Below are positions 1-64,000 of a stretch of DNA of 64,000 nt, in pieces. This DNA is from Microtetraspora fusca (lineage in GTDB: Bacteria > Actinomycetota > Actinomycetes > Streptosporangiales > Streptosporangiaceae). The notes under the pieces are model-generated. The model was not told where the DNA came from. It saw only the letters and a program-made list of their open reading frames with translations, and ran no database searches. The stretch covers positions 126,202 to 190,201 of the forward strand of contig NZ_BBYK01000042.1 of NCBI RefSeq assembly GCF_001570365.1. Reading direction: 5' to 3'. The translations under genes and the position numbers were made by a program. Position 1 is the stretch's first letter, and each line of letters starts with the position of its first letter.

Positions 1-1193
1 TTGTTGCCGTCCGGGTGGGTGCCGCTCGGGTAGCCGAACACGAAGACGTTCTTGCCGAGCTTCTGGTTGTAGGCCATGCCCTGCCCGCCGACGTTGTCGC
101 CGAGGCGACCGACGTCCTTCAGGCCGATCTGGAAGGTCTTGCCGACGACCTGGTAGCCACCGGCGGCCTTGGTCCAGAAGGTCCGCTTGAAGTACTTGTA
201 CTCCGGCTTCTGCTGGTGGTGGCCGTGGCCGGGCTTGCCGTCGACCTTCGTCCGGAAGTACAGCGTCTTGCCGTCGCGGCTGACGTACGAGTCCTTGTCG
301 AACTTGTACTCGTACTTGCTGACCTCGACGGGGTCGCTGGCACCGGTGCCCTCGGCCCACGGGCCGTTGCCGGTGAGGTCCTTGTCCTTGTTCAGGGCCT
401 GGAAGTCGGCCACGGTGGCCGGCTTCTGCGTGTTGTCACCCGGGACCGGGACGACGCTCAGCTCGGACCAAGCGGTGCTCTTGTCGGCCTGGAGCTTCGC
501 CTTCGCGGCCTCAGCCTCCGCCTGGGTGGCGAAGACCTCGGACTTGTACTCCTTGTCCGCCTTCGCGCTCTCGGGCAGGACGCCGTTGTACACGGTCACG
601 AACGCGTAGTCGCGGTCGCCGTCCTCGTAGACGTCGAAGTCGTAGTGCGTGAAGGCCTGCTTGCCGACGTAGATGCCCCACGGGGTCTTGCCCTGGTAGT
701 AACCGGGGATGAAGACCCACTTGTCCATGGTGGCGGCGTTCTTGCCGGTGTCGTACACGCAGTGGCCGGCGGTGGCGACCAGGTTGCGGTAGTTCGACTG
801 CAGCGAGGTGGCCGAGCACCAGTGCGGCTGCTTGTCCGCGCCGATGAAGAACACCTTGCCGACGGTCTTGGGCAGGTTGACGTTCTTCGACTTGGCGGCG
901 GCCTTCTTCTCGTCGCCGATGGCCGGCACGACGCCGGGCTTGCTGTCGGCAGCCGGCCCGCCCTTGGAGACGTGCTTGGCGACGATCTTCGTCTCAACGC
1001 CGTAGGGGGTGGCGTTGAGCAGGTTGGCCTTGGCCTGGCCGTACCAGAACGCGGCAACCTGCTTGGCGGCGAGGTTGGTGTTCGCGAGGGTGTCGCTGGA
1101 GACCGTGTTGGTCGCCTGGGCCGGAGCGGCCAGGCCGGCGGCCAGGAGGCCGGCGGTGGCGACGAGGCCACCGAAAGCGAGGGTGCGCTTCAT
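1..1193 (-). CDS. Secreted trypsin/V8-like serine protease, C-terminus cut off by the window edge
   Basis: The start at 1193 has an AAGGAG ribosome site 9 bases upstream and opens with an Ala-rich signal peptide (MKRT..., likely cut after AQA at residue 27). The catalytic His lies in TAGHC (His144) and the probable Asp in DGDRDYAF (Asp195). The frame is open for 397 codons and runs off the window just after GYPSG (387-391), where members normally have a stretch leading to the catalytic Ser, so the Ser is not visible. The stretch of about 150 residues between Asp and GYP (roughly 207-360), rich in Lys, Asp and Glu, is far longer than the usual spacing and looks like an inserted module. It is probably an extracellular protease or a trypsin-fold protein. 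Activity cannot be judged without the missing end. Confidence 0.8.
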   Translation of the reverse strand, partial: MKRTLAFGGLVATAGLLAAGLAAPAQATNTVSSDTLANTNLAAKQVAAFWYGQAKANLLNATPYGVETKIVAKHVSKGGPAADSKPGVVPAIGDEKKAAAKSKNVNLPKTVGKVFFIGADKQPHWCSATSLQSNYRNLVATAGHCVYDTGKNAATMDKWVFIPGYYQGKTPWGIYVGKQAFTHYDFDVYEDGDRDYAFVTVYNGVLPESAKADKEYKSEVFATQAEAEAAKAKLQADKSTAWSELSVVPVPGDNTQKPATVADFQALNKDKDLTGNGPWAEGTGASDPVEVSKYEYKFDKDSYVSRDGKTLYFRTKVDGKPGHGHHQQKPEYKYFKRTFWTKAAGGYQVVGKTFQIGLKDVGRLGDNVGGQGMAYNQKLGKNVFVFGYPSGTHPDGN

Positions 1194-1218
1194 GAGGGGT
1201 TGCTCCTTGGTCTGTCGT

Positions 1219-1238
1219 GGGACGTCAATTTGCGTCCC
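1219..1238. promoter_or_regulatory. Inverted repeat in the leader of the protease gene
   Basis: GGGACG at 1219-1224 and CGTCCC at 1233-1238 form a perfect inverted repeat (7 bp if the flanking T-A pair is counted) with an 8-base spacer. It lies 25-45 bases upstream of the protease start. It could be an operator or a leader hairpin; the protein that would bind it is unknown. Confidence 0.4.
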
Positions 1239-1543
1239 ATCCGTCAGTAAAGGGATGACATGGACGTTACCAAGGGGCAGCTGGGATCAAAGCTGAAAAA
1301 ATCTTGTGAATCCGTGGAACCGGATGGATCGTTCGGACCGTCAGAGATGTAGCCAGCGGTATATCCGCTGATCACCCCGGCGTGTCCGGATTTCGGCGCC
1401 CCTCGGCGGCGGCGCGCCCATCCACTGGTTGTGTGACCTAAATCACAGTTATGGCCCGATAATTCGCCATAATTCACCGCATGACGAATAGAGTGTTTTG
1501 TCCGCTTTGTCATGACGTGTGCGGATTTATTGCTGCGGCAGTT
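1239..1543. other. Intergenic region between protease and tamR genes
   Basis: About 300 bases with no convincing gene. It is visibly more AT-rich than its surroundings around 1430-1530, as expected for promoter DNA of the protease gene on the minus strand. A short open frame on the minus strand (1244-1513) has no ribosome site and no recognisable composition, so I do not call it. Confidence 0.5.
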
Positions 1544-2068
1544 CTAGTGCGCTCCGCCGTCTGAGGCATCGAAAGGGGCGAGCAGGGTGTGGAGCAAGGT
1601 GGCGAGGGTGCGCTGCTCGCGCTCGCCCAGGCCGGCGAGCAGTTCGCGCTCGCGCCGCAACAGACCGGCGAAGGCCGCGTCCACCCGCTCGCGTCCCAGG
1701 GCGGTCAGCCGTACGAGGACGCCGCGCCGATCCTCCGGGTCGGGGTGTCGCGTGACCAGTCCGGAGGCGGCCAGCCGGTCGATGCGGTTCGTCATCGTCC
1801 CCGACGTGACCAGCGTCGCCCGCAGCAGCGCGCCCGGGCTCAGCTCGTACGGCTTGCCGGAGCGCCGTAGCGCGGTGAGTACGTCGAACTCCCAGGATTC
1901 GAGATCGTGCTCGGCGAACGCCGCCCGTCGTGCGCGATCGAGGTGGCGGCTGAGCCGTGACACCCGGCTGAGCACTTCGAGGGGAGAGACGTCCAGGTCT
2001 GGGCGCTCCTGTCGCCAAGCGGCGACGAGCCGGTCCACCTCGTCTTCGGTGGCCCTGGAATGCGACAT
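1544..2068 (-). CDS. tamR: MarR-family regulator, TamR-type
   Basis: A 174-residue MarR protein: N-terminal helix, then winged helix-turn-helix (around residues 60-125) with the wing sequence DPEDRRGVLVRLT typical of the family, then a C-terminal dimerisation helix. Start at 2068 gives MSHSRATED; the frame is open further upstream but that would run through the operator. It is divergent from a trans-aconitate methyltransferase, the arrangement of Streptomyces TamR, which represses tam and responds to trans-aconitate and citrate-type ligands. By analogy this protein should bind the paired palindromes at 2086-2130 and repress both genes. Function is assigned from family plus context. Confidence 0.85.
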   Translation of the reverse strand: MSHSRATEDEVDRLVAAWRQERPDLDVSPLEVLSRVSRLSRHLDRARRAAFAEHDLESWEFDVLTALRRSGKPYELSPGALLRATLVTSGTMTNRIDRLAASGLVTRHPDPEDRRGVLVRLTALGRERVDAAFAGLLRRERELLAGLGEREQRTLATLLHTLLAPFDASDGGAH

Positions 2069-2085
2069 GGCGTTGATTTTAGCTC

Positions 2086-2130
2086 TCTTGACATCGAGAA
2101 ACCTAGGCGCAGAGTATCTCGATATCAAGA
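2086..2130. promoter_or_regulatory. Divergent tamR/tam promoters with paired MarR operators
   Basis: Two 14-bp near-palindromes, TCTTGACATCGAGA (2086-2099) and TCTCGATATCAAGA (2117-2130), face each other as inverted copies (13 of 14 positions match) with centres 31 bp apart, about three helical turns. The first contains a perfect TTGACA -35 (2088-2093) toward tam. On the other strand TTGATA, 17 bases, TAGGTT makes a promoter toward tamR. A repressor here would block both promoters at once. Confidence 0.8.
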
Positions 2131-2147
2131 TGAATCGGAGAATCTCC

Positions 2148-2918
2148 ATGGGATCGGACATCTGGGACCCCGCGGTCTATCGCACGTACGCCGACGAGCG
2201 GGCCCGGCCCTTCTACGACCTGCTCGGCCGGGTGGCCGCGCGAAATCCGGCGCACGTGGTCGATCTCGGCTGCGGCTCCGGAGAGCTGACCGCCGAACTC
2301 GCCGGGCGTTGGCCCACCGCGACCGTGCACGGCGTCGACTCCTCCGCCGCGATGATCGACAAGGCTCCCAGCGGAGAGCGTCTCGGGTTCGAGGTCGCCG
2401 ACGTGCGCGACTGGCGTCCGTCCCGCCCCGTCGATGTCATCGTGTCGAACGCGGTCCTCCAGTGGGTGCCCGAGCATCGCGAGCTGCTCGCCCGCTGGGT
2501 GACCCACCTGACCCCCGGCGGGTGGCTCGCCTTCCAGGTGCCCGGCAACTTCGACGCGCCCAGCCACGCACTGATCCGCGGGCTCTGCCGTACACCGGCC
2601 TGGCATGACGAACTGGGCGATCTCGTACGCGAGGCGCCGGTGGACGAACCGGTCGAATACCTGGAACTGCTCACAGGGCTCGGCTGCGCCGTGGACGCCT
2701 GGGAGACCACTTACATTCACGTGCTCCCCGGCGAGGACGCCGTACTCGGCTGGGTCAAGGGGACCGCGCTGCGTCCCATGCTCGACCGGCTCTCCCCGGA
2801 CCGCCACTCGGCCTTCCTCGCCGAATGCGGACGGCTCCTCGCTGAGGCGTACCCGCGCCGCCCGTACGGCACGGCCTTCCCGTTCCGCCGGATTTTCGTC
2901 GTGGCCCGCAAGAACTAA
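2148..2918 (+). CDS. tam: Trans-aconitate 2-methyltransferase
   Basis: A 256-residue class I SAM methyltransferase. Motif I is VVDLGCGSG (residues 37-45), followed by an acidic HGVDSS and a SNAVLQWVP motif typical of Tam. Tam methyl-esterifies trans-aconitate, an isomer that forms spontaneously from the citric-acid-cycle intermediate cis-aconitate and inhibits aconitase, so it is a damage-control enzyme in the cytoplasm. The ATG at 2148 is preceded by GGAG at a good distance; an in-frame ATG at 2130 lies inside the operator and has no ribosome site. The divergent MarR regulator supports the assignment. Confidence 0.88.
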   Translation: MGSDIWDPAVYRTYADERARPFYDLLGRVAARNPAHVVDLGCGSGELTAELAGRWPTATVHGVDSSAAMIDKAPSGERLGFEVADVRDWRPSRPVDVIVSNAVLQWVPEHRELLARWVTHLTPGGWLAFQVPGNFDAPSHALIRGLCRTPAWHDELGDLVREAPVDEPVEYLELLTGLGCAVDAWETTYIHVLPGEDAVLGWVKGTALRPMLDRLSPDRHSAFLAECGRLLAEAYPRRPYGTAFPFRRIFVVARKN

Positions 2919-3023
2919 TAGGAACCGCGGACGCGATCGGCCGAGCGGGCGTGCGAAGCTCGCGGGACGCTCAGACGGCCGGTGAGAAGGGCCGCCGAGC
3001 GGTCCCCGGCCAAATCAGGGGAC

Positions 3024-4064
3024 TCAGCTTCCGTCCGCCCGATCGGGACCGGCTGTCTTGCTCGCCTGGCGCGCCTGCCGCTCCAGCGCCTTCTGCTGCT
3101 CGCGCTGGGCCTTCTCCTGCTCCTTCTGTTCGCGTTCGCGGGCCTTCTCGCGTTCTTTCTGTTCGCGTTCGCGGGCCTTCTCGCGTTCTTTCTGTTCGCG
3201 TTCGCGGGCCTTCTGCTGCTCGCGCTGGAGCTTCTCCTGCTCCTTCTGTTCGCGTTCGCGGGCCTTCTCGCGTTCTTTCTGTTCGCGTTCGCGGGCCTTC
3301 TGCTGCTCGCGCTGGAGCTTCTCCTGCTCCTTCAGATCGCGCTCCCGCGCCTTGTCCTGCTCCTTGGAGTCCCGCTCGGCGGGCCGTGCCGGACGGGCGT
3401 CCGGGGGAGGGGAGAGCACCAGGCCGCGGGTGGCGGCCGTGAGCTGCGGATTGGGATCGAGACCGGTCAGGCCGTTCCAGGAGAGGTTGACCAGGTGCGC
3501 CGCGACCTCCTCGCGCCGCGGCTTGCGCACGTCCAGCCACCACTGCCCGGTCAGCGCCGTCATGCCGACCAGCATCTGCGCGTACATCGGCGCGAGCTTC
3601 GGGTCGTAGCCGCGCTCCTTGAACTCGTCGGCCAGCACGTCCTCGACCTGGCTGGCGATGTCACTGATCAGGCTCGCGAACGTGCCCGTTCCGGATGCGG
3701 CGTGCGAGTCGCGGACCAGGATGCGGAAGCCCTCGCTGCTCTCCTCGATGTATTGGAGGAGAGCGAGGGCGGCCCGCTCCAGCTTGACCAGCGCGTGCGA
3801 GGCCGACAGCGCCTGCGTGACCAGGGTCAGCAGCCGCTGCATCTCCCGGTCGATGACGACCGCGTAGATGCCCTCTTTGCCGCCGAAGTGTTCATAGACG
3901 ACGGGCTTGGAAACCTTGGCGCTCGCCGCGATCTCCTCGACCGAGGTGCCGTCGAAGCCCTTCTCGGCGAAGAGCGCGCGGCCGATCTGGATCAACTGCT
4001 CGCGTCGCTCCGCGCCCGTCATACGTCGTCGAGATCGGGAGGAGTCGTTCACGCGTTCCATCAT
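3024..4064 (-). CDS. TetR-family regulator with a long charged 11-residue-repeat tail
   Basis: Residues 1-65 form a clear TetR DNA-binding domain (RREQLIQIGRALFAEKGFDG, then VSKPVVYEHFGGKEG). A ligand/dimer domain follows to about residue 215, so the core has normal TetR length. After that comes an extra tail (about 230-330) of Lys/Arg/Glu/Gln built from 11-residue repeats such as KAREREQKERE, predicted to be a single charged helix or coiled coil. Adjacent Met codons at 4064 and 4061 are the likely starts, though the ribosome site is weak and the frame is open further upstream. It lies 151 bases downstream of a fatty-acid desaturase on the same strand, which suggests it regulates that gene or membrane-lipid genes. 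The regulated target is inference. Confidence 0.85.
   Translation of the reverse strand: MMERVNDSSRSRRRMTGAERREQLIQIGRALFAEKGFDGTSVEEIAASAKVSKPVVYEHFGGKEGIYAVVIDREMQRLLTLVTQALSASHALVKLERAALALLQYIEESSEGFRILVRDSHAASGTGTFASLISDIASQVEDVLADEFKERGYDPKLAPMYAQMLVGMTALTGQWWLDVRKPRREEVAAHLVNLSWNGLTGLDPNPQLTAATRGLVLSPPPDARPARPAERDSKEQDKARERDLKEQEKLQREQQKAREREQKEREKAREREQKEQEKLQREQQKAREREQKEREKAREREQKEREKAREREQKEQEKAQREQQKALERQARQASKTAGPDRADGS
3066..3375 (-). repeat. In-gene 33-bp tandem repeats encoding KAREREQKERE-type units
   Basis: The 3' part of the TetR gene is made of repeated 33-bp units, several identical at DNA level (for example around 3142-3210 and 3250-3300), interspersed with variants encoding KLQREQQ. 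The multiple of 11 codons keeps the helix phase. Near-identity of the units indicates recent slippage or recombination, so copy number may vary between strains. The opposite strand reads as Leu/Phe/Ala-rich hydrophobic protein, which is an artefact of these codons. Confidence 0.85.
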
Positions 4065-4215
4065 GGCCTGTTTGGGTTTATCGACGGATTCCGGCCTCGC
4101 CGTCGCCTTGCCGTTCGGCGGATCCGGGCGCATCCGTACGGCTGTCGCCGACGCCTGCGCGGAGGCGAGAGGCAGGGCGACAGCCGATGCGCGTGGAGAG
4201 GGGGTATCGGCGGGA

Positions 4216-5154
4216 TCACCCAAGTCGTTTCGCCGCCAGCCGCTCCTCATTGGGCCAGCGCACGTCGGAGACCCATCCGGCCTTCTCGAACCAGCGGATC
4301 AGGCCCGCGCTGAGGTCGATCTGCCCCTTGAGCACGCCGTGCCTGGCGCAGGTGGGGTCGGAGTGGTGCAGGTTGTGCCACGACTCGCCGAACGACGGGA
4401 TCGCCAGCCACCAGACATTGCGCGACTTGTCGCGGACCTCGAACGCCTCGTCGCCGAAGACGTGGCAGATCGAGTTGATCGACCAGGTGACGTGGTGGAG
4501 CAGGCCGATCCGGATAACGGTGCCCCAGAAGAACGCGGTGAGCGCTCCCTGCCAGGACCAGGTCACCAGTCCGCCGAGCAGCGCCGGAAGGAACAGCGAG
4601 GTGAGGGCGAGGGCCCCGAACGACCTGTGCAGCTTCATGATGTCCGGGTCCTTGATCAGGTCCGGCGCGTACTTCTCGCGGTTGGTGCGCTCGGACTCGA
4701 ACAGCCAGCCCATGTGGGCGTAGAGCAGTCCCTTGGACATCGACTTGAAGCCGGGACCGAACCGCCACGGCGAGTGCGGGTCGCCCTCCTTGTCGGAGAA
4801 CTTGTGGTGCTTGCGGTGGGTGGCGACCCAGTCGAGCACGGACATCTCGAGGGAGAGGCTGCCGGCGATCCCCAGGATGATCTTCATGGGCCGCGTGGCT
4901 TTGAACGACCCGTGGGTGAAGTAGCGGTGGAAGCCCACCGTGACTCCGAGGCCGGACACGATGTAGAAGATCGCGAAGATCACGACATCGCTCCAGCCCA
5001 GACCCCATCCCCAGGCGAACGGCACGGCGGCGATTACGGCGAGGATGGGAGCCCCGACCACCACCCCGAAGGTGATCAGTTCTGCTCTCGATTTCGGTTC
5101 CGGCTCGAACTCCGGCTTGGGCTGCCGTGCGGGACGCTCTGTGAGGACAGTCAT
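4216..5154 (-). CDS. Membrane acyl-CoA/acyl-lipid delta-9-type fatty acid desaturase
   Basis: A 312-residue integral membrane di-iron desaturase. It shows the three histidine boxes HRYFTH (76-81), HRKHH (113-117) and HNLHH (about 260-264), with paired hydrophobic segments at about 28-75 and 95-110 and again at 175-225. It introduces a cis double bond in saturated fatty acyl chains at the cytoplasmic membrane and would adjust membrane fluidity. Length and box spacing match the bacterial stearoyl-CoA desaturase-like family. The ATG at 5154 has only a weak GAGG. The TetR gene downstream on the same strand and the tandem palindromes at 5190-5218 just upstream suggest repression tied to acyl-CoA status. 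Confidence 0.9.
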   Translation of the reverse strand: MTVLTERPARQPKPEFEPEPKSRAELITFGVVVGAPILAVIAAVPFAWGWGLGWSDVVIFAIFYIVSGLGVTVGFHRYFTHGSFKATRPMKIILGIAGSLSLEMSVLDWVATHRKHHKFSDKEGDPHSPWRFGPGFKSMSKGLLYAHMGWLFESERTNREKYAPDLIKDPDIMKLHRSFGALALTSLFLPALLGGLVTWSWQGALTAFFWGTVIRIGLLHHVTWSINSICHVFGDEAFEVRDKSRNVWWLAIPSFGESWHNLHHSDPTCARHGVLKGQIDLSAGLIRWFEKAGWVSDVRWPNEERLAAKRLG

Positions 5155-5467
5155 GGGCTACCTCGCGAAGAAGTGGGGAAGATGTCCGGCTACGCCACCG
5201 TAACCTACGCCATCGTAAGTTAGGAATTTCCAGGCGGCGAATGTAGGGAAGGTGACTCAATCCGACCCCAACTCGTGGCGCATCCACGCCTTGTGGAAGT
5301 GCCATCAGATCTGCTAAAAGCGTGCGCCCGCGACCGTCGGGAGGCCAGGGTGCCGGGGCAACCTTTGTCGCAGGTTGGGCGCCCCCTGGCCGCGTTCCCG
5401 TGAGTGTACGGCTGTGCGATGAGTAATTGACTTGCGACGATAAGTAATCAGAACTAGCGTTCTATTC
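5155..5467. other. Divergent intergenic region with a long stem-loop
   Basis: This 313-bp gap separates the desaturase (minus) from the HTH protein (plus). Besides the operator it holds a 49-base inverted structure at 5343-5391: GGCCAGGG pairs with CCCTGGCC outside, and CAACC (5359-5363) pairs with GGTTG (5373-5377) inside. The last 60 bases before the HTH gene are AT-rich and contain TTGACT, a possible -35. No gene is seen in the gap. Confidence 0.5.
5190..5218. promoter_or_regulatory. Tandem palindromic operator upstream of the desaturase
   Basis: Two copies of CTACGCCAYCGTAA lie head to tail at 5190-5203 and 5205-5218 (15-bp period). Each contains the palindrome TACG-N4-CGTA (5191-5202 and 5206-5217). 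They sit 36-64 bp upstream of the desaturase start, in promoter position. TetR dimers typically bind such sites, and the neighbouring TetR protein is the obvious candidate. Binding is inferred, not shown. Confidence 0.65.
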
Positions 5468-6355
5468 ATGACGAGAACCCCTCGGCAACTCGCCCGGTTT
5501 GAGGCGCTCCGCGGCCAAGCCATCGCCCTCAGGGCGTCCGGCAAGTCCCGCGCCCAAATCAAGAACCTCCTCGGCATCGGCAGTGAAGGCACTCTCAACG
5601 AGTTGCTCCGGGATGTGATCCCGCCCGGCTCCCCGCTGCGGGCCAACGCCAAGGACGATCTGAGGGCGCGAGCTCGTGAACTTCGCCTGGCCGGTCGGTC
5701 CTACAACGAGATCGTGAGCGAGCTGGGCGTTTCCAAGTCCTCGGTGTCGCTCTGGGTGCGCGACCTGCCCGAGCCCCCGAGGCTCAGTCCGGAGCAGCGC
5801 CGGCAGCGGGCCGCGGAAGGCGCGCGACGCTACTGGGAGAGCGAGCGAGGCGAGCGCGAGGCCCGCAGGCGAGAGGTCCGGGACAACGCGGCCGCGATGG
5901 TGGGCCGGCTCTCCGAGAGGGACCTCCTCATCGCCGGTGCGGTGGCCTATTGGTGCGAAGGAGGGAAGAACAAGCCGGGTCGTCGTTATGACCGGGTCGT
6001 ATTCATGAACAGCGACCCCGGCCTGATCCGTTTCTTCCTCCGGTTCCTGGAGGCGGCCGGGGTCGATCGCGCGGATGTGGCCTTCCACGTCTGTATCCAC
6101 GAGACGGCGGATCTCGCCGAGGCGGAGAAGTTCTGGCTGGAGCAGACCGGCGGCACGGCGGATCGGTTCGGCAATCCCGTCATCAAGCGGCACAGGCCCG
6201 CGACCGTGCGGAGCAATGTCGGAGAGGACTACCACGGCTGTCTCCGGGTTGAGGTCCGTCGTGGCTCCTGGCTCTATAGAAAGATCGAGGGATGGGTCGA
6301 AGGGATCTTCCGTGCCGCATCAATCGAATCGGCAGAGCCTGCCCTCGATCGGTAA
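5468..6355 (+). CDS. HTH protein with LAGLIDADG-like C-terminal region
   Basis: A 295-residue protein of an actinobacterial family without a firm function. The N-terminus holds two helix-turn-helix-like segments: residues about 15-50 (IALRASGKSRAQIKNLLGIG) and about 66-95 (RSYNEIVSELGVSKSSVSLW, resolvase/Hin-like). A basic Arg-rich linker follows. The C-terminal half starts with LIAGAVAYWCEGGK and continues FMNSDPGLIRFFLRFL, a pattern reminiscent of the LAGLIDADG homing-endonuclease helix followed by a beta-rich DNA-binding fold. No ribosome site precedes the ATG, so it may be leaderless. It ends 42 bases before a tRNA gene. Function is uncertain; DNA binding is likely. Confidence 0.7.
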   Translation: MTRTPRQLARFEALRGQAIALRASGKSRAQIKNLLGIGSEGTLNELLRDVIPPGSPLRANAKDDLRARARELRLAGRSYNEIVSELGVSKSSVSLWVRDLPEPPRLSPEQRRQRAAEGARRYWESERGEREARRREVRDNAAAMVGRLSERDLLIAGAVAYWCEGGKNKPGRRYDRVVFMNSDPGLIRFFLRFLEAAGVDRADVAFHVCIHETADLAEAEKFWLEQTGGTADRFGNPVIKRHRPATVRSNVGEDYHGCLRVEVRRGSWLYRKIEGWVEGIFRAASIESAEPALDR

Positions 6356-6397
6356 GCTAGGGCGAGGCTCCGAACCTTCACCCAGGGTTCGAGACCA

Positions 6398-6470
6398 TCC
6401 CGGGTCGTCTAACCAGGCAGGACAACGTCTTTTGGTGTCGTATGTAGGGGTTCGAATCCTCTCCCGGGAG
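6398..6470 (+). tRNA. tRNA-Gln (anticodon UUG), slightly irregular
   Basis: A 73-base cloverleaf: acceptor TCCCGGG/CCCGGGA (7 of 7 pairs), D-stem GTCT/GGAC with a 9-base loop, anticodon stem ACGTC/GTCGT with one T-T mismatch, loop TTTTGGT with anticodon TTG at 6432-6434, a 4-base variable loop, T-stem AGGGG/CCTCT with the canonical TTCGAAT loop, and discriminator G. CCA is not encoded. The acceptor and T arm are convincing. The anticodon-stem mismatch and short variable loop lower confidence and leave open a decaying copy. Confidence 0.6.
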
Positions 6471-6486
6471 CAGTAAGCACAGGTTC

Positions 6487-6519
6487 GAAGCCTGGTCCGG
6501 TAAGTCCGGGCCAGGCTTC
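6487..6519 (+). terminator. Strong stem-loop terminator after the tRNA
   Basis: GAAGCCTGG (6487-6495) pairs perfectly with CCAGGCTTC (6511-6519), with an inner CCGG/CCGG pair around a TAAGT loop. It is followed by TGCTTTGTTC, modestly T-rich. Its position 16 bases after the tRNA fits termination of that transcript. Confidence 0.7.
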
Positions 6520-6969
6520 TGCTTTGTTCGGCCTCTCCGCGGGACTCTGGGCGGCGCTTTCGGCGGTCCAGGCGGCCCCTGGCCGACCGTGAGGGCGGTC
6601 TCGGTGTGGGGAACTGGGCGGCTCGTGCGCTGGGGCCCATCTGCGGAAACCGGGATCCCTGTTGCGATGATTTCGGCTGATCGAGCACGTCTTGTGGTTA
6701 CTGTCCGGAGTGTCCGGCAACGTGAACATCGGGACCGCCGGCCCGATGCGGCCATCCGGGCGCTCCGCGCCACCCCGTGAGGGGCGTTCCGCGGTCACGC
6801 TCAGTGACCGTTGAGAGGGGTCGCGTTCCAGGTGGGGGCTGGATTCCGCCTTGGGGGCGGCAGGTAAGCTCACCTTGTCGAGTGGGTGACCGTGCGACGC
6901 CTCGGCGGTAGCCGTACGTGATCCTTTGGCCGACCTGTTGCAATCGCGGATCCGAGGGAGCCCCCGCAA
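6520..6969. other. Intergenic region upstream of glmU
   Basis: About 450 bases without a supportable gene. It contains an inverted repeat CGGTCAC (6792-6798) / GTGACCG (6804-6810) with a 5-base spacer, preceded by a small CCCC-GTGA-GGGG hairpin near 6774-6785. These may be regulatory or leader structures for glmU. No clear -35/-10 pair was found. Confidence 0.4.
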
Positions 6970-8418
6970 GTGAGTGTGCCGCGCCCTGCCGCTGTCATCG
7001 TCCTCGCCGCGGGCGAGGGTACCCGGATGAAGTCGAGAACCCCCAAGGTCCTTCACGAGCTGTGCGGTCGCGCCCTGGTCGACCACATGCTCGGCGCGGC
7101 GCGAGGGCTGGGGCCCGAGCGCCTGATCGTCGTGATCGGCCACGCCCGCGAGCGGGTCGAGGCCCACCTGGCCGAGAACGCGCCGGACGTGCTGACAGTT
7201 GTCCAGTCGCAGCAGAACGGTACGGGCCACGCGGTGCGCACCGTCCTGGAGGCGGTGGGCACGATCAACGGCACGGTCCTCGTCACGTACGGCGACACGC
7301 CGCTGCTGCGTGAGGAGACCCTCCGCGAGTTGGTGGAGCGGCACGCCGAGGACGGCAACGCGGTCACCGTGCTTACGGCTGTGGTGCCCGATCCGACGGG
7401 GTACGGCCGGATCATCCGTGACTCCACCGGAGCGGTCCTGGAGATCATTGAGGAGAAGGACGCCACGCCTGAGCAGCGGGCGGTCGCCGAGATGAACTCG
7501 GGCGTCTACGCGTTCGACGGGCTGCTGCTCGCGGACGCGGTCAAGCGGGTGGGGGTGGCCAACGCCCAGGGCGAGGAGTACCTCACCGACGTGCTGTCGA
7601 TCCTGCGCGAGGACGGCCACCGGGTGGGCGCGCACGTCGCGGCCGACTACGTCGAGGTCGAGGGCGTCAACGACCGGGTCCAGCTCGCCTTCGCCCGCCG
7701 GGTGCTCAACGACCGCATCCTCAGGGACCACATGCGCGCGGGCGTCACGATCATCGACCCGTCCAGCACGTGGATCGACGCCGGGGTGGTGATCGAGCCC
7801 GACGTGGTGATCCATCCGGGCACCCAGCTCCACGGCGCGACGACGGTAGGGGCCGGCGCGGCCATCGGTCCGGCGAGCACCCTGACGGACACCGTCGTGG
7901 GTGAGGACGCCGTGGTCCGCAACGCGGTCTGCGAGGGCGCGGAGATCGGCGCGCAGGCGTCGGTCGGCCCGTACGCGTACCTGCGCCCCGGCACGCGTCT
8001 CGGCCGCAAGGGGAAGATCGGGACGTACGTCGAGACCAAGAACGCGTCGATCGGCGAGGGCAGCAAGGTGCCGCACCTGACCTATGTCGGGGACGCCACG
8101 ATCGGCGCCGGCTCCAACATCGGCGCCGCCTGCGTCTTCGTGAACTACGACGGCGTCGAGAAGCACCACACGGTGGTGGGCGACCACGCCCGCGTGGGCA
8201 GCGACAACATGCTGATCGCTCCGGTGCGGGTGGGCGACGGCGCCTACACGGCGGCCGGCTCCGTGATCACCAATGACGTCCCGCCCGGGGCCATGGCGGT
8301 GGCCCGGGGCAGGCAGCGCAACATCGAAGGGTGGGTCACGCGCCGCCGCGCGGGGACCTCCTCGGCCGAGGCCGCCCGGCTCGCGCTGGCGGCTCAGGAA
8401 GAGGCCGCCCAGGAATAG
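6970..8418 (+). CDS. glmU: Bifunctional UDP-N-acetylglucosamine pyrophosphorylase / glucosamine-1-phosphate N-acetyltransferase
   Basis: A 482-residue GlmU. The N-terminal uridyltransferase domain starts with LAAGEGTRMK (12-21), and the C-terminal half is a left-handed beta-helix acetyltransferase built of hexapeptide repeats (about 255-455). It acetylates glucosamine-1-phosphate with acetyl-CoA and then couples it to UTP to give UDP-GlcNAc, the precursor of peptidoglycan and of GlcNAc-containing glycans. The GTG start has GAGGGAG upstream. The tail after residue 455 is Arg/Ala-rich, as in other actinobacteria. UDP-GlcNAc made here could also feed the polysaccharide locus downstream. Confidence 0.97.
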   Translation: MSVPRPAAVIVLAAGEGTRMKSRTPKVLHELCGRALVDHMLGAARGLGPERLIVVIGHARERVEAHLAENAPDVLTVVQSQQNGTGHAVRTVLEAVGTINGTVLVTYGDTPLLREETLRELVERHAEDGNAVTVLTAVVPDPTGYGRIIRDSTGAVLEIIEEKDATPEQRAVAEMNSGVYAFDGLLLADAVKRVGVANAQGEEYLTDVLSILREDGHRVGAHVAADYVEVEGVNDRVQLAFARRVLNDRILRDHMRAGVTIIDPSSTWIDAGVVIEPDVVIHPGTQLHGATTVGAGAAIGPASTLTDTVVGEDAVVRNAVCEGAEIGAQASVGPYAYLRPGTRLGRKGKIGTYVETKNASIGEGSKVPHLTYVGDATIGAGSNIGAACVFVNYDGVEKHHTVVGDHARVGSDNMLIAPVRVGDGAYTAAGSVITNDVPPGAMAVARGRQRNIEGWVTRRRAGTSSAEAARLALAAQEEAAQE

Positions 8419-8615
8419 CCACACACGAAGCGGCGCGAGGGCCGTACGCAGCAGTCAGCAAGGAGAGTTCGAGGCGCGGGAGACCGCGTAACTTCCCGAG
8501 GGGAATCAGCCGCCGTGGGCGTGCACAGCGAGCGAGCAAGGGGGCACAGCGAGGTGCCGCGGGTACGGATGACGGATTGCCGGATGGCGGCCGCGTGTTC
8601 GGCGAGGAGAGCGTC

Positions 8616-9593
8616 GTGAGTGGAAAGAAGACCGCGGGCGAGCGGAACCTGATGTTCTTCTCGGGCCGGGCGTTCCCTGAGCTGGCCGAGGAGGTGGCGT
8701 CGAACCTGGGGGTGGAGATCACCCCGACGGCGCTGCGCGACTTCGCCAACGGCGAGATCTACGTTCGTTATCTGGAGTCGGTCCGTGGGTGCGACGCGTT
8801 CGTGATGCAGTGCCACACCGCTCCGATCAACAAGTGGATCATGGAGCAGCTCATCATGGTCGACGCCCTGAAGCGGGCCTCGGCCAAGCGCATCACCGTG
8901 ATCATGCCGTTCTACGGGTACGCCCGGCAGGACAAGAAGGGCCGGGGCCGCGAGCCGATCACGGCGCGGCTGATGGCCGACCTGTTCAAGCAGGCGGGCG
9001 CCGACCGGCTGATGTCGATCGATCTGCACACTTCGCAGATCCAGGGCTTCTTCGACGGCCCGGTGGACCACCTGTTCGCGTCGCCGGTGCTGATCGACTA
9101 TCTGCGGGACAAGCTCGACCCGGCGACCACGACGATCGTCTCGCCGGACACCGGCCGGGTGCGGCTGGCCGAGCGCTGGTCGGACGCCCTGGGCACCCAG
9201 GTGGCGTTCATCCACAAGCGCCGGGACCTGGATGTGGCGAACCAGGTCAAGGTGCACGAGGTTGTCGGCCGGGTCAAGGGGCGTACCTGCGTCCTGATCG
9301 ACGACATGATCGACACCGGTGGCTCGATCTGCAAGGCCGCGGACGCGCTGTACGAGCACGGCGCGACGGACGTGATCGTCGCGGCGACGCACGCGGTGTT
9401 CTCCGACCCGGCGGTGGACCGGCTGAAGAACTCCCGGATCTCCGAGGTGGTCGTCACGAACACGCTGCCGCTGGCGGAGGACAAGCGGTTCGACAGCCTG
9501 ACCGTGCTGTCGATCGCGCCGCTGATCGCCCGGGCCATCGAGCAGGTCTTCACCGACGGCTCGGTGACCAGCCTCTTCGAGGGCGAGAGCTGA
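8616..9593 (+). CDS. prs: Ribose-phosphate pyrophosphokinase
   Basis: A 325-residue PRPP synthetase that makes PRPP from ribose-5-phosphate and ATP for nucleotide, His and Trp synthesis. Visible family motifs are FANGEIYVRY (substrate region), FYGYARQDKK (catalytic flexible region) and the PRPP-binding loop VLIDDMIDTGGSI. The frame is open upstream for a further 95 codons, but the GTG at 8616 is chosen because GAGGAGA lies 5 bases before it and it matches the family N-terminus. It is 197 bases downstream of glmU, in the usual actinobacterial order. Confidence 0.96.
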   Translation: MSGKKTAGERNLMFFSGRAFPELAEEVASNLGVEITPTALRDFANGEIYVRYLESVRGCDAFVMQCHTAPINKWIMEQLIMVDALKRASAKRITVIMPFYGYARQDKKGRGREPITARLMADLFKQAGADRLMSIDLHTSQIQGFFDGPVDHLFASPVLIDYLRDKLDPATTTIVSPDTGRVRLAERWSDALGTQVAFIHKRRDLDVANQVKVHEVVGRVKGRTCVLIDDMIDTGGSICKAADALYEHGATDVIVAATHAVFSDPAVDRLKNSRISEVVVTNTLPLAEDKRFDSLTVLSIAPLIARAIEQVFTDGSVTSLFEGES

Positions 9594-9610
9594 TCGCCTC
9601 CTGACGGGCC

Positions 9611-9638
9611 GGCCCCCGCCGATGGAGTGGTGGGGGCC
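9611..9638 (+). terminator. GC-rich hairpin after prs
   Basis: GGCCCCC (9611-9617) pairs with GGGGGCC (9632-9638) around a 14-base loop, starting 17 bases after the prs stop. It lacks a T-run, so it is a candidate terminator or RNA-stability element only. Confidence 0.4.
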
Positions 9639-9740
9639 GCGGGTCGGGTAGGCTGCTCAAGTTGCGCTCGTAACGCCTTCCGCTAGGGCGGGTGAGGGGG
9701 AGCGCGCCATCCGTAGACGATCACCCCTAGGAGATGTGCC

Positions 9741-10352
9741 GTGTCCGAGGTACGCATCGCCGCCGAGCTCCGCACCGAGTTCGGCAAGGGCGCCGCTCGT
9801 AAGATCCGCCGCGCCCACAAGGTTCCCGCCGTCCTGTACGGCCACGGCACGGAGCCGCGGCACCTGACCCTGCCGGGTCACGAGGTGCTGCTGGCCCTGC
9901 GCACCGCCAACGTGCTGATCCGCGTCCAGGGCGACGGCGTCGACGAGCTGGCGCTGCCCAAGGGTGTCCAGCGTGACCCGATCAAGGGCTTCGTCGAGCA
10001 CGTCGACCTGCTGCTCGTCAAGCGCGGCGAGAAGGTCACCGTCGAGATCCCGGTCACCGTGACCGGTGAGGTCATCGGCAGCGCCCTCGTCGATCAGCAG
10101 CTCGTGACGGTCTCGGTCGAGGCCGAGGCGACCCACATCCCGTCCGGCGTCGAGGTCGACGTCGACGGCAAGGACGTCGGCTTCGCGGTGACCGCCGCCG
10201 ACCTGCAGCTGCCGAACGGCGTCACCCTCGCGGGCGACCCGGAGGCGCTGGTGCTGCACGTCGTCGCGCCGCAGGCGGCCGAGCTGCCGGCCGAGGGCGA
10301 GGAGGCGGAGGCCGCCGAGGGCGAGGCTCCGGCCGAGGCTGCCGCCGAGTAA
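9741..10352 (+). CDS. rplY: 50S ribosomal protein L25/general stress protein Ctc
   Basis: A 203-residue long-form L25 (Ctc type). The N-terminal L25 domain (about 1-90) binds 5S rRNA in the large subunit, and a C-terminal TL5-type beta domain follows to about residue 180. The protein ends in an Ala/Glu-rich acidic tail. The GTG start follows TAGGAGATGTGCC. Conserved placement between prs and pth supports it. Confidence 0.95.
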
Positions 10353-10372
10353 GGAACGTTTCGCGGGAGCGG

Positions 10373-10400
10373 GTCCTCCACAGGGTGTCCTGTGGGGGAC
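10373..10400 (+). promoter_or_regulatory. Stem-loop between rplY and pth
   Basis: GTCC-T-CCACAGG (10373-10384) pairs with CCTGTGG-G-GGAC (10389-10400) around a GTGT tetraloop, giving 11 base pairs with one bulged position on each side. No T-run follows and pth begins 22 bases on. It may attenuate read-through or protect the upstream message. Confidence 0.5.
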
Positions 10401-10422
10401 CTCTCCATATGAGGAGACGGTG

Positions 10423-11025
10423 ATGGAGGATCAGCGCTGGCTGGTCGTCGGCCTGGGCAACCCTGGGCCGGAGTACGCCGGGAACCGGCACAACGCGGGT
10501 TTCATGGTGCTGGACGAGCTGGCCGCGCGGGCAGGCGGCCGGTTCAAGGTGCACAGGTCGCGCGCGGAGATCGTCGAGGGGCGGCTGGCGGGGGCTCCCG
10601 CGGTGCTGGCGAAGCCGCTGTCGTTCATGAACCTGTCCGGCGGCCCGGTGAAGGCGCTCGCCGACTTCTACAAGGTGGCCCCGACGCACGTGGTCGTGGT
10701 CCACGACGAGCTGGACATCCCGTACGGCGCCCTGCGGGCGAAGCTCGGCGGCGGCGACAACGGGCACAACGGCCTGAAGTCGATCACGAAGTCGCTGGGG
10801 ACGCGAGACTACCTCCGGATCAGGTTCGGCATCGGCCGGCCTCCGGGGCGGATGGATCCGGCGGCGTTCGTGCTGAAGGACTTCGCGACGGTGGAGCGCA
10901 AGGACCTGCCGTTCCTGGTGGATCGGGCGGCGGACATGGTGGAGTCGCTGGTCAGGGCGGGGCTGGAGGCCACGCAGAACGCGTTCCACGCGGCCGATCT
11001 GAACCCGGTCAAGCCTCCTCGGTGA
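10423..11025 (+). CDS. pth: Peptidyl-tRNA hydrolase
   Basis: A 200-residue Pth that releases tRNA from stalled or dropped-off peptidyl-tRNA. Conserved features seen: [17 protein letters not shown] with the catalytic His of NRHN, SFMNLSG, HDELDIP with the catalytic Asp, and [12 protein letters not shown]. The ATG at 10423 is 6 bases after GAGGAG; a GTG at 10420 is in frame but too close. The last 17 bases overlap the oppositely transcribed exonuclease gene. Confidence 0.96.
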
Positions 11026-11623
11026 CGGGGCGCGCGGCGGCGGAGCGCTCGCCGCCGCGCCAGAGCATGAGGTTCTGGAAGAGCTCGGCCTGCTCCATGG
11101 CGTCGTCGAGGGCGTGGTGGGTGTGCCGGCGGGTGGATCGCACCTCGCGGGGCATCTGCCGTTTTGTGGACCAGGCGACGGGGACGCCGGCTTTGGTGGC
11201 GTAGAGCGTCTTTATGTCGATGCATCGGGAATGCCCGAACGGCGATTGCCCGGTGAAATTCATGAAATACCAGTAAATCCACATCCAGTCGTAGGAGAGC
11301 GGGAACGCGGCCAGGACGGGCAGCGTGTTTCCGCAGACCTCGGCGATCCAGGCGGTGGCGGCGCTCATCGCCTCGGCCGGGTGCCGTCCCTCCCGGATCA
11401 GCACGTCACGGTCGAGGCCGCTCACCGCGAGGGCGGCGGGGTCATAGTCGTCGCTGATGGGGCGCAGCTCGGCGTAGAACGTCGCCTCTTCCGGCGCGCA
11501 CCTCTCGAACGTCCTCCCCTCCATCCGCCCGGCGACCGCCATGCCGAAACTCACCATTGAATACGGGCCGGGAATGGGACCGTCGGCTTCGATATCGACG
11601 GATATATACGTTTCGGCTTTCAC
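11009..11623 (-). CDS. DEDDh-type 3'-5' exonuclease (DnaQ/RNase T fold)
   Basis: A 204-residue protein with the signature acidic residues of DEDDh exonucleases: VDIEADG near the N-terminus (Asp and Glu of Exo I), a middle Asp in PLSYDWMW (Exo II) and HHALDDA near residue 170 (His and Asp of Exo III). Substrate, DNA or RNA, cannot be told. It stands alone on the minus strand, converging on pth with a 17-bp overlap and divergent from the first polysaccharide gene with only 52 bp between. Confidence 0.8.
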
Positions 11624-11675
11624 GGATTCTCCTCAAGCGTGGCCATACGGCCGATAGCATTCCGTCACTCTAGAT

Positions 11676-13193
11676 GTGCGTTCGGTGATGGATCGATCAC
11701 GGTGGGGGCGAGGCGTGCAGGAGGGCGAGCTGGCGGCGGCCGTGGGCGCGCCGGGGAACGCACCGGGGAACGCGCCGGGGAGATCGTCGGCCTCTCCCGT
11801 CCCGCGGCCGCCGCGATGGGCCTCGCGGTACCGGTTCCACGCCGCCCTCCTCGACGTCGGCTGCGCCCTCCTCGCCGGGACCGCCGCGATGGCAGCCCGG
11901 TTCGGCGAGGTTACTCCGTACGTCGCCCCCTATGTCGTGATGAGCGCGCTGCTGCCGTTGTTGTGGGTGTGCTCGGTCGGCATCAACCGGGCGTACGAGC
12001 CGCGCCTGATCGGGGTGGGGTCGGAGGAGTTCCGCCGCATCGCCCAGTCGGGCTTCACGCTGATCGCCGCCGTCGCGATCGCCGCGTACGTGACGAAGAC
12101 CGACGTGGCCCGCGGCTACGTGGTGCTCGCCCTGCCCGCGCTGACCGGGCTCACCCTCTGCGCCCGGTACGTGCTGCGGCGCAGGCTGCATCGCCGCTGG
12201 GCGAGGGGTGGCTGCATGCGCAGGGTCGTGGCCGTCGGCCACCGGGCCGCGATCACCGACCTGACCCGGCGGTTCCGGCGTGAGCGCTACCACGGGATGG
12301 AGATCGTCGCGGCCTGCGTGCCGTACGACGCGTTCGGCGAGGTGGAGGGCGTGCCGGTGCTCGGCGACTTCACCGACGTCCCGCTGGTGGTGGAGCAGGC
12401 GGAGGCGGACACGGTGGCGGTGCTGGCCTGCCCCGAGCTGGACGGTACGGCGCTGCGGCGGCTGGCGTGGCGGCTGGAGCGCAGCCGGACCGACCTCGTG
12501 GTCGCGCCCGCGCTGATGGAGGTGGCGGGCCCGCGCACCACGATCCGCCCGGTTGCCGGGCTGCCGTTGCTTCACGTGGAACATCCGGAACTGGCCGGGA
12601 TCCGGCAACTCATCAAGAACGTCTTCGACCGGGTGGTGGCGGGGACGGCGCTCGTCGTCCTGTCCCCGCTGCTGGTCACCCTCGCGGTCGCGGTACGCGT
12701 GACGAGCCCGGGGCCGGCGCTGTTCCGCCAGACGCGGGTCGGCAAGGACGGCGTCGAGTTCACCATCCTGAAGTTCCGCACGATGTGGCAGGACGCGGAG
12801 GCACGCAAGGTCGATCTGATCAGCGACGCGGGCGGGGTGCTGTTCAAGATCCGTCAGGATCCGCGGGTCACGCCGATGGGGAGCTGGCTGCGCCGCCGCT
12901 CCCTTGACGAACTGCCCCAATTGATCAACGTTGTGAAGGGACACATGTCGCTCGTGGGGCCGCGTCCGCCGCTTCCGGAGGAGGTCGCGCGGTACCGTGA
13001 CGACGTCCGCAGGCGGCTCGTCGTCCGCCCGGGCATGACGGGCCTGTGGCAGGTGAACGGGCGATCGGACCTGTCGTGGGAGGAATCGGTGCGGCTTGAC
13101 CTGCGTTATGTCGAGAGCTGGTCTCTCATGCTGGATCTGCAGATCCTGTGGAAGACGTGGTCGGCCGTGATACGCGGGGCGGGAGCTTACTGA
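11676..13193 (+). CDS. Undecaprenyl-phosphate sugar phosphotransferase initiating exopolysaccharide synthesis
   Basis: Up to 505 residues. A Pro/Asn-rich cytoplasmic N-terminus (with a GNAP repeat) is followed by about four to five membrane segments (about 52-165), a nucleotide-binding-like soluble middle, one more membrane segment (about 315-340) and the bacterial sugar-transferase domain. Motifs: ALFRQTRVGKDG, ILKFRTM, LDELPQLINVV, SLVGPRPPLPEEV and RPGMTGLWQVNGR. The family transfers a hexose-1-phosphate (Glc or Gal) from UDP-sugar to undecaprenyl phosphate in the inner leaflet, the committed step. The start is uncertain: GTG 11676, ATG 11688 and GTG 11715 are in frame and only the last has a purine-rich leader. 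It is the first gene of the plus arm. Confidence 0.92.
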   Translation: MRSVMDRSRWGRGVQEGELAAAVGAPGNAPGNAPGRSSASPVPRPPRWASRYRFHAALLDVGCALLAGTAAMAARFGEVTPYVAPYVVMSALLPLLWVCSVGINRAYEPRLIGVGSEEFRRIAQSGFTLIAAVAIAAYVTKTDVARGYVVLALPALTGLTLCARYVLRRRLHRRWARGGCMRRVVAVGHRAAITDLTRRFRRERYHGMEIVAACVPYDAFGEVEGVPVLGDFTDVPLVVEQAEADTVAVLACPELDGTALRRLAWRLERSRTDLVVAPALMEVAGPRTTIRPVAGLPLLHVEHPELAGIRQLIKNVFDRVVAGTALVVLSPLLVTLAVAVRVTSPGPALFRQTRVGKDGVEFTILKFRTMWQDAEARKVDLISDAGGVLFKIRQDPRVTPMGSWLRRRSLDELPQLINVVKGHMSLVGPRPPLPEEVARYRDDVRRRLVVRPGMTGLWQVNGRSDLSWEESVRLDLRYVESWSLMLDLQILWKTWSAVIRGAGAY

Positions 13194-13955
13194 ATGGCGA
13201 TGCGGGACGACCACGGTCTGGCCGGCGAGCTGGCGTCGGAGGCGGGAGAGCTGCTGCTGCGGCTGCGCGCCGAGCGAGGCTTCGCCGATCCGAAGGCGCT
13301 GAAGGACGCGGGAGACCGCGGGGCACATGACCATCTGATGGAGGCGCTGCGGCGGCTGCGGCCGGGCGACGCCGTCCTGTCGGAGGAGGCCACGCGCGAG
13401 GAGCGGCTGGACCCCCGGAGGCTCTCGGCCGAGCGGGTGTGGATCGTCGATCCCCTGGACGGCACCCGCGAGTTCGCCGAGGAGGGCCGCTCCGACTGGG
13501 CCGTCCATGTGGCGCTGTGGGAGCGCGGCGCGCTGACGGCGGGTGCGGTGGCGCTGCCGGCACAGGGCCGGACGCTCACCACCGCCGAGCCGCCCACGCT
13601 GCCGGACCGGCGGGGGCGCTTCCGCATCGCGGTCAGCCGCACCCGGCCCCCGGAGTTCGTGGAGAAGCTGGCGCACGAACTGGGCGCCGAGCTGGTGCCG
13701 ATCGGCTCGGCCGGAGCCAAGATCGCGGCGGTGCTGACGGGCGAGGTCGAGGCGTACGTCCACGCGGGCGGCCAGTACGAATGGGACTCGGCCGCGCCGG
13801 TCGCGGTCGCGCTGGCGGCGGGGGCGCACGCCAGCCGGATCGACGGCTCGCCGCTCGTGTACAACCAAGCCGACCCCTCATTGCCGGATATCCTGGTCTC
13901 CCTACCGGATGTGGCGCCAACTTTGCTCGCCGGCATCCGTGACCTGCACCGCTAG
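13194..13955 (+). CDS. cysQ: 3'(2'),5'-bisphosphate nucleotidase (PAP phosphatase)
   Basis: A 253-residue inositol-monophosphatase-family protein. The metal-binding motifs are SEEA (upstream Glu pair), DPLDGTREF and WDSAAPVAV near the C-terminus. CysQ converts PAP, the by-product of sulfotransferases and a toxic inhibitor, to AMP and phosphate. The ATG directly abuts the TGA of the preceding gene, so the two are coupled. Placement next to cysDN and three sulfotransferases fixes the likely substrate as PAP rather than inositol phosphate. Confidence 0.88.
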   Translation: MAMRDDHGLAGELASEAGELLLRLRAERGFADPKALKDAGDRGAHDHLMEALRRLRPGDAVLSEEATREERLDPRRLSAERVWIVDPLDGTREFAEEGRSDWAVHVALWERGALTAGAVALPAQGRTLTTAEPPTLPDRRGRFRIAVSRTRPPEFVEKLAHELGAELVPIGSAGAKIAAVLTGEVEAYVHAGGQYEWDSAAPVAVALAAGAHASRIDGSPLVYNQADPSLPDILVSLPDVAPTLLAGIRDLHR

Positions 13956-13974
13956 CCCGTCGAAGGAATCCCCT

Positions 13975-14889
13975 ATGCTTCAGCGCGACTACACGACGTC
14001 GCAGCTCGACGTCCTGGAGGCCGAGGCGATCCACATCATGCGTGAGGTCGCGGCGGAGTTCGAGCGCCCCTGTCTGCTCTTCTCCGGTGGCAAAGACTCC
14101 ATCGTGATGCTCCGCGTCGCCGAGAAGGCGTTCTGGCCGGCGCCGATCCCGTTCCCTCTGATGCACGTGGACACCGGGCACAACTTCCCGGAGGTCATCG
14201 AGTTCCGCGACCGGCGCGCCGCCGAGCTGAGCGCCCGGCTCGTGGTGGCCAGCGTGCAGGCGTCGATCGACGCCGGGCGGGTGGCCGAGGAGACCGGCCG
14301 GCGCGCCTCGCGCAACCGGCTGCAGACCACCACCCTGCTGGACGCCATCGAGGAACACGAGTTCGACGCCGTGTTCGGCGGCGCCCGGCGTGACGAGGAG
14401 AAGGCCCGCGCGAAGGAGCGGGTCTTCTCCTTCCGTGACGACTTCGGCCAGTGGGACCCGAAGAACCAGCGCCCCGAGCTGTGGAACCTGTACAACTCGA
14501 AGATCCGCAAGGGGGAGCACATCCGCGTGTTCCCGCTGTCGAACTGGACCGAGCTGGACATCTGGGACTACATCCGGCGCGAGGGGATCGAGATCCCGTC
14601 CATCTACTTCGCGCACACCCGCAGCGTGTTCGAGCGGGACGGCATGCTGCTCCCGGACGCCGAGGTGGTGCGGCGCGGCGAGGACGAGCCGCTGTTCGAG
14701 GCCACCGTCCGGTACCGCACGGTCGGCGACATGACCTGCACCGGCGCCGTGGCGTCGACCGCCGTGACGGTCGAGCAGATCATCGAGGAGATCGCGGTGA
14801 CGCGGCTCACCGAGCGCGGCGCGACGCGCGCCGACGACCGGGCATCGGAGGCCGCGATGGAGGACCGCAAGAAGGAAGGCTACTTCTAA
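13975..14889 (+). CDS. cysD: Sulfate adenylyltransferase subunit 2
   Basis: A 304-residue ATP-PPi-loop enzyme. The pyrophosphatase-type loop LFSGGKDSIVML lies at about residues 37-48, and GARRDEEKARAKER and the C-terminal DRKKEGYF ending are typical of CysD. With CysN it makes adenosine-5'-phosphosulfate (APS) from ATP and sulfate. The ATG at 13975 follows GAAGGA; reading further upstream would enter the cysQ tail in another frame. Its stop overlaps the start of cysN by one base. Confidence 0.96.
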   Translation: MLQRDYTTSQLDVLEAEAIHIMREVAAEFERPCLLFSGGKDSIVMLRVAEKAFWPAPIPFPLMHVDTGHNFPEVIEFRDRRAAELSARLVVASVQASIDAGRVAEETGRRASRNRLQTTTLLDAIEEHEFDAVFGGARRDEEKARAKERVFSFRDDFGQWDPKNQRPELWNLYNSKIRKGEHIRVFPLSNWTELDIWDYIRREGIEIPSIYFAHTRSVFERDGMLLPDAEVVRRGEDEPLFEATVRYRTVGDMTCTGAVASTAVTVEQIIEEIAVTRLTERGATRADDRASEAAMEDRKKEGYF

Positions 14890-16151
14890 TGGACATCCTT
14901 CGTTTCGCCACCGCGGGTTCGGTCGATGACGGCAAGTCGACGCTGATCGGGCGGCTGCTGTTCGACTCCAAGGCGATCTTCGAGGACCAGTTGGAGGCGG
15001 TCGAGCGGACCTCGCGCGATCGCGGCACGGAGTACACGGACCTGTCGCTGCTCACCGACGGCCTGCGCGCCGAGCGGGAGCAGGGCATCACGATCGACGT
15101 CGCGTACCGCTACTTCGCGACGCCGAAGCGGAAGTTCATCATCGCCGACACCCCCGGGCACATCCAGTACACCCGGAACATGGTGACCGGCGCCTCCACC
15201 GCCGACCTGGCGATCATCCTGATCGACGCGCGCAAGGGCGTACTTGAGCAGTCGCGGCGGCACGCGTTCCTGACGACGCTGCTGCGGGTGCCGCACCTGG
15301 TCCTCGCGGTGAACAAGATGGACCTGGTCGACTACGCCGAGGAGCGGTTCGAGGAGATCCGTGAGGAGTTCACCTCCTTCGCGTCCAAGCTGAACGCGGC
15401 GGACCTCACGTTCATCCCGATCTCGGCGCTGCACGGCGACAACGTGGTCTCCCGGTCGGAGAACATGCCGTGGTACCAGGGGTCCTCGCTGCTGCACCAC
15501 CTGGAGAACGTGCACATCGCCTCCGACCGGAACCTGGTGGACGTGCGCTTCCCCGTGCAGTACGTCATCCGGCCGCACAACGCGACCAGCCAGGACTTGC
15601 ACGACTACCGCGGCTACGCCGGCCAGGTGGCCGGCGGCGTGCTGAAGCCGGGCGACGAGGTCACCCACCTGCCTTCGGGGCTGTCCACCCGGATCTCGGC
15701 GATCGACACGTTCGACGGGCCGGTGGAGGAGGCGTTCCCGCCCATGTCGGTCACCCTCCGGCTGGAGGACGACATCGACATTTCGCGCGGCGACATGATC
15801 TGCCGACCGCACAACCAGCCGGCCGCCGCCCAGGAGATCGAGGCGATGGTGTGCTGGATGGCCGACACCACCAAGCTGCAGTCCCGGTCCAAGCTGATCA
15901 TCAAGCACACGACGCGTACGGCGCGGGCCCTGGTGCGCGACCTGCAGTACCGGCTCGACGTCAACACCCTGCACCGGGACGAGTCAGCGACGGCGCTCGG
16001 CCTCAACGAGATCGGCCGGGTGTCGCTGCGCGTCACCCAGCCGCTGTTCGTGGACGACTACGCGCGTAACCGGCTCACCGGCGGCTTCATCCTCATCGAC
16101 GAGGCCACGAACGGCACGGTGGGCGCGGGCATGATCGTCGACGCCCGGTAG
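14889..16151 (+). CDS. cysN: Sulfate adenylyltransferase subunit 1 (GTPase)
   Basis: A 420-residue EF-Tu-like GTPase that drives APS synthesis by CysD. G-motifs: GSVDDGKST (P-loop, about 10-18), EQGITIDVAYR (switch I), DTPGH (switch II), NKMD and SAL. It stops after the beta-barrel domains, with no fused APS kinase, unlike the longer CysNC forms. APS kinase is instead supplied by the separate gene at 27583-28800. It starts in a TAATG overlap with cysD. Confidence 0.96.
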   Translation: MDILRFATAGSVDDGKSTLIGRLLFDSKAIFEDQLEAVERTSRDRGTEYTDLSLLTDGLRAEREQGITIDVAYRYFATPKRKFIIADTPGHIQYTRNMVTGASTADLAIILIDARKGVLEQSRRHAFLTTLLRVPHLVLAVNKMDLVDYAEERFEEIREEFTSFASKLNAADLTFIPISALHGDNVVSRSENMPWYQGSSLLHHLENVHIASDRNLVDVRFPVQYVIRPHNATSQDLHDYRGYAGQVAGGVLKPGDEVTHLPSGLSTRISAIDTFDGPVEEAFPPMSVTLRLEDDIDISRGDMICRPHNQPAAAQEIEAMVCWMADTTKLQSRSKLIIKHTTRTARALVRDLQYRLDVNTLHRDESATALGLNEIGRVSLRVTQPLFVDDYARNRLTGGFILIDEATNGTVGAGMIVDAR

Positions 16152-16231
16152 ATCCTTCGCCGTTCCGTGAACGGATAATTACCCAAAGCGCTAGGGTCAT
16201 CACGTTCCGTATCCACGTGGTGGAGGGGTCC

Positions 16232-17185
16232 GTGACGGACGCGCAGCCGGTGATCTTCGTGGGAGGGCTCGGCCGCAGCGGCACCACATTGCTGGAGCGG
16301 CTGCTGGGCGAGCTCCCCGGCGCCGTGCCGCTCGGGGAGGTCGTCCATCTCTGGGCGCGCGGCGTCCACGCCGACGAGCCGTGCGGGTGCGGCGAGCCCT
16401 TCTCCCGCTGTCCCTTCTGGGGCAAGGTGGGCGATCTGGCGTTCGGGCACTGGCGTGCGGATGAGGCCGACCGCGTGCTCCGGCTGCGGGCCCGGGTGGA
16501 TCGCACCCGCCGCGTTCCGTTGCTCGCTCTCGGCGGCTTGCCGGCCTCCGGGAGCGGCCGTCGGGCGGCCGAGCTGCGCGCGTACGTGTCGGCCTACACC
16601 GCGCTCTATGCCGCGGCCGCCGAGGTGGCCGACGGCCGCTGGGTGATCGACTCCAGCAAGCACGCCTCCCTGGCGTACTGCCTGGCCGCGGCGGGGGAGA
16701 CACGGCCCCGGCTGCGGGTCGTCCACGTAGTACGCGATCCGCGCGCGGTGGCGGCGTCGTGGCACAGCGACGTGACACGGCCGGAGGACGGCCGCCCGAT
16801 GGCCCGGTGGGCGCCGGGGCGCACGGCCGTCCACTGGCTCGCGCAGAACCTCGCCTTCGAGCTGCTGCGCCGCCGGGGTGTGCCGGTCGTCCGGATCCGG
16901 TACGAGGACCTGCTGCGGCGCCCGGCCGAGACGCTGCGCGAGCTGACCGCGGCGTTGGGGGTGTCGTCCGGCGCGCTGCCGTTCCTCGGGGACGGCGGGG
17001 CGCTGCTCGGCGTCGCGCACACCGTGTCCGGTAACCCGATGCGGTTCGCGGTGGGGCGGGTGCGGTTCAGCGAGCGCAGGGTCACGCTGCCGCTCGGCCG
17101 GCGGTTGCTGGTCACCGCGCTCACCTGGCCGCTCCTGCTGCGCTACGGCTATCGCCTGGCGCCGCGGGCGGAGGCCGGGGCGTGA
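16232..17185 (+). CDS. PAPS-dependent sulfotransferase (first of three)
   Basis: A 317-residue sulfotransferase-fold protein. The 5'-phosphosulfate loop is GLGRSGTTLLERLL (residues 12-25) and the 3'-phosphate site is VRDPRAVAASWHSD. It would transfer sulfate from PAPS to an acceptor, here most likely a sugar hydroxyl of the polysaccharide or its lipid-linked unit. The GTG at 16232 lies 3 bases after GGAGGGG; the in-frame GTG at 16217 lies before that site. It contains CGCGEPFSRCPFW, a Cys-rich segment seen in several bacterial members. The stop overlaps the next GTG by 4 bases. Confidence 0.85.
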   Translation: MTDAQPVIFVGGLGRSGTTLLERLLGELPGAVPLGEVVHLWARGVHADEPCGCGEPFSRCPFWGKVGDLAFGHWRADEADRVLRLRARVDRTRRVPLLALGGLPASGSGRRAAELRAYVSAYTALYAAAAEVADGRWVIDSSKHASLAYCLAAAGETRPRLRVVHVVRDPRAVAASWHSDVTRPEDGRPMARWAPGRTAVHWLAQNLAFELLRRRGVPVVRIRYEDLLRRPAETLRELTAALGVSSGALPFLGDGGALLGVAHTVSGNPMRFAVGRVRFSERRVTLPLGRRLLVTALTWPLLLRYGYRLAPRAEAGA

Positions 17186-18099
17186 AGCCGTCCGTCGGCG
17201 TCGTGATCCCGACGCGCGGCGAGCGGCCCGAGCTGCTCGCGGCCGCGGTGGCGGGCGTGCTCGACCAGGAGTACGGCCGGCGGATCCGGGTGGTCGTGGT
17301 GGTCGACGGCGGCGGCGACGCGCTGGGCCCGGCGGAGCAGATCACCGACGTGGTGGCGGCGACCCGGGGGAGCGTCCGGGTGGTCGCGAACCGGCGCGCC
17401 CGCGGGCTGCCCGGCGCCCGCAACACCGGGATCGACGAGCTGGACACCGACCTGGTGGCGTTCTGCGACGACGACGACCGGTGGCTGCCCGGCAAGCTCG
17501 CGGCCCAGGTGGCGGCGCTGGAGGGCGAGCCGGAGGCCGACTTCGCCAGCTGCGCGATCGAGGTCGCGTACGGCTCCCGCCTGGTTCCCCGGCAGGCGGG
17601 CGCCGAGCGGGTCACCCGGGCCGATCTGACCAGGTCGCGGATGGTGATGGTGCACTCCTCGACGTTCCTCTTCCGCGCGTCGGCGGGTTATCGGGCCGAC
17701 GAGAGCGCCCCCGGCGGGCAGAACGAGGACTGGGATCTCGCGTTGCGGGCGGCGGCCCGGCATCCGATCGTGCACGTCGACCGGCCGCTGGTCCGGGTGC
17801 GCTGGGGCGGGTCCGGATATGTCGCCAGATGGGCGGATCGGATCGCCGGGCTGGAGTGGATGCTCGCCCGGCACGCCGACCTGGAGACGGATCCGCGCGG
17901 CGCGGCCCGCATCTACGGCCAGATGGCGTTCCACCACGCCGCGCTCGGCCGTCGCAGGGACGCCGGCCGGTGGGCCTGGAAGGCGTTCTCGGCGCATCGC
18001 CGCGAGCCGCGCGCCGCCGTGGCGCTCGCGGTGGCCACCGGTCTCGTGCCCGCACGGGCCGTGCTCGGCCTGCTGCACACGTGCGGCCGGGGCATCTGA
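17182..18099 (+). CDS. Family 2 glycosyltransferase
   Basis: A 305-residue GT-A fold enzyme. VGVVIPTRGERPELL at the N-terminus, RGLPGARNTGI in the nucleotide-sugar region, the DDDD of FCDDDDRW as the metal-binding DXD, and the catalytic-region GGQNEDWDLALR are all visible. It would add one sugar to the lipid-linked repeat unit on the cytoplasmic face. A C-terminal helical part (about 215-305) has no clear membrane anchor. It starts in a GTGA overlap with the sulfotransferase and ends in a TGATG overlap with the GT26 gene. Donor sugar unknown. Confidence 0.88.
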   Translation: MKPSVGVVIPTRGERPELLAAAVAGVLDQEYGRRIRVVVVVDGGGDALGPAEQITDVVAATRGSVRVVANRRARGLPGARNTGIDELDTDLVAFCDDDDRWLPGKLAAQVAALEGEPEADFASCAIEVAYGSRLVPRQAGAERVTRADLTRSRMVMVHSSTFLFRASAGYRADESAPGGQNEDWDLALRAAARHPIVHVDRPLVRVRWGGSGYVARWADRIAGLEWMLARHADLETDPRGAARIYGQMAFHHAALGRRRDAGRWAWKAFSAHRREPRAAVALAVATGLVPARAVLGLLHTCGRGI

Positions 18100-18947
18100 T
18101 GCGCACGAGGCCGGCCCAGCCGGGCCGGGTCATGTCGCCGTCCCGGCAGCGTATACGCGTCGCCGCCGTGGAGCTGGATCCGCTCGCCGAGCACGAGGTC
18201 GTGGCGCGGGTGTTCGCGGAGCTGCGCCGCGGCAGGGGCGGCCACGTGCTCACTCCCAACGTGGACATCTGCCGGCTGGCCGCTCGCGACCCGGAGCTGC
18301 GCGGCCTGGTCGGGCGGGCGGACCTCGCCGTCGCGGACGGCATGCCGCTGGTGTGGGCGTCCCGGCTGCTCGGCACGCCGATTCCGGAGCGGGTGACCGG
18401 CGCCGACCTGATCTGGGCGCTGTCCGAGGCGGCGGCCCGGCAGGGCGTCCCCGTCTACCTGCTGGGCGGCCCTCCCGGCGCGGCCGAGGCGGCGGCGGAG
18501 GCGCTGCGGGCGCGCTTCCCGCGCCTCGTCGTCGCCGGGACCCAGGCCCCGCCGTACGGGTTCGAGTCGGCCCCGGGAGGTGTGGCCGCGATCAGGCACG
18601 CCCTGCGCGCGGCGGCGCCCGGACTGGTCTTCGTCGGGCTCGGCTTCCCCAAGCAGGACCGGCTGATCGAGGTGCTGCGCGCCGATCTGCCCGGCGCGTG
18701 GTTCGTCGGCTGCGGGTCCGCCATCGCCTTCGCGGCCGGGACCGTACGGCGTGCGCCGGAGTGGATGCGCGGCGCGGGCCTGGAGTGGTTGTTCCGGCTG
18801 CTGTCCGAGCCGGCCCGGCTGGCGCGCCGGTACCTCGTGCACGACGCGCCGTTCGCCCTGCGGCTGCTCGCCGGGTGCGCGCTCCGGCGCGTGGTCAGAC
18901 GGGCGCGGAGGTCAGCTCCCGGATCCGGGACACCTCGTCGGGCGTGA
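18099..18947 (+). CDS. WecG/TagA/CpsF-family (GT26) glycosyltransferase
   Basis: A 282-residue GT26 protein. Conserved segments are LTPNVDICRLAARDPEL, RADLAVADGMPLVW, RVTGADLI, GGPPG and GLGFPKQD. Known members transfer N-acetylmannosamine, ManNAcA or glucose to lipid-linked acceptors, usually as the second sugar. It starts in a TGATG overlap with the GT2 gene (an internal ATG at 18132 is possible). It is the last gene of the plus arm, and its final 53 bases overlap antisense the 3' end of the second sulfotransferase. Confidence 0.88.
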   Translation: MRTRPAQPGRVMSPSRQRIRVAAVELDPLAEHEVVARVFAELRRGRGGHVLTPNVDICRLAARDPELRGLVGRADLAVADGMPLVWASRLLGTPIPERVTGADLIWALSEAAARQGVPVYLLGGPPGAAEAAAEALRARFPRLVVAGTQAPPYGFESAPGGVAAIRHALRAAAPGLVFVGLGFPKQDRLIEVLRADLPGAWFVGCGSAIAFAAGTVRRAPEWMRGAGLEWLFRLLSEPARLARRYLVHDAPFALRLLAGCALRRVVRRARRSAPGSGTPRRA

Positions 18948-19833
18948 GCCGCTCGCGGTAGCTCGACAGGGCCGCCCGCGAGTCCATGGGGCGGAACGCC
19001 GTCCGGGACAGGCCGTTCCAGGCGAAGCCGGACGCGGGGGTGTCTGCGGGAGCCGTACAGGCGGCGCCGACGCGGCGGGCCGCGCGTGGCGTCCAGGGGA
19101 GGCCGCACCAGGCGTAGAGGTCGCGGAAGCCCTCCAGCGGCGCGGAGGCGAGCGCCTCGTAACCGACGACCCGGATGCCGGGGTCGGCGGCGGCGAGGTC
19201 GGCCGTGACGCGGCGGGCCACCCGCCACAGGGCCGCCGCCTTGGCGATGCGGTCCTGCGAGCCGACGAGCGGGCGCAGCTCCTCGACGCAGGGATGGTCG
19301 CGGACGAGCAGCGGCTGTTCGAGCAGCTCGTGGAAGTAGACCGTCCAGCCGAGCCGCTGCCAGCTCCCGACGAACGCCACCGGATCCCGGACCATGATGA
19401 CGACCCGGCAGCCGAGCCGCCGGGAGAACCAGGCGGCGGAGAACAGCGCGAACGGATCGTCCAGGAGGGCGCGCCGCCGTAGGAGCCGGCCGAGCCGGAA
19501 GGCCGTGCCGTACTTGGCCATGCGGGCGAGATCGCGGGGGCGGCGGTTGCGCCGGAGCTCGGCGAGGTGGCCGTAGCGCAGCGCGACGGTGCGCGAGAAC
19601 GCCGCCAGCCAGGGCTCCTCGTCGTCCGGACAGATGTACTGGAAACGATGCGTCACGGAGGCGTTCAGCACGCCGGGGCAGCGTCCGGGCGGGTGCTCGG
19701 GGTTGAGCGGCTCGTTGACGTAGACGAGGCGGCCGCTCGCCGCGAGCATCTTCCCGGCCCAGCTCGTGCCGCTGCGCGGCAGCCCGGTCACCAGCAGCGG
19801 CGGGCCGTCCCCGTTCGGGCGCCCGGTGCTCAC
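18895..19833 (-). CDS. PAPS-dependent sulfotransferase (second of three)
   Basis: A 312-residue protein with the phosphosulfate loop TGLPRSGTSWAGKML (residues 16-30) and the 3'-phosphate motif MVRDPVAFVGSWQRL. It is not a close copy of the other two in the locus. The GTG at 19833 overlaps the stop of the upstream flippase gene by 4 bases (GTGA). It is the last gene of the minus arm and overlaps the convergent GT26 gene by 53 bp. The acceptor is inferred to be the locus polysaccharide. Confidence 0.85.
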   Translation of the reverse strand: MSTGRPNGDGPPLLVTGLPRSGTSWAGKMLAASGRLVYVNEPLNPEHPPGRCPGVLNASVTHRFQYICPDDEEPWLAAFSRTVALRYGHLAELRRNRRPRDLARMAKYGTAFRLGRLLRRRALLDDPFALFSAAWFSRRLGCRVVIMVRDPVAFVGSWQRLGWTVYFHELLEQPLLVRDHPCVEELRPLVGSQDRIAKAAALWRVARRVTADLAAADPGIRVVGYEALASAPLEGFRDLYAWCGLPWTPRAARRVGAACTAPADTPASGFAWNGLSRTAFRPMDSRAALSSYRERLTPDEVSRIRELTSAPV

Positions 19834-21116
19834 GCGGCCATCCTCAGACTGAAGGCGGCGACGCTGTGCCGCCCGAAGGGGCGCAGCCCGTAGCGGAGCG
19901 AGATCTGGGCGAGCGGCAGCAGATTCTTCAGCAGAACGCCGCCGGACCAGCCCAGGACGGCTCCCAGGGCGCCGTGCCCGGGAACGAGGAGGACGTCGAG
20001 GACGACGGTCGCGGCGACCGCGCAGGCGGTGTTGACCAGGCTCGCCGTGGTGTGCCCGGAGGCGATCAGCATCACGTCGACCATGCCGCACGCGCTGGCG
20101 ATCATCATGGTGGCGGAGAGAACGAGCGCCACGGAGGTTCCCCGGGCGTACGACGCGCCGAAGATCCGCAGCAGCCACGGCGCGAGGGCCGCGTAGCCGA
20201 GCCAGACCGGCCAGGTGACCATGACCAACCACATCGTCGCCGTCTGGTAGAGCTGCCTGGCCTGGGCCAGGTCCCCCTGGGCGAGGGCCCGGACCAGTCC
20301 GGGCTGTACGGCCTGGGCGAGCCCCTGCCCGGCGAGCTGGCCGACCACCTTGAACCGGGTGGCCGCCGTGTAGACGGCGGCGGGCGCGGGGCCGGCGAGC
20401 GCGGCGACGATCACGACGTCGAGCCGCTGGAACACCGCCTGGAGCGCGGCCGCGGCGGAGCGGGGCGCGGTGTACCGCCAGAAGTGGTCCCACCGGACGG
20501 TGGAGGTGCGGCCCCTGAGCCAGCGGGCGGCGACCGCGCCGACCGGAAGGGCGGGCAGCGCCCACGCGGCGGTCAGCACGGGGATGGGCGCCCCGGCGAG
20601 CAGCGCGCCGGACAGCAGCGCGACCTGGCCGAGCGGCTGGGCGACCCCGGACAGGAACAGGGTGGGCCGCATGGAGCCGAGCCCGCGCGTGGCCGCGATC
20701 AGGACGTCGGCGACGGCGAACGCGGGCAGCGCCGCCGCGAGCACCGGCCACACGCCCGCCGGGACGCCGGTGAGCGGGGCGAGCGCGCCGCCGAAGACGG
20801 CGACGGCCGCGGCGGCGAGGAGCGAGAGCGTCGCGACGGGGGCGAGCGCGACCAGCAGCACCGGCCGGCCACCCGGCACCGGTTCGCGGGACGTCCTGGC
20901 CAGGACGTAGACGAGCCCGTTGCCGGTGTCCAGGCGGATGATCCCGGCCAGCATCAGACACAGCGCCGTGGCGGCGAAGAACGCCCCGGCGTGCGCGGGT
21001 GGGAGGCACCGGGTCACCACCAGGACGACCAGGAACTGGGCCGCCGCGCCCGTGGCGGCGCACAGCAGCCCGGCCGCGCTCTTGCGGGCGAGGGGCAGGT
21101 CCCGCCGCCGGGTCAC
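19830..21116 (-). CDS. Polysaccharide flippase, Wzx/oligosaccharide-exporter type
   Basis: A 428-residue polytopic membrane protein of the MOP exporter superfamily, with about 12 hydrophobic segments and short basic loops (start MTRRRDLPLARKSAAG). It would flip the undecaprenyl-linked repeat unit across the membrane before polymerisation. The GTG start overlaps the stop of the upstream sulfotransferase by 4 bases. Position between sulfotransferases and polymerase supports the role; substrate specificity cannot be read. Confidence 0.85.
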   Translation of the reverse strand: MTRRRDLPLARKSAAGLLCAATGAAAQFLVVLVVTRCLPPAHAGAFFAATALCLMLAGIIRLDTGNGLVYVLARTSREPVPGGRPVLLVALAPVATLSLLAAAAVAVFGGALAPLTGVPAGVWPVLAAALPAFAVADVLIAATRGLGSMRPTLFLSGVAQPLGQVALLSGALLAGAPIPVLTAAWALPALPVGAVAARWLRGRTSTVRWDHFWRYTAPRSAAAALQAVFQRLDVVIVAALAGPAPAAVYTAATRFKVVGQLAGQGLAQAVQPGLVRALAQGDLAQARQLYQTATMWLVMVTWPVWLGYAALAPWLLRIFGASYARGTSVALVLSATMMIASACGMVDVMLIASGHTTASLVNTACAVAATVVLDVLLVPGHGALGAVLGWSGGVLLKNLLPLAQISLRYGLRPFGRHSVAAFSLRMAA

Positions 21117-21994
21117 CGGAGATCCGCCTCCCGGACGCCCGAGCGCCAGGACGGCTCGGCGCCGAGCCAGGGCGTGAGCAGGGCGTCCCAGGGGGCGAAG
21201 TGCTCGGACAGGCGGCGCCGTACGGACTCGGGCATGTCGGCGGCGCGCGGCCGGGCGTTGTGCCGTTCGAAGACGGGGTCGCCGATCTGGGGCAGGTCGA
21301 GGAAGTCGATGACGCGGTCGTAGACAGGGCGGGGGTCGTGGAAGAACCGCCCGCTGTCCACGACGAGCACCTGGTCGCGTCCGACGAGCAGTTCGAGGCG
21401 GGCGAGCTGGTCGGCGTACCGGCCGCGCGCGACGTAGGCGTGGTGCCGGTGGCTGTGGCTGGCCGAGTTGGGCGAGACGCGCAGGCGGTGGGCCTCACCG
21501 GCGAGGCGCTCCTCTTCCAGCTCCAGGGCGCGCTCGAAGGACGGCTCGGTCTCGAAGCCCCTGGCCAGTTCATGGGCGTAGGCGGAGTAGGCGCGCTCCA
21601 CCGGGTCCCTGACCAGCACGATCAGCTTGGCCCCCGGCAGGTCCCAGGCGATCCGCGCGGGGGCGAGCGGGTGGAACAGGTAGTACGGCGAGGACTCGAA
21701 CGCCTGGGCCTGGTGGCCGTGCCGGCGCCCCAGCCGACGGGCGGCCGCCTTGCGGGGAAAGTGCGCCTGGTACCAGCTCAGGCCCTTCTCGTACGCCATG
21801 TCGAAGTAGTGGACGCCCTTGTGCAGCACGGGCTTGAGGATCAGCGGATGCCGGGAGAGCGCGCGGTACAGCGAGGTCGTGCCGCACCGCTGCGCGCCGA
21901 TGATCAGGAACGAGGGCAGCATCCTGCCTCCCACGGTGAGCCTGCCCGTGGTCAAGGAGACGGCGTGCGCCGAGCGCTTGAGGGTGGACTTCAC
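21113..21994 (-). CDS. PAPS-dependent sulfotransferase (third of three, heparan/chondroitin-type)
   Basis: A 293-residue sulfotransferase. Phosphosulfate loop IIGAQRCGTTSLYRAL (residues 31-46) and 3'-phosphate motif LVRDPVERAYSAYAHE, the pattern shared with carbohydrate sulfotransferases of the heparan-sulfate NDST/3-OST type. KGVHYFD after the loop is also typical. This is the strongest single hint that the acceptor is a sugar. The GTG at 21994 overlaps the upstream gene by 4 bases, and the stop overlaps the flippase start by 4 bases. Confidence 0.88.
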   Translation of the reverse strand: MKSTLKRSAHAVSLTTGRLTVGGRMLPSFLIIGAQRCGTTSLYRALSRHPLILKPVLHKGVHYFDMAYEKGLSWYQAHFPRKAAARRLGRRHGHQAQAFESSPYYLFHPLAPARIAWDLPGAKLIVLVRDPVERAYSAYAHELARGFETEPSFERALELEEERLAGEAHRLRVSPNSASHSHRHHAYVARGRYADQLARLELLVGRDQVLVVDSGRFFHDPRPVYDRVIDFLDLPQIGDPVFERHNARPRAADMPESVRRRLSEHFAPWDALLTPWLGAEPSWRSGVREADLR

Positions 21995-22938
21995 AGCAGG
22001 GGCTCCAGATGGTCGACGAGTGGGTTGAGCCAGGTCGAGGCCGGGCCGAGCGGTTCGTGGCCGTCTCGATCGTGCCGGTCGGCGAGGGTGATCAGGTAGT
22101 GCGCCGCGGTACGCCGGGCCTCCGCCGCCGAGAGCCCGAACGGCGCGAGGAGGGGGACGGCCCGAGCCAGGCAGGCGCGGGTGGCGCTCACCGGCCCCAT
22201 ACGCCGCAGGACACGGTGCAGGAAGTGGTGGAGCGCGTCGAAGCCGAGGGGAACGCCGGTGCCGAACCGTTCCCAGTCCCAGACGAGGAGCCGCCCGTCG
22301 GCGGCCGGGGAGACGTTCCAGGGGGCGAAGTCGCCGTGCCATGCGTGGCCGCCCGAGGGGACCGGTGGGGCGTCGTCCCCGAGTGAGGCGATCTCGGAGA
22401 CGGCCGCGTCGAGCAGGGCGGGCGGCGCCGCGGCCGACGTGACCGGCAGCGGCGAGAGGACCAGCACGTCCATGCCGTGCCAGACGCCGTGGTGCAGCAC
22501 GACCGGCACCGCGATGGTCTTCAACGGACGGTCGGCGAGCATGCGCAGGGTGGCGCTCTCGTGCCGGATCAGCGCGCGGGCCCGCTCGGAGTCGCCGACC
22601 TTGACGAAGCCGAGCGGCTCGCGTCCGGTCCCGTCCGTGGCGGCGTGGGCGGAGAGGATCGGCTTGCGGTTGGCCCGGCGGGCGGGCCGTACCCGCAGCA
22701 CGGCGCGGATCGGGTGGCCGAACACCTCGCCGAGGTACGTCTCGATCGTGTCGGGGCCGTCGGGCACCGGAACCCGCCCGCCGCGGCCGAGGACGGCGTG
22801 CCAGCGCGTACGCGGGACGAGCCGCCGGGGGACCAGCCGGTGCGGCAGGACCGTCCGCTCGGTCGTGGTCGCGGACGGCGGGTAGAGCAGGCCGATGACC
22901 TCGTGGAGGTAGCGCAGCCGGGCCTCGGCGTCACCCAT
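21991..22938 (-). CDS. Phosphotransferase (APH/choline-kinase fold) protein
   Basis: A 315-residue protein with the kinase-like catalytic motif HGDFAPWN (Brenner loop HGDxxxxN) and, 12 residues on, WDWERFG holding the metal-binding Asp. Similar small kinases phosphorylate aminoglycosides, choline, homoserine or sugars. Inside this locus a sugar or lipid-linked glycan is a reasonable target, but that is inference; it is not evidence of antibiotic resistance. The N-terminal 120 residues are poorly conserved-looking. Its start overlaps the polymerase gene by 8 bp and its end overlaps the sulfotransferase start by 4 bp. Confidence 0.7.
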   Translation of the reverse strand: MGDAEARLRYLHEVIGLLYPPSATTTERTVLPHRLVPRRLVPRTRWHAVLGRGGRVPVPDGPDTIETYLGEVFGHPIRAVLRVRPARRANRKPILSAHAATDGTGREPLGFVKVGDSERARALIRHESATLRMLADRPLKTIAVPVVLHHGVWHGMDVLVLSPLPVTSAAAPPALLDAAVSEIASLGDDAPPVPSGGHAWHGDFAPWNVSPAADGRLLVWDWERFGTGVPLGFDALHHFLHRVLRRMGPVSATRACLARAVPLLAPFGLSAAEARRTAAHYLITLADRHDRDGHEPLGPASTWLNPLVDHLEPLL

Positions 22939-24229
22939 GCGCCCACCTCGCGTTCCGTGGCGCCTGCCGCTGGGCCGCGTTGCGCCAGAGCAGCGCGAAC
23001 GAGATCAGGTAGAGGCTCAGCGCGCTGACCAGGCCGTCGTAGACGAACATGTAGAAGAGCACGAGGATCATGACGAGCGTGCCGGCCTGCCCGATCGGGG
23101 ACCTGTCGCTCCAGTAGCGCCGGATGGCGCCGAGGAAGAACGCGACGTACAGCGCCGCGCCTGTCAGACCCTGCGTGATGAGCGTGAGCCAGAGCTGGCC
23201 GTCGCTGCCGAGCGGAGGGTGGCCGCAGGTCGGGCACCACGCGGTCTTGCCCGTGGTGATCGTGGAGTAGTTGCCGTACGCGTTGCGGGTGTTGCCGTAG
23301 CCGATCACAGGGGAGGTGGCGGCGGCGCGGACGGTGGACGCCACGGTGAAGGCTCGGATGTCGTTGCTGTGTGGGTTGGCCAGCCGCTGCCCCACGATCG
23401 CGGCGAGCGGGGACAGCAGCAGCGCTCCGCCGGCCAGGGCGACGGCCACGCCGACGACGAGGGGCCGCCAGCGGAAGGCGAGGTAGGCGGCCGACAGCGC
23501 GAGCCCGATCCACAGGCCGCGGTTCAGCGAGTAGACGATGGGGATCGCGGCCAGGGGCAGCAGCACGGCGACGGCCACCCGCCGCCCCCGCCCGCCGTAC
23601 GTCCACCAGCCGACCACGAACCAGACGAGCAGCACCGAGATGTTGCTGCCCCAGGCGTTGGCCCACTCGAACGGCGCCTCGGGCCGGGGGGAGGCGTGCC
23701 CCAGCACGTGCTGCACCTGGCCGGCGGTCGGATGGATCAGGTTCTTGACGAAGGAGTTCCCGCCGATCCAGTCGGGCAGCAGCAGCTCGACGGGGGCGGT
23801 GAACTGGAAGCCGGGGGCGAACACCCCGAGCAGTCCACCGGCCACGGTGGTGATGAAGAGCACGCCGAGCAGCCGGACCAGGGTGAGCTGGGGCAGCTCG
23901 TCGAGGGTGAGGTTGCCCAGATAGAGCACCGTGACGGCGAGCGCGACGTAGACGGCCAGGCGCATCAGGTAGCCGAGGATCCGGCCGGTGGACAGGTCGC
24001 CGTACGTGCCGGGCGGGTTCTCGGCCAGGGTGACCGCGCTGATCGCGTATCCGGCCAGCAGGAGGAACCACAGGCCCATGCCCTTCGGCACCTTGATCGG
24101 GCGTCTGCGCCACAGCACCACGGCCATCGGCACCGCGAGCACGACGATCGACAGCCCGCCCAGGCCGAGAGCCCACCAGATCGGATAGCCGGCGAGCAGG
24201 GCGGCGATCGGCCACACCGCCGGTCTCAT
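22931..24229 (-). CDS. O-antigen ligase/polymerase-like membrane protein (Wzy type)
   Basis: A 432-residue integral membrane protein with about 11 hydrophobic segments and a large extracytoplasmic loop (about 255-320). The loop contains GYGNTRNAYGNYST and CPTCGHPPLGSDGQLW, matching the Wzy_C region where the family has conserved Gly, His and Arg residues. It would polymerise flipped repeat units outside the membrane. The ATG at 24229 overlaps the stop of the chain-length gene by 4 bases. The loop carries a CPTC pair that might form a disulfide. Confidence 0.82.
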   Translation of the reverse strand: MRPAVWPIAALLAGYPIWWALGLGGLSIVVLAVPMAVVLWRRRPIKVPKGMGLWFLLLAGYAISAVTLAENPPGTYGDLSTGRILGYLMRLAVYVALAVTVLYLGNLTLDELPQLTLVRLLGVLFITTVAGGLLGVFAPGFQFTAPVELLLPDWIGGNSFVKNLIHPTAGQVQHVLGHASPRPEAPFEWANAWGSNISVLLVWFVVGWWTYGGRGRRVAVAVLLPLAAIPIVYSLNRGLWIGLALSAAYLAFRWRPLVVGVAVALAGGALLLSPLAAIVGQRLANPHSNDIRAFTVASTVRAAATSPVIGYGNTRNAYGNYSTITTGKTAWCPTCGHPPLGSDGQLWLTLITQGLTGAALYVAFFLGAIRRYWSDRSPIGQAGTLVMILVLFYMFVYDGLVSALSLYLISFALLWRNAAQRQAPRNARWAHG

Positions 24230-25443
24230 GCGTTCTGCTTCATGGAGCGCGACGTCATGGGCAGGGTGGGCGGCACGGTGACCGCCCCGAGCACGGTCGT
24301 GCCCTGCCGGACCAGCCGTCGTACGGCCTGGGTGACCTCGGTCGAGGTCGTCCGGCGCAGGCCGAGGAGCAGTATGGCCGCGTCGGGCCGGTCGGCGGGG
24401 TCGGTGACCACGGCGACCGGCGCCAGGTGGGAGAGCGCGGCGCCGAGGCGTTCGGCGACCGGCGCCCCGCCGACCGTGCCGAGTTCGGCGACCAGCAGGC
24501 GGTGGTAGCCCTCGCCGAGGGAGGAGACCACGTCGGCCGCCAGCGAGCGGAAGGCCCCGGGGTCGGCACGCAGCGGGATGTCGGCGAGCAGCGGGAGCGT
24601 GGTGAGGCGCTCGACGTCGGCGGCGGTGCGCAGCCGGGTGTCGAGGCGGTCGCGAGCGAACGCGGCGCCCGTCCCGGCGAGCAGACCGAGGAAGAGGCCG
24701 CTGCCGAGGTACAGCGGGACGCTCGGGGCGCTGGGGGACGACGGGGGGCGGGCCTGGCTGATCACCGATCCCGGGATGATCGCGATGGTCTTGAGCGCGT
24801 CGTACTTGAGGCTGAGGCTGTAGACCTGCTTGCCGAGCACGGACTGCTGGTGCTCGGCGACCACGCGTGCGGCGGAGCCGCGGGCGAGCGTGGCGACGCT
24901 CTCCGCGGCCTTGCCGAGGTCGTCGTCCACCTGGTGCAACTGGGTGGACAGCGCCTTCATCTGGGCGGCCAGGCTGCGCGCGGCCGACAGCGTGCGGTTC
25001 TGGAGGTACGCCTCGGCGAACGCCTGGGCGCCCGCGGAGGCCGAGACGCGGTCGCCGGCGGTGAACCAGATGGAGAGGATGGCGGAATTGGGCGGCACGT
25101 CCACGACGACCTGCTCCCGCAATTCCTCCGAATCCGTCTTTTTCAAAATTTCAGCGGCTTTGGCGGCGACTGTCGCAGAGTGGGCGATTTGCGCCTCTGT
25201 ATCAAGGTTGAGCGGTTCGCGCAGCCGCGAGGTCACCTGATTGACCTGATCCTGAACGCCGGTCGGGAGGACCTGTACCTGGGCGACCGCCGTGTATTTC
25301 TTGGGCGTCACGACCAGCAGTCCGACGGCGCCCGCGACGCCTGTGAGCAGGCATGATGCGACGAGGAGCCGACGGCGGCGGAGAACCGAACCGTAGTCGG
25401 CGAGATCCCTGGTGTGCGGCGGCGGAAAAGAAGATCTCACCAT
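24226..25443 (-). CDS. Wzz/chain-length determinant with a degenerate tyrosine-kinase domain
   Basis: 405 residues. An N-terminal Wzz domain has one membrane segment near 25-45 (SCLLTGVAGAVGLLVV), a long extracytoplasmic coiled-coil region (about 100-200) and a second membrane segment near 230-250 preceded by a Pro/Ser-rich stretch. The cytoplasmic C-terminus (about 260-395) has the outline of a bacterial tyrosine kinase: LLADIPLR, EGYHRLLVAE, and a final ILLLGLRRTTSTEV-TQAVRRLV-GTTVLGAV. It has no Walker A or Walker B motif and no Tyr cluster. It should control chain length but not act as a kinase. ATG 25443 chosen; GTG 25449 also possible. It is the first gene of the minus arm. Confidence 0.8.
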   Translation of the reverse strand: MVRSSFPPPHTRDLADYGSVLRRRRLLVASCLLTGVAGAVGLLVVTPKKYTAVAQVQVLPTGVQDQVNQVTSRLREPLNLDTEAQIAHSATVAAKAAEILKKTDSEELREQVVVDVPPNSAILSIWFTAGDRVSASAGAQAFAEAYLQNRTLSAARSLAAQMKALSTQLHQVDDDLGKAAESVATLARGSAARVVAEHQQSVLGKQVYSLSLKYDALKTIAIIPGSVISQARPPSSPSAPSVPLYLGSGLFLGLLAGTGAAFARDRLDTRLRTAADVERLTTLPLLADIPLRADPGAFRSLAADVVSSLGEGYHRLLVAELGTVGGAPVAERLGAALSHLAPVAVVTDPADRPDAAILLLGLRRTTSTEVTQAVRRLVRQGTTVLGAVTVPPTLPMTSRSMKQNA

Positions 25444-25631
25444 GCCCACGAACTATAGGCGTGGTTGTGCTTTTCCCCATCGGATATTGAAAGATTTTCT
25501 TCCGCCGAATCGCGACGTAATAGCGAGCATTAATGCGAAATGTCCGATGGTGCGATATCACAAGTTCCCCTCGATCTTCCCTCCAGTAATGGCAAGGTGG
25601 CCCCCAAGGCCGTTCCAGTGAAGGGGGAAAG
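25444..25631. promoter_or_regulatory. Divergent promoter region of the polysaccharide locus
   Basis: This 188-bp AT-richer gap lies between the chain-length gene (minus) and the GH26 gene (plus). It contains a perfect 8-bp inverted pair CCATCGGA (25477-25484) and TCCGATGG (25543-25550), a 10-bp palindrome GCATTAATGC (25527-25536), and on the minus strand a TATAGT -10 ending about 8 bases before the ATG, which would give a nearly leaderless message. These are good candidates for regulator binding, but no regulator gene lies in the locus. Confidence 0.5.
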
Positions 25632-26672
25632 GTGCGGCGAACAGCGCTGATCGGACTTGCGGTACTGCTGGCGGGATGCTCGCCCGCGCCGAGCGTTCCC
25701 ACGGCGGGCGCGCGGCCTAGCCCCGACAACCGGCTCGGCACCCGCGGGGCGATGTCCTGCACGGTCACCGCGAAGCTCATCCCGACCTGTGGCGCGTGGT
25801 GGGGCATCGCGCCCGACATCTTCACCGGGCGGCGCGTGGACGAGGCCACCCTGCGCGCCGAGCGGCGGATGGGGCGCCGCGTCGACATCGTGCACGTCTA
25901 CCACCGGGACGGGGAGCTGTTCCCCACGCCGGTCGAGCGGGAGCTCGCCCAGGGGCGGCGATTGCTCCTGATCAACTGGAAGCCGTCCATGACCGCGAGC
26001 TGGGCCGAGGTCGCGAGCGGCGCGGTCGACCACCGCATCGACGTCCTCGCGGCGTACATCAAACGGACCTTCCCCGGCCGGTTCTTCCTCACCATCCACC
26101 ATGAACCGGAGGACGACGTGCGGCTGGACGGCGGCTACTCCGCCGAGGACTACGTGGCGATGTACCGCCACGTCGTCACCCGGCTGCGCAGCAGGGGAGT
26201 GACCAACGCGGTCACCGTGATGACGTACATGGGCGCGCCCAACTGGGCCACCAAGCCGTGGTTCGACAAGCTCTATCCGGGCGACGACGTGGTGGACTGG
26301 ATCGGGCTCGACCCGTACGCCGACGGGCGGGTCCACGACTTCGCCAGCCTGGTCAACAAGACCCGGCCCGACCATGCCCAGTGGCCGGGGTTCTACCGCT
26401 GGATCCAGTCACGCTTCCCCGGCAAGCCGATCATGCTCTCCGAGTGGGGGGCCTTCGAGCGGCCGACCATGCCGCAGTTCAAGCCGCAGTTCTTCTCCTC
26501 GGTCGCGCGGCAGATCAGCGACTTCCCGCAGATCAAGGCGCTGGTCTACTTCGACTCGCCGTCCGCGCCGCGCGGCGACACGCGCTTCGACTCCACCTCC
26601 GCGGCCGACCGGGCCTTCTCCAGCCTGGCCGGCGGCCCCTACTTCAGCGGGACGCAGGTTCCCACGCGCTGA
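25632..26672 (+). CDS. Secreted lipoprotein, GH26-like glycoside hydrolase
   Basis: 346 residues. A lipoprotein signal peptide with lipobox LLAGC (Cys16) is followed by a short Pro/Ser linker and a TIM-barrel-type hydrolase domain. HHEPED (about 156-161) and SEWGAFE (about 270-276) match the acid/base and nucleophile Glu positions of GH26 mannanase-like enzymes. The GTG follows AAGGGGGAAAG. It would sit on the outer face of the membrane and could trim, release or remodel the polysaccharide made by the locus. The exact linkage cut is unknown. Its 3' end overlaps the convergent TauE/SafE gene by 29 bp. Confidence 0.82.
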   Translation: MRRTALIGLAVLLAGCSPAPSVPTAGARPSPDNRLGTRGAMSCTVTAKLIPTCGAWWGIAPDIFTGRRVDEATLRAERRMGRRVDIVHVYHRDGELFPTPVERELAQGRRLLLINWKPSMTASWAEVASGAVDHRIDVLAAYIKRTFPGRFFLTIHHEPEDDVRLDGGYSAEDYVAMYRHVVTRLRSRGVTNAVTVMTYMGAPNWATKPWFDKLYPGDDVVDWIGLDPYADGRVHDFASLVNKTRPDHAQWPGFYRWIQSRFPGKPIMLSEWGAFERPTMPQFKPQFFSSVARQISDFPQIKALVYFDSPSAPRGDTRFDSTSAADRAFSSLAGGPYFSGTQVPTR

Positions 26673-27546
26673 CCGGCCGGTCCCGTACGGCTCGCGCCTT
26701 GGCCGCCCGCCACCCGAACGCGGCCGCGACGCCGAAGCAGGCCACGACGACCAGCAGGGGCACGTTGCCCACGCCGAGGAGCTTGAGCGAAGAGGCGAGC
26801 AGCACCACGGCCAGCGCCAGCCTGATCACCTGGTCCGGCGCCCACGCCGAGATCCGGGATCCGAGGTAGACACCGGGGATCGACCCGAGCAGGAGCGATG
26901 CGGTGAGATCGAGCTTGAAGTCGCCGAAGAGAATGTGGCCGGCGGCCGCGGAGGCGACCAGGGGGACCGCCTGGACGAGATCCGTCCCGACGAGCTGGTT
27001 GGCGCGCAGCGCCGGATAGACCATCACCAGCGCGACGACGATGAGCGAGCCGGACCCGACCGAGGTCACCCCCACGATCAGGCCGCCGACCATACCGATC
27101 AGTACAGTCGGTATTGGGCGCACGACGACATCGTGCGCGGAGAGCGCGCCCACCCCCTGGCGCAGGCTCAGGAACGACTTCGCCAGCAGGCCGGTGAGCG
27201 CGAGCAGCAGCGCCACGCCCAGCGCGTACTTGACGGACTGCTGCATCTGCTCGCCCTCGCCGAACAGCCGGGCGGCGAACACCCCGACGAACGCCATGGG
27301 AACCGAGCCCAGGCAGAGCCAGCCCACCATGCGCAGGTTCACGGTGCCGTTGCGCAGGTGGACCAGGCCGCCCACGGGCTTCATGACCGCCGAGGCGACG
27401 AGGTCGCTGGAGACCGCCGCGAGCGGCGGCACGTTGAAGAAGAGCATCATCATCGGCGTCATCAGGGCGCCGCCGCCCATGCCGGTCAGGCCGACGATGA
27501 TCGCCACCAGGAACGAGCCCGCCGCCAGCGCCGGATCGATCTCCAT
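26644..27546 (-). CDS. TauE/SafE-family membrane permease
   Basis: A 300-residue protein with about 8 membrane segments in two repeated halves, each starting with a Gly-rich motif (GLTGMGGGALMTPMM at about 19-33; VGVTSVGSGSLIVVAL near 163). The family moves sulfite, sulfate or organosulfonates. It lies 36 bases downstream of the APS kinase gene on the same strand, so the pair probably forms an operon, and sulfate uptake or sulfite efflux for the sulfation pathway is the sensible role. Direction of transport cannot be inferred. Confidence 0.85.
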   Translation of the reverse strand: MEIDPALAAGSFLVAIIVGLTGMGGGALMTPMMMLFFNVPPLAAVSSDLVASAVMKPVGGLVHLRNGTVNLRMVGWLCLGSVPMAFVGVFAARLFGEGEQMQQSVKYALGVALLLALTGLLAKSFLSLRQGVGALSAHDVVVRPIPTVLIGMVGGLIVGVTSVGSGSLIVVALVMVYPALRANQLVGTDLVQAVPLVASAAAGHILFGDFKLDLTASLLLGSIPGVYLGSRISAWAPDQVIRLALAVVLLASSLKLLGVGNVPLLVVVACFGVAAAFGWRAAKARAVRDRPVSAWEPASR

Positions 27547-27582
27547 GCGTCCCTCACCGCTCCCGGTTCCTGTTGTGGACGA

Positions 27583-28800
27583 TCACCGCACCCAGCCTCC
27601 GGAGGTCAGCAGGTTCAGCACGGCGGACACCGCGCGCTCCACCGACATGCCGGTGGTGTCCAGGGTGAGATCGGCGTCGTCCGGCTCCTCGTACGGGTCG
27701 GAGACGCCGGTGAACTCGGGGATCAGCCCGGCCCGGGCCTTGGCGTACAGGCCCTTGCGGTCGCGGCGCTCGCACTCCTCCAGCGGCGTGGAGACGTGGA
27801 CGAGCAGGAAGTCGGCGCCCACCTCCTCGACCATCGCGCGCACCTCGTCCCGGGTGGCCGCGTACGGCGCGATGGGGGCGCAGACGGCGATGCCGCCGTG
27901 CCGGGCCGCCTCGGCGGCGACGAAGCCGATCCGCCGGATGTTGTGGTCGCGGTCCTCACGCGAGAACGTCAGCCCGGCGGACAGGAGCCGGCGGACGACG
28001 TCGCCGTCCAGATAGGTGACGGTGCGGCCGCCCCGCTCCAGCAGGGCGTCGCGCAGCCCCCGGGCGATCGTCGACTTGCCGGAACCGGACAGGCCGGTGA
28101 AGAACACCACGAGGCCGCGGCGGTGCGGCGGCCCCGGGATGACGACCGGCGCGGGGCCCGCGTAGTGCTCGGTCGCGCCGTAGTTCCGCGCCACGTGCTC
28201 GCGCAGCTCCAGGTCGATCTCGGCGTCCTCGCGCGGCGCGAGCGGCACCGCGACCACGGTCGAGCCGGGCAGCGCCGCGGACGCCTTGAGCGCCGCGCGG
28301 ACCACGGCCGGGCCGCCCTCGCCGAACACGAGGGGGAGCAGCAGCACGGCGGCGTCCAGCTCCTGGGCGCTGGCGGCGATGTCGTCGATCGTGGTGGCGT
28401 CGAGCGGGCCCCGCATGGTCACCGCGAGGATCTCGCCGTCCGGCAGCTCCTTGCGCACGTCCTCGGGCGTACGGCGGAGCCGGGCGAACGGTCCGTACGC
28501 GGGGGCGTCGAGCGCCTCGACCGGGCCCGCGGCGTGGTGACCGTGCCGCTCGCGCACCGTCATGACGGCGACGGCCGCGCCCTCGGGATCCCGGAGCGTG
28601 ACCCGCTCGCCCACCGGGATGTCGTCGGGCAGGGCGATGGTGATCGGGTCGGGCCACGGGGTGCCGTCGGCGAGGCGTCCGCGCGCGATCACCTCGGCCA
28701 CGTCGGCGGCCGGGAGGAAGCCGTCGAGCGGCGCGTACGCCCCCGAGAGCAGCAGTTCCAGGTCGGCGAGCTCACGAGCGTCGGGGATCCACTCCGTCAT
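27583..28800 (-). CDS. cysC: APS kinase with a degenerate N-terminal ATP-sulfurylase domain
   Basis: 405 residues. The C-terminal APS kinase (about 228-405) is intact: P-loop GLSGSGKST (about 236-244), YLDGDVVR, DRDHNIRRIGF, KGLYAKARAG and YEEPDDADL. It phosphorylates APS to PAPS. The N-terminal part resembles ATP sulfurylase (LSGAYAPLDGFL, WPDPITIALP, RNYGATEHYAGPAP) but the catalytic QTRNPxHRxH is replaced by TMRGPLDATT and the GRDHAG motif is gone, so it should be inactive; CysDN supply that step. ATG 28800 chosen (MTEWIPDARE); ATG 28809 is also in frame. Confidence 0.87.
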   Translation of the reverse strand: MTEWIPDARELADLELLLSGAYAPLDGFLPAADVAEVIARGRLADGTPWPDPITIALPDDIPVGERVTLRDPEGAAVAVMTVRERHGHHAAGPVEALDAPAYGPFARLRRTPEDVRKELPDGEILAVTMRGPLDATTIDDIAASAQELDAAVLLLPLVFGEGGPAVVRAALKASAALPGSTVVAVPLAPREDAEIDLELREHVARNYGATEHYAGPAPVVIPGPPHRRGLVVFFTGLSGSGKSTIARGLRDALLERGGRTVTYLDGDVVRRLLSAGLTFSREDRDHNIRRIGFVAAEAARHGGIAVCAPIAPYAATRDEVRAMVEEVGADFLLVHVSTPLEECERRDRKGLYAKARAGLIPEFTGVSDPYEEPDDADLTLDTTGMSVERAVSAVLNLLTSGGWVR

Positions 28801-28905
28801 AGCTTCCATTTCCGATCGAATTAGTCGGATACCTACCTTAACCCCTGACATGGGCATGGCGCAGCCCTTGCCGGGATGTTCTGGAAGCTGACATTAATCC
28901 GTGGA

Positions 28906-28933
28906 CGCGGCCGAGGACCCGGTCTCGGCCGCG
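28906..28933. terminator. Perfect 10-bp hairpin between methyltransferase and cysC genes
   Basis: CGCGGCCGAG (28906-28915) pairs with CTCGGCCGCG (28924-28933) around an 8-base loop. It lies about 50 bases past the methyltransferase stop on the minus strand. It has no T-run but is the only strong structure between the two minus-strand genes. Confidence 0.5.
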
Positions 28934-28981
28934 CGTGAGGCCGGCTCCGGCCCCTTCGCCGCAGTGCGGAGGCGGGACCGG

Positions 28982-29728
28982 TCAGATCAGGCGGGCGAAG
29001 TGGTTCTGCGGCTTCCGCACGACCAGGATGACCTCGTCATGGCCGGCCGGCAGGCGACCGCCGGAGAACCGGTCCACCATCCGGCAGACCGTCTCGATCA
29101 GGCCCGCGTGCGGGCCTGATCGCGCCGCCCCGCTCGTCCTCGCGTAGTCCTCTGTGATCATCAGGCCCCGCATCAGGCAGTACGCTTGGATCCCCTCGCG
29201 CGAGCTGACCGGCTCGTACACGGCGGGCAGCGGGCCGATGGTCTCGGTGGGGACGAAGCGCTTCCACAGCATCTGGCGCAGCCACCCCGGCGTCATCCGG
29301 TCGCAGAAGCCGTACGCGGAGCTGCGGTCCCGCAGCCGGATCAGCATCATGCCGCCGGGACGCAGCCCCGCGACCATGCGGTCCAGCACGATCTCGGTGT
29401 TGTGGATGCGTTCGAGCAGGAAGTCCACGAAGATCACGTCGTAGGAGCGCGCGGCGATCGGCACCTGCCGCAGGTCGCCCAGCGTCCAGGAGTCCAGGTC
29501 CTTGCGCGCGCTGGCGTGGGCCCGCAGCGACGGGAGCTCCTCGTCGATCCCGGTGACGCGCGAGCCGAACCTCTCCATGTCGCCGTCACTGAAGATCGAT
29601 GTGCTGGCGCGGCCGCAGCCCGCGACGAGGATGTCGAGCCGGCGACCGAGCTGCTCGGTCCACTGCTCGCGGATCTTCTTGCTGAAAATGTCGTCGTGGT
29701 CGGCCGATGGCGGACGAACGTCGGTCAT
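28982..29728 (-). CDS. SAM-dependent class I methyltransferase
   Basis: A 248-residue protein. Motif I is DILVAGCGRAS (about residues 32-42), acidic motif II is VTGIDEE, and motif IV is YDVIFVDFLLERIHN, followed by LRPGGMMLIRLRD. It resembles small-molecule or glycan O-methyltransferases. It lies at the border of the polysaccharide locus, so sugar O-methylation is possible, but mfd is only about 155 bp away on the other side and no context settles the substrate. Confidence 0.65.
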   Translation of the reverse strand: MTDVRPPSADHDDIFSKKIREQWTEQLGRRLDILVAGCGRASTSIFSDGDMERFGSRVTGIDEELPSLRAHASARKDLDSWTLGDLRQVPIAARSYDVIFVDFLLERIHNTEIVLDRMVAGLRPGGMMLIRLRDRSSAYGFCDRMTPGWLRQMLWKRFVPTETIGPLPAVYEPVSSREGIQAYCLMRGLMITEDYARTSGAARSGPHAGLIETVCRMVDRFSGGRLPAGHDEVILVVRKPQNHFARLI

Positions 29729-29831
29729 GTCACCGATAGTAATCAACCCTGTTCGGAGGGTCGTGGATCCGGGGTGTGGCCCGCGGTTTGTCCGGGCGCG
29801 TCGGTGGGCGGGCGTAGCCTTGAGCACGTGC

Positions 29832-29855
29832 CCCCCGGTTCGCACCGACCGGGGG
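29832..29855. promoter_or_regulatory. Hairpin just upstream of mfd
   Basis: CCCCCGG (29832-29838) pairs with CCGGGGG (29849-29855) around a 10-base loop, ending 28 bases before the mfd ATG. It may be a leader hairpin or an inverted-repeat binding site in the divergent region with the methyltransferase gene. Confidence 0.4.
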
Positions 29856-29883
29856 TTCGACCTGTGCCATCGTGGGGCTCTTC

Positions 29884-33369
<3,486 letters not shown>

Positions 33370-33445
33370 CCCGCGGATCTGTGAGAATCTGCACAATTCC
33401 CTGGCCCGCTCGCCGGGAGGATCCCAACCTCGGGAGGATCGGAAC

Positions 33446-34060
33446 GTGAAGTCGTATCGTGCGCGGATCGCCGTCGCCGCGGGTCTGGCGGTCGCAGGTC
33501 TCGCCCTGAGCGCCTGCAGCGGGCCCGTTCAGGCCGGCGCCGCGGCCATCGTCGGCAAGGAGCGCATCTCCTCCAGCGATCTGGACGCGAAGGTCCGCGA
33601 GCTCCGGGCGGACCTCGCCGCCCACAAGCTGTCGGAGGAGCAGCTCAACCTCGGGACGATGTCGGTCCCGCAAGTGATCCTCTACTACACGGCCAACGCG
33701 CGGCAGTACGCCGAGCTGGCCCGGCGCAAGAACGTCTCCGTCTCCGAGAGCGAGATCGACGGCTACATCACCGCTCGCGGCGGCCAGGACAAGGTGGACG
33801 AGATGCTGCTGGCCGGTGGCGTCCCGCGCTCCATGGGTCGCGACACCATCCGGGCGGTGCTCACCCAGCAGAAGCTGATGTCGCAGCTCGGCGCCGGCAA
33901 CGACCAGCAGAGCGTGCAGGCCGCGCTGGTCAAGGTCACCGAGGAGGCCGACGCGGCCGTCCCGGTCACCTTCAGCCCGCGGTACGGCAAGTGGGACCTC
34001 CAGCAGGGATTCGTCGCCGACGATCGCCTCGGCGCCGTCGAGGCCGCCCCCGCCCAGTAG
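33446..34060 (+). CDS. SurA N-terminal-domain lipoprotein
   Basis: 204 residues with a lipoprotein signal peptide (lipobox LSAC, Cys24) followed by a SurA-type chaperone domain (VGKERISSSDLDAKVREL ...). There is no PPIase domain, so it would bind unfolded or exported proteins at the outer face of the membrane without isomerase activity. GTG start after GGGAGGATCGGAAC. The position between mfd and mazG is conserved in actinobacteria. The exact client is unknown. Confidence 0.8.
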   Translation: MKSYRARIAVAAGLAVAGLALSACSGPVQAGAAAIVGKERISSSDLDAKVRELRADLAAHKLSEEQLNLGTMSVPQVILYYTANARQYAELARRKNVSVSESEIDGYITARGGQDKVDEMLLAGGVPRSMGRDTIRAVLTQQKLMSQLGAGNDQQSVQAALVKVTEEADAAVPVTFSPRYGKWDLQQGFVADDRLGAVEAAPAQ

Positions 34061-34076
34061 GCCGGCGCTCCACGCC

Positions 34077-35066
34077 ATGTCACTGATCATCCTGACGACG
34101 TCGCCCCGGGTCGCCCCGGGGCTGCTGAGCGTGCAGGCGTGGGCGGCGCTCGGCCGGCACCCGGTGCGCACCGCCACCGCCGACCACCCCTACCTGCCCT
34201 ACCTCGCCGAGGCGGGCATCCCGGTCGAGACGGTGACCCCCGACCCCGCCGCCCTCGCCCGTGACGCCCGTACGGACACGATCGTCTGGCTGGCCGCGCA
34301 GGACGGCGAGGAGGACTTCATGCGGGCCCTCGGGCAGGCGGCGCTCGCCCTCGACGACCCGCCGGTGATCGAGGTGCTCCCCGGTTCGTACGACCTGCCG
34401 GGGGCGCGGCTGCTCGACCTCGTCCGGGTGATGGACCGGCTGCGCCGCGAGTGCCCGTGGGATCGCGAGCAGACGCACGAGTCGTTGGTGCCGTACCTCG
34501 TCGAGGAGTCGTACGAGGTCCTGGAGACGATCGAGGAGGGCGACCGGGCGGCGCTGCGCGAGGAACTGGGCGACCTGCTGCTCCAGGTGATGTTCCACTC
34601 CCGCGTCGCCCAGGAGCGGCTGCCGGGCGACGACGGCTTCGACATCGACGACGTCGCGGCCGGCATCGTCGAGAAGCTCGTCCGCCGCCACCCGCACGTC
34701 TTCGCGGACACGCGCGTGTCCGGCGCGGAGGACGTGAGCGGCAACTGGGAGGTCATCAAGGCCGCCGAACGCGCGGCGAAGGGGGAGCGGGAGTCGGCGG
34801 TGGCCGGCGTGCCGATGGGGCAGCCCGCGCTCTCGCTCGCCGCGCAGCTGCTGCGCCGCGCCGAGCGGGCCGGAGTCCCGGCCGAGTTGGCCGAGGAGCT
34901 GCCGTCCGAGCTGGGCGCGCGGCTGTTCGATCTCGTCCGGCTCGCCGCGGAGCGCGGCCTGGACCCGGAGGCGGAGCTGCGCGCGGCGGCCAGGGCGTAC
35001 CGGTCCAGGGTGGAGGAGTGGGAGGTCGCCCGGCAGGACGAGCGGGGCGGTCGCCGTACCGAGTAG
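34077..35066 (+). CDS. mazG: Nucleoside triphosphate pyrophosphohydrolase MazG
   Basis: 329 residues. The MazG domain covers about residues 115-240, with PWDREQTHESLVPYLVEE and the metal-binding acidic cluster EESYEV ... EELGDLLLQV. It hydrolyses dNTPs/NTPs, including damaged ones, to monophosphates. An N-terminal extension (about 1-110) resembles a remnant of the tetrapyrrole-methylase-like domain found in other MazG homologues and is normal for actinobacteria. The C-terminal repeat of the MazG domain is only weakly recognisable. It starts 16 bases after the SurA-like gene. Confidence 0.92.
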   Translation: MSLIILTTSPRVAPGLLSVQAWAALGRHPVRTATADHPYLPYLAEAGIPVETVTPDPAALARDARTDTIVWLAAQDGEEDFMRALGQAALALDDPPVIEVLPGSYDLPGARLLDLVRVMDRLRRECPWDREQTHESLVPYLVEESYEVLETIEEGDRAALREELGDLLLQVMFHSRVAQERLPGDDGFDIDDVAAGIVEKLVRRHPHVFADTRVSGAEDVSGNWEVIKAAERAAKGERESAVAGVPMGQPALSLAAQLLRRAERAGVPAELAEELPSELGARLFDLVRLAAERGLDPEAELRAAARAYRSRVEEWEVARQDERGGRRTE

Positions 35067-35112
35067 TAAGGGCCGATAGGCTCGTGAGGCAAACTGCCCG
35101 CGACTTTGCTAG

Positions 35113-36402
<1,290 letters not shown>

Positions 36403-36415
36403 GGTCGTTTCTGGA

Positions 36416-36464
36416 CGAACGCCGCCGGCCGTACGCGTCTTCGGCGCGGGGCGGGCGGCGTTCG
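36416..36464 (+). terminator. Hairpin after enolase
   Basis: CGAACGCCGCC (36416-36426) is perfectly complementary to GGCGGCGTTCG (36454-36464), 11 bp with a 27-base loop that can itself fold. It begins 14 bases after the eno stop. No T-run follows, as is common in high-GC genomes. It ends about 60 bases before divIC. Confidence 0.55.
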
Positions 36465-36525
36465 GCGCAAGGAGCCCGGATCGGGACGGTGCCCCGCCGC
36501 CGGGGCGTTCGGGAGGTGGCCGGAG

Positions 36526-36924
36526 TTGGCGAAGCGACCGCAGTTGACGGGACGCGCGGCGATCCTCGCGGTCGTCGTGTGCGCGATCGCGATGAGCCTC
36601 GCCTACCCCTTCCGGGAGTACATCGCGCAGCGCCGGCAGATCGCCGAGCTGGAACAGGAGCAGGCGCGGGCGCTGCAGCACCTGCGCAATCTGGAGGACC
36701 AGCGCCGCAAGCTGGAGGATCCGGAGTACATCAAGCAGCTTGCCAAGAAGCGGCTGCACTACTGCGAGCCCGACGCCAAGTGCTACGTCCTGCTCGACGG
36801 TAAGAAGGGCACGGTGCCGGTGAAGGCCGAGCGCAAGCAGGCCGGCGACGCTCCGTGGTACGAGACGATCTGGAAGTCCGTCCAGGCGGCGGACGCCGCC
36901 GACGGCCAGCGGGCCGCTTCCTGA
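36526..36924 (+). CDS. divIC: Septum-formation initiator, FtsB/DivIC family
   Basis: 132 residues: a short cytoplasmic N-terminus, one membrane segment (about 12-28, AAILAVVVCAIAMSLAY), then an extracytoplasmic coiled coil (about 32-62) and a globular tail with CEPDAKCYVLL. It bridges FtsL and FtsQ in the divisome. The start is a rare TTG at 36526, with GGAGG about 10 bases upstream; no ATG or GTG fits the family start. The two Cys residues outside the membrane might form a disulfide. Confidence 0.88.
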   Translation: MAKRPQLTGRAAILAVVVCAIAMSLAYPFREYIAQRRQIAELEQEQARALQHLRNLEDQRRKLEDPEYIKQLAKKRLHYCEPDAKCYVLLDGKKGTVPVKAERKQAGDAPWYETIWKSVQAADAADGQRAAS

Positions 36925-36937
36925 AGGAGTGTCGAGG

Positions 36938-37453
36938 GTGGTTGATCCGGCCGATCTGGCGGCCGTCGAGGCGCAGCTCGGGCGCCCGCCGCGCGGTGTG
37001 CGCGCGGTGGCGCACCGGTGTCCCTGTGGCCTGCCCGACGTGGTGGAGTCCGCGCCCCGGCTGCCCGACGGCTCGCCGTTCCCGACGCTGTTCTACCTGA
37101 CCTGCCCCAAGGCGGCGTCCGCGATCGGCACGCTGGAGTCCTCGGGGCTGATGCGCCGCATGCAGGCCAGGCTGGCCGAGGACCCGGATCTGGCCGCCGC
37201 CTACCGGGCCGCGCACGAGGACTACGTCGCGCGCCGGGACAAGGCGGCCGAGGAGGAGGGCCTGGAGCCGCTCCCGCGTGAGATGCAGAGCGCCGGGGGG
37301 ATGCCGGAGCGGGTCAAGTGCCTGCACGCCCTCGTCGGCCACGAGCTGGCCGTCCCGGGGATCAACCCGTTCGGACGGGAGGCGCTCAACGCGCTCCCCG
37401 ACTGGTGGGCGGACGGGCCCTGCGTGAGCCCGTGTGTCGAGGAGGGGCCATGA
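36938..37453 (+). CDS. DUF501 family protein
   Basis: 171 residues. Family hallmarks are LGRPPRGVRAVAHRCPCGLP, PTLFYLTCP, and a C-terminal Cys pair (PCVSPC). Conserved Cys residues suggest metal binding, but the function is unknown. GTG 36938 is chosen because GAAGGAG lies 8 bases before it; GTG 36929 is in frame but overlaps that site. It is always found between divIC and ppx in actinobacteria and here overlaps ppx by 4 bases (ATGA). Confidence 0.85.
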   Translation: MVDPADLAAVEAQLGRPPRGVRAVAHRCPCGLPDVVESAPRLPDGSPFPTLFYLTCPKAASAIGTLESSGLMRRMQARLAEDPDLAAAYRAAHEDYVARRDKAAEEEGLEPLPREMQSAGGMPERVKCLHALVGHELAVPGINPFGREALNALPDWWADGPCVSPCVEEGP

Positions 37454-38421
37454 CCCGGGTCGCCGCGATCGACTGCGGCACGAACTCGGTGCGCCTGCTC
37501 ATCGCCGACCTGCCCACCGGACCCTCGGGCGGCGCCGCGCACGGCGAGCCGGTCGACGTCGAGCGCCGGATGGAGATCGTACGGCTGGGCCAGGGGGTGG
37601 ACCGCACCGGGAAGCTCGCGCCCGAAGCCCTGGAGCGTACCTTCGCCGCGATGCGCGGCTACGCGAAGCTGATCGTGGAGCACGGCGGGGGCGCGGCCGG
37701 CGCCCGTCCCGCCGAGGTGATGCCGGTCCGGGTCGTGGCCACCAGCGCCACGCGGGACGCGTCCAACCGCGAGGAGTTCGCGGCGGGGGTGCGTGAGATC
37801 TTCGGGGTCGAGCCCGAGGTGGTGACCGGCGCCGAGGAGGCCCGCCTGTCGTTCACCGGCGCCACGCGCGGCCTGGCCGCGCTGGGGCCCGAGGCGCCCT
37901 ATCTCGTCGTGGACATCGGCGGCGGCTCGACCGAGTTCGTCGTCGGGACGGACGCGGTGGACGGCGCCCTCTCGGTCGACATCGGCTGCGTCCGGCTGAC
38001 CGAGCGGCACATCCGGCAGGACCCGCCGGGCGAGCCGGCCGTACAGGCCATGATCGGCGACATCGAGGCGGCGATGGACCGGGTCGAGGAGGCGGTTCCG
38101 GTCCGCGAGGCGCGCAGCCTGGTCGGCCTGGCCGGATCGGTCACCACGGTCGCGGGCATCGCCCTCGACCTGCCGGAGTACGACCCGGCGGCGATCCACC
38201 ACTCGCGGATCCCGGCGGAGCGGGTCCACGAGGTGAGCGCCCGGCTGCTCGCCTCCACACACGAGGAGCGCGCCGCGATCCCGGTGATGCACCCGGGCCG
38301 GGTCGATGTCATCGGCGCGGGCGCGCTCATCCTGGACCGCATCGTGCGCAGGTACGGCTTCTCCGAGGTCGTGGTGAGCGAGCACGACATCCTGGACGGC
38401 ATCGCCTGGTCGCTCGTCTGA
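37450..38421 (+). CDS. ppx: Exopolyphosphatase / pppGpp phosphohydrolase family
   Basis: A 323-residue actin-like ATPase-fold protein. Phosphate-1 loop AAIDCGTNSVRLLIAD (5-20), phosphate-2 loop VVDIGGGSTEFVVG, and the conserved Glu in VTGAEEARLSF. It is the short actinobacterial form (two domains only), comparable to mycobacterial Ppx2/MTB-PPX1. It hydrolyses short polyphosphate and may act on stringent-response nucleotides; which activity dominates cannot be told. Confidence 0.9.
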   Translation: MTRVAAIDCGTNSVRLLIADLPTGPSGGAAHGEPVDVERRMEIVRLGQGVDRTGKLAPEALERTFAAMRGYAKLIVEHGGGAAGARPAEVMPVRVVATSATRDASNREEFAAGVREIFGVEPEVVTGAEEARLSFTGATRGLAALGPEAPYLVVDIGGGSTEFVVGTDAVDGALSVDIGCVRLTERHIRQDPPGEPAVQAMIGDIEAAMDRVEEAVPVREARSLVGLAGSVTTVAGIALDLPEYDPAAIHHSRIPAERVHEVSARLLASTHEERAAIPVMHPGRVDVIGAGALILDRIVRRYGFSEVVVSEHDILDGIAWSLV

Positions 38422-38617
38422 CCCGTTTCCTTCCAGGCGTTTCCTCCCCCGCGCTTCCTCTCGCGTTTCCTTTCGCGCTTTCCTGAACGGCCGCGCCCGA
38501 CCGCTCTTCGCCCCGGCCGGGCACGCGGTCGGTCGGCACCGTCTCACTGTGGCGCTCCTTTCGACTGCCCCCGCCGTTCCGGGGAGCGGGGCAACGCTGT
38601 TGCAACTATTCCGCATT

Positions 38618-38631
38618 GCACAGTACTGTGC
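38618..38631. promoter_or_regulatory. 14-bp perfect palindrome on the padR promoter
   Basis: GCACAGTACTGTGC is a perfect 14-bp palindrome ending 5 bases before the PadR GTG start. It covers the putative -10 (TACTGT, 38624-38629), which is 18 bases from TTGCAA (38600-38605). With this promoter the transcript would start at or beside the GTG, so the gene is probably leaderless and autorepressed. Confidence 0.7.
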
Positions 38632-38636
38632 GGTGC

Positions 38637-38966
38637 GTGGACAGTAGCCAGCTCCTCAAGGGCGTCCTCGATCTGGCCGTGCTGGCGGTGCTCGACGGCC
38701 GCGACAGCTACGGGTACGACGTCGTACGCCGCCTGCGCGAGGCCGGTCTCGACGACGTCGGCGACGCGTCGGTGTACGGCACGCTCCGCCGGCTGTTCAA
38801 GGCCGGGGCCCTCACCTCCTACGTGGTGGCCTCCGACGAGGGGCCGCACCGCAAGTACTACGGCCTGAACGACGTGGGCCGAACGCTTCTCTCCGACTCG
38901 GCGAGGACCTGGACGTCCTTCGCCGCCACCATGGACGGCCTGCTCAAGGAGGTAGGTGCCGGATGA
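38637..38966 (+). CDS. PadR-family transcriptional regulator
   Basis: 109 residues. It begins VDSSQLLKGVLDLAVLAVLD, then SYGYDVVRRL and SVYGTLRRLFKAG (winged helix, about 15-75) and GPHRKYYGLNDVGR (wing), all standard PadR features. Start GTG 38637 rather than an upstream TTG, on family length and on the promoter just described. Its stop overlaps the start of the HAAS-domain protein by 4 bases. PadR/HAAS pairs usually respond to membrane or envelope stress; the ligand is unknown. Confidence 0.88.
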   Translation: MDSSQLLKGVLDLAVLAVLDGRDSYGYDVVRRLREAGLDDVGDASVYGTLRRLFKAGALTSYVVASDEGPHRKYYGLNDVGRTLLSDSARTWTSFAATMDGLLKEVGAG

Positions 38967-40039
38967 CCCCCCGGATGGATCCGCACGAGTACGCCCGCGC
39001 CGTACGCGCGGAACTCGCCGACCTGCCCGCGAAGGACAGGGACGAGCTGCTTGAGGACCTTGACGACCATCTGGCCGAGGTTGCGGCCGAGTCGGACACG
39101 CCGCTGGAAGAGCGCCTCGGTTCTCCGAAGGCGTACGCGGCCGAGTTGCGGGCCGCCTACGGGGGCCGTCCCGCCCGGACGCGAAGGTCGCTCACCGGCC
39201 GGGCCGCCGCGGTGCTGGGCGCGGCGCACGGCCGGTTGCTGAGGCTCACGCCGTACCGGCAGCTCGTGACGTTCCTGCCCGAGCTGCGTCCGGCGTGGTG
39301 GGCGATGCGCGGGTACGCGCTGGCCCTGGTCGTGCTGTCGGCCGTCGGGTCGGGCGGGGTGGTCCCCGGCGACCCGGTGGCCTGGGTGTTCACGCTCCTG
39401 GTGATCTGGGCCTCGGTGTGGCTCGGCCGGCGCACCGTCGCGGGGGTCGGGTCGGGCTGGCGGCGCACGCCCCTGATCCTGGCCAACGCGGCGGCGGCGT
39501 GGGCGGTGCTCGTCGGTGTCGCCGCGGCCGACCACACGGGGGTGTACGAGACCACGGTCCGGTACGACGCGGGCGGACCTCCGCCGGTCGAGGTCAGGAA
39601 CGTGGCGACGTTCGACGGCGGCGGGATCTACAACATCCTGCCGTACGCCGCGGACGGCACCGCGCTGACCGACGTCCGGCTCTACGACCAGGACGGCAGG
39701 CCGATCAACGTCGATCCGGAGCTGTACGGCAAGCGGATCGTCCGGCCCTGCGCGGGGGAGCCGCCGATGACCAACTCCTATCCGCTGCCGCTGCGGGACG
39801 TCACCGAGACCGCCTTCGACGAGAACGGCCTCCCGGTTCCGGTGCCCTGCGAGTCCGCCATGCCGGCGCCGTCCGCGTCGCCCGAGGGAGCCGCCGAGCC
39901 GTCCGCCAATTCCACGGGCTCCACCGAGCCGTCGGGTGGCTCGTCCTCCGAGCCGTCGGCGGACCCGTCTCCTGAGCCGTCCGGCAAGCCCGCGAAGAAG
40001 GCCGCCGAGCCGTCGGCGCGTCCGTCGGACCGGCGCTGA
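38963..40039 (+). CDS. HAAS-domain membrane protein with Ser/Pro-rich tail
   Basis: 358 residues. The N-terminal HAAS signalling domain (about 8-65, [20 protein letters not shown]) is followed by a basic stretch, three to four membrane segments (about 112-190), an extracytoplasmic domain with Tyr/Asp-rich sequence (about 195-300) and a low-complexity Pro/Ser/Glu tail (about 310-358) with repeated EPS motifs. It is translationally coupled to the PadR regulator (ATGA). The tail may span the cell wall. Function beyond envelope sensing is unknown. Confidence 0.8.
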
Positions 40040-40088
40040 CCGGGGAGAACGGCGCGAGCATGGGCGCGGAGCTGGCACGATCGATGGC

Positions 40089-40883
40089 ATGAGCTTCGTA
40101 CCGCCTGGATCGGGTTGGCCGGGCGACCTGGCCCGGCCCGACACACCGGTCGCCCATGACGCCGCCGACGTCGTACGGCTCGCGGGCGAGAGCCGTACGG
40201 TCACGGAGCTGACGGCGCGGGAGTCGGTGTGCCGGGCCTGCCCGTCACTGGTGAAGTGGCGGGAGGAGGTCGCGGACGTCAAGCGGAAGTCCTTCGCCGA
40301 CCAGACCTACTGGGGGCGGCCGGTCACCGGCTGGGGCGACGACCACCCCCGCATCCTCATCGTCGGGCTGGCCCCGGCCGCCCACGGGGGCAACCGTACG
40401 GGCCGGATCTTCACCGGGGACCGCAGCGGCGACTGGCTGTTCGCGTCGCTGTACCGGACGGGGCTGGCCACGCAGGAGACCAGCACGCACGCGGGGGACG
40501 GGCAGCGGCTGATCGGAGCGCGGGTGATGGCGGCGGTCCGCTGCGCGCCCCCGGCGAACAAGCCGACCCCGCAGGAACGCGACACCTGCTCGCCGTGGCT
40601 GGCCAGGGAGTTGTCGCTGGTCGCGGAGTCCACCCGGGTGATCGTCGCGCTCGGCGGGTTCGCCTGGCAGGCGATGTGGCCGGCGCTGCGCGCCGCGGGG
40701 TACACCCTGCCCCGCAGCCGCCCCCCGTTCGGGCACGGGCGGGAGGCCGCGGTGTCGTACGGCGAGCGCACGGTGCACCTGCTGTGCTGCTACCACCCGA
40801 GCCAGCAGAACACCTTTACCGGCCGAGTCACGGCCGAGATGCTCGACGCGGTGTTCTCGCGGGCGGCATCCCTGGGCTTGTGA
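40089..40883 (+). CDS. Family 5 (UDGb-type) uracil-DNA glycosylase
   Basis: 264 residues. Motif A is [19 protein letters not shown] and the C-terminal motif is [14 protein letters not shown], both diagnostic of UDGb. [12 protein letters not shown] near residue 50 with further Cys residues (CAPPANK, CSPW) fits the iron-sulfur cluster of this class. It removes uracil, and in studied members also hypoxanthine, from DNA. ATG 40089 lacks a strong ribosome site. The stop codon lies inside the first of two CRP-type sites belonging to the next gene. Confidence 0.9.
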
Positions 40884-40912
40884 ACGCTTTCACGAGTGTG
40901 AACTCGGTCACG
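40879..40912. promoter_or_regulatory. Two tandem CRP-type sites upstream of NDH-2
   Basis: TGTGA-N6-TCACG occurs at 40879-40894 and again at 40897-40912, centres 18 bp apart. Both match the GTGA-N6-TCAC core used by actinobacterial CRP/Cmr-type regulators. The first overlaps the stop codon of the glycosylase gene. They lie about 150-190 bp upstream of the NDH-2 start. Confidence 0.65.
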
Positions 40913-41027
40913 CTTGAAAGTTCCGCCGTTTTTGCGGGGAGAAGATAGTCCCGATCTACTCAAAATCGGAAAAAATGGACAAGTTCCCCCGGGGTGGATT
41001 GGTATCGGCTGAACGACGTGACGTAGC

Positions 41028-41047
41028 CTTGTGAATGCTTTCACAAG
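41028..41047. promoter_or_regulatory. Perfect CRP-type palindrome at the NDH-2 promoter
   Basis: CTTGTGAA-TGCT-TTCACAAG is a perfect 20-bp palindrome containing TGTGA-N6-TCACA (41030-41045), the exact CRP consensus. It ends 24 bases before the NDH-2 GTG. That close to the start it would more likely block than activate; with the two upstream sites, looping or dual control is possible. Confidence 0.75.
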
Positions 41048-41070
41048 CGATCTACACACGAAGGGCACCC

Positions 41071-42405
41071 GTGGTGAACCGCAAGTCAAAGCACATCCTC
41101 ATCGTCGGCGGTGGATACGTAGGCCTTTACACCGGCCTGCGGCTTCAGCGGACGCTCCGTCGTGAGCTGCGCGAGGGGACCGTGCGGATCACGCTCATCG
41201 ACCCCCGGTCGTACATGACCTACCAGCCGTTCCTTCCGGAGGCGGCGGCCGGGAACATCTCCCCCCGTCACGTCGTCGCGCCGCTGCGCCGGGTCCTGCC
41301 CAAGATCCGCATCCTCAACGGAATGGTCTCCAAGATCCACCACGAGGCCAGGACCGTGACGTTCGAGCCCGCCGCGGGCCAGTCCCGGGAGATCGAGTAC
41401 GACGTCATCGTCATGGCGGCCGGCTCCATCTCGCGGACGCTGCCCATCCCCGGTCTCGAGGACGCCGCGATCGGCTTCAAGACCGTCGGTGAGGCGATCG
41501 CGCTGCGCAACCGCGTGATCGCGCTGCTCGACCGGGCCGAGACCAGCGACGACGAGGACGTGCGCCGCCGCGCGCTCACCTTCGTCGTGGTCGGCGGCGG
41601 CTTCGCCGGCATCGAGGCCCTCGCCGAGCTCGAGGACATGACCGAGGACGCGATCAAGTACTACCCGAGCATCGAGAAGAAGGACCTGAGGTGGGTCCTC
41701 ATCGAGGCGTCGGACCGGATCCTGCCCGAGGTCGGACCGGAGATGGGTAAGTGGACCGCCGAGCAGCTCCGCGAGCGCGGCATCGAGCTCAAGCTGGAGA
41801 CATTCCTCCAGTCGTGCGAGGGCGGCCTGGTCAAGACCTCGGACGGTGACGAGTTCGAGTCGGCCACGATCGTGTGGACCGCCGGTGTCAAGCCGAGCCC
41901 GGTCGTCAACTCCTGCGACCTGCCCCTCGACGAGCGCGGCCGGATCAAGACCACCACCCGGCTGACGATCGCTGCCACCAAGGACGCGTTCGCCGCCGGC
42001 GACGTGGCGGGCGTGCCCGACATGACCAACGCCGGGCAGTACTGCGCCCCGAACGCCCAGCACGCCGTACGGCAGTCGAAGGTCCTCGGCGAGAACATCG
42101 CCGCGTACGTGCGGGGCGGGCAGCTCAAGGACTACCGGCACAGGTACGCCGGGTCGGTCGCCGGCCTCGGCCTCTACCGCGGCGTGGCCAACGTCTACGG
42201 CATCAAGCTGCGCGGGTTCCCCGCGTGGTTCATGCACCGGACCTACCACCTGTCCCGGGTGCCCACGGTGAACCGGAAGGTCCGCGTGGTGGCCGACTGG
42301 ACCCTGTCCCTCTTCTTCCGCAGGGAGACGGTGTCGCTCGGCGAGATCGAGCACCCGCGCGACGACTTCAGGGCCGCCGCCGCCACGATGCCGAAGAAGA
42401 AGTAA
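41071..42405 (+). CDS. ndh: Type II NADH dehydrogenase (NDH-2)
   Basis: A 444-residue two-Rossmann-fold flavoenzyme. FAD motif ILIVGGGYVGLYTGLRL (about 9-25), second nucleotide motif FVVVGGGFAGIEALAEL (about 172-188), the FAD phosphate-region FAAGDVAGVPD and the quinone-site-like AQHAVRQ. It passes electrons from NADH to menaquinone without proton pumping, bound to the inner face of the membrane. GTG codons at 41071 and 41074 are both possible starts; an ATG at 41035 lies inside the CRP palindrome. Three CRP-type sites upstream point to cAMP or redox control. Confidence 0.92.
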   Translation: MVNRKSKHILIVGGGYVGLYTGLRLQRTLRRELREGTVRITLIDPRSYMTYQPFLPEAAAGNISPRHVVAPLRRVLPKIRILNGMVSKIHHEARTVTFEPAAGQSREIEYDVIVMAAGSISRTLPIPGLEDAAIGFKTVGEAIALRNRVIALLDRAETSDDEDVRRRALTFVVVGGGFAGIEALAELEDMTEDAIKYYPSIEKKDLRWVLIEASDRILPEVGPEMGKWTAEQLRERGIELKLETFLQSCEGGLVKTSDGDEFESATIVWTAGVKPSPVVNSCDLPLDERGRIKTTTRLTIAATKDAFAAGDVAGVPDMTNAGQYCAPNAQHAVRQSKVLGENIAAYVRGGQLKDYRHRYAGSVAGLGLYRGVANVYGIKLRGFPAWFMHRTYHLSRVPTVNRKVRVVADWTLSLFFRRETVSLGEIEHPRDDFRAAAATMPKKK

Positions 42406-42419
42406 AACCGCTCACCCGT

Positions 42420-42453
42420 ACGGCGTGCGCCCCCACCTGGGGACGTGCGCCGT
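42420..42453 (+). terminator. Putative terminator after NDH-2
   Basis: ACGGCG (42420-42425) pairs with CGCCGT (42448-42453), and CCCC (42431-42434) with GGGG (42439-42442) inside. TCGGCTTTCC follows. It begins 15 bases after the ndh stop. Confidence 0.45.
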
Positions 42454-42539
42454 TCGGCTTTCCATGTCCGGAAGAAGGGGAAGCGGCGTAAGGTCCAACC
42501 AGTTACAGATGAGCGATCCGTGACGTATGATCGCGGCGC

Positions 42540-42612
42540 CCCCGTAGCCCAATGGCAGAGGCAAGCCCCTTAAAAGGGCTCCGGTGTGGGTTCGAGTCCC
42601 ACCGGGGGCACT
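42540..42612 (+). tRNA. Class I tRNA with UAA anticodon (Leu codon UUA), atypical
   Basis: A well-formed 73-base cloverleaf: acceptor 6 pairs (42541-42546 with 42605-42610) plus an unpaired C-C at position 1-72, D-stem of 3 pairs, anticodon stem AGCCC/GGGCT (5 pairs), loop CTTAAAA with anticodon TAA at 42573-42575, a 5-base variable loop, T-stem GTGGG/CCCAC with loop TTCGAGT, and discriminator A. Canonical tRNA-Leu has a long variable arm, but this one is class I. The anticodon reads UUA, the rare codon normally served by the bldA-type tRNA. CCA is not encoded. Amino-acid identity is not certain. Confidence 0.75.
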
Positions 42613-42673
42613 TCTGCCTCCCCGGGCGACAGCCCTGCCGGCCGTGCCCCCACGACCTGCGGGAACGAGGGGA

Positions 42674-43330
42674 TCACTCGGCGCGGACGTCGAGACCGAG
42701 GGCGGTGGCGAGGACGACGGCCTGCTGGAAGTCGATCACGGCGCCCTTGAGGTCGACGGAGAGCGGGTCCACGGAGGACAGATCGCTGCCGCGCAGGTCG
42801 CATCGGGACAGCGTGGCCGCGCGGAGCCAGGCGCCGGAGAGGTCCACCTTGCGGAGGGTCGCCCCTTCCAGCCGGGCGCCGGCGAGATCGGCCTCGCGCA
42901 TCCGCAGGTCGGTGAAGGTGGCGCCGCGCAGGTCGGCGCCGGGGAGCCCGGCGAAGGACCAGTCCCCGCCCTCGGCCTTGAGCAGGTCGAAGGTGCAGCC
43001 GTCGAACGTGCTGCCCACCATCTTGCAGCCGGTGAAGGTGGTGTCGAAGAACGAGCACCGGACGAACGTGCAGTTGGTGAAGGCGGCGTCGGTGTGCGAG
43101 GACGCGTTGAACTTGACGCCGCGGAAGGTGCACTCGGAGAAGACGGCGCCGTGACTGAACGCCTCGGTCATGTCGACGTCGACGAAGAGGACCTGGCTGT
43201 GCTCGTGACCCGACAGATCCTCGCTGTCCCAGTCCGCGCCGTGAACGGTGGTGAAGGTCGGCGCGGCCGGTCGGCCGTACCTGCGCTCGGCCACGGGAGG
43301 TCTCCTGACGTCGGGTTCGGTGGCGGGCAT
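42674..43330 (-). CDS. Pentapeptide-repeat protein
   Basis: 218 residues. From about residue 60 the sequence follows the A(D/N)LxX five-residue rhythm (GADLRGATFTDLRMREADLAGARLEG-type, interrupted with Cys-rich variants such as CTFRGVKF), giving a right-handed quadrilateral beta-helix. Some relatives (MfpA, Qnr) mimic DNA and protect gyrase; most have no known role, and nothing here shows gyrase binding. ATG 43330 follows GGGGGCAGAATC. No operon partner; a GreA-type factor lies upstream on the same strand. Confidence 0.85.
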   Translation of the reverse strand: MPATEPDVRRPPVAERRYGRPAAPTFTTVHGADWDSEDLSGHEHSQVLFVDVDMTEAFSHGAVFSECTFRGVKFNASSHTDAAFTNCTFVRCSFFDTTFTGCKMVGSTFDGCTFDLLKAEGGDWSFAGLPGADLRGATFTDLRMREADLAGARLEGATLRKVDLSGAWLRAATLSRCDLRGSDLSSVDPLSVDLKGAVIDFQQAVVLATALGLDVRAE

Positions 43331-43391
43331 GATTCTGCCCCCGGGGTACGACAAAAATCGCGGGCGGCCCGGGGGCGTCGACACGGTCGTG

Positions 43392-43865
43392 TCAGCTGGT
43401 CGTGTGGTGCCCGAAGGGGACGGCCTTGACCAACGTCACCTTCATCGTCCGGCCGTTGGGCAGCTCGTACGTTCGCTGCTCGCCCTCCCTGGCGCCCGTC
43501 AGCGCGATGCCCAGAGGGGAGTTGGGCGAGTAGACCGGGATGTCGCCACCCACGGACTCGTCCCTGAGCCCCATGAGGAAGGTCTCGGTCTCCTCCTCGC
43601 CCTCATAGCGGACGGTCAGCACCATGCCCGGCTCGGCGACCCCGTCGTCCGGCGGGTCCTCGCCGACCACCGCGTTCTTCAGGAGGTCCTCGAGCTGGTG
43701 GATGCGCGCCTGTCGCCGCTCCCGCTCCATGATCTCTTCATTGCTGTCCGGATCGTGCGGAGTGGCGTCGCCGTCGCCCGTGCGGTGCGCGAGCAGGTCG
43801 GCCAGTTCCTCTCGCAACCGGTCGTACGCATTCTGGGTGAGCCATGTCCGCTGTGTGCTGGTCAT
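43392..43865 (-). CDS. greA: Transcription elongation factor GreA/GreB family
   Basis: 157 residues. The N-terminal coiled coil (about 1-75, LTQNAYDRLREELADLLAHR ... ERERRQARIHQLEDLL) carries an acidic tip (DPDSNEE). The C-terminal FKBP-like domain ends with SPNSPLGIALTGAREGE and the basic KVTLVKAVP. It stimulates RNA cleavage in backtracked RNA polymerase. AAGGAGG lies 6 bases upstream of the ATG. Similarity to GreA is clear, though specialised actinobacterial paralogues exist and this could be one. Confidence 0.88.
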   Translation of the reverse strand: MTSTQRTWLTQNAYDRLREELADLLAHRTGDGDATPHDPDSNEEIMERERRQARIHQLEDLLKNAVVGEDPPDDGVAEPGMVLTVRYEGEEETETFLMGLRDESVGGDIPVYSPNSPLGIALTGAREGEQRTYELPNGRTMKVTLVKAVPFGHHTTS

Positions 43866-44012
43866 GTCGCGCCTCCTTGTCCACATAACACAAAGACACA
43901 GCCCCGGTACGGACTGTGCCCAGTGCAATTATATCTACCTGTCAAACAAATTAAAGGTCTGGGTTACCGTTGGAGGGAATGTCGGCATCCGGTGACTCTG
44001 CGAGCGTGAGCG

Positions 44013-45548
44013 ATGGTGGTCCTGGGACAGCTCCTGGACATCCTCGGCACTCTCGGCGTCTGCGAGTGCCGGGGTCCGGTCGACCGGGCGGCCATGCTGC
44101 GCGGCCTGGCCCTGTACGACCCGTCCGACCCGCGGATGGCGGCGGGCGACCAGGTCATGCTCGGCGTCGGCATCGACAGCCCCGAGCGGGCCGTCCGCGT
44201 GCTGGCCGACACCGACGCCGCCGTCCTGGTGCTGCGCGCCGCCTTCTCCCTGGACGAGGGGGTCGCCCGCGCGGCTCGCGACGCCGGGATCCCGGTGGTC
44301 CGCGTCGATCCCGGCGTCTCCTGGGGACAGCTCGTCGCGGTGATCCACACGCTGGTGTTCGGCGAGCGCGCCGCGGCCAAGGCGGCCGCGCCGGGAGGCC
44401 TGTTCGACCTGGCCGACACCATCGCCGGAGCGGTCGGCGGCCCGGTGACCATCGAGGACGTCCAGGCCCGCGTGCTCGCCTACTCCCACCGGCAGCAGGA
44501 CGTGGACCAGGCGCGGCTGCGCACCATCCTCGGCCGCCGCGTGCCGGACGAGACCCTGGAGGCGCTGCGCAGCCAGGGCGTGTTCGCCCACCTGGACGAG
44601 TCGGACGAGCCGCTGTTCGTGCCCGAGCTCAGCTCCGAGCTGACCGCGCGCGTGGTCGTGGCCGTGCGCGCGGGCCGCGAGCTGCTCGGCTCGGTCTGGG
44701 TCGAGGTCGACGGTCCTCTCTCCCCTGGGCAGAACGCGGCGTTGGTCGCCGGGGCGCGGGTGGCCGCGACCCACCTGCTGACCACCCGCGCGAGCGCCGA
44801 CCTGGAGCGCCGGGTGGAGGGCGACCTGGTGCAGAGCCTGATAGAGGGCGGCGCCGACGCGCCGGCCGCGCTGCTGCGGCTCGGGCTGCCCGCGACGGAC
44901 CTGCGGGTCGTCGCGCTGCGTGCCGACGGAGGCGCGGACGCGGTGCTGCTCGCCGCCCGCCACGCGACCATCGGCTTCACCTGGTCGCGCCCCGGCCGCA
45001 GCGCCCTGGTCGGCGACGTGCTGTACACCGTGCTCTCCGGCGGCAAGGACGCGGACGCGGCGTGTGCCTGGGTGCGCGCGCTCGCGAGCGAGCTTCCCGC
45101 GGACGCCAGGGTGCGGGCGGGGGTCGGCGGCCCCGCCGACGTCTCCCAGCTCCCGGCCAGCCGCAGCGAGGCCGACGAGAGCCTCGCCGTCCACATGTCG
45201 GATCCGGACGCCGAACTGCCCGTCACGTACGACGCCGTCTGGGACCGGATTTTGCTGCGCCGCCTGGCCGGCGCCGCCGCGGCGGGACGGATGCCCACCA
45301 CGGGCCCGGTCGTGGACCTGGCCCGCCACGACGCCGAGCACGGCACCGAGTACGTCCCGACCCTGCGCGCCCTGCTCCGCGCCCAGGGGGATCTGCGGGA
45401 GGCGTCGGCGCGGCTGGCTGTCCATCCCAACACGGTCCGGTACCGGCTGCGGAAGATGTCCGAGACCACCCGGCTGGACCTCGACGACCCGCGCAAGCGC
45501 CTGGCGATGATGATCGCACTTGAAGTCGGCGCGGTCATGTCCGGATAG
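44013..45548 (+). CDS. PucR-family transcriptional regulator
   Basis: 511 residues: an N-terminal purine-catabolism-type domain (about 5-120), a middle GAF/GGDEF-like region, and a C-terminal helix-turn-helix of the PucR/CdaR type (about 455-500, ASARLAVHPNTVRYRLRKM). It is likely a one-component activator. The D-amino-acid dehydrogenase gene starts 97 bases downstream on the same strand, so that gene is the natural target. Divergent from greA with about 147 bp between. Confidence 0.88.
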   Translation: MVVLGQLLDILGTLGVCECRGPVDRAAMLRGLALYDPSDPRMAAGDQVMLGVGIDSPERAVRVLADTDAAVLVLRAAFSLDEGVARAARDAGIPVVRVDPGVSWGQLVAVIHTLVFGERAAAKAAAPGGLFDLADTIAGAVGGPVTIEDVQARVLAYSHRQQDVDQARLRTILGRRVPDETLEALRSQGVFAHLDESDEPLFVPELSSELTARVVVAVRAGRELLGSVWVEVDGPLSPGQNAALVAGARVAATHLLTTRASADLERRVEGDLVQSLIEGGADAPAALLRLGLPATDLRVVALRADGGADAVLLAARHATIGFTWSRPGRSALVGDVLYTVLSGGKDADAACAWVRALASELPADARVRAGVGGPADVSQLPASRSEADESLAVHMSDPDAELPVTYDAVWDRILLRRLAGAAAAGRMPTTGPVVDLARHDAEHGTEYVPTLRALLRAQGDLREASARLAVHPNTVRYRLRKMSETTRLDLDDPRKRLAMMIALEVGAVMSG

Positions 45549-45645
45549 GACAACCGCAGGCTGATCCATTGTCCGAATTTGGCAGCTCTTATCTCCTCAA
45601 CGGCATACATCCTCAATATGTCGTCTCAAGAAAGGGAGAGCTGTC

Positions 45646-46896
45646 GTGACGGAGGAAAAGTCACCGCGCAGCGTCGTGGTGGTCGGGGCCGGCATGGTCG
45701 GCCTGTCGGTGGCGTGGTTCCTCCAGGAGCGAGGAGTCGAGGTCACGGTGGTCGACCGGGCCGGAGTGGCCGCCGGTGCGTCCTGGGGTAACGCCGGCTG
45801 GCTGTCGCCCGGCCTCGCCATCCCGCTGCCCGAGCCGAGCGTTCTCCGGTACGGCATGCGCTCGCTGCTCGACCGCGATGCGCCGTTGTACATTCCGACC
45901 AAGCCGGACCCGCGGCTGTGGGCCTTCCTCACCAAGTTCGCCACCCACTGCACCATGCGGCAGTGGGAGCGCGGCATGCAGTCCTACCGCCCGATCAACG
46001 CCCTGTGCCTGGACGCCTTCGACGTCCTGACCAAGAACGGCGTCGAGGCCCCCACGATCGAGGCGCCGATCATGGCCGCCTTCGAGAAGGCCGGCCAGGC
46101 GGACGACCTGCGCCGCGAGCTGGAACTGATCCTGCGTTCCGGCCAGGAGATCAGCTTCACGGAGATCCCCGGAGACAAGGTCGCCGCGGAGGTCCCGCAG
46201 ATCTCGTCCAACGTCGAGCTGGCGATCCGGCTGGACGGCCAGCGCTACATCGACCCCGGCGCCTTCACCCAGTCGCTCGCGGACGCCGTGGTCGCCCGCG
46301 GCGGCCGGATCCGTACCGGCTTCACGGCGCGGAACCTGCGCCACGGCGCGCGCGGTGTCACCGTCGAGGCGTACGCGGGAGACCCGGAGCACGCGGACGC
46401 GGTCGTGATCGCGACCGGAGCGTGGCTGAACGACCTCGCCCGGCCGCTGGGCGTGCGCACCCCCGTCCAAGCCGGCCGTGGGTACTCGTTCACCGTGCCG
46501 ACCGAGCAGACCGTTCCGTGCCCGATCTACTTCCCCGCCACCCGCGTCGCCTGCACGCCGTACCAGGGCCAGCTCCGGGTGGCCGGGACCATGGAGTTCC
46601 GCTCGCCCGACCACCCGCTGGACACCGGCCGGGTCGCCTCGATCATCAAGGCCAGCCGGCCGCTGCTCACGGGAGTCGACTGGTCGAAGCGGACCGACAC
46701 CTGGGTCGGCCCCCGTCCCGTCACCCCGGACGGACTGCCGCTCATCGGCGGCACTCGGGTGCCCAGCGTCTACATCGCCGGGGGCCACGGCATGTGGGGC
46801 GTCACCCTCGGCCCGGTGACCGGTCAGCTGCTCGCCGAGCAGATCGTCCTCGGCAAGCAGCCCGCCGAGCTGCGCGCCTTCAGCCCGACCCGCTGA
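45646..46896 (+). CDS. dadA: FAD-dependent D-amino-acid dehydrogenase-type oxidoreductase
   Basis: A 416-residue DAO-family flavoprotein. N-terminal FAD-binding motif VVVGAGMVGLSVAWFLQERG (residues 10-29), then the ASWGNAGWLSPG motif typical of DadA, and a C-terminal GGHGMWGVTLGPVTG FAD-ribityl motif. It oxidises D-amino acids (classically D-alanine) to keto acids, passing electrons to the respiratory chain. GTG start after AAAGGGAGAG. Substrate choice within the family is uncertain. Confidence 0.87.
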   Translation: MTEEKSPRSVVVVGAGMVGLSVAWFLQERGVEVTVVDRAGVAAGASWGNAGWLSPGLAIPLPEPSVLRYGMRSLLDRDAPLYIPTKPDPRLWAFLTKFATHCTMRQWERGMQSYRPINALCLDAFDVLTKNGVEAPTIEAPIMAAFEKAGQADDLRRELELILRSGQEISFTEIPGDKVAAEVPQISSNVELAIRLDGQRYIDPGAFTQSLADAVVARGGRIRTGFTARNLRHGARGVTVEAYAGDPEHADAVVIATGAWLNDLARPLGVRTPVQAGRGYSFTVPTEQTVPCPIYFPATRVACTPYQGQLRVAGTMEFRSPDHPLDTGRVASIIKASRPLLTGVDWSKRTDTWVGPRPVTPDGLPLIGGTRVPSVYIAGGHGMWGVTLGPVTGQLLAEQIVLGKQPAELRAFSPTR

Positions 46897-46911
46897 CGCG
46901 GGAGGGCCCAC

Positions 46912-46948
46912 CCCCACCGGAGTTCCTTTTCGGGTAACTCCGGTGGGG
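46912..46948 (+). terminator. 13-bp perfect hairpin after dadA
   Basis: CCCCACCGGAGTT (46912-46924) pairs without mismatch with AACTCCGGTGGGG (46936-46948) around an 11-base loop containing TTTT. It begins 16 bases after the dadA stop. There is no T-run but this is one of the strongest structures in the window. Confidence 0.7.
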
Positions 46949-47054
46949 AACTCCACCCGTCCGACGATCGTTGGAAACGCCAGTGGACTGGCGTGGCGCC
47001 GCGCCGGCTTGGGATGCTGGCGTCGCACGCTGATCGGAGAGTCGGAGGCCAGAG

Positions 47055-47843
47055 GTGGAGAGCAGGAACCCCATATTCAGCCAGCGGGGCGCCCCAGGAG
47101 GTCAGCCGGCCTGGGCCGGTCCGACGCCGAGCGTCCAGCAGCTCAACGAGATGTACGCCACACCCTCGTACGCGCCGCCGGCTGAGCGGACGATGACGAT
47201 CGACGACGTCGTCGTGCGCGGTTTCATGACCCTCGGCACGCTCGTCCTCTCGGCGGCCGTCGCGTGGTACCTGAACCTCGGCTGGTCCCTCGCGGCCCCC
47301 GCGATGATCGTCGGCCTGATCCTCGGGCTGATCGTCTCGTTCCGGCAGAGCACCAACCCGGCGCTCATCCTCGGGTACGCCCTCTGCTACGGCATCGCCA
47401 TCGGCGTGCTCAGCCACATGTACGAGAGCGTCTTCCACGGCATCGTCCTGCAGGCCGTGCTCGGCACGATGCTGGCCTTCGGCGGCACGCTCGCCGTCTA
47501 CACGCTGAAGATCTTCCGTCCCACGCCGAAGTTCACCAAGTTCGTCGTCGGCGCCGCTCTGGCCGCCGTCGGGCTCATGCTGGTGAACTGGATCGCCGGC
47601 TTCTTCGTGAGCGGCGGCCTCGGCCTGCGGGCCGACAACCCGATCGGCTGGATCTTCAGCATCGCGATGATCCTGCTCGGCTGCTTCTTCCTGCTCCTGG
47701 ACTTCGACGAGATCGAGAGCGGGGTGCGCGCGGGCGCGCCGGCGAGGTATTCCTGGCTGATGGCCTTCGGCCTGACGCTGAGCCTGGTGTGGCTCTACCT
47801 GGAGATCCTCAGGTTCATCAGCTACTTCACGGACAACGATTAA
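47055..47843 (+). CDS. Bax1-I/YccA-like seven-helix membrane protein
   Basis: 262 residues. A Pro/Ser-rich cytoplasmic N-terminus (about 1-50) is followed by seven hydrophobic segments (about 58-255). The pair FLLLDFDEIESGV near residue 222 holds the conserved Asp residues linked to the calcium/pH switch in BsYetJ-type proteins. GTG start; the ribosome site GGAGG lies about 9 bases upstream. A role in ion leak or stress tolerance is known for distant relatives only. Confidence 0.87.
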   Translation: MESRNPIFSQRGAPGGQPAWAGPTPSVQQLNEMYATPSYAPPAERTMTIDDVVVRGFMTLGTLVLSAAVAWYLNLGWSLAAPAMIVGLILGLIVSFRQSTNPALILGYALCYGIAIGVLSHMYESVFHGIVLQAVLGTMLAFGGTLAVYTLKIFRPTPKFTKFVVGAALAAVGLMLVNWIAGFFVSGGLGLRADNPIGWIFSIAMILLGCFFLLLDFDEIESGVRAGAPARYSWLMAFGLTLSLVWLYLEILRFISYFTDND

Positions 47844-47951
47844 TCCTTATGATCAAGCTTTCATAACGAAACGATGTCCGTCAGGGTCTTGTCAAGCAGG
47901 AACCGGTGAGGCAGTGTCGAGCCCAAAGGAGCCTTATCCGTGGAGGTGCTC

Positions 47952-48179
47952 ATGACGTTGAACCACTCACCGGAGACCCAGACCAAGCTCATCGCCCGCG
48001 TCCCGACCATTACCGGACGCGACCTCCCCGAGTGGTTCCAAACAATCGACAACGGGCCGGCTTTCCTGAGATGCGACGAGCGGGCCAACTGGCTCGCCGA
48101 CGAGCACGGGCTCACGCACGGCTACGCGGTCGCCATCGTGCTGGAGCACGAGCGGCGTCGTAGGGGTCGGCAGTTCTGA
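47952..48179 (+). CDS. DUF4287 small protein
   Basis: 75 residues matching the DUF4287 pattern: RDLPEWFQTIDNGPAF ... ERANWLADEHGLTHGYAVAIVLEHERRR. The ATG at 47952 has GGAGG 5 bases upstream; an in-frame GTG at 47940 precedes that site. Predicted all-helical, cytoplasmic, function unknown. It is followed within 10 bases by a strong hairpin. Confidence 0.82.
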   Translation: MTLNHSPETQTKLIARVPTITGRDLPEWFQTIDNGPAFLRCDERANWLADEHGLTHGYAVAIVLEHERRRRGRQF

Positions 48180-48187
48180 TCTCTCGG

Positions 48188-48218
48188 ATGCGCCCGCGCC
48201 GTTCCGGCGCGGGCGCAT
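48188..48218 (+). terminator. Perfect 13-bp hairpin between DUF4287 and PPOX genes
   Basis: ATGCGCCCGCGCC (48188-48200) pairs perfectly with GGCGCGGGCGCAT (48206-48218) around GTTCC, then CATTGTG follows. It probably ends the DUF4287 transcript and lies just 10 bases before the next ATG, so the next gene cannot use a ribosome site upstream of it. Confidence 0.75.
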
Positions 48219-48228
48219 CATTGTGTCC

Positions 48229-48639
48229 ATGGATGTGGACAAGGCACGCGAGTTCCTCAAGAACAACCACCGCGCGGTAATGCTCACCTGGCACGCCGAC
48301 GGGCGGCCGCAGATGTCGCCCGTCACCGTCGGCCTCGATCGCGACGGGTACGCCGTCGTGAGCAGCCGCGAGACGGCCGTCAAGACGCGTAACCTGCGCC
48401 GGAACCCGCAGGTGTTCCTCACCGTCACCACCGACGCCTTCTACGGCGAATGGGTGCAGATCGAAGGCACCGCGGAGATCATCTCGCTCCCTGATGCGAT
48501 GGAGCGGCTGGTGGACTACTACCGCGACATCAGCGGCGAGCATCCCGACTGGGACGACTACCGTGCCGCGATGGAGCGGGACCGGCGGGTGATCATCCGT
48601 ATCGCGATCGACCGCGCCGGTCCCGACTTCCAGGGCTGA
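48229..48639 (+). CDS. PPOX-class, probably F420-dependent, oxidoreductase
   Basis: 136 residues with a split beta-barrel flavin/deazaflavin-binding fold: AREFLKNNHRAVMLTWHADGRPQMSPV, then VVSSRETAVKTRNLRRNPQV and EWVQIEGTAEI. These are the hallmarks of actinobacterial PPOX-class F420-dependent enzymes (biliverdin or quinone reductase-like). ATG 48229 or GTG 48223; no ribosome site, and the start follows a hairpin, so the gene may be leaderless. Substrate unknown. Confidence 0.85.
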   Translation: MDVDKAREFLKNNHRAVMLTWHADGRPQMSPVTVGLDRDGYAVVSSRETAVKTRNLRRNPQVFLTVTTDAFYGEWVQIEGTAEIISLPDAMERLVDYYRDISGEHPDWDDYRAAMERDRRVIIRIAIDRAGPDFQG

Positions 48640-48642
48640 CGC

Positions 48643-49860
48643 TCAGCTCAGCCGCTCGACGATCATGGCCATGCCCTGGCCGCCGCCGACGCACATGGTC
48701 TCCAGCCCGATCGTCTTGTCGTGAAAGCGCAGGCCGTTGAGCAGCGTGGAGGTGATGCGGGCGCCGGTCATGCCGAAGGGGTGGCCGACGGCGATCGCGC
48801 CGCCGTTCACGTTGAGCCGGTCGATGTCGATGCCGAGCTCGCGATAGGACGGGATGACCTGGGCGGCGAATGCCTCGTTGATCTCGACGAGGTCGACGTC
48901 GCCGATGGACATGCCGGCCCGGGCGAGCGACTGCCGGGACGCCTCGATCGGACCGAGGCCCATGATCTCGGGCGAGAGGCCGGTCACGCCGGTGGAGACG
49001 ATCCGCGCGAGCGGCGTGATCCCGAGGGCCGCCGCCTTGGTGTCGCTCATGATGACGACCGCGGCGGCGCCGTCGTTCAGCGGGCAGCAGTTGCCCGCGG
49101 TGACGGTGCCGTCGGGGCGGAAGACCGGCTTGAGCTGCGACACCGCCTCGTACGTGGTGCCGGGGCGCGGCCCGTCGTCCTTGCTCACCACGGTGCCGTC
49201 GGGCAGCGTGACCGGGGTGATGTCCGTCTCCCAGAAGCCGTTCGCGATCGCCTTCTCGGCCAGGTTCTGCGAGCGGACGCCGAACTCGTCCTGCTCCTGC
49301 CGCGAGACGCCCTTGAGCCGGGCCACGTTCTCGGCGGTCTGGCCCATCGCGATGTAGATGTCCGGCAGCGCGCCGTCCTCGCGGGGGTCGTGCCAGTCCT
49401 GGCCGCCCTCGGACAGCCGTGCCGTACGGGCGGCCGCCCCCGCGAAGAGGGGGTTCTGCGTGTCGGGCAGGCTGTCGGAGCTGCCCTTGGCGAACCGGGA
49501 GACGCACTCCACACCGGCGGAGACGAAGACGTCGCCCTCGCCGGCCCGGATCGCGTGCATCGCCATCCGGGTGGTCTGCAGGGACGAGGAGCAGTAGCGG
49601 GTGACCGTGGTGCCCGGAACCCCGTCCAGCCCGAGCAGCGTCGCGACGACGCGGGCCATGTTGAAGCCCTGCTCGCCGCCCGGCAGGCCGCAGCCGAGCA
49701 TCAGGTCGTCGATGTCGTTCGGGTCGAGCTGGGGGACCTTGGCCAGCGCGGCGCGGACCATCTGGACGGTGAGGTCATCCGGGCGGATGTCCTTCAGCGA
49801 TCCCTTGAAAGCGCGTCCGATCGGCGAGCGGGCCGTCGCGACGATGACTGCCTCGGGCAT
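48643..49860 (-). CDS. Acetyl-CoA acetyltransferase (thiolase)
   Basis: A 405-residue thiolase. Active-site Cys in [10 protein letters not shown] (Cys about 91), His in NEAFAAQV and in [16 protein letters not shown], second Cys in [13 protein letters not shown]-type ending. It catalyses thiolytic cleavage or Claisen condensation of acyl-CoA in beta-oxidation or acetoacetyl-CoA formation. ATG 49860 follows CAGGAGAG. It ends 3 bases from the convergent PPOX gene. Which chain length it prefers cannot be read. Confidence 0.92.
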
Positions 49861-49953
49861 GGGGCTCTCCTGACCTAGTCCTTTTCTGCGGAGGTTACCC
49901 CGGGGTAGGGCGGCTGCCATCCCCCGGGGGCCGCAAAACAGAACTTTCTACGG

Positions 49954-51315
49954 TCAGCCGTACATGCCGGGAGATGTCGTGGCTCCATCCTTGATCGCGT
50001 GGAGCCCGCCCTTCTCGTCGCGCCAGATCCGCCAGCCGCCCTGGCTGCCGGTGAACCACGCGGGCGGGGTGTCGACGGAGTCCATCCGCTTCCCGGTGGC
50101 CAGGTCGAACTCGCACAGCGCCGCGATCGAGTAGAAGCCGGGGGAGATGCCGGTGAGCTTCAGCGGCTGTGGGTCGGTCACACAGAACGACCACCCCTTG
50201 CTGCCCTTCACGTCCGACGGCTCGCCGTTGATCAGGTTGAAGGCGGTGCCGGGGGCGCTGTGCTTGAGGAAGCCCAGCGTGTCCATCTTCGGCGGGAAGG
50301 CGAGCCACCAGCCCGTTCCGGGCACCTGCGCCGCGGTGATCTGGCCGACCACCCGCCCGGACTCGCCGTCCAGCCTGGCGAAGCCGCCGTACTGGCCCTG
50401 CTGGTCGACGGGGCGGACGACGGGCGAGAGCGCCGGGTTGCCGCTGGGGTAGACCCGCACCACCGACGGCCGCATCCACTCCAGGACGCCGTCCGAGAGC
50501 CGGAGCGAGAACAGCCCGAACGGCGAGGTCTTCTTGGTGCGCGCGTCGGTGTACGGGGCGACGTAGCCGACCAGGTTGGCCCCGGTGGAGCCGAAGGACC
50601 AGCCGCCGGACATGTTGACGCCCTCGCCGAGCGCCTGCTCGATCGGCAGCTGCCACAGCGACTTGCCGGTCTTCAGGTCGTGCGCCTCCAGCACGGGGTG
50701 GGACGCGAGGCGCAGCAGCACGACGCGGTTCGGGTCCGACCACTCCACCTCGGCGATGCCGGGGAGCCGCCAGATCGTCTTGCCGGTCAGGGGGTCCAGC
50801 ACGACGAGCCGGGCCGTGCTGAGCGCCGTGTGCTCCGACAGGCAGATGTACGGCCCGCACTGCTGGGGCCCGAACGTCGAGTGGACGGGCCTGGTCCACT
50901 TCTGCCGGCCGGTGAGGGCGTCCCTGGTGACCAGGGTGGCGTTCCACTGGCCCTGCTTGACGGGGTCGATCGCGGCGATGACGGCCTGGCTGCTCCCGGC
51001 ATCGACGATCGCGGGGGGCTGGACGCCCATGCCGGGCAGCCGGCCGGTCATCGTCGCCGGGGCCGACCAGAGCTTCCTGCCCGTCTCCTCGTCGAGTGCG
51101 ACGGTCTCCAGGGTGCCGTCCGGCTTCATCGAGGTGGTCGCCGCCACGCCCGCGCCTGCGGTGATGCGGCTCACGGCGTTGACCTCGGAGTTCTGCCAAG
51201 TGGGGTACTTCTTCGCGGCGGCGGCGTCGCTTTGGGAGCAGCCGGCCAGAGCCCCGCTGGTCAGCAGGGCGGCGGAGGCGAGTGTGAGGGTGACTTTCGC
51301 GTGGGGCCGGGTCAT
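49954..51315 (-). CDS. PQQ-like beta-propeller lipoprotein
   Basis: 453 residues. Lipoprotein signal with lipobox LAGC (Cys26), then a beta-propeller of BamB/PQQ-repeat type with repeated motifs such as DEETGRKLWSAP, DALTGRQKWTRP, DPLTGKTIWRLP, DLKTGKSLWQLP and DLATGKRMDS. In Gram-positive bacteria these are surface scaffolds of unknown partner. ATG 51315 has TAGGAG upstream; the frame is open beyond that across the neighbouring hydrolase gene but without support. It lies 47 bases downstream of the SGNH hydrolase on the same strand. Confidence 0.85.
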   Translation of the reverse strand: MTRPHAKVTLTLASAALLTSGALAGCSQSDAAAAKKYPTWQNSEVNAVSRITAGAGVAATTSMKPDGTLETVALDEETGRKLWSAPATMTGRLPGMGVQPPAIVDAGSSQAVIAAIDPVKQGQWNATLVTRDALTGRQKWTRPVHSTFGPQQCGPYICLSEHTALSTARLVVLDPLTGKTIWRLPGIAEVEWSDPNRVVLLRLASHPVLEAHDLKTGKSLWQLPIEQALGEGVNMSGGWSFGSTGANLVGYVAPYTDARTKKTSPFGLFSLRLSDGVLEWMRPSVVRVYPSGNPALSPVVRPVDQQGQYGGFARLDGESGRVVGQITAAQVPGTGWWLAFPPKMDTLGFLKHSAPGTAFNLINGEPSDVKGSKGWSFCVTDPQPLKLTGISPGFYSIAALCEFDLATGKRMDSVDTPPAWFTGSQGGWRIWRDEKGGLHAIKDGATTSPGMYG

Positions 51316-51362
51316 ATCACTCCTACTGGGGGTGACGGCCGGGTCGCGAAAGGTGACCGGCT

Positions 51363-52340
51363 TCAGGCGCTCTCGGACATCGGCCCGGGACGCCGGCGGA
51401 GCAGTGCCGCCCACCGTCCCTGGGGGCCGACCGCCCGGCCGGCGACCCGGGTCGCGCTGACCTCGGTGCCGGGTTCTTCCACGGCCATTGCCGCCAAAAG
51501 GTATTGCGAACCTTCGACGCGCTGAGGCTCGGGCTCGGGCCACAAACCCAACGCGGCGCATACAGACGGTAGCACTGTGTACGCGGCCTGTAGGTAACCT
51601 CTGGCAGATGGGTGGTAGCGATCAGGGCCGAACATCTCGGCAGGGTTCGTGTCGAACTCGGGGCCGAGCAGGTCGGCGAAGGCGACCGTCCGGCCGCCCG
51701 CCTCCACCACCGCCACGGTCTGCGCCGCGGCGAGCTGCCGGGACCACCGGCGGGTGACCCAGCGCAGGGGCTGCGGGATGGGCCGGATCGAGCCCAGGTC
51801 CGGACACGTCCCCACGACCACCTCCGCCCCGGCCTCGCGCAGCCGGCGCACCGCCTTCTGCAGGTGCCGTACGGCGTGGGCGGGGAGGGTGGCGGTGGTG
51901 ACGTCGTTGGCGCCGACGAAGATGACCGCGATGTCGGGGTGGGCGGCGAGCGCGCGGTCCACCTGGGGGCCGAGGTCGGCGGAGGCCGCGCCCGACTGGC
52001 CGACGACGGTGAGGTGCACCGGACGTTCGGCGACGGCGGCCAGGCCGTTGGCGAGGTTGACCGCCGGGGTTTTGTCGGGGTGTGTCAGGCCGAGTCCGAC
52101 GGAGGTCGAGTCGCCCAGCATGACCATGGTGATCGGGTCGCCCTCGAAGTCGCCGTACACGCCGTCGGAGGCGGGGCCGTCCATGCCATGGGGGTTGCCG
52201 ACGATCCGGCGGGCGATCAACGCCTCCGCCATGAGCAGGCCGTACGTCGCGACTCCCAGTGCCGTCAGGCCCCCGCCGCCCATCGCGGCCGCGGTGGCGA
52301 TCCGGCGTGCGGCGCGCGCCGCTCCCGGCGTCCAAATCAC
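51363..52340 (-). CDS. SGNH/GDSL-family hydrolase
   Basis: 325 residues. An N-terminal membrane-anchor or signal segment (about 12-40) precedes the SGNH domain: block I MVMLGDSTSVGLG (nucleophile Ser), block II Gly in GQSGAASAD, block III GANDVTT, and block V DRYHPSARGY (His). It is probably an extracytoplasmic esterase or lipase. GTG start with GGGAGAG 6 bases upstream. Probably co-transcribed with the PQQ-propeller lipoprotein. Confidence 0.87.
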   Translation of the reverse strand: MIWTPGAARAARRIATAAAMGGGGLTALGVATYGLLMAEALIARRIVGNPHGMDGPASDGVYGDFEGDPITMVMLGDSTSVGLGLTHPDKTPAVNLANGLAAVAERPVHLTVVGQSGAASADLGPQVDRALAAHPDIAVIFVGANDVTTATLPAHAVRHLQKAVRRLREAGAEVVVGTCPDLGSIRPIPQPLRWVTRRWSRQLAAAQTVAVVEAGGRTVAFADLLGPEFDTNPAEMFGPDRYHPSARGYLQAAYTVLPSVCAALGLWPEPEPQRVEGSQYLLAAMAVEEPGTEVSATRVAGRAVGPQGRWAALLRRRPGPMSESA

Positions 52341-52461
52341 CTGCTCTCCCGTTTGTGACGGTACCTTTTGGTAGAGAAACTAGCCCAGTTCCGGCCACCC
52401 CCTCGGGATGACGGCTTCAGGCAGGCTGACAAAGCTTCGGTAAACCAAGGCGGTCTTCGCG

Positions 52462-53832
52462 GTGCACGTACACGATTCCCTGATCGAGCTCATAGGTGAC
52501 ACTCCGCTCGTTCGGCTGCGGAAGGTCACGGCGGGGCTGCCCGCCCAGGTGCTCGCCAAAGTCGAGTACTTCAACCCTGGCGGGTCGGTGAAGGACCGGA
52601 TCGCGCTGCGGATGGTCGAGGCCGCGGAGCGGAGCGGCGCGCTGAAGCCCGGCGGCACGATCGTCGAGCCGACCTCCGGCAACACCGGCGTCGGCCTGGC
52701 CATCGTGGCGCAGGAGAAGGGCTACAAGTGCCTGTTCGTCTGCCCGGACAAGGTCGCCCAGGACAAGATCGCGGTGCTCCGTGCGTACGGCGCCGAGGTC
52801 GTGGTCTGCCCGACGGCCGTCTCGCCCGATCACCCCGACTCCTACTACTCGGTGTCGGACCGGCTGGCGCGTGAGACGCCGAACGCGTGGAAGCCCGACC
52901 AGTACTCCAACCCGGAGAACCCGACCAGCCACTACCTGTCGACCGGTCCGGAGATCTGGGAGCAGACCGAGGGGCGGATCACCCACTTCGTCGCCGGCGT
53001 GGGCACGGGCGGCACGATCAGCGGCACCGGTCGCTACCTCAAGGAGGTCTCGGGCGGCCGGGTCAAGGTCATCGGGGCCGACCCCGAGGGCTCGGTCTAC
53101 TCCGGCGGCACCGGCCGGCCGTACCTGGTGGAGGGCGTGGGCGAGGACATCTGGCCCGCCACCTACGACACGACCATCTGCGACCAGGTGATCGCGGTCT
53201 CGGACCGCGACTCGTTCGCGATGACCCGCCGCCTCGCCCGCGAGGAGGCGCTGCTGGTCGGCGGCTCCTGCGGCATGGCCGTGGTGGCCGCGCTGCGGGT
53301 CGCCCGGAACGCCGGGCCGGACGACGTCGTGGTCGTGCTGCTGCCCGACAGCGGCCGCGGCTACCTCTCCAAGATCTTCAACGACGAGTGGATGGCCGAC
53401 TACGGCTTCCTCACGACGTCCACCGACGAGGGCCTGGTCGGCGACGTGCTGAGCCGCAAGAGCGCGGGGCTGCCCGAGTTCGTCCACGTCCACCCGCACG
53501 AGTCGGTCGGCATGGCCATCTCGATCATGCGCGAGTACAGCGTCTCGCAGCTTCCCGTCATGAAGGAGGAGCCGCCGGTCATGGCGGCCGAGGTCGTCGG
53601 CTCGATCGTCGAGCGGGACCTGTTGGAGGGCCTCTACCGCGGGAAGGTCTCCTCCGACGATCCGCTGGGCGACCACATGTCCGCGCCGCTCCCGATGATC
53701 GGCTTCGGAGAGCCGGTCTCGCGGGCGGTCGAGGCGCTGGAGAAGGCGGACGCGGCCGTGGTCCTCGACGACGGCAAGCCGGTCGGCCTGCTCACCCGTC
53801 AGGACCTGCTCGCGTTCCTCGCGGCGAACTGA
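52462..53832 (+). CDS. cbs: Cystathionine beta-synthase
   Basis: 456 residues. A PLP fold type II domain (about 1-320) with the PLP Lys in NPGGSVKDRIAL, the SGNTG loop and the phosphate-binding GVGTGGTISG, followed by two CBS domains (about 335-455). It condenses serine with homocysteine to cystathionine, the first step of reverse transsulfuration. GTG start. The gamma-synthase/lyase gene follows after 83 bases, completing the pathway. The C-terminal pair may bind AdoMet, as in other CBS proteins. Confidence 0.93.
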   Translation: MHVHDSLIELIGDTPLVRLRKVTAGLPAQVLAKVEYFNPGGSVKDRIALRMVEAAERSGALKPGGTIVEPTSGNTGVGLAIVAQEKGYKCLFVCPDKVAQDKIAVLRAYGAEVVVCPTAVSPDHPDSYYSVSDRLARETPNAWKPDQYSNPENPTSHYLSTGPEIWEQTEGRITHFVAGVGTGGTISGTGRYLKEVSGGRVKVIGADPEGSVYSGGTGRPYLVEGVGEDIWPATYDTTICDQVIAVSDRDSFAMTRRLAREEALLVGGSCGMAVVAALRVARNAGPDDVVVVLLPDSGRGYLSKIFNDEWMADYGFLTTSTDEGLVGDVLSRKSAGLPEFVHVHPHESVGMAISIMREYSVSQLPVMKEEPPVMAAEVVGSIVERDLLEGLYRGKVSSDDPLGDHMSAPLPMIGFGEPVSRAVEALEKADAAVVLDDGKPVGLLTRQDLLAFLAAN

Positions 53833-53915
53833 CGCGTCCGGCCGGGACGACGAGATCGAGCCGGGCGGCGAATGGGACGTCGGGCTGTGAACTACTTGGG
53901 AAGGTTGCGTTCGCG

Positions 53916-55055
53916 ATGAACGAAGGTTTCGAGACGCTGGCCATTCACGCCGGCCAGGAGGCCGACCCGCACACCGGGGCCGTCGTGCCGCCGATCTACG
54001 CGGTCTCCACGTACAAGCAGGACGGCGTGGGCGGGCTGCGCGCGGGCTACGAGTACAGCCGGTCGGCCAACCCGACCAGGACCGCGCTGGAGGAGTGCCT
54101 GGCCGCCGTCGAGGGAGGCGCCCGCGGGCTGGCGTTCGCCTCCGGGCTCGCCGCCGAGGACACCCTGCTGCGGACCGTGTGCGCCCCCGGCGACCACGTC
54201 CTGATCCCGGACGACGCCTACGGCGGCACGTTCCGGCTGTTCGCCAAGGTCCTGGAGCGGTGGGGCGTGTCGTACGAGCCGGTGTCGATCGGCGACGTGG
54301 ACGCCGTCCGCGCGGCGGTGCGCCCCGAGACCAAGGTGATCTGGGTGGAGACGCCCACCAACCCGCTGCTCGGCATCGCCGACATCGCCGCGCTGGCGTC
54401 GATCGCCCACGAGGCGGGAGCGCTGCTCGCCGTGGACAACACGTTCGCCTCGCCGTACCTGCAGCAGCCGATCGAGCTCGGCGCGGACGTGGTGGTCCAT
54501 TCGACCACCAAGTACGTCGGGGGCCACTCGGACGTGGTCGGAGGCGGCCTGGTGGCGGCGTCGGCCGAGCTGGGCGAGCAGCTCGCCTACCACCAGAACG
54601 CCATGGGCGCGGTGGCCGGGCCGTTCGACGCCTGGCTGACGCTGCGCGGGCTCAAGACGCTCGCCGTACGGATGGAGCGGCACTGCGACAACGCCGAGCG
54701 GGTGGTCGAGCTGCTGGCGTCCCACCCGAAGGTGACGCAGGTGCTCTACCCGGGGCTGCCCGAGCACCCGGGCCACGAGGTCGCGGCCAAGCAGATGCGG
54801 CGCTTCGGCGGGATGGTGTCGTTCCGGGTGGCGGGTGGCGAGCAGGCCGCGGTCGAGGTGTGCGACCGGACCAAGCTGTTCACGCTCGGCGAGTCCCTCG
54901 GCGGCGTCGAGTCGCTGATCGAGCACCCGGGGCGGATGACGCACGCGTCGGCCGCCGGGTCGCCGCTGGAGGTGCCCGCCGACCTGGTCCGCCTGTCGGT
55001 CGGCATCGAGACGGCCGACGACCTGCTCGCCGACCTGTCCGAGGCGCTCGGCTGA
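53916..55055 (+). CDS. metB: Cystathionine gamma-synthase/gamma-lyase
   Basis: A 379-residue Cys/Met-metabolism PLP enzyme (fold type I). PLP Lys lies in VVHSTTKYVGGHSDVVGG (about 190-207); YEYSRSANPTRTALEE and the C-terminal GGVESLIEHPGRMTHAS are family signatures. Sequence alone does not separate gamma-synthase (methionine direction) from gamma-lyase (cysteine direction). Being directly downstream of cystathionine beta-synthase favours a lyase role in vivo, as for bifunctional actinobacterial enzymes. Confidence 0.92.
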   Translation: MNEGFETLAIHAGQEADPHTGAVVPPIYAVSTYKQDGVGGLRAGYEYSRSANPTRTALEECLAAVEGGARGLAFASGLAAEDTLLRTVCAPGDHVLIPDDAYGGTFRLFAKVLERWGVSYEPVSIGDVDAVRAAVRPETKVIWVETPTNPLLGIADIAALASIAHEAGALLAVDNTFASPYLQQPIELGADVVVHSTTKYVGGHSDVVGGGLVAASAELGEQLAYHQNAMGAVAGPFDAWLTLRGLKTLAVRMERHCDNAERVVELLASHPKVTQVLYPGLPEHPGHEVAAKQMRRFGGMVSFRVAGGEQAAVEVCDRTKLFTLGESLGGVESLIEHPGRMTHASAAGSPLEVPADLVRLSVGIETADDLLADLSEALG

Positions 55056-55059
55056 CCGG

Positions 55060-55494
55060 TCAGGGCGTCGGGTTGAAGAAGACCATCAGGAACAGGATCA
55101 CCAGCCAGATCACCGCGGCGATGCCGCCCATGGCGGCGATCCTGCCGATCTGAACCTTGGCGTCGTCCGGGCTCTCGCTCGTCAGAGCCCGGATGGCGGC
55201 GCCTTCGTCGCGTTCGATGAAGACCATGAGCGCGAGGGCCACCACGAAGAGCGTCATCGAGGCCGAGAGGTACGGCGCGCCGAGCTTGTCGCCGCCGAGG
55301 ACCAGGCCGGTGGCGAAGACGCCCAGGGTCAGCACCCCGAAGATCCGGGTCGCCCGCTGCAGGTAGCGCAGGACCGCGACGTCACGCGTACGGATGTAGC
55401 GCGGGACGGAGCTGGTCACCGCGGTCAGCGGGCCGATGGCGAAGATCGCGAAGCCGATGTGGAGCCACAGCACCACCTTGCCGAGAAGCGACAT
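55060..55494 (-). CDS. DUF2269-like integral membrane protein
   Basis: 144 residues with four hydrophobic segments (about 5-27, 50-68, 75-95, 117-140). GKVVLWLHIGFAIFAIGP with a membrane His is the pattern of DUF2269-type predicted membrane proteins. Function unknown. Convergent with the preceding transsulfuration gene, only 4 bases apart. Confidence 0.75.
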   Translation of the reverse strand: MSLLGKVVLWLHIGFAIFAIGPLTAVTSSVPRYIRTRDVAVLRYLQRATRIFGVLTLGVFATGLVLGGDKLGAPYLSASMTLFVVALALMVFIERDEGAAIRALTSESPDDAKVQIGRIAAMGGIAAVIWLVILFLMVFFNPTP

Positions 55495-55560
55495 GGGGCG
55501 AGGCTATCCCGTCTGGTCATCGGTTCGGGCGCAGGGCCGCCGCCGGGACGTCGGCTGTCG

Positions 55561-57528
55561 CTATCGGGCCCGGCGGCTGCGCAGGAAGTCGCTGACGACG
55601 TACTCGCCGAGGCGGTCGGCGCTGGGGGAGAAGACTCGGCCACCGTTGCGCCGGGCGACCTCGTCGACGAAGTCGCGCAGCCGCTCGTCGGCGGCCAGCA
55701 TGAACACGTTGATGGTCGCCCGCCGCCGGGTCATCTTGTCGACCTCGGCGAGGGTGAGTTCGAGGGTCTCCGGGGACGGCGGCCAGTCGAAGCGGGGGAC
55801 GCCGTTGCGCATCAGGTGGGCCGTGGGCTCGCCGTCGGTGACGACCAGCACGACCGGCTCGAAGTCCGGGTGCCGGTCCAGGTGGCGGCCGGCGATCAGC
55901 AGCGCGTGGTGCAAGTTCGTGCCCTGGACCATGTCCCATTCCAGCCCGGCCAGCTCGTCGGCCCGCAGCACCCGCGCGTAGTTCGAGAAGCCGATGATCT
56001 GCACGGCGTCCTGCGGGAACTTCGAGGTCACCAGCGCCTGCAGCGCCAGCGCCGTCTGCTTGGCCGCCGCCCAGGTGCCCCGCAGGGCCATCGAGTACGA
56101 CAGGTCCACCAGCAGGCAGACCGCCGCCGCCGATCGGCGCTCGGTCTCCACGATCTCGAAGTCGTCCGCGGAGAGGGAGATCGGGGCGCCGCCGCCGCGC
56201 CGTACGGCGTTGACGATCGTGCGGACCACGTCGATGGGCTGCTCGTCGCCGAACCGCCAGGGGCGGGTGGAGCCGGTCAGTTCGCCGGCGGCGCCGGCGT
56301 CCCGCTGGTCGTGGTCGCCGCGGCGGCTGGACTCCAGCGAGGAGAAGGCGCGGCGGAGCGCGGTCTCGCCGAGGCGGCGTACGGCCTTGGGCGTGAGTTC
56401 GAGCTTGCCGCGGTGGCGGCGGAGGTATCCCTGGGACTCCAGCTCGCGCTCGATCTGGCGGAGGGCCTCCAGGTCGTCGACCGCGGACCGGCCGAGAGCA
56501 CGGCGGACCGCCTCCTCGTCGATGTCGTCCAGCCGGGCCCCCGGGTAGTCCTGCCGGAGGGCGGACTCCAGCTCGCCGAGGTCGGCCAGCTCCTGCAGGG
56601 CCGTCACCGCGTCGCCCATGCCCATCGGGTCCTCACCGGAGAACCGTTCGGGGGTGTCCCAGGCGAGATCGGGGCGGCGGGCGTAGAGGCTCTCGCCGAG
56701 CCGGTGCATCTGCTCCGACAGCCCGGCCTGCTCCAGGGTCTGCTCGATCAGCCCGGCCAGCTCGGCCCGCTGCTCGGGGGTGAGCGACGCCAGCAGCCGT
56801 TGCGCCGCCGCGGCCCGGCGGGCGAGTTGGTCGACGAGCTCCTCAAGGTTGCGCGGGTTCTCTGGGAACATGTCCCGGTATTTCCGCATAAATTCCGCGA
56901 AGTCGTCGGGGGTGTGCTCTCCGCGGGCGTCCCGTTCGAGCATGTCGTTGAGGTCGGCCAGCATGTGGCGGACCCGCTCCATGGCGGCCGGGTCGGGGTT
57001 CGCCAGGGCGTCGCGCATGCCGCGGAACTGACTGTCGAGGATCTCCCTGCGCAGCAGGTCGCGCAGCTCCTCGAAGGTGCGCCGCGCCTCCGGCGAGCGC
57101 CAGTCGTAGGAGGCCAGCTCATGGATCGCCTGCGAGGTGTCCGACGGCAGCGCGTCGAGGAGCGCCTCGCGGAAGCCCGTGTCGTCCGAGGGGTCGGCGC
57201 CGGGCCGGCCGTCGGCCTCTCGCCGCAGCTCGGCCCGTTCCTGCCCGATCGCCTTGTCGAGCAGGGCGCGGGCCTGCTCCAGCGTTCCGTCGAGCCGGGA
57301 CCCCGAACGCAGCTCGCGACGGCGGCGCCGCACCTGGTGGAGCAGGTCGTCGAGCCCGCGCCGCTCCGGAGCGCCGGGCAGGCCGCGCCGCAGCAGGTCG
57401 CGCAGCGCGTCGACAGGCGTGGCCCCGGACAGGACGGCGTCGCCCATCTCGTCCAGGGCCTCACGGACGTCGTACGGCGGAGCCAGTGGATCAGGCCCGT
57501 CGTGATACTCCCCGTACCGGTAAGCCAC
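55561..57528 (-). CDS. VWA-domain protein, CoxE/MoxR-partner type
   Basis: 655 residues. The first 400 are helical and charged, with long Arg/Glu/Asp stretches. A von Willebrand A domain (about 465-650) follows with an intact metal site: DLSYSMA (MIDAS DxSxS), GTNLHHA and VVTDGEP. Such proteins act with MoxR-type AAA ATPases as chaperone-like inserters of metals or subunits. A MoxR-like gene lies upstream on the same strand at 58544-59953, separated by one lipoprotein gene. GTG start; target unknown. Confidence 0.85.
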   Translation of the reverse strand: MAYRYGEYHDGPDPLAPPYDVREALDEMGDAVLSGATPVDALRDLLRRGLPGAPERRGLDDLLHQVRRRRRELRSGSRLDGTLEQARALLDKAIGQERAELRREADGRPGADPSDDTGFREALLDALPSDTSQAIHELASYDWRSPEARRTFEELRDLLRREILDSQFRGMRDALANPDPAAMERVRHMLADLNDMLERDARGEHTPDDFAEFMRKYRDMFPENPRNLEELVDQLARRAAAAQRLLASLTPEQRAELAGLIEQTLEQAGLSEQMHRLGESLYARRPDLAWDTPERFSGEDPMGMGDAVTALQELADLGELESALRQDYPGARLDDIDEEAVRRALGRSAVDDLEALRQIERELESQGYLRRHRGKLELTPKAVRRLGETALRRAFSSLESSRRGDHDQRDAGAAGELTGSTRPWRFGDEQPIDVVRTIVNAVRRGGGAPISLSADDFEIVETERRSAAAVCLLVDLSYSMALRGTWAAAKQTALALQALVTSKFPQDAVQIIGFSNYARVLRADELAGLEWDMVQGTNLHHALLIAGRHLDRHPDFEPVVLVVTDGEPTAHLMRNGVPRFDWPPSPETLELTLAEVDKMTRRRATINVFMLAADERLRDFVDEVARRNGGRVFSPSADRLGEYVVSDFLRSRRAR

Positions 57529-57566
57529 GCCACCACGCTACCCGCTACGCGGCCGGGCCTCCGGTC

Positions 57567-57594
57567 CCCGGACGGGCATGAACGCCTGTCCGGG
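57567..57594. terminator. Hairpin between lipoprotein and VWA genes
   Basis: CCCGGAC-GGGC (57567-57577) pairs with GCCT-GTCCGGG (57584-57594) around ATGAAC, 11 pairs with one G-T. It lies right after the lipoprotein stop on the minus strand and upstream of the VWA gene, so the two may not be one simple transcript. Confidence 0.5.
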
Positions 57595-57600
57595 AGCGTG

Positions 57601-58452
57601 TCACCCGCAGGTGTCGCCCTGGCAGGGGAAGACCTCGCGGATCTCCATCAGCTCGCGGCTCGACTTCAGATAGTCCACCTTCACCTGGATCGTCTTGAGC
57701 GCGCGCAGCGCGCGGGTGAGGTCGGCGGCCGTGCAGCGCCGCGTGCCGACGCCGTTCCGGTCGGCGCTGGTGGGCTGCTGCGAGTTGTCGGCGCAGGACC
57801 GCCCGGTGCGGTAGAAGACCACCGTCCCGTTGTACGGCAGTGTGACCGGGGCGCCCGCCTTCTTCGTGAAGGAGTAGCCCATGGTCGGCACCCGCTTCAC
57901 CTTGTAGGGCGTGAACGTCACGGCGCCCCGCCCCAGGGAGGCCATGCCGAACGCGGTGGTGGGGTCGTCCGGCGGGTAGAGGAACTCGCGCACCTGGGTC
58001 GCGACGCCGGTGGCCGTGTCGTACGTGACCACGGCCGGGACGAGGCCGAGGCCGAGCGTGAACGACAGGTCCTTGTCGGTGCAGCGGGTGGTGCCGAGGC
58101 CCTTGGCGTCGACCGCGACGGCGCCCTCGGTCTCCTTGAGGTCGCAGGCGGTGGTGACCCGGCGATAGTCCAGCGACGAGCCGTACGTCACCCGCGCTTC
58201 CTTGGCGGAGGGAATCGGCTGGAGGCGGTACAGCTTGCCCGCGCGCGTCGCCTTCCTCGGGCTGACGATCATCGCGCCCGCGCCGTCGGGGCGGGCGAAG
58301 CCGTAGACGGTGCGGGTGGAGGCGGCCTGGACGGCGCCGGCCGAGCTCGTCGTCCGCTCGGCCGTGGCGCCCTGGGCCGCCTGGGCGCAGCCGGTCAGGG
58401 CGACCGCGACCAGGGCGGTGATCGAGAGCGGGACGCGACCTCGCGTGATCAT
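57601..58452 (-). CDS. Lipoprotein with duplicated COG4315-like repeat
   Basis: 283 residues. Lipobox LTGC (Cys22). The mature part has two related halves, each with a Cys, a short loop ending in GLGTTRC (first half, about 125) or GVGTRRC (second half, about 235), and TDKDL or TAADL after it, so it looks like an internal duplication with matched Cys pairs. Similar to predicted surface lipoproteins (COG4315) of unknown function. ATG 58452 has GAGGAG upstream. It lies between the VWA and MoxR-like genes on the same strand. Confidence 0.75.
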   Translation of the reverse strand: MITRGRVPLSITALVAVALTGCAQAAQGATAERTTSSAGAVQAASTRTVYGFARPDGAGAMIVSPRKATRAGKLYRLQPIPSAKEARVTYGSSLDYRRVTTACDLKETEGAVAVDAKGLGTTRCTDKDLSFTLGLGLVPAVVTYDTATGVATQVREFLYPPDDPTTAFGMASLGRGAVTFTPYKVKRVPTMGYSFTKKAGAPVTLPYNGTVVFYRTGRSCADNSQQPTSADRNGVGTRRCTAADLTRALRALKTIQVKVDYLKSSRELMEIREVFPCQGDTCG

Positions 58453-58543
58453 GATTGGGGCTCCTCTGCTCGTCAGCGATCGATGCGCTGATTGAGATGG
58501 CCCCGTCGCCGGAAAAGTTGTCCGGCGGAAGGTCACGATCAGG

Positions 58544-59953
58544 TCATGTCCGGTAGACGCCGCCCCCGGCCAGCTCGTCCTTGGAGAGGCGGCGCATGAG
58601 ATACAGCCCTTCGAGCGCGAACTCCAGGGCCGCCGCGGCGTGGCCGGGGGACTCGTCGCCCTCGCCCATGCCCAGCGCCGACATGATCCGCGCCAGGCCG
58701 TCCACCCGGCCGATGCGGCGCAGCAGCTCGGTGGCGGGCACCGACTCGCCGGACTCCACCTGCGCGCCCTCTGAGAACCGGGCGAGCAGCGCGGACAGGT
58801 CGGTCCCGCCCAACGAGCCGCGGAACGTCTCGGCGGTCGCCCGGCGCAGCAGGTGGGCGAGGACCTCGACCTCGCGCCCCTCCTCGCTCACCTCGAACTC
58901 GACCTTGCCGCGCAGCGTGTGGACGACGCCGGGCAGGTCGCACACCCGGGCCACGGCGCGCTCCTCGCCCGCCAGCGCGGCCCGCCGTACGGCCGAGGCG
59001 GCGGCGGTCTCGGCGGCGGCGATCGAGAACCGCGCGGAGACGCCGGAGCGGGCGTCCACCGCGGAGGACTCGCGTACCAGCCGGGTGAAGCGGGCGATGA
59101 TCTCGACGAGGTGGTCGGGGAGGTCGGCGCCGAGCTCGCGCAGCCCGGCCTCCTGCAGGATCAGGACCAGCTCGTCGGCGATCGTGCGGGGATAGTGCGT
59201 ACGGATCTCCGCGCCGAACCGGTCCTTGAGCGGCGTGATGATGCGGCCGCGGTTGGTGTAGTCCTCGGGGTTGGCGCTGGCGATCAGCAGGATGTCGAGC
59301 GGCAGGCGCAGGTTGTACCCCCGGACCTGGATGTCGCGCTCCTCCAGCACGTTGAGCAGCGAGACCTGGATCCGCTCGGCGAGGTCGGGCAGCTCGTTGA
59401 CCGAGAAGACACCTCGGTTGGTACGCGGCACGAGGCCGTAGTGGACGGTCTCGGGGTCGCCGAGGGTGCGGCCTTCGGCGATCTTGATGGGGTCCACGTC
59501 GCCGATGAGGTCGCCCACGGAGGTGTCCGGGGTGGCGAGCTTCTCGCCGTAGCGGTCGTCGCGGTGCCGCCAGGACACGGGCAGGTCGTCGCCGTGCGCG
59601 GCGGCCAGCCGGCGGCACCGTACGCAGACCGGGGCGTAGGGGTGGTCGTTGATCTCGCACCCCTTCACCACCGGCGTCCACTCGTCGAGCAGCCCGGCGA
59701 CGGTGCGGATCAGCCGCGTCTTGCCCTGGCCGCGTTCGCCGAGGAGGACCAGGTCGTGGCCAGCGATCAGCGCGCGTTCCAGGTGCGGGAGTACGGAGTC
59801 GTCGAAGCCGACGATGCCGGGGAACCGCGGCTCGCCGGAGCGCAGCCGGGCGAGGAGGTTCTCGCGGATCTCGGCCTTCACGGTCCGGTGGACGTGTCCA
59901 CTCTCGCGCAGCTCGCGCAGAGTGCTGGGAGCGGGTGCGAGCGATTCGTGCAC
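58544..59953 (-). CDS. MoxR/ChlI-like AAA+ ATPase
   Basis: 469 residues. Walker A is GERGQGKTRLI (about 72-82); downstream are GVFSVNELPDL (Walker B region), ASANPEDYTNRGRIITPLKDRFG (sensor I and the arginine finger) and a helical lid. A CVRC pair near residue 110 with a nearby Cys may bind metal. It resembles magnesium-chelatase subunit I and MoxR proteins, which act with a VWA partner; that partner is the protein at 55561-57528. No cobalt or magnesium chelatase large subunit is nearby, so a chelatase role is not supported. GTG start. Confidence 0.85.
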   Translation of the reverse strand: MHESLAPAPSTLRELRESGHVHRTVKAEIRENLLARLRSGEPRFPGIVGFDDSVLPHLERALIAGHDLVLLGERGQGKTRLIRTVAGLLDEWTPVVKGCEINDHPYAPVCVRCRRLAAAHGDDLPVSWRHRDDRYGEKLATPDTSVGDLIGDVDPIKIAEGRTLGDPETVHYGLVPRTNRGVFSVNELPDLAERIQVSLLNVLEERDIQVRGYNLRLPLDILLIASANPEDYTNRGRIITPLKDRFGAEIRTHYPRTIADELVLILQEAGLRELGADLPDHLVEIIARFTRLVRESSAVDARSGVSARFSIAAAETAAASAVRRAALAGEERAVARVCDLPGVVHTLRGKVEFEVSEEGREVEVLAHLLRRATAETFRGSLGGTDLSALLARFSEGAQVESGESVPATELLRRIGRVDGLARIMSALGMGEGDESPGHAAAALEFALEGLYLMRRLSKDELAGGGVYRT

Positions 59954-60127
59954 GGAGTCGAGACTACGTCGCGGTCGGCAGATCCGGCACCTCGGTACGC
60001 GTCGGGATCCCGACTATTGCGTGACGACTATTGTGCGTTGAACCCCCCGCAGTGGGGAGAATCGGGCAAGAGGGCAATTCGGGACACAGTGGTGACCCGG
60101 GGAGTGTCGACAGGAGGAGGCGAGACG

Positions 60128-61297
60128 ATGGCGGTTTTGACAAGCCGATTCGCCGATGGTCTCGCCGTGGGCACGGATCTCGTGGAGACGGCCGAGGCGG
60201 CCATCCGGCAGGCCCTCGCCGGTCTGTCCGGACGGCCCGATCTGGTGTGCTTCTTCATCTGCGGGGACGATGCCGACGACGTCACGCGGGCCGGACAGCG
60301 CGCCATGTCCCTGGTTTCGGGCGCGCACGTGATCGGGTGCAGCGCCACCGGCGTGATCGGAGACGCGCAGGGAGTGGAGCTCCGGCCGTCGGTGAGCGCG
60401 TGGGCCGCCTCCCTCGGCGACGCCGAGGTGACGACCTTCGCCCTGGAGACGCTCCGCACCGAGGACCGTTTCGTGGTCATCGGCCTGCCCGAACGCGGGC
60501 CCGAGGACAAGGTCGCGATTCTGCTCGCCGATCCCTACAGCTTCCCGACGGACGCGTTCGTCGAGCACTCGGCCGAGGTGCTCGGCAACCTGCCGATCAC
60601 CGGCGGCCTCGCCAACGCCCTCGCGGGCCGCGACTCGGTACGCCTCTTCGCGGACGGCGAGACGTACACGGAGGGCGCCATCGGGGTCATCCTGGGCGGG
60701 CCGGTGAAGGTGAGCACCGTGGTGAGCCAGGGCTGCCGCCCGATCGGTCCGACGATGGTGGTCACCCGGGCCGAGGACAATTTGCTGCTTGAACTGGCCG
60801 GCCAGCCGGCGCTCGCCCGGCTCGAGGACATTGTGAGCGGGCTCGGTGAGGCGGACCGTGAGCTGGTCGCCTCCGGGCTCCAGATCGGCCTCGCCATGGA
60901 CGAATACGCCGAACGCCACGAACGCGGCGACTTCCTCATCAGGGGCGTGCTCGGCATCGACCCCGAGCAGGAGGCGGTCGCCATCGGGGACGTCGTGGAG
61001 ATCGGCCGGACCGTCCGCTTCCAGGTCAGGGACGCCGAGACCGCGGACGAGGATCTCTACCACATGCTCGACGAGCACGTGAACACCGGCGGCCGGGTGG
61101 ATGGCGCGCTGCTGTTCTCCTGCAACGGGCGCGGGTCGGCCATGTTCGGCTCGGCCGACCACGACGCCCTCGCCGTACGGGACACGCTGGGGCCCATCGG
61201 CGTGGCCGGGTTCTTCGCCGCGGGAGAGCTGGGCCCGGTGGCCGGGCACAACCACGTGCACGGATTCACCGCGTCCATCCTGGTCTTCTCGTCGTAG
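60128..61297 (+). CDS. FIST-domain sensory protein
   Basis: 389 residues: FIST N domain (about 25-215, [14 protein letters not shown] ... ADPYSFPTD ... GGLANAL) and FIST C domain (about 225-370, ending [26 protein letters not shown]). FIST is a predicted small-ligand (amino-acid-like) sensory domain. Here it stands alone without kinase, GGDEF or methyl-accepting domain, so it may signal through a separate partner. ATG has AGGAGG about 10 bases upstream. Nearest neighbours give no clue to the ligand. Confidence 0.88.
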   Translation: [389 protein letters not shown]

Positions 61298-61314
61298 AAC
61301 GCGTTGCCGGGGGC

Positions 61315-61425
61315 TCAGGGGCGGCTTTCGCGGCGCGGCGCGCGTTTCGCGATGGCGAGACCGGCGGCCAGGCAGGTCAGCGGAATGGCGGGAATGACAT
61401 AGCGGACATGCTTGCCCGAGGTCAC
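61315..61425 (-). CDS. Tiny membrane ORF coupled to the decarboxylase
   Basis: 36 residues starting at GTG 61425, whose GTGA overlaps the stop of the decarboxylase by 4 bases, so it is probably translated by coupling. It has one hydrophobic helix (RYVIPAIPLTCLAAGLAIA) and a basic C-terminus (KRAPRRESRP), the usual positive-inside pattern of a small membrane protein. I do not recognise a family. It could be a chance ORF, but the exact overlap and helix-plus-basic tail favour a real gene. Confidence 0.45.
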   Translation of the reverse strand: MTSGKHVRYVIPAIPLTCLAAGLAIAKRAPRRESRP

Positions 61426-62786
61426 GGGCGGGCGAGCCGCTCCAGCCGTTCGTGCAGGTGGTCCACGTAGTCCTCGGACTCGGGCTTCATGAGGACGCTG
61501 CGCAGGATCCGGGCCCCGTCGGCGTCCTGGACGATCCCCGGGTGCCGGGCCACCATGGCCTCCGCCCCGACCCGGAACGTGCTCACGAAGACCGGATCCT
61601 CGGCGTCCGCCATGCCCTCCTGGAGGATCCGGGCGCTGGCGACGTCGATCCGGCTCAGCGCGGCCGGCCGGGTGACGGGGAAGTAGCCGACGATGTCCAG
61701 CTCCGGCCGCTGGTACAGCTCCAGGTGCTCGGACTTCTCGATCAGGTCGGCCCAGCGCAGCGCCGCGCGCCGTCCGGCGGCCAGGACCGCCCCAAGTCCG
61801 TCCCGGGTGGGAGGGAGGAGCTGGAAGGTGAGCCACAGGGCGGCCGCGGCGGCGCCCGCCCGGGAGCACTCCAGGCTGATCTCCCCGAGGTGCAGTTCCT
61901 CCGACGTGAAGTAGGTGTACGGCGAGTCGTGGAGGTAGAAGCGGCCCACGGACGGGTCGCGGAACAGCACCGCGCCGCAGCCGTACGGCTGGAGCCCGTG
62001 CTTGTGCGGGTCCACCACCACCGAGTCGCACTGGGTGATCGCCCGCCAGGGGGCCTCGGGCAGGCCCTCCGGCCCGTCCGCGCCGGCCAGCAGGGTGAAG
62101 AAGCCGCCGTAGGCGGCGTCCACGTGGATCCGTACGCCGTGGCGCTCGCGCAGGGCGAGCGCCTCGTGGACGGGATCGACCGCTCCGAGCCCCGTCGTGC
62201 CGGTGGTGAGCACGACGGTGCCGACCCGCCCCTCGCGCAGCAGCTCCTCCAGGGCGTCGAGGTCCATCGCGCCCCGCGCGTCCACCGGGACCAGGTGCCC
62301 CTCGATGCCGAGGACGCCGCACATGCGGCTGTGCGTGTAGTGGGCCTCGGCGCTGTAGGCGACGCCCCGGCCGGGGTGCAGCTCCCTGGCCACGAAGAGC
62401 GCCTCCAGGTTGGCGATGGTGCCGCTGGTGGTGAGGTGCCCCAGATGGGTGTCGAACCCGAACATCGTCGCCAACTGGGCGACCACCTCGCGCTCCATCG
62501 CGGCGGTGGCCGGGCCGCCGTCCAGCGCGTGGTTGTTGGGATTGATCAGCATGGCGGACAGGTAACCCACGACCGCGGCCGGGTGCGGCGGCTTGAGCAT
62601 CTGCCCCGCGTACCGCGGATGGAAGAACGGATAGTTGTCCCGCAGCCGCTCGCTGAACAGCGTGAACGCCGCGCTGAAACGCTCGTCGTCGACCAGCAGC
62701 GAGGGGTGTGGCGTGACCTGTCCGAAGGCGCGGGACCAGGCCTCGTTGGCGGTCACGGCCTGGTCGAGCCAGTGTCGCAGGTCCAT
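61422..62786 (-). CDS. PLP-dependent group II decarboxylase
   Basis: A 454-residue member of the aromatic-L-amino-acid/glutamate/diaminobutyrate decarboxylase family. PLP Lys lies in VVDPHKHGLQPYG; HVDAAYGG (Asp to the pyridine nitrogen) and HLTTSGTIANLEAL are also visible. It converts an amino acid to the amine; substrate is not evident from sequence. ATG 62786 follows CAGGAG. It is coupled at its 3' end to a tiny membrane ORF. Confidence 0.88.
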   Translation of the reverse strand: MDLRHWLDQAVTANEAWSRAFGQVTPHPSLLVDDERFSAAFTLFSERLRDNYPFFHPRYAGQMLKPPHPAAVVGYLSAMLINPNNHALDGGPATAAMEREVVAQLATMFGFDTHLGHLTTSGTIANLEALFVARELHPGRGVAYSAEAHYTHSRMCGVLGIEGHLVPVDARGAMDLDALEELLREGRVGTVVLTTGTTGLGAVDPVHEALALRERHGVRIHVDAAYGGFFTLLAGADGPEGLPEAPWRAITQCDSVVVDPHKHGLQPYGCGAVLFRDPSVGRFYLHDSPYTYFTSEELHLGEISLECSRAGAAAAALWLTFQLLPPTRDGLGAVLAAGRRAALRWADLIEKSEHLELYQRPELDIVGYFPVTRPAALSRIDVASARILQEGMADAEDPVFVSTFRVGAEAMVARHPGIVQDADGARILRSVLMKPESEDYVDHLHERLERLARP

Positions 62787-63014
62787 GGAGCACTCCTGAC
62801 GGGGTCGGGTCCGGCCATGCCGCCGGGCGGTGTGGCGCACGAGCCCCGGCGAGCGGGCCTCGGGTTCCCGTCGCGCCGCCCCGGAGGCTTCATTTGGCAA
62901 CAAACAAAATAGGCGTCGTGGCCGTCGGCACGCCAGAGCGGAAGCCCTGTAACGGTCGGTATGGGTTCGTCCAAGCATGGTCGTATTCGGACGGACGACC
63001 AAGGAGAGACACCG

Positions 63015-63587
63015 GTGCGCCTGAAACAAAAGGGATTGGCGGACATCGCCGATGATCCCGAGGCGTTCGAAGCCTTCTACCGGCGCCATTTCGAAGCCGT
63101 GACCCGGTTCCTCGCGAGGCGGGTGGGGGACCCGCACGCGGTGGCCGACCTCACGGCCGAAGTGTTCCTCGCGGTGTTCGACTCCGCGCATACCTACCGC
63201 CCCGGAAAGGGCAGCGAGATCGCCTGGCTCTACGGCGTGACGCGCAACACCCTCCTGGCCGAGCGGCGCCGCTCGGCCAGGGAACTGCGCGCGAACAGCC
63301 GGATCGCGGGGCGGCGGCTGCTCGACGGCGACGACATCGCGCGCCTGGAGGAGCGGATCGACGCGGAGTCCCCGGCCCGGCGGGCCATGGACGCCATGGC
63401 CGGGCTGCCGGAGAACGAGCGGGCCCTCATGGAGCTGGTGGCCGTGGACGGCCTCAGCCCGGCGGAGGCGGCGGCCGCCCTCGGCATCCGCCAGGGGACG
63501 GCCCGCGTCCGGCTCCACCGCGCGCGCCGCGCGCTCCAGAAGATCCCCGGCGTCCTGCCGCCACTCATCATGGAAGGACAGCGATGA
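63015..63587 (+). CDS. ECF-type RNA polymerase sigma factor
   Basis: 190 residues: region 2 (about 10-80, FEAFYRRHFEAVTRFLARRVGD ... EIAWLYGVTRNTLLAERRR) and region 4 (about 130-182, ALMELVAVDGLSPAEAAAALGIRQGTARVRLHRARRAL), no region 3, so ECF class. GTG 63015 has AAGGAGAG upstream. Its stop overlaps the start of the next gene, as sigma/anti-sigma pairs often do. Confidence 0.9.
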   Translation: MRLKQKGLADIADDPEAFEAFYRRHFEAVTRFLARRVGDPHAVADLTAEVFLAVFDSAHTYRPGKGSEIAWLYGVTRNTLLAERRRSARELRANSRIAGRRLLDGDDIARLEERIDAESPARRAMDAMAGLPENERALMELVAVDGLSPAEAAAALGIRQGTARVRLHRARRALQKIPGVLPPLIMEGQR

Positions 63588-64000
63588 ACGAAACCTTCGA
63601 AGACCGCCTGCTCGCCGAGCTCAAGACCGAGATTGCCGCCCGGCGGCAGGCGCGGCCCGCTCCCGCCGGGCGCCGGACGACCGGTCGCCGGTTCTTCGCC
63701 GCCGCCGGAGTCCTCGGGGTCGCCGCGGCCACGGCGGTCGCCGTGCCGGTGGTGATCGGCTCCGGCACCCCCGCGTACGCGCTGACGAAGAACCCCGACG
63801 GCTCGATCAACCTCAAGATCCACGAACTTCGGGACCCGGACCAGGTCGAGAAGGATCTGGCCGACATGGGCATCACGGCCGACATCACCTATCTGCCCCT
63901 GGGCAAGTGGTGCGGCAACCTCCGGGTCACGCCTGTGAAGGGTGACAATTTCTCGTTGACACCGGAGGAGATCACGAGCAAGGACCCGGCCGTGAAGGCG
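63584..64000 (+). CDS. Membrane-anchored protein downstream of ECF sigma factor, truncated by window
   Basis: The first 139 residues are visible. A cytoplasmic Arg-rich N-terminus (about 1-35, MNETFEDRLLAELKTEIAAR) precedes one membrane segment (about 36-58, FFAAAGVLGVAAATAVAVPVVI) and an extracytoplasmic part. Overlap with the ECF sigma gene (ATGA) makes it the likely regulator or companion of that sigma factor; a zinc-binding anti-sigma HxxxCxxC motif is not seen. The 3' end lies outside the window. Confidence 0.7.
   Translation, partial: MNETFEDRLLAELKTEIAARRQARPAPAGRRTTGRRFFAAAGVLGVAAATAVAVPVVIGSGTPAYALTKNPDGSINLKIHELRDPDQVEKDLADMGITADITYLPLGKWCGNLRVTPVKGDNFSLTPEEITSKDPAVKA

Follow-up and report, generated by a model that had tools for sequence, protein, structure and literature searches.

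Genes at the locus and their distribution

In our analysis of a 64,000-nt window of the Microtetraspora fusca genome, profile searches of the open reading frames identified a locus at 11676-28857, flanked by pth and mfd, in which Wzx/Wzy-type genes lie together with genes of the PAPS cycle (Table 1). Pfam and NCBIfam profile scores confirm every gene that an initial annotation had named here, each in its place. The locus also encodes a GT26 glycosyltransferase, an APH/fructosamine-kinase-like protein, a GH26-like lipoprotein and a TauE-family permease, none of which had been mentioned.

Table 1. Features at the locus and beside it (window coordinates).
Feature	Coordinates	Strand	Basis
PT, polyprenyl glycosylphosphotransferase	11676..13193	+	PF02397; TIGR03025 over cut-off
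CysQ-like, inositol-phosphatase family, putative PAP phosphatase	13194..13955	+	PF00459; TIGR01331 best model, below cut-off
CysD, ATP sulfurylase small subunit	13975..14889	+	TIGR02039 over cut-off
CysN, ATP sulfurylase GTPase subunit	14886..16151	+	TIGR02034 over cut-off
ST1 sulfotransferase, WpsB-like	16217..17185	+	PF13469; PAPS motifs
GT2 glycosyltransferase, WpsA-like	17182..18099	+	PF00535
GT26 WecG/TagA/CpsF glycosyltransferase, WpsC-like	18099..18947	+	PF03808 E 3.5e-57; P0001
ST2, second PF13469 sulfotransferase	18895..19830	-	PF13469; PAPS motifs
Wzx flippase, WpsG-like	19830..21116	-	PF13440, MatE; 8 TM segments (simple hydropathy scan)
ST3, heparan-sulfate-type sulfotransferase, WpsH-like	21113..22009	-	PF00685
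APH/fructosamine-kinase-fold protein, WpsI-like	21991..22938	-	AlphaFold model and Foldseek; conserved motifs
Wzy polymerase, WpsJ-like	22931..24229	-	8 TM segments (hydropathy); PF04932 in homologues, absent from window copy
Wzz chain-length regulator, WpsK-like	24226..25449	-	PF02706
GH26-like secreted lipoprotein, WpsE-like, putative polymer-trimming hydrolase	25632..26672	+	PF02156; lipobox-like LAGC
TauE/SafE permease, sulfur-anion traffic; loose member of the locus	26644..27546	-	PF01925
CysC, APS kinase with N-terminal pseudo-ATP-sulfurylase, AMIS_7390-like	27583..28857	-	PF01583, PUA_2; no PF01747
Methyltransferase beside mfd, sole one found at locus	28982-29845		

The components by which the Wzx/Wzy pathway is recognized, namely the initiating phosphotransferase (TIGR03025, 412 bits; cut-off 296), Wzx (PF13440, 27.2 bits; cut-off 23) and Wzz (PF02706, 34.6 bits; cut-off 25.5), all score over cut-off. 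At E 0.01 the window Wzy has no Pfam match, and Wzy_C (PF04932) is found in 11 of the 13 rows of its alignment (11 of 12 besides the window copy); its AlphaFold model is weak (pLDDT 65) and yields 0 Foldseek matches at E 0.001. For the kinase-like protein (pLDDT 83.5), the top Foldseek matches are fructosamine kinase and APH(3'), and the HGD..PWN and WDWE motifs are conserved. The candidate catalytic glutamates of the GH26-like lipoprotein, E158 and E271, are kept in 79/79 and 78/79 cases, respectively.

The locus recurs across the Streptosporangiaceae, with related loci in other families, and its breadth takes in genera not known for sporangia. The initial annotation had proposed a search for this co-occurrence in actinobacterial genomes, and the arrangement indeed recurs in tens of them. 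This recurrence, together with the fact that four of the genome's ten PF13469 match rows (three genes) fall within the 17-kb locus, indicates clustering above chance; the other six rows, one of them below cut-off, lie elsewhere in the genome. Linkage was counted in 67 named loci that exceed 20 kb, out of 80 kept: ST2, ST3, Wzz, the kinase-like gene and GH26 occur in 67/67, Wzx and CysC in 66/67, and the TauE/SafE permease in 37/67. The permease is also kept in a relative's stretch that has no polysaccharide genes (L207). Among 31 Wzy-bearing genomes, Wzy and the APS kinase lie on one contig and within 17 kb in 22, and on separate contigs in nine.

Sulfotransferases and their association with Wzy

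ST1 and ST2 match PF13469 at 69.7 and 44.7 bits (cut-off 27), and ST3 matches PF00685 at 50 bits (cut-off 22). The PAPS-binding motifs (5'-PSB and 3'-PB) are near-invariant among 106, 81 and 146 distinct sequences of ST1, ST2 and ST3, respectively; in ST1 the conserved motifs are GRSGTT and RDP. The best solved relatives of ST3 are a bacterial sulfotransferase and heparan-sulfate (HS) 3-O- and N-sulfotransferases, the HS enzymes being nearest among solved chains named for their substrate. Where an HS 3-O-sulfotransferase has an aligned Glu, however, ST3 has Gly in 137/146 sequences, so HS sulfotransferase chemistry is not simply transferable to it. Only weak solved relatives were found for ST1, and none for ST2. 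The ST3 open reading frame opens at 22342, and its conserved part begins near 22009.

Sulfotransferases go together with this Wzy subfamily. Among 59 further loci (40 from a class sample and 19 hand-picked among the 173 genomes of family f39 that match), a sulfotransferase scoring >200 bits to ST1, ST2 or ST3 is present in 36/36 loci with a strong Wzy match and 7/23 with a weak one (Fisher p 2e-9; n=59), a contrast that is possibly exaggerated because the profiles, built from window-type loci, may miss diverged sulfotransferases near weak Wzy matches. The dividing score of 340 bits was chosen after the scores were seen; cuts of 300 and 380 bits give 37/39 against 6/20 (p 3e-7) and 35/35 against 8/24 (p 7e-9). 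Protein distances of ST1-3, CysC, the kinase-like protein and GH26 track those of Wzy (r 0.80-0.86; Wzx against Wzy, r 0.74), and they track Mfd too (r 0.64-0.77).

Mycobacterial Stf enzymes act on glycolipid, quinone or other small molecules, and PF13469 enzymes with small-molecule substrates exist. In a rival reading the sulfotransferases described here also use a substrate of this kind and the Wzx/Wzy polymer is unsulfated; the substrate is unreadable from sequence, and solved relatives are weak for ST1 and lacking for ST2. We nevertheless consider this reading very improbable, given the co-distribution of the sulfotransferases with Wzx, Wzy and Wzz, the HS enzymes nearest to ST3 among solved chains with a named substrate, and the one phenotype shared by wpsH and wpsJ mutants of Actinoplanes missouriensis (PMC13390465).

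Supply of PAPS

CysD (TIGR02039, 449 bits; cut-off 397) and CysN (TIGR02034, 580 bits; cut-off 336) are encoded in the locus, and this CysD is the only one found in the genome. The sulfurylase family PF01747 has no match in the CysC protein or anywhere in the genome. No other ATP sulfurylase was found in the genome, so CysDN must also serve assimilation and cannot be dedicated to the polymer. The absence of PAPS and sulfite reductases is true of the locus, but the genome carries adjoining genes for CysH and sulfite reductase on contig C42. The CysD open reading frame opens at 13909, and its family match begins at about 13990.

CysC is the sole strong APS kinase in the genome (PF01583, 191 bits; cut-off 21). 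Its gene, which the initial annotation had ended at 28809, extends to 28857, and its N-terminus is PUA_2/sulfurylase-like. The protein shares its domain order and APS-kinase active-site motifs with bifunctional ATP sulfurylase/APS kinases (3cr8, 2gks). In contrast to these, the sulfurylase catalytic motif (Q-x-R-N/Q-P-x-H-x-x-H/Q, the QxRNPxHxxH type) is found in 0/105 sequences (98 distinct), whereas the kinase motifs are intact; judged by these motifs, the N-terminal half is a dead sulfurylase domain. The protein earlier called CysQ belongs to the inositol-phosphatase family (PF00459), with motifs conserved in its relatives. CysQ (TIGR01331) is its best NCBIfam model, but at 109 bits it falls under the cut-off of 229.

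The cys genes could be a mere assimilation set beside an ordinary exopolysaccharide cluster, as the role of CysDN might suggest. In five relatives without a detected relative of this Wzy (G009, G010, G013, G019 and G021), cysQDN and cysC are likewise found near pth and mfd. The polysaccharide genes are all absent from the stretch examined in G019 and G021, while G009 and G010 retain the kinase-like gene and GT2, and G013 the kinase-like gene and ST3. CysQDN and CysC are therefore not bound to this one polymer, and in these relatives something else must use PAPS. However, the genomic CysH carries CC..CxxC and is of the APS-reductase type, so neither PAPS nor an APS kinase should be needed for cysteine, and the cluster itself contains three sulfotransferases whose PAPS motifs are intact and whose occurrence goes with that of this Wzy subfamily. 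That polymer sulfation has been over-read is, in our estimation, highly unlikely.

Comparison with the wps-1 cluster

Deletion of the wps-1 cluster of A. missouriensis (WpsA-K plus AMIS_7390) disturbs sporangium formation (PMC13390465, June 2026). The authors already predict a sulfated polysaccharide, whose verification in A. missouriensis is pending, and place it, as a hypothesis, in the sporangium matrix. Together with a published Streptomyces exopolysaccharide with measured sulfate (PMC9911575), this prediction means that the earlier remark that such polymers are little described in actinobacteria does not fully hold any more.

In the genome that we infer to be that of A. missouriensis, ten genes of the set lie in the published order at the expected place (a 20-kb stretch, L183). 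The GT2, GT26, WpsB- and WpsH-type sulfotransferase, Wzx, kinase-like, Wzy, Wzz and GH26 genes, all nine, match window-type HMMs. The two clusters share these genes, the sulfurylase/APS-kinase gene and the order of the run wzx-ST3-kinase-wzy-wzz. In L183 cysC adjoins wzz, whereas the window has GH26 and tauE between them. Present in the window but not detected in L183 are cysQ-cysD-cysN, PT, TauE, the pth/mfd flanks and ST2, which has no separate relative detected in L183; the PT and pth profiles used there have few members. Unlike wps-1, the window has no detected WpsF counterpart and no gene for DUF4262 (0 matches among scanned locus ORFs), the WpsD type that is reported dispensable (PMC13390465). 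The methyltransferase beside mfd was rejected as a WpsF counterpart, having no match in L183 and staying beside mfd in L207.

Squashed or severely defective sporangia are reported for mutants that lack GT2, GT26, Wzx, WpsH, WpsI, Wzy, Wzz or AMIS_7390; the wpsB (ST1-like) mutant counts against the sulfation reading, as it looked normal by SEM, though it releases about tenfold fewer spores (PMC13390465). Deletion of AMIS_7390, which the paper assigns to an APS-forming family, spoils sporangia while growth on two agar media looks unchanged, a phenotype called 'unexpected' (PMC13390465). In contrast to that family assignment, the sulfurylase motif of the inferred homologue is degenerate; the gene encodes the only APS kinase of that genome, whose CysH is of the same APS-reductase type. 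As sole APS kinase it would supply PAPS, a simple reading of a sporangium defect without visible growth difference, and this supply logic can explain the phenotype. Both the gene content and the phenotype argue further against a mere assimilation set, although the growth argument is weak because the media may supply organic sulfur. The window locus joins the recently described wps-1 kind. What we add is the logic of PAPS supply, a sulfurylase domain that is dead by its motifs, and the wide occurrence of such loci.

Proposed function

The sequences show which genes are present, that their motifs are intact and that their linkage is conserved, and a sulfated Wzx/Wzy-type polysaccharide, as first proposed, is the best reading of them. 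It is strengthened by the tie between Wzy and sulfotransferases, the sole strong APS kinase and the published homologous cluster with its mutants. We consider it very likely that the product is a sulfated surface polysaccharide, made in the following way. PT would place the first sugar phosphate on a polyprenyl carrier, and GT2 and GT26 would lengthen it into a short lipid-linked repeat unit, which the three cytosolic sulfotransferases would sulfate with PAPS. Wzx would then flip the unit, Wzy polymerise it and Wzz set the chain length, and the GH26-like lipoprotein may trim the polymer outside the cell. CysDN would form APS in a pool shared with cysteine synthesis, where the APS-reductase-type CysH takes it directly; CysC would divert part of it to PAPS, and the CysQ-like phosphatase would clear PAP. 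We found no chemical demonstration of sulfate in the product of any window-type or wps-1-type locus.

WecG/TagA-type GT26 enzymes occur in wall polymers too. The product might accordingly be a sulfated oligosaccharide-lipid or a teichuronic-acid-like wall polymer instead of a released or matrix polysaccharide; GT26 is of this type, and no gene of the locus indicates the polymer's final place. This is unlikely, as Wzy, Wzz and the GH26-like lipoprotein are conserved parts and the sporangium matrix is where the wps-1 authors put their polymer, likewise hypothetically (PMC13390465). Judged by its homology to wps-1, the locus probably makes a polymer of the envelope or matrix around spores, and not only of sporangia; wps-1 expression and need during sporulation are published for A. 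missouriensis only (PMC13390465).

Possible, although we suggest it tentatively, is that a sulfated glycan modified by heparan-type enzymes is an ancestral spore or sporangium envelope component in the Streptosporangiaceae and the Actinoplanes family. Sulfate activation would be hard-wired in the Streptosporangiaceae slot pth-cysQDN-(polysaccharide genes)-cysC-mfd, and the pseudo-sulfurylase would gate APS from cysteine to PAPS during sporulation. If locus function is as proposed, sulfated polysaccharides are common in large groups of soil actinomycetes and not a cyanobacterial or marine curiosity. The analysis also points to heparan-type sulfotransferases of bacterial origin and to a model, open to experiment, for the partition of APS between cysteine and sulfation.

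Other sulfated polysaccharide systems resemble this one by description. The xss cluster for synechan in Synechocystis PCC 6803 likewise combines Wzx/Wzy/PCP with two sulfotransferases of distinct subfamilies, and sulfate is reported in the product (PMC8205485). Unlike the window, it has eight glycosyltransferases and Gram-negative export, and the word PAPS is absent from the main text (PMC8205485). The marine bacteria Vibrio sp. KMM 8419 and Cobetia marina KMM 1449 are reported to have sulfated capsular polysaccharides together with sulfotransferase genes (PMC11641403, PMC11766843).

Organization of the locus

The locus lies between pth and mfd on contig C41 of the source genome G000 (9.02 Mb, 108 contigs; window G000:C41:126202-190201). 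Its plus-strand run comprises the genes for the initiating phosphotransferase (PT), a CysQ-like protein, CysD, CysN, the sulfotransferase ST1, GT2 and GT26. A minus-strand run follows with the sulfotransferase gene ST2, wzx, the sulfotransferase gene ST3, a kinase-like gene, wzy and wzz; beyond wzz are a GH26-like lipoprotein gene on the plus strand and then tauE and cysC (APS kinase) on the minus strand. The observation behind the initial annotation was correct, and a sulfated polysaccharide, which it had proposed as the product, is the best reading on present evidence; the product itself is a prediction from the genes.

Two overlapping ORFs within the locus are arginine-rich, match no family and were discarded as rivals of the GT26 gene, which is the real gene in that region. 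The methyltransferase gene beside mfd was also excluded from the locus, as it adjoins mfd even in a stretch without polysaccharide genes (L207). Elsewhere in the window, tRNA-Gln and a glmU-like gene are preceded by an ordinary-looking pair of a TetR-type regulator and a fatty-acid desaturase, and an ORF with a helix-turn-helix and weak, sub-threshold similarity to IS630/IS21 transposases is possibly a transposase remnant.

Positions of the features discussed (window positions unless a contig, genome or fetched stretch is named)
Feature	Position	Strand	Remark
TetR-type regulator and desaturase	3024-5154		
ORF with helix-turn-helix	5468-6355		
pth	10420-11025		left flank of locus; small gene with sub-threshold exonuclease match next
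Predicted sulfated-polysaccharide cluster	11676-28857		
Discarded ORF	17819-18961	+	not a gene
Discarded ORF	17913-18842	-	not a gene
Methyltransferase gene	28982-29845		excluded from locus
mfd	29872-33369		right flank of locus
APS_kinase-family match, 23 bits	G000:C64:4107-4442		barely over cut-off
APS_kinase-family match, 22 bits	G000:C54:6849-7214		barely over cut-off
18-kb stretch L062	G000:C48:200500-218866		
Third PF01507 match, within L062	G000:C48:209526-209858		partial PAPS_reduct
Wzy of G567	787,583-788,860		
AMIS_7390-type protein	L183 15093-16700	-	

Conservation and linkage

Wzy relatives turned up in 31 of 60 genomes, the window genome included, and an ST3 homologue was present in 31 of the 32 loci fetched around Wzy matches (window excluded), the exception, L059, being a contig of 10.8 kb. 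A search for named relatives yielded at least 572, of which the best 80 were kept, a set that leans to close relatives and whose names are nearly all those of Streptosporangiaceae genera. Among the 67 of these loci longer than 20 kb, ST2, ST3, Wzz, Wzy, the kinase-like protein and GH26 are present in all 67, and Wzx, CysC, mfd and the methyltransferase in 66. Lower counts were obtained for GT26 (59), ST1 (58), GT2 (58), CysN (48), CysD (44), TauE (37), CysQ (34) and PT (21); those for PT, cysQ, cysD, cysN, ST1, GT2 and wecG (21 to 59 of 67) are depressed by the ends of the flanks, besides any true absence. Protein distances among the locus genes track those of Wzy and Mfd in the named set, which speaks for mainly vertical descent there.

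Across the class, sampled evenly, Wzy matches occur in 77 of 394 genomes, including 35 of the 41 listed for the family of M. fusca (window genome counted). There were 42 matches outside this family: 39 were retrieved as 40 stretches, two had been fetched earlier, and one cut by a contig end (G179) was left out. In family f39, to which the presumed A. missouriensis genome belongs, 173 of 200 genomes match, some of them not strongly, and 19 loci were hand-picked from the 173.

Carriage of a sulfotransferase goes with the Wzy subfamily. All 36 loci with a strong Wzy match (split at 340 bits) contain one, whereas only 7 of 23 with a weaker-scoring Wzy do. The threshold was picked after the scores had been seen; other cuts agree (37/39 versus 6/20 at 300 bits; 35/35 versus 8/24 at 380 bits). 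Because the loci are mutually related and the profiles for sulfotransferases derive from loci of the window type, the p-value from the Fisher table, which excludes L184, is to be taken only as indicative. Filtered maps, from which overlapping ORFs had been dropped, concealed sulfotransferases in L149 and L166 and cysQ in L204, L205 and L207; these genes are present, and the sulfotransferase counts above were made without this filter.

Sulfotransferases

ST1 and ST2 belong to PF13469 and ST3 to PF00685. The 5′-phosphosulfate loop and the 3′-phosphate motif are almost invariant among 106 distinct ST1, 81 ST2 and 146 ST3 sequences. The best solved relatives of ST3 are the bacterial sulfotransferase 3rnl and heparan sulfate 3-O- and N-sulfotransferases; ST2 has no relative among solved structures. 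Where a 3-O-sulfotransferase aligns Glu, 137 of the 146 ST3 sequences carry Gly, in the context K-G-x-H-Y-F-D, so that donor use can be transferred and acceptor chemistry cannot.

Supply of APS and PAPS

That no PAPS or sulfite reductase is present, as initially annotated, holds for the locus but not for the genome, in which CysH is encoded on contig C42 next to sulfite reductase and a CbiX gene. This CysH has CC..CxxC cysteines, a hallmark of iron-sulfur APS reductases; sulfate assimilation should thus start directly from APS, and PAPS would then be made for sulfation. The genome contains one strong APS kinase, the locus copy (194 bits against a family cut-off of 21 bits). Two borderline APS_kinase-family matches on C64 and C54 are probably other P-loop kinases.

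The genome has a single CysD and no match to PF01747. This, together with the persistence of cysDN where the polysaccharide genes are missing, rules out for cysDN the alternative that the cys genes all serve the polymer alone; CysDN must supply APS to both assimilation and sulfation. Every one of the 37 members of the M. fusca family among the 60 genomes encodes an APS kinase and CysD, as a single copy in 35 and 33 of them, respectively. Of the 31 Wzy-bearing genomes, 22 have wzy and an APS kinase gene less than 17 kb apart on one contig, and nine have the two on different contigs. A further PF01507 match, the third in the source genome, lies on C48 in a stretch (L062) that also contains a DUF4007 gene. 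Such neighbourhoods occur in some DNA-modification or defence islands.

In five relatives without a detected Wzy relative (G009, G010, G013, G021 and G019; L203-L207), cysQDN and cysC are still found close to pth and mfd. The order is pth-cysQDN-mfd-cysC in G021 and pth-cysQDN-tauE-cysC-methyltransferase-mfd in G019, with no polysaccharide gene of the set in either stretch; the kinase remains in the other three, together with GT2 in G009 and G010 and with ST3 in G013. The sulfate-activation genes therefore look like older residents of the pth-mfd slot, where they predate or outlast the polysaccharide cluster.

A degenerate sulfurylase domain in CysC

CysC matches PUA_2 at its N-terminus, which can be aligned with the sulfurylase half of bifunctional enzymes but has TMRGPLDATT at the catalytic motif, where 3cr8 has QARQPMHRAQ. 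Even a lenient sulfurylase motif is found in none of 105 aligned APS kinases (98 distinct; the window and 104 loci, with some genomes counted twice under two locus identifiers). Both motif histidines are gone from the named Streptosporangiaceae copies; remoter copies, from this family and its neighbours, show for example RPLHHRAL or RPLHYDTI at this place, and Actinoplanes-type copies RPLHRPQL. The kinase motifs (P-loop, DGD and RDRKG) are invariant or almost so in this alignment, the loop being intact also in four sequences overlooked by a text motif. In our reading, the N-terminal part is a pseudo-enzyme. Among the matches listed in a search of open-licence papers, no relevant title on inactive sulfurylase-APS kinase fusions was found.

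Relation to wps-1 and possible role

A cluster of this kind is already known. In June 2026, Tezuka and Ohnishi described wps-1 of Actinoplanes missouriensis, which has the same kinds of genes and for which a sulfated polysaccharide was predicted (PMC13390465), the single account of such a cluster in an actinomycete found among open-licence papers. In that work, mutation of wpsA, C, G, H, I, J or K gave squashed sporangia, that of wpsF distorted and connected ones and that of wpsE a mixture; the mutant in wpsB had a normal appearance but released fewer spores, and wpsD proved dispensable. No growth difference was seen on two agar media, and the severe defect of the AMIS_7390 mutant was 'unexpected' to its authors (PMC13390465). 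These media may supply organic sulfur. What the present analysis adds is the argument on PAPS supply, the reading of a pseudo-sulfurylase and the wide distribution of the locus.

In the genome that we infer to be A. missouriensis (G567), the ten profiled genes stand in the published wps-1 order. The homologue of AMIS_7390, a cysC gene, is its only APS kinase gene, and its CysH is an enzyme of APS-reductase type; the mutant phenotype would thus follow from loss of PAPS. In print the AMIS_7390-type protein is called APS-forming (PMC13390465), but the sulfurylase motif of the copy in L183, the stretch of G567 with the cluster, is degenerate.

Sulfate in the exopolysaccharide of Streptomyces rochei OF1 was reported from a turbidity method and IR, and the portion of text examined names no biosynthesis genes (PMC9911575). 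Sulfated capsules of Vibrio and Cobetia are likewise in print (PMC11641403, PMC11766843), so that the printed claim that only cyanobacteria make sulfated polysaccharides is too narrow.

Carriers among the best 80 of at least 572 relatives include Planomonospora, Planobispora, Streptosporangium, Sphaerisporangium, Nonomuraea, Microbispora and Microtetraspora. The first four form sporangia; the last three are not known to. A more general part in spore envelopes or in aerial growth fits better than one confined to sporangia.

Accessory proteins

The structure model of the kinase-like protein (pLDDT 83.5) gave fructosamine-3-kinase (two chains) and an APH(3′) enzyme as the top three Foldseek matches (query TM 0.46-0.50), and its HGD..PWN and WDWE motifs are conserved; it is likely a sugar or small-molecule kinase. 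Wzy has no solved relative, and structure prediction with fold search gave no usable result for it; several Wzy rows were left out of alignment A1 (stretch ending in a stop codon). In the GH26-like lipoprotein, the candidate catalytic glutamates E158 and E271 are conserved in 79/79 and 78/79 aligned sequences, the latter count superseding that of a crude text motif (6/78). In four loci of family f39 (L183, L185, L187 and L188), a second gene of GH26 type lies close to cysC on the other strand.
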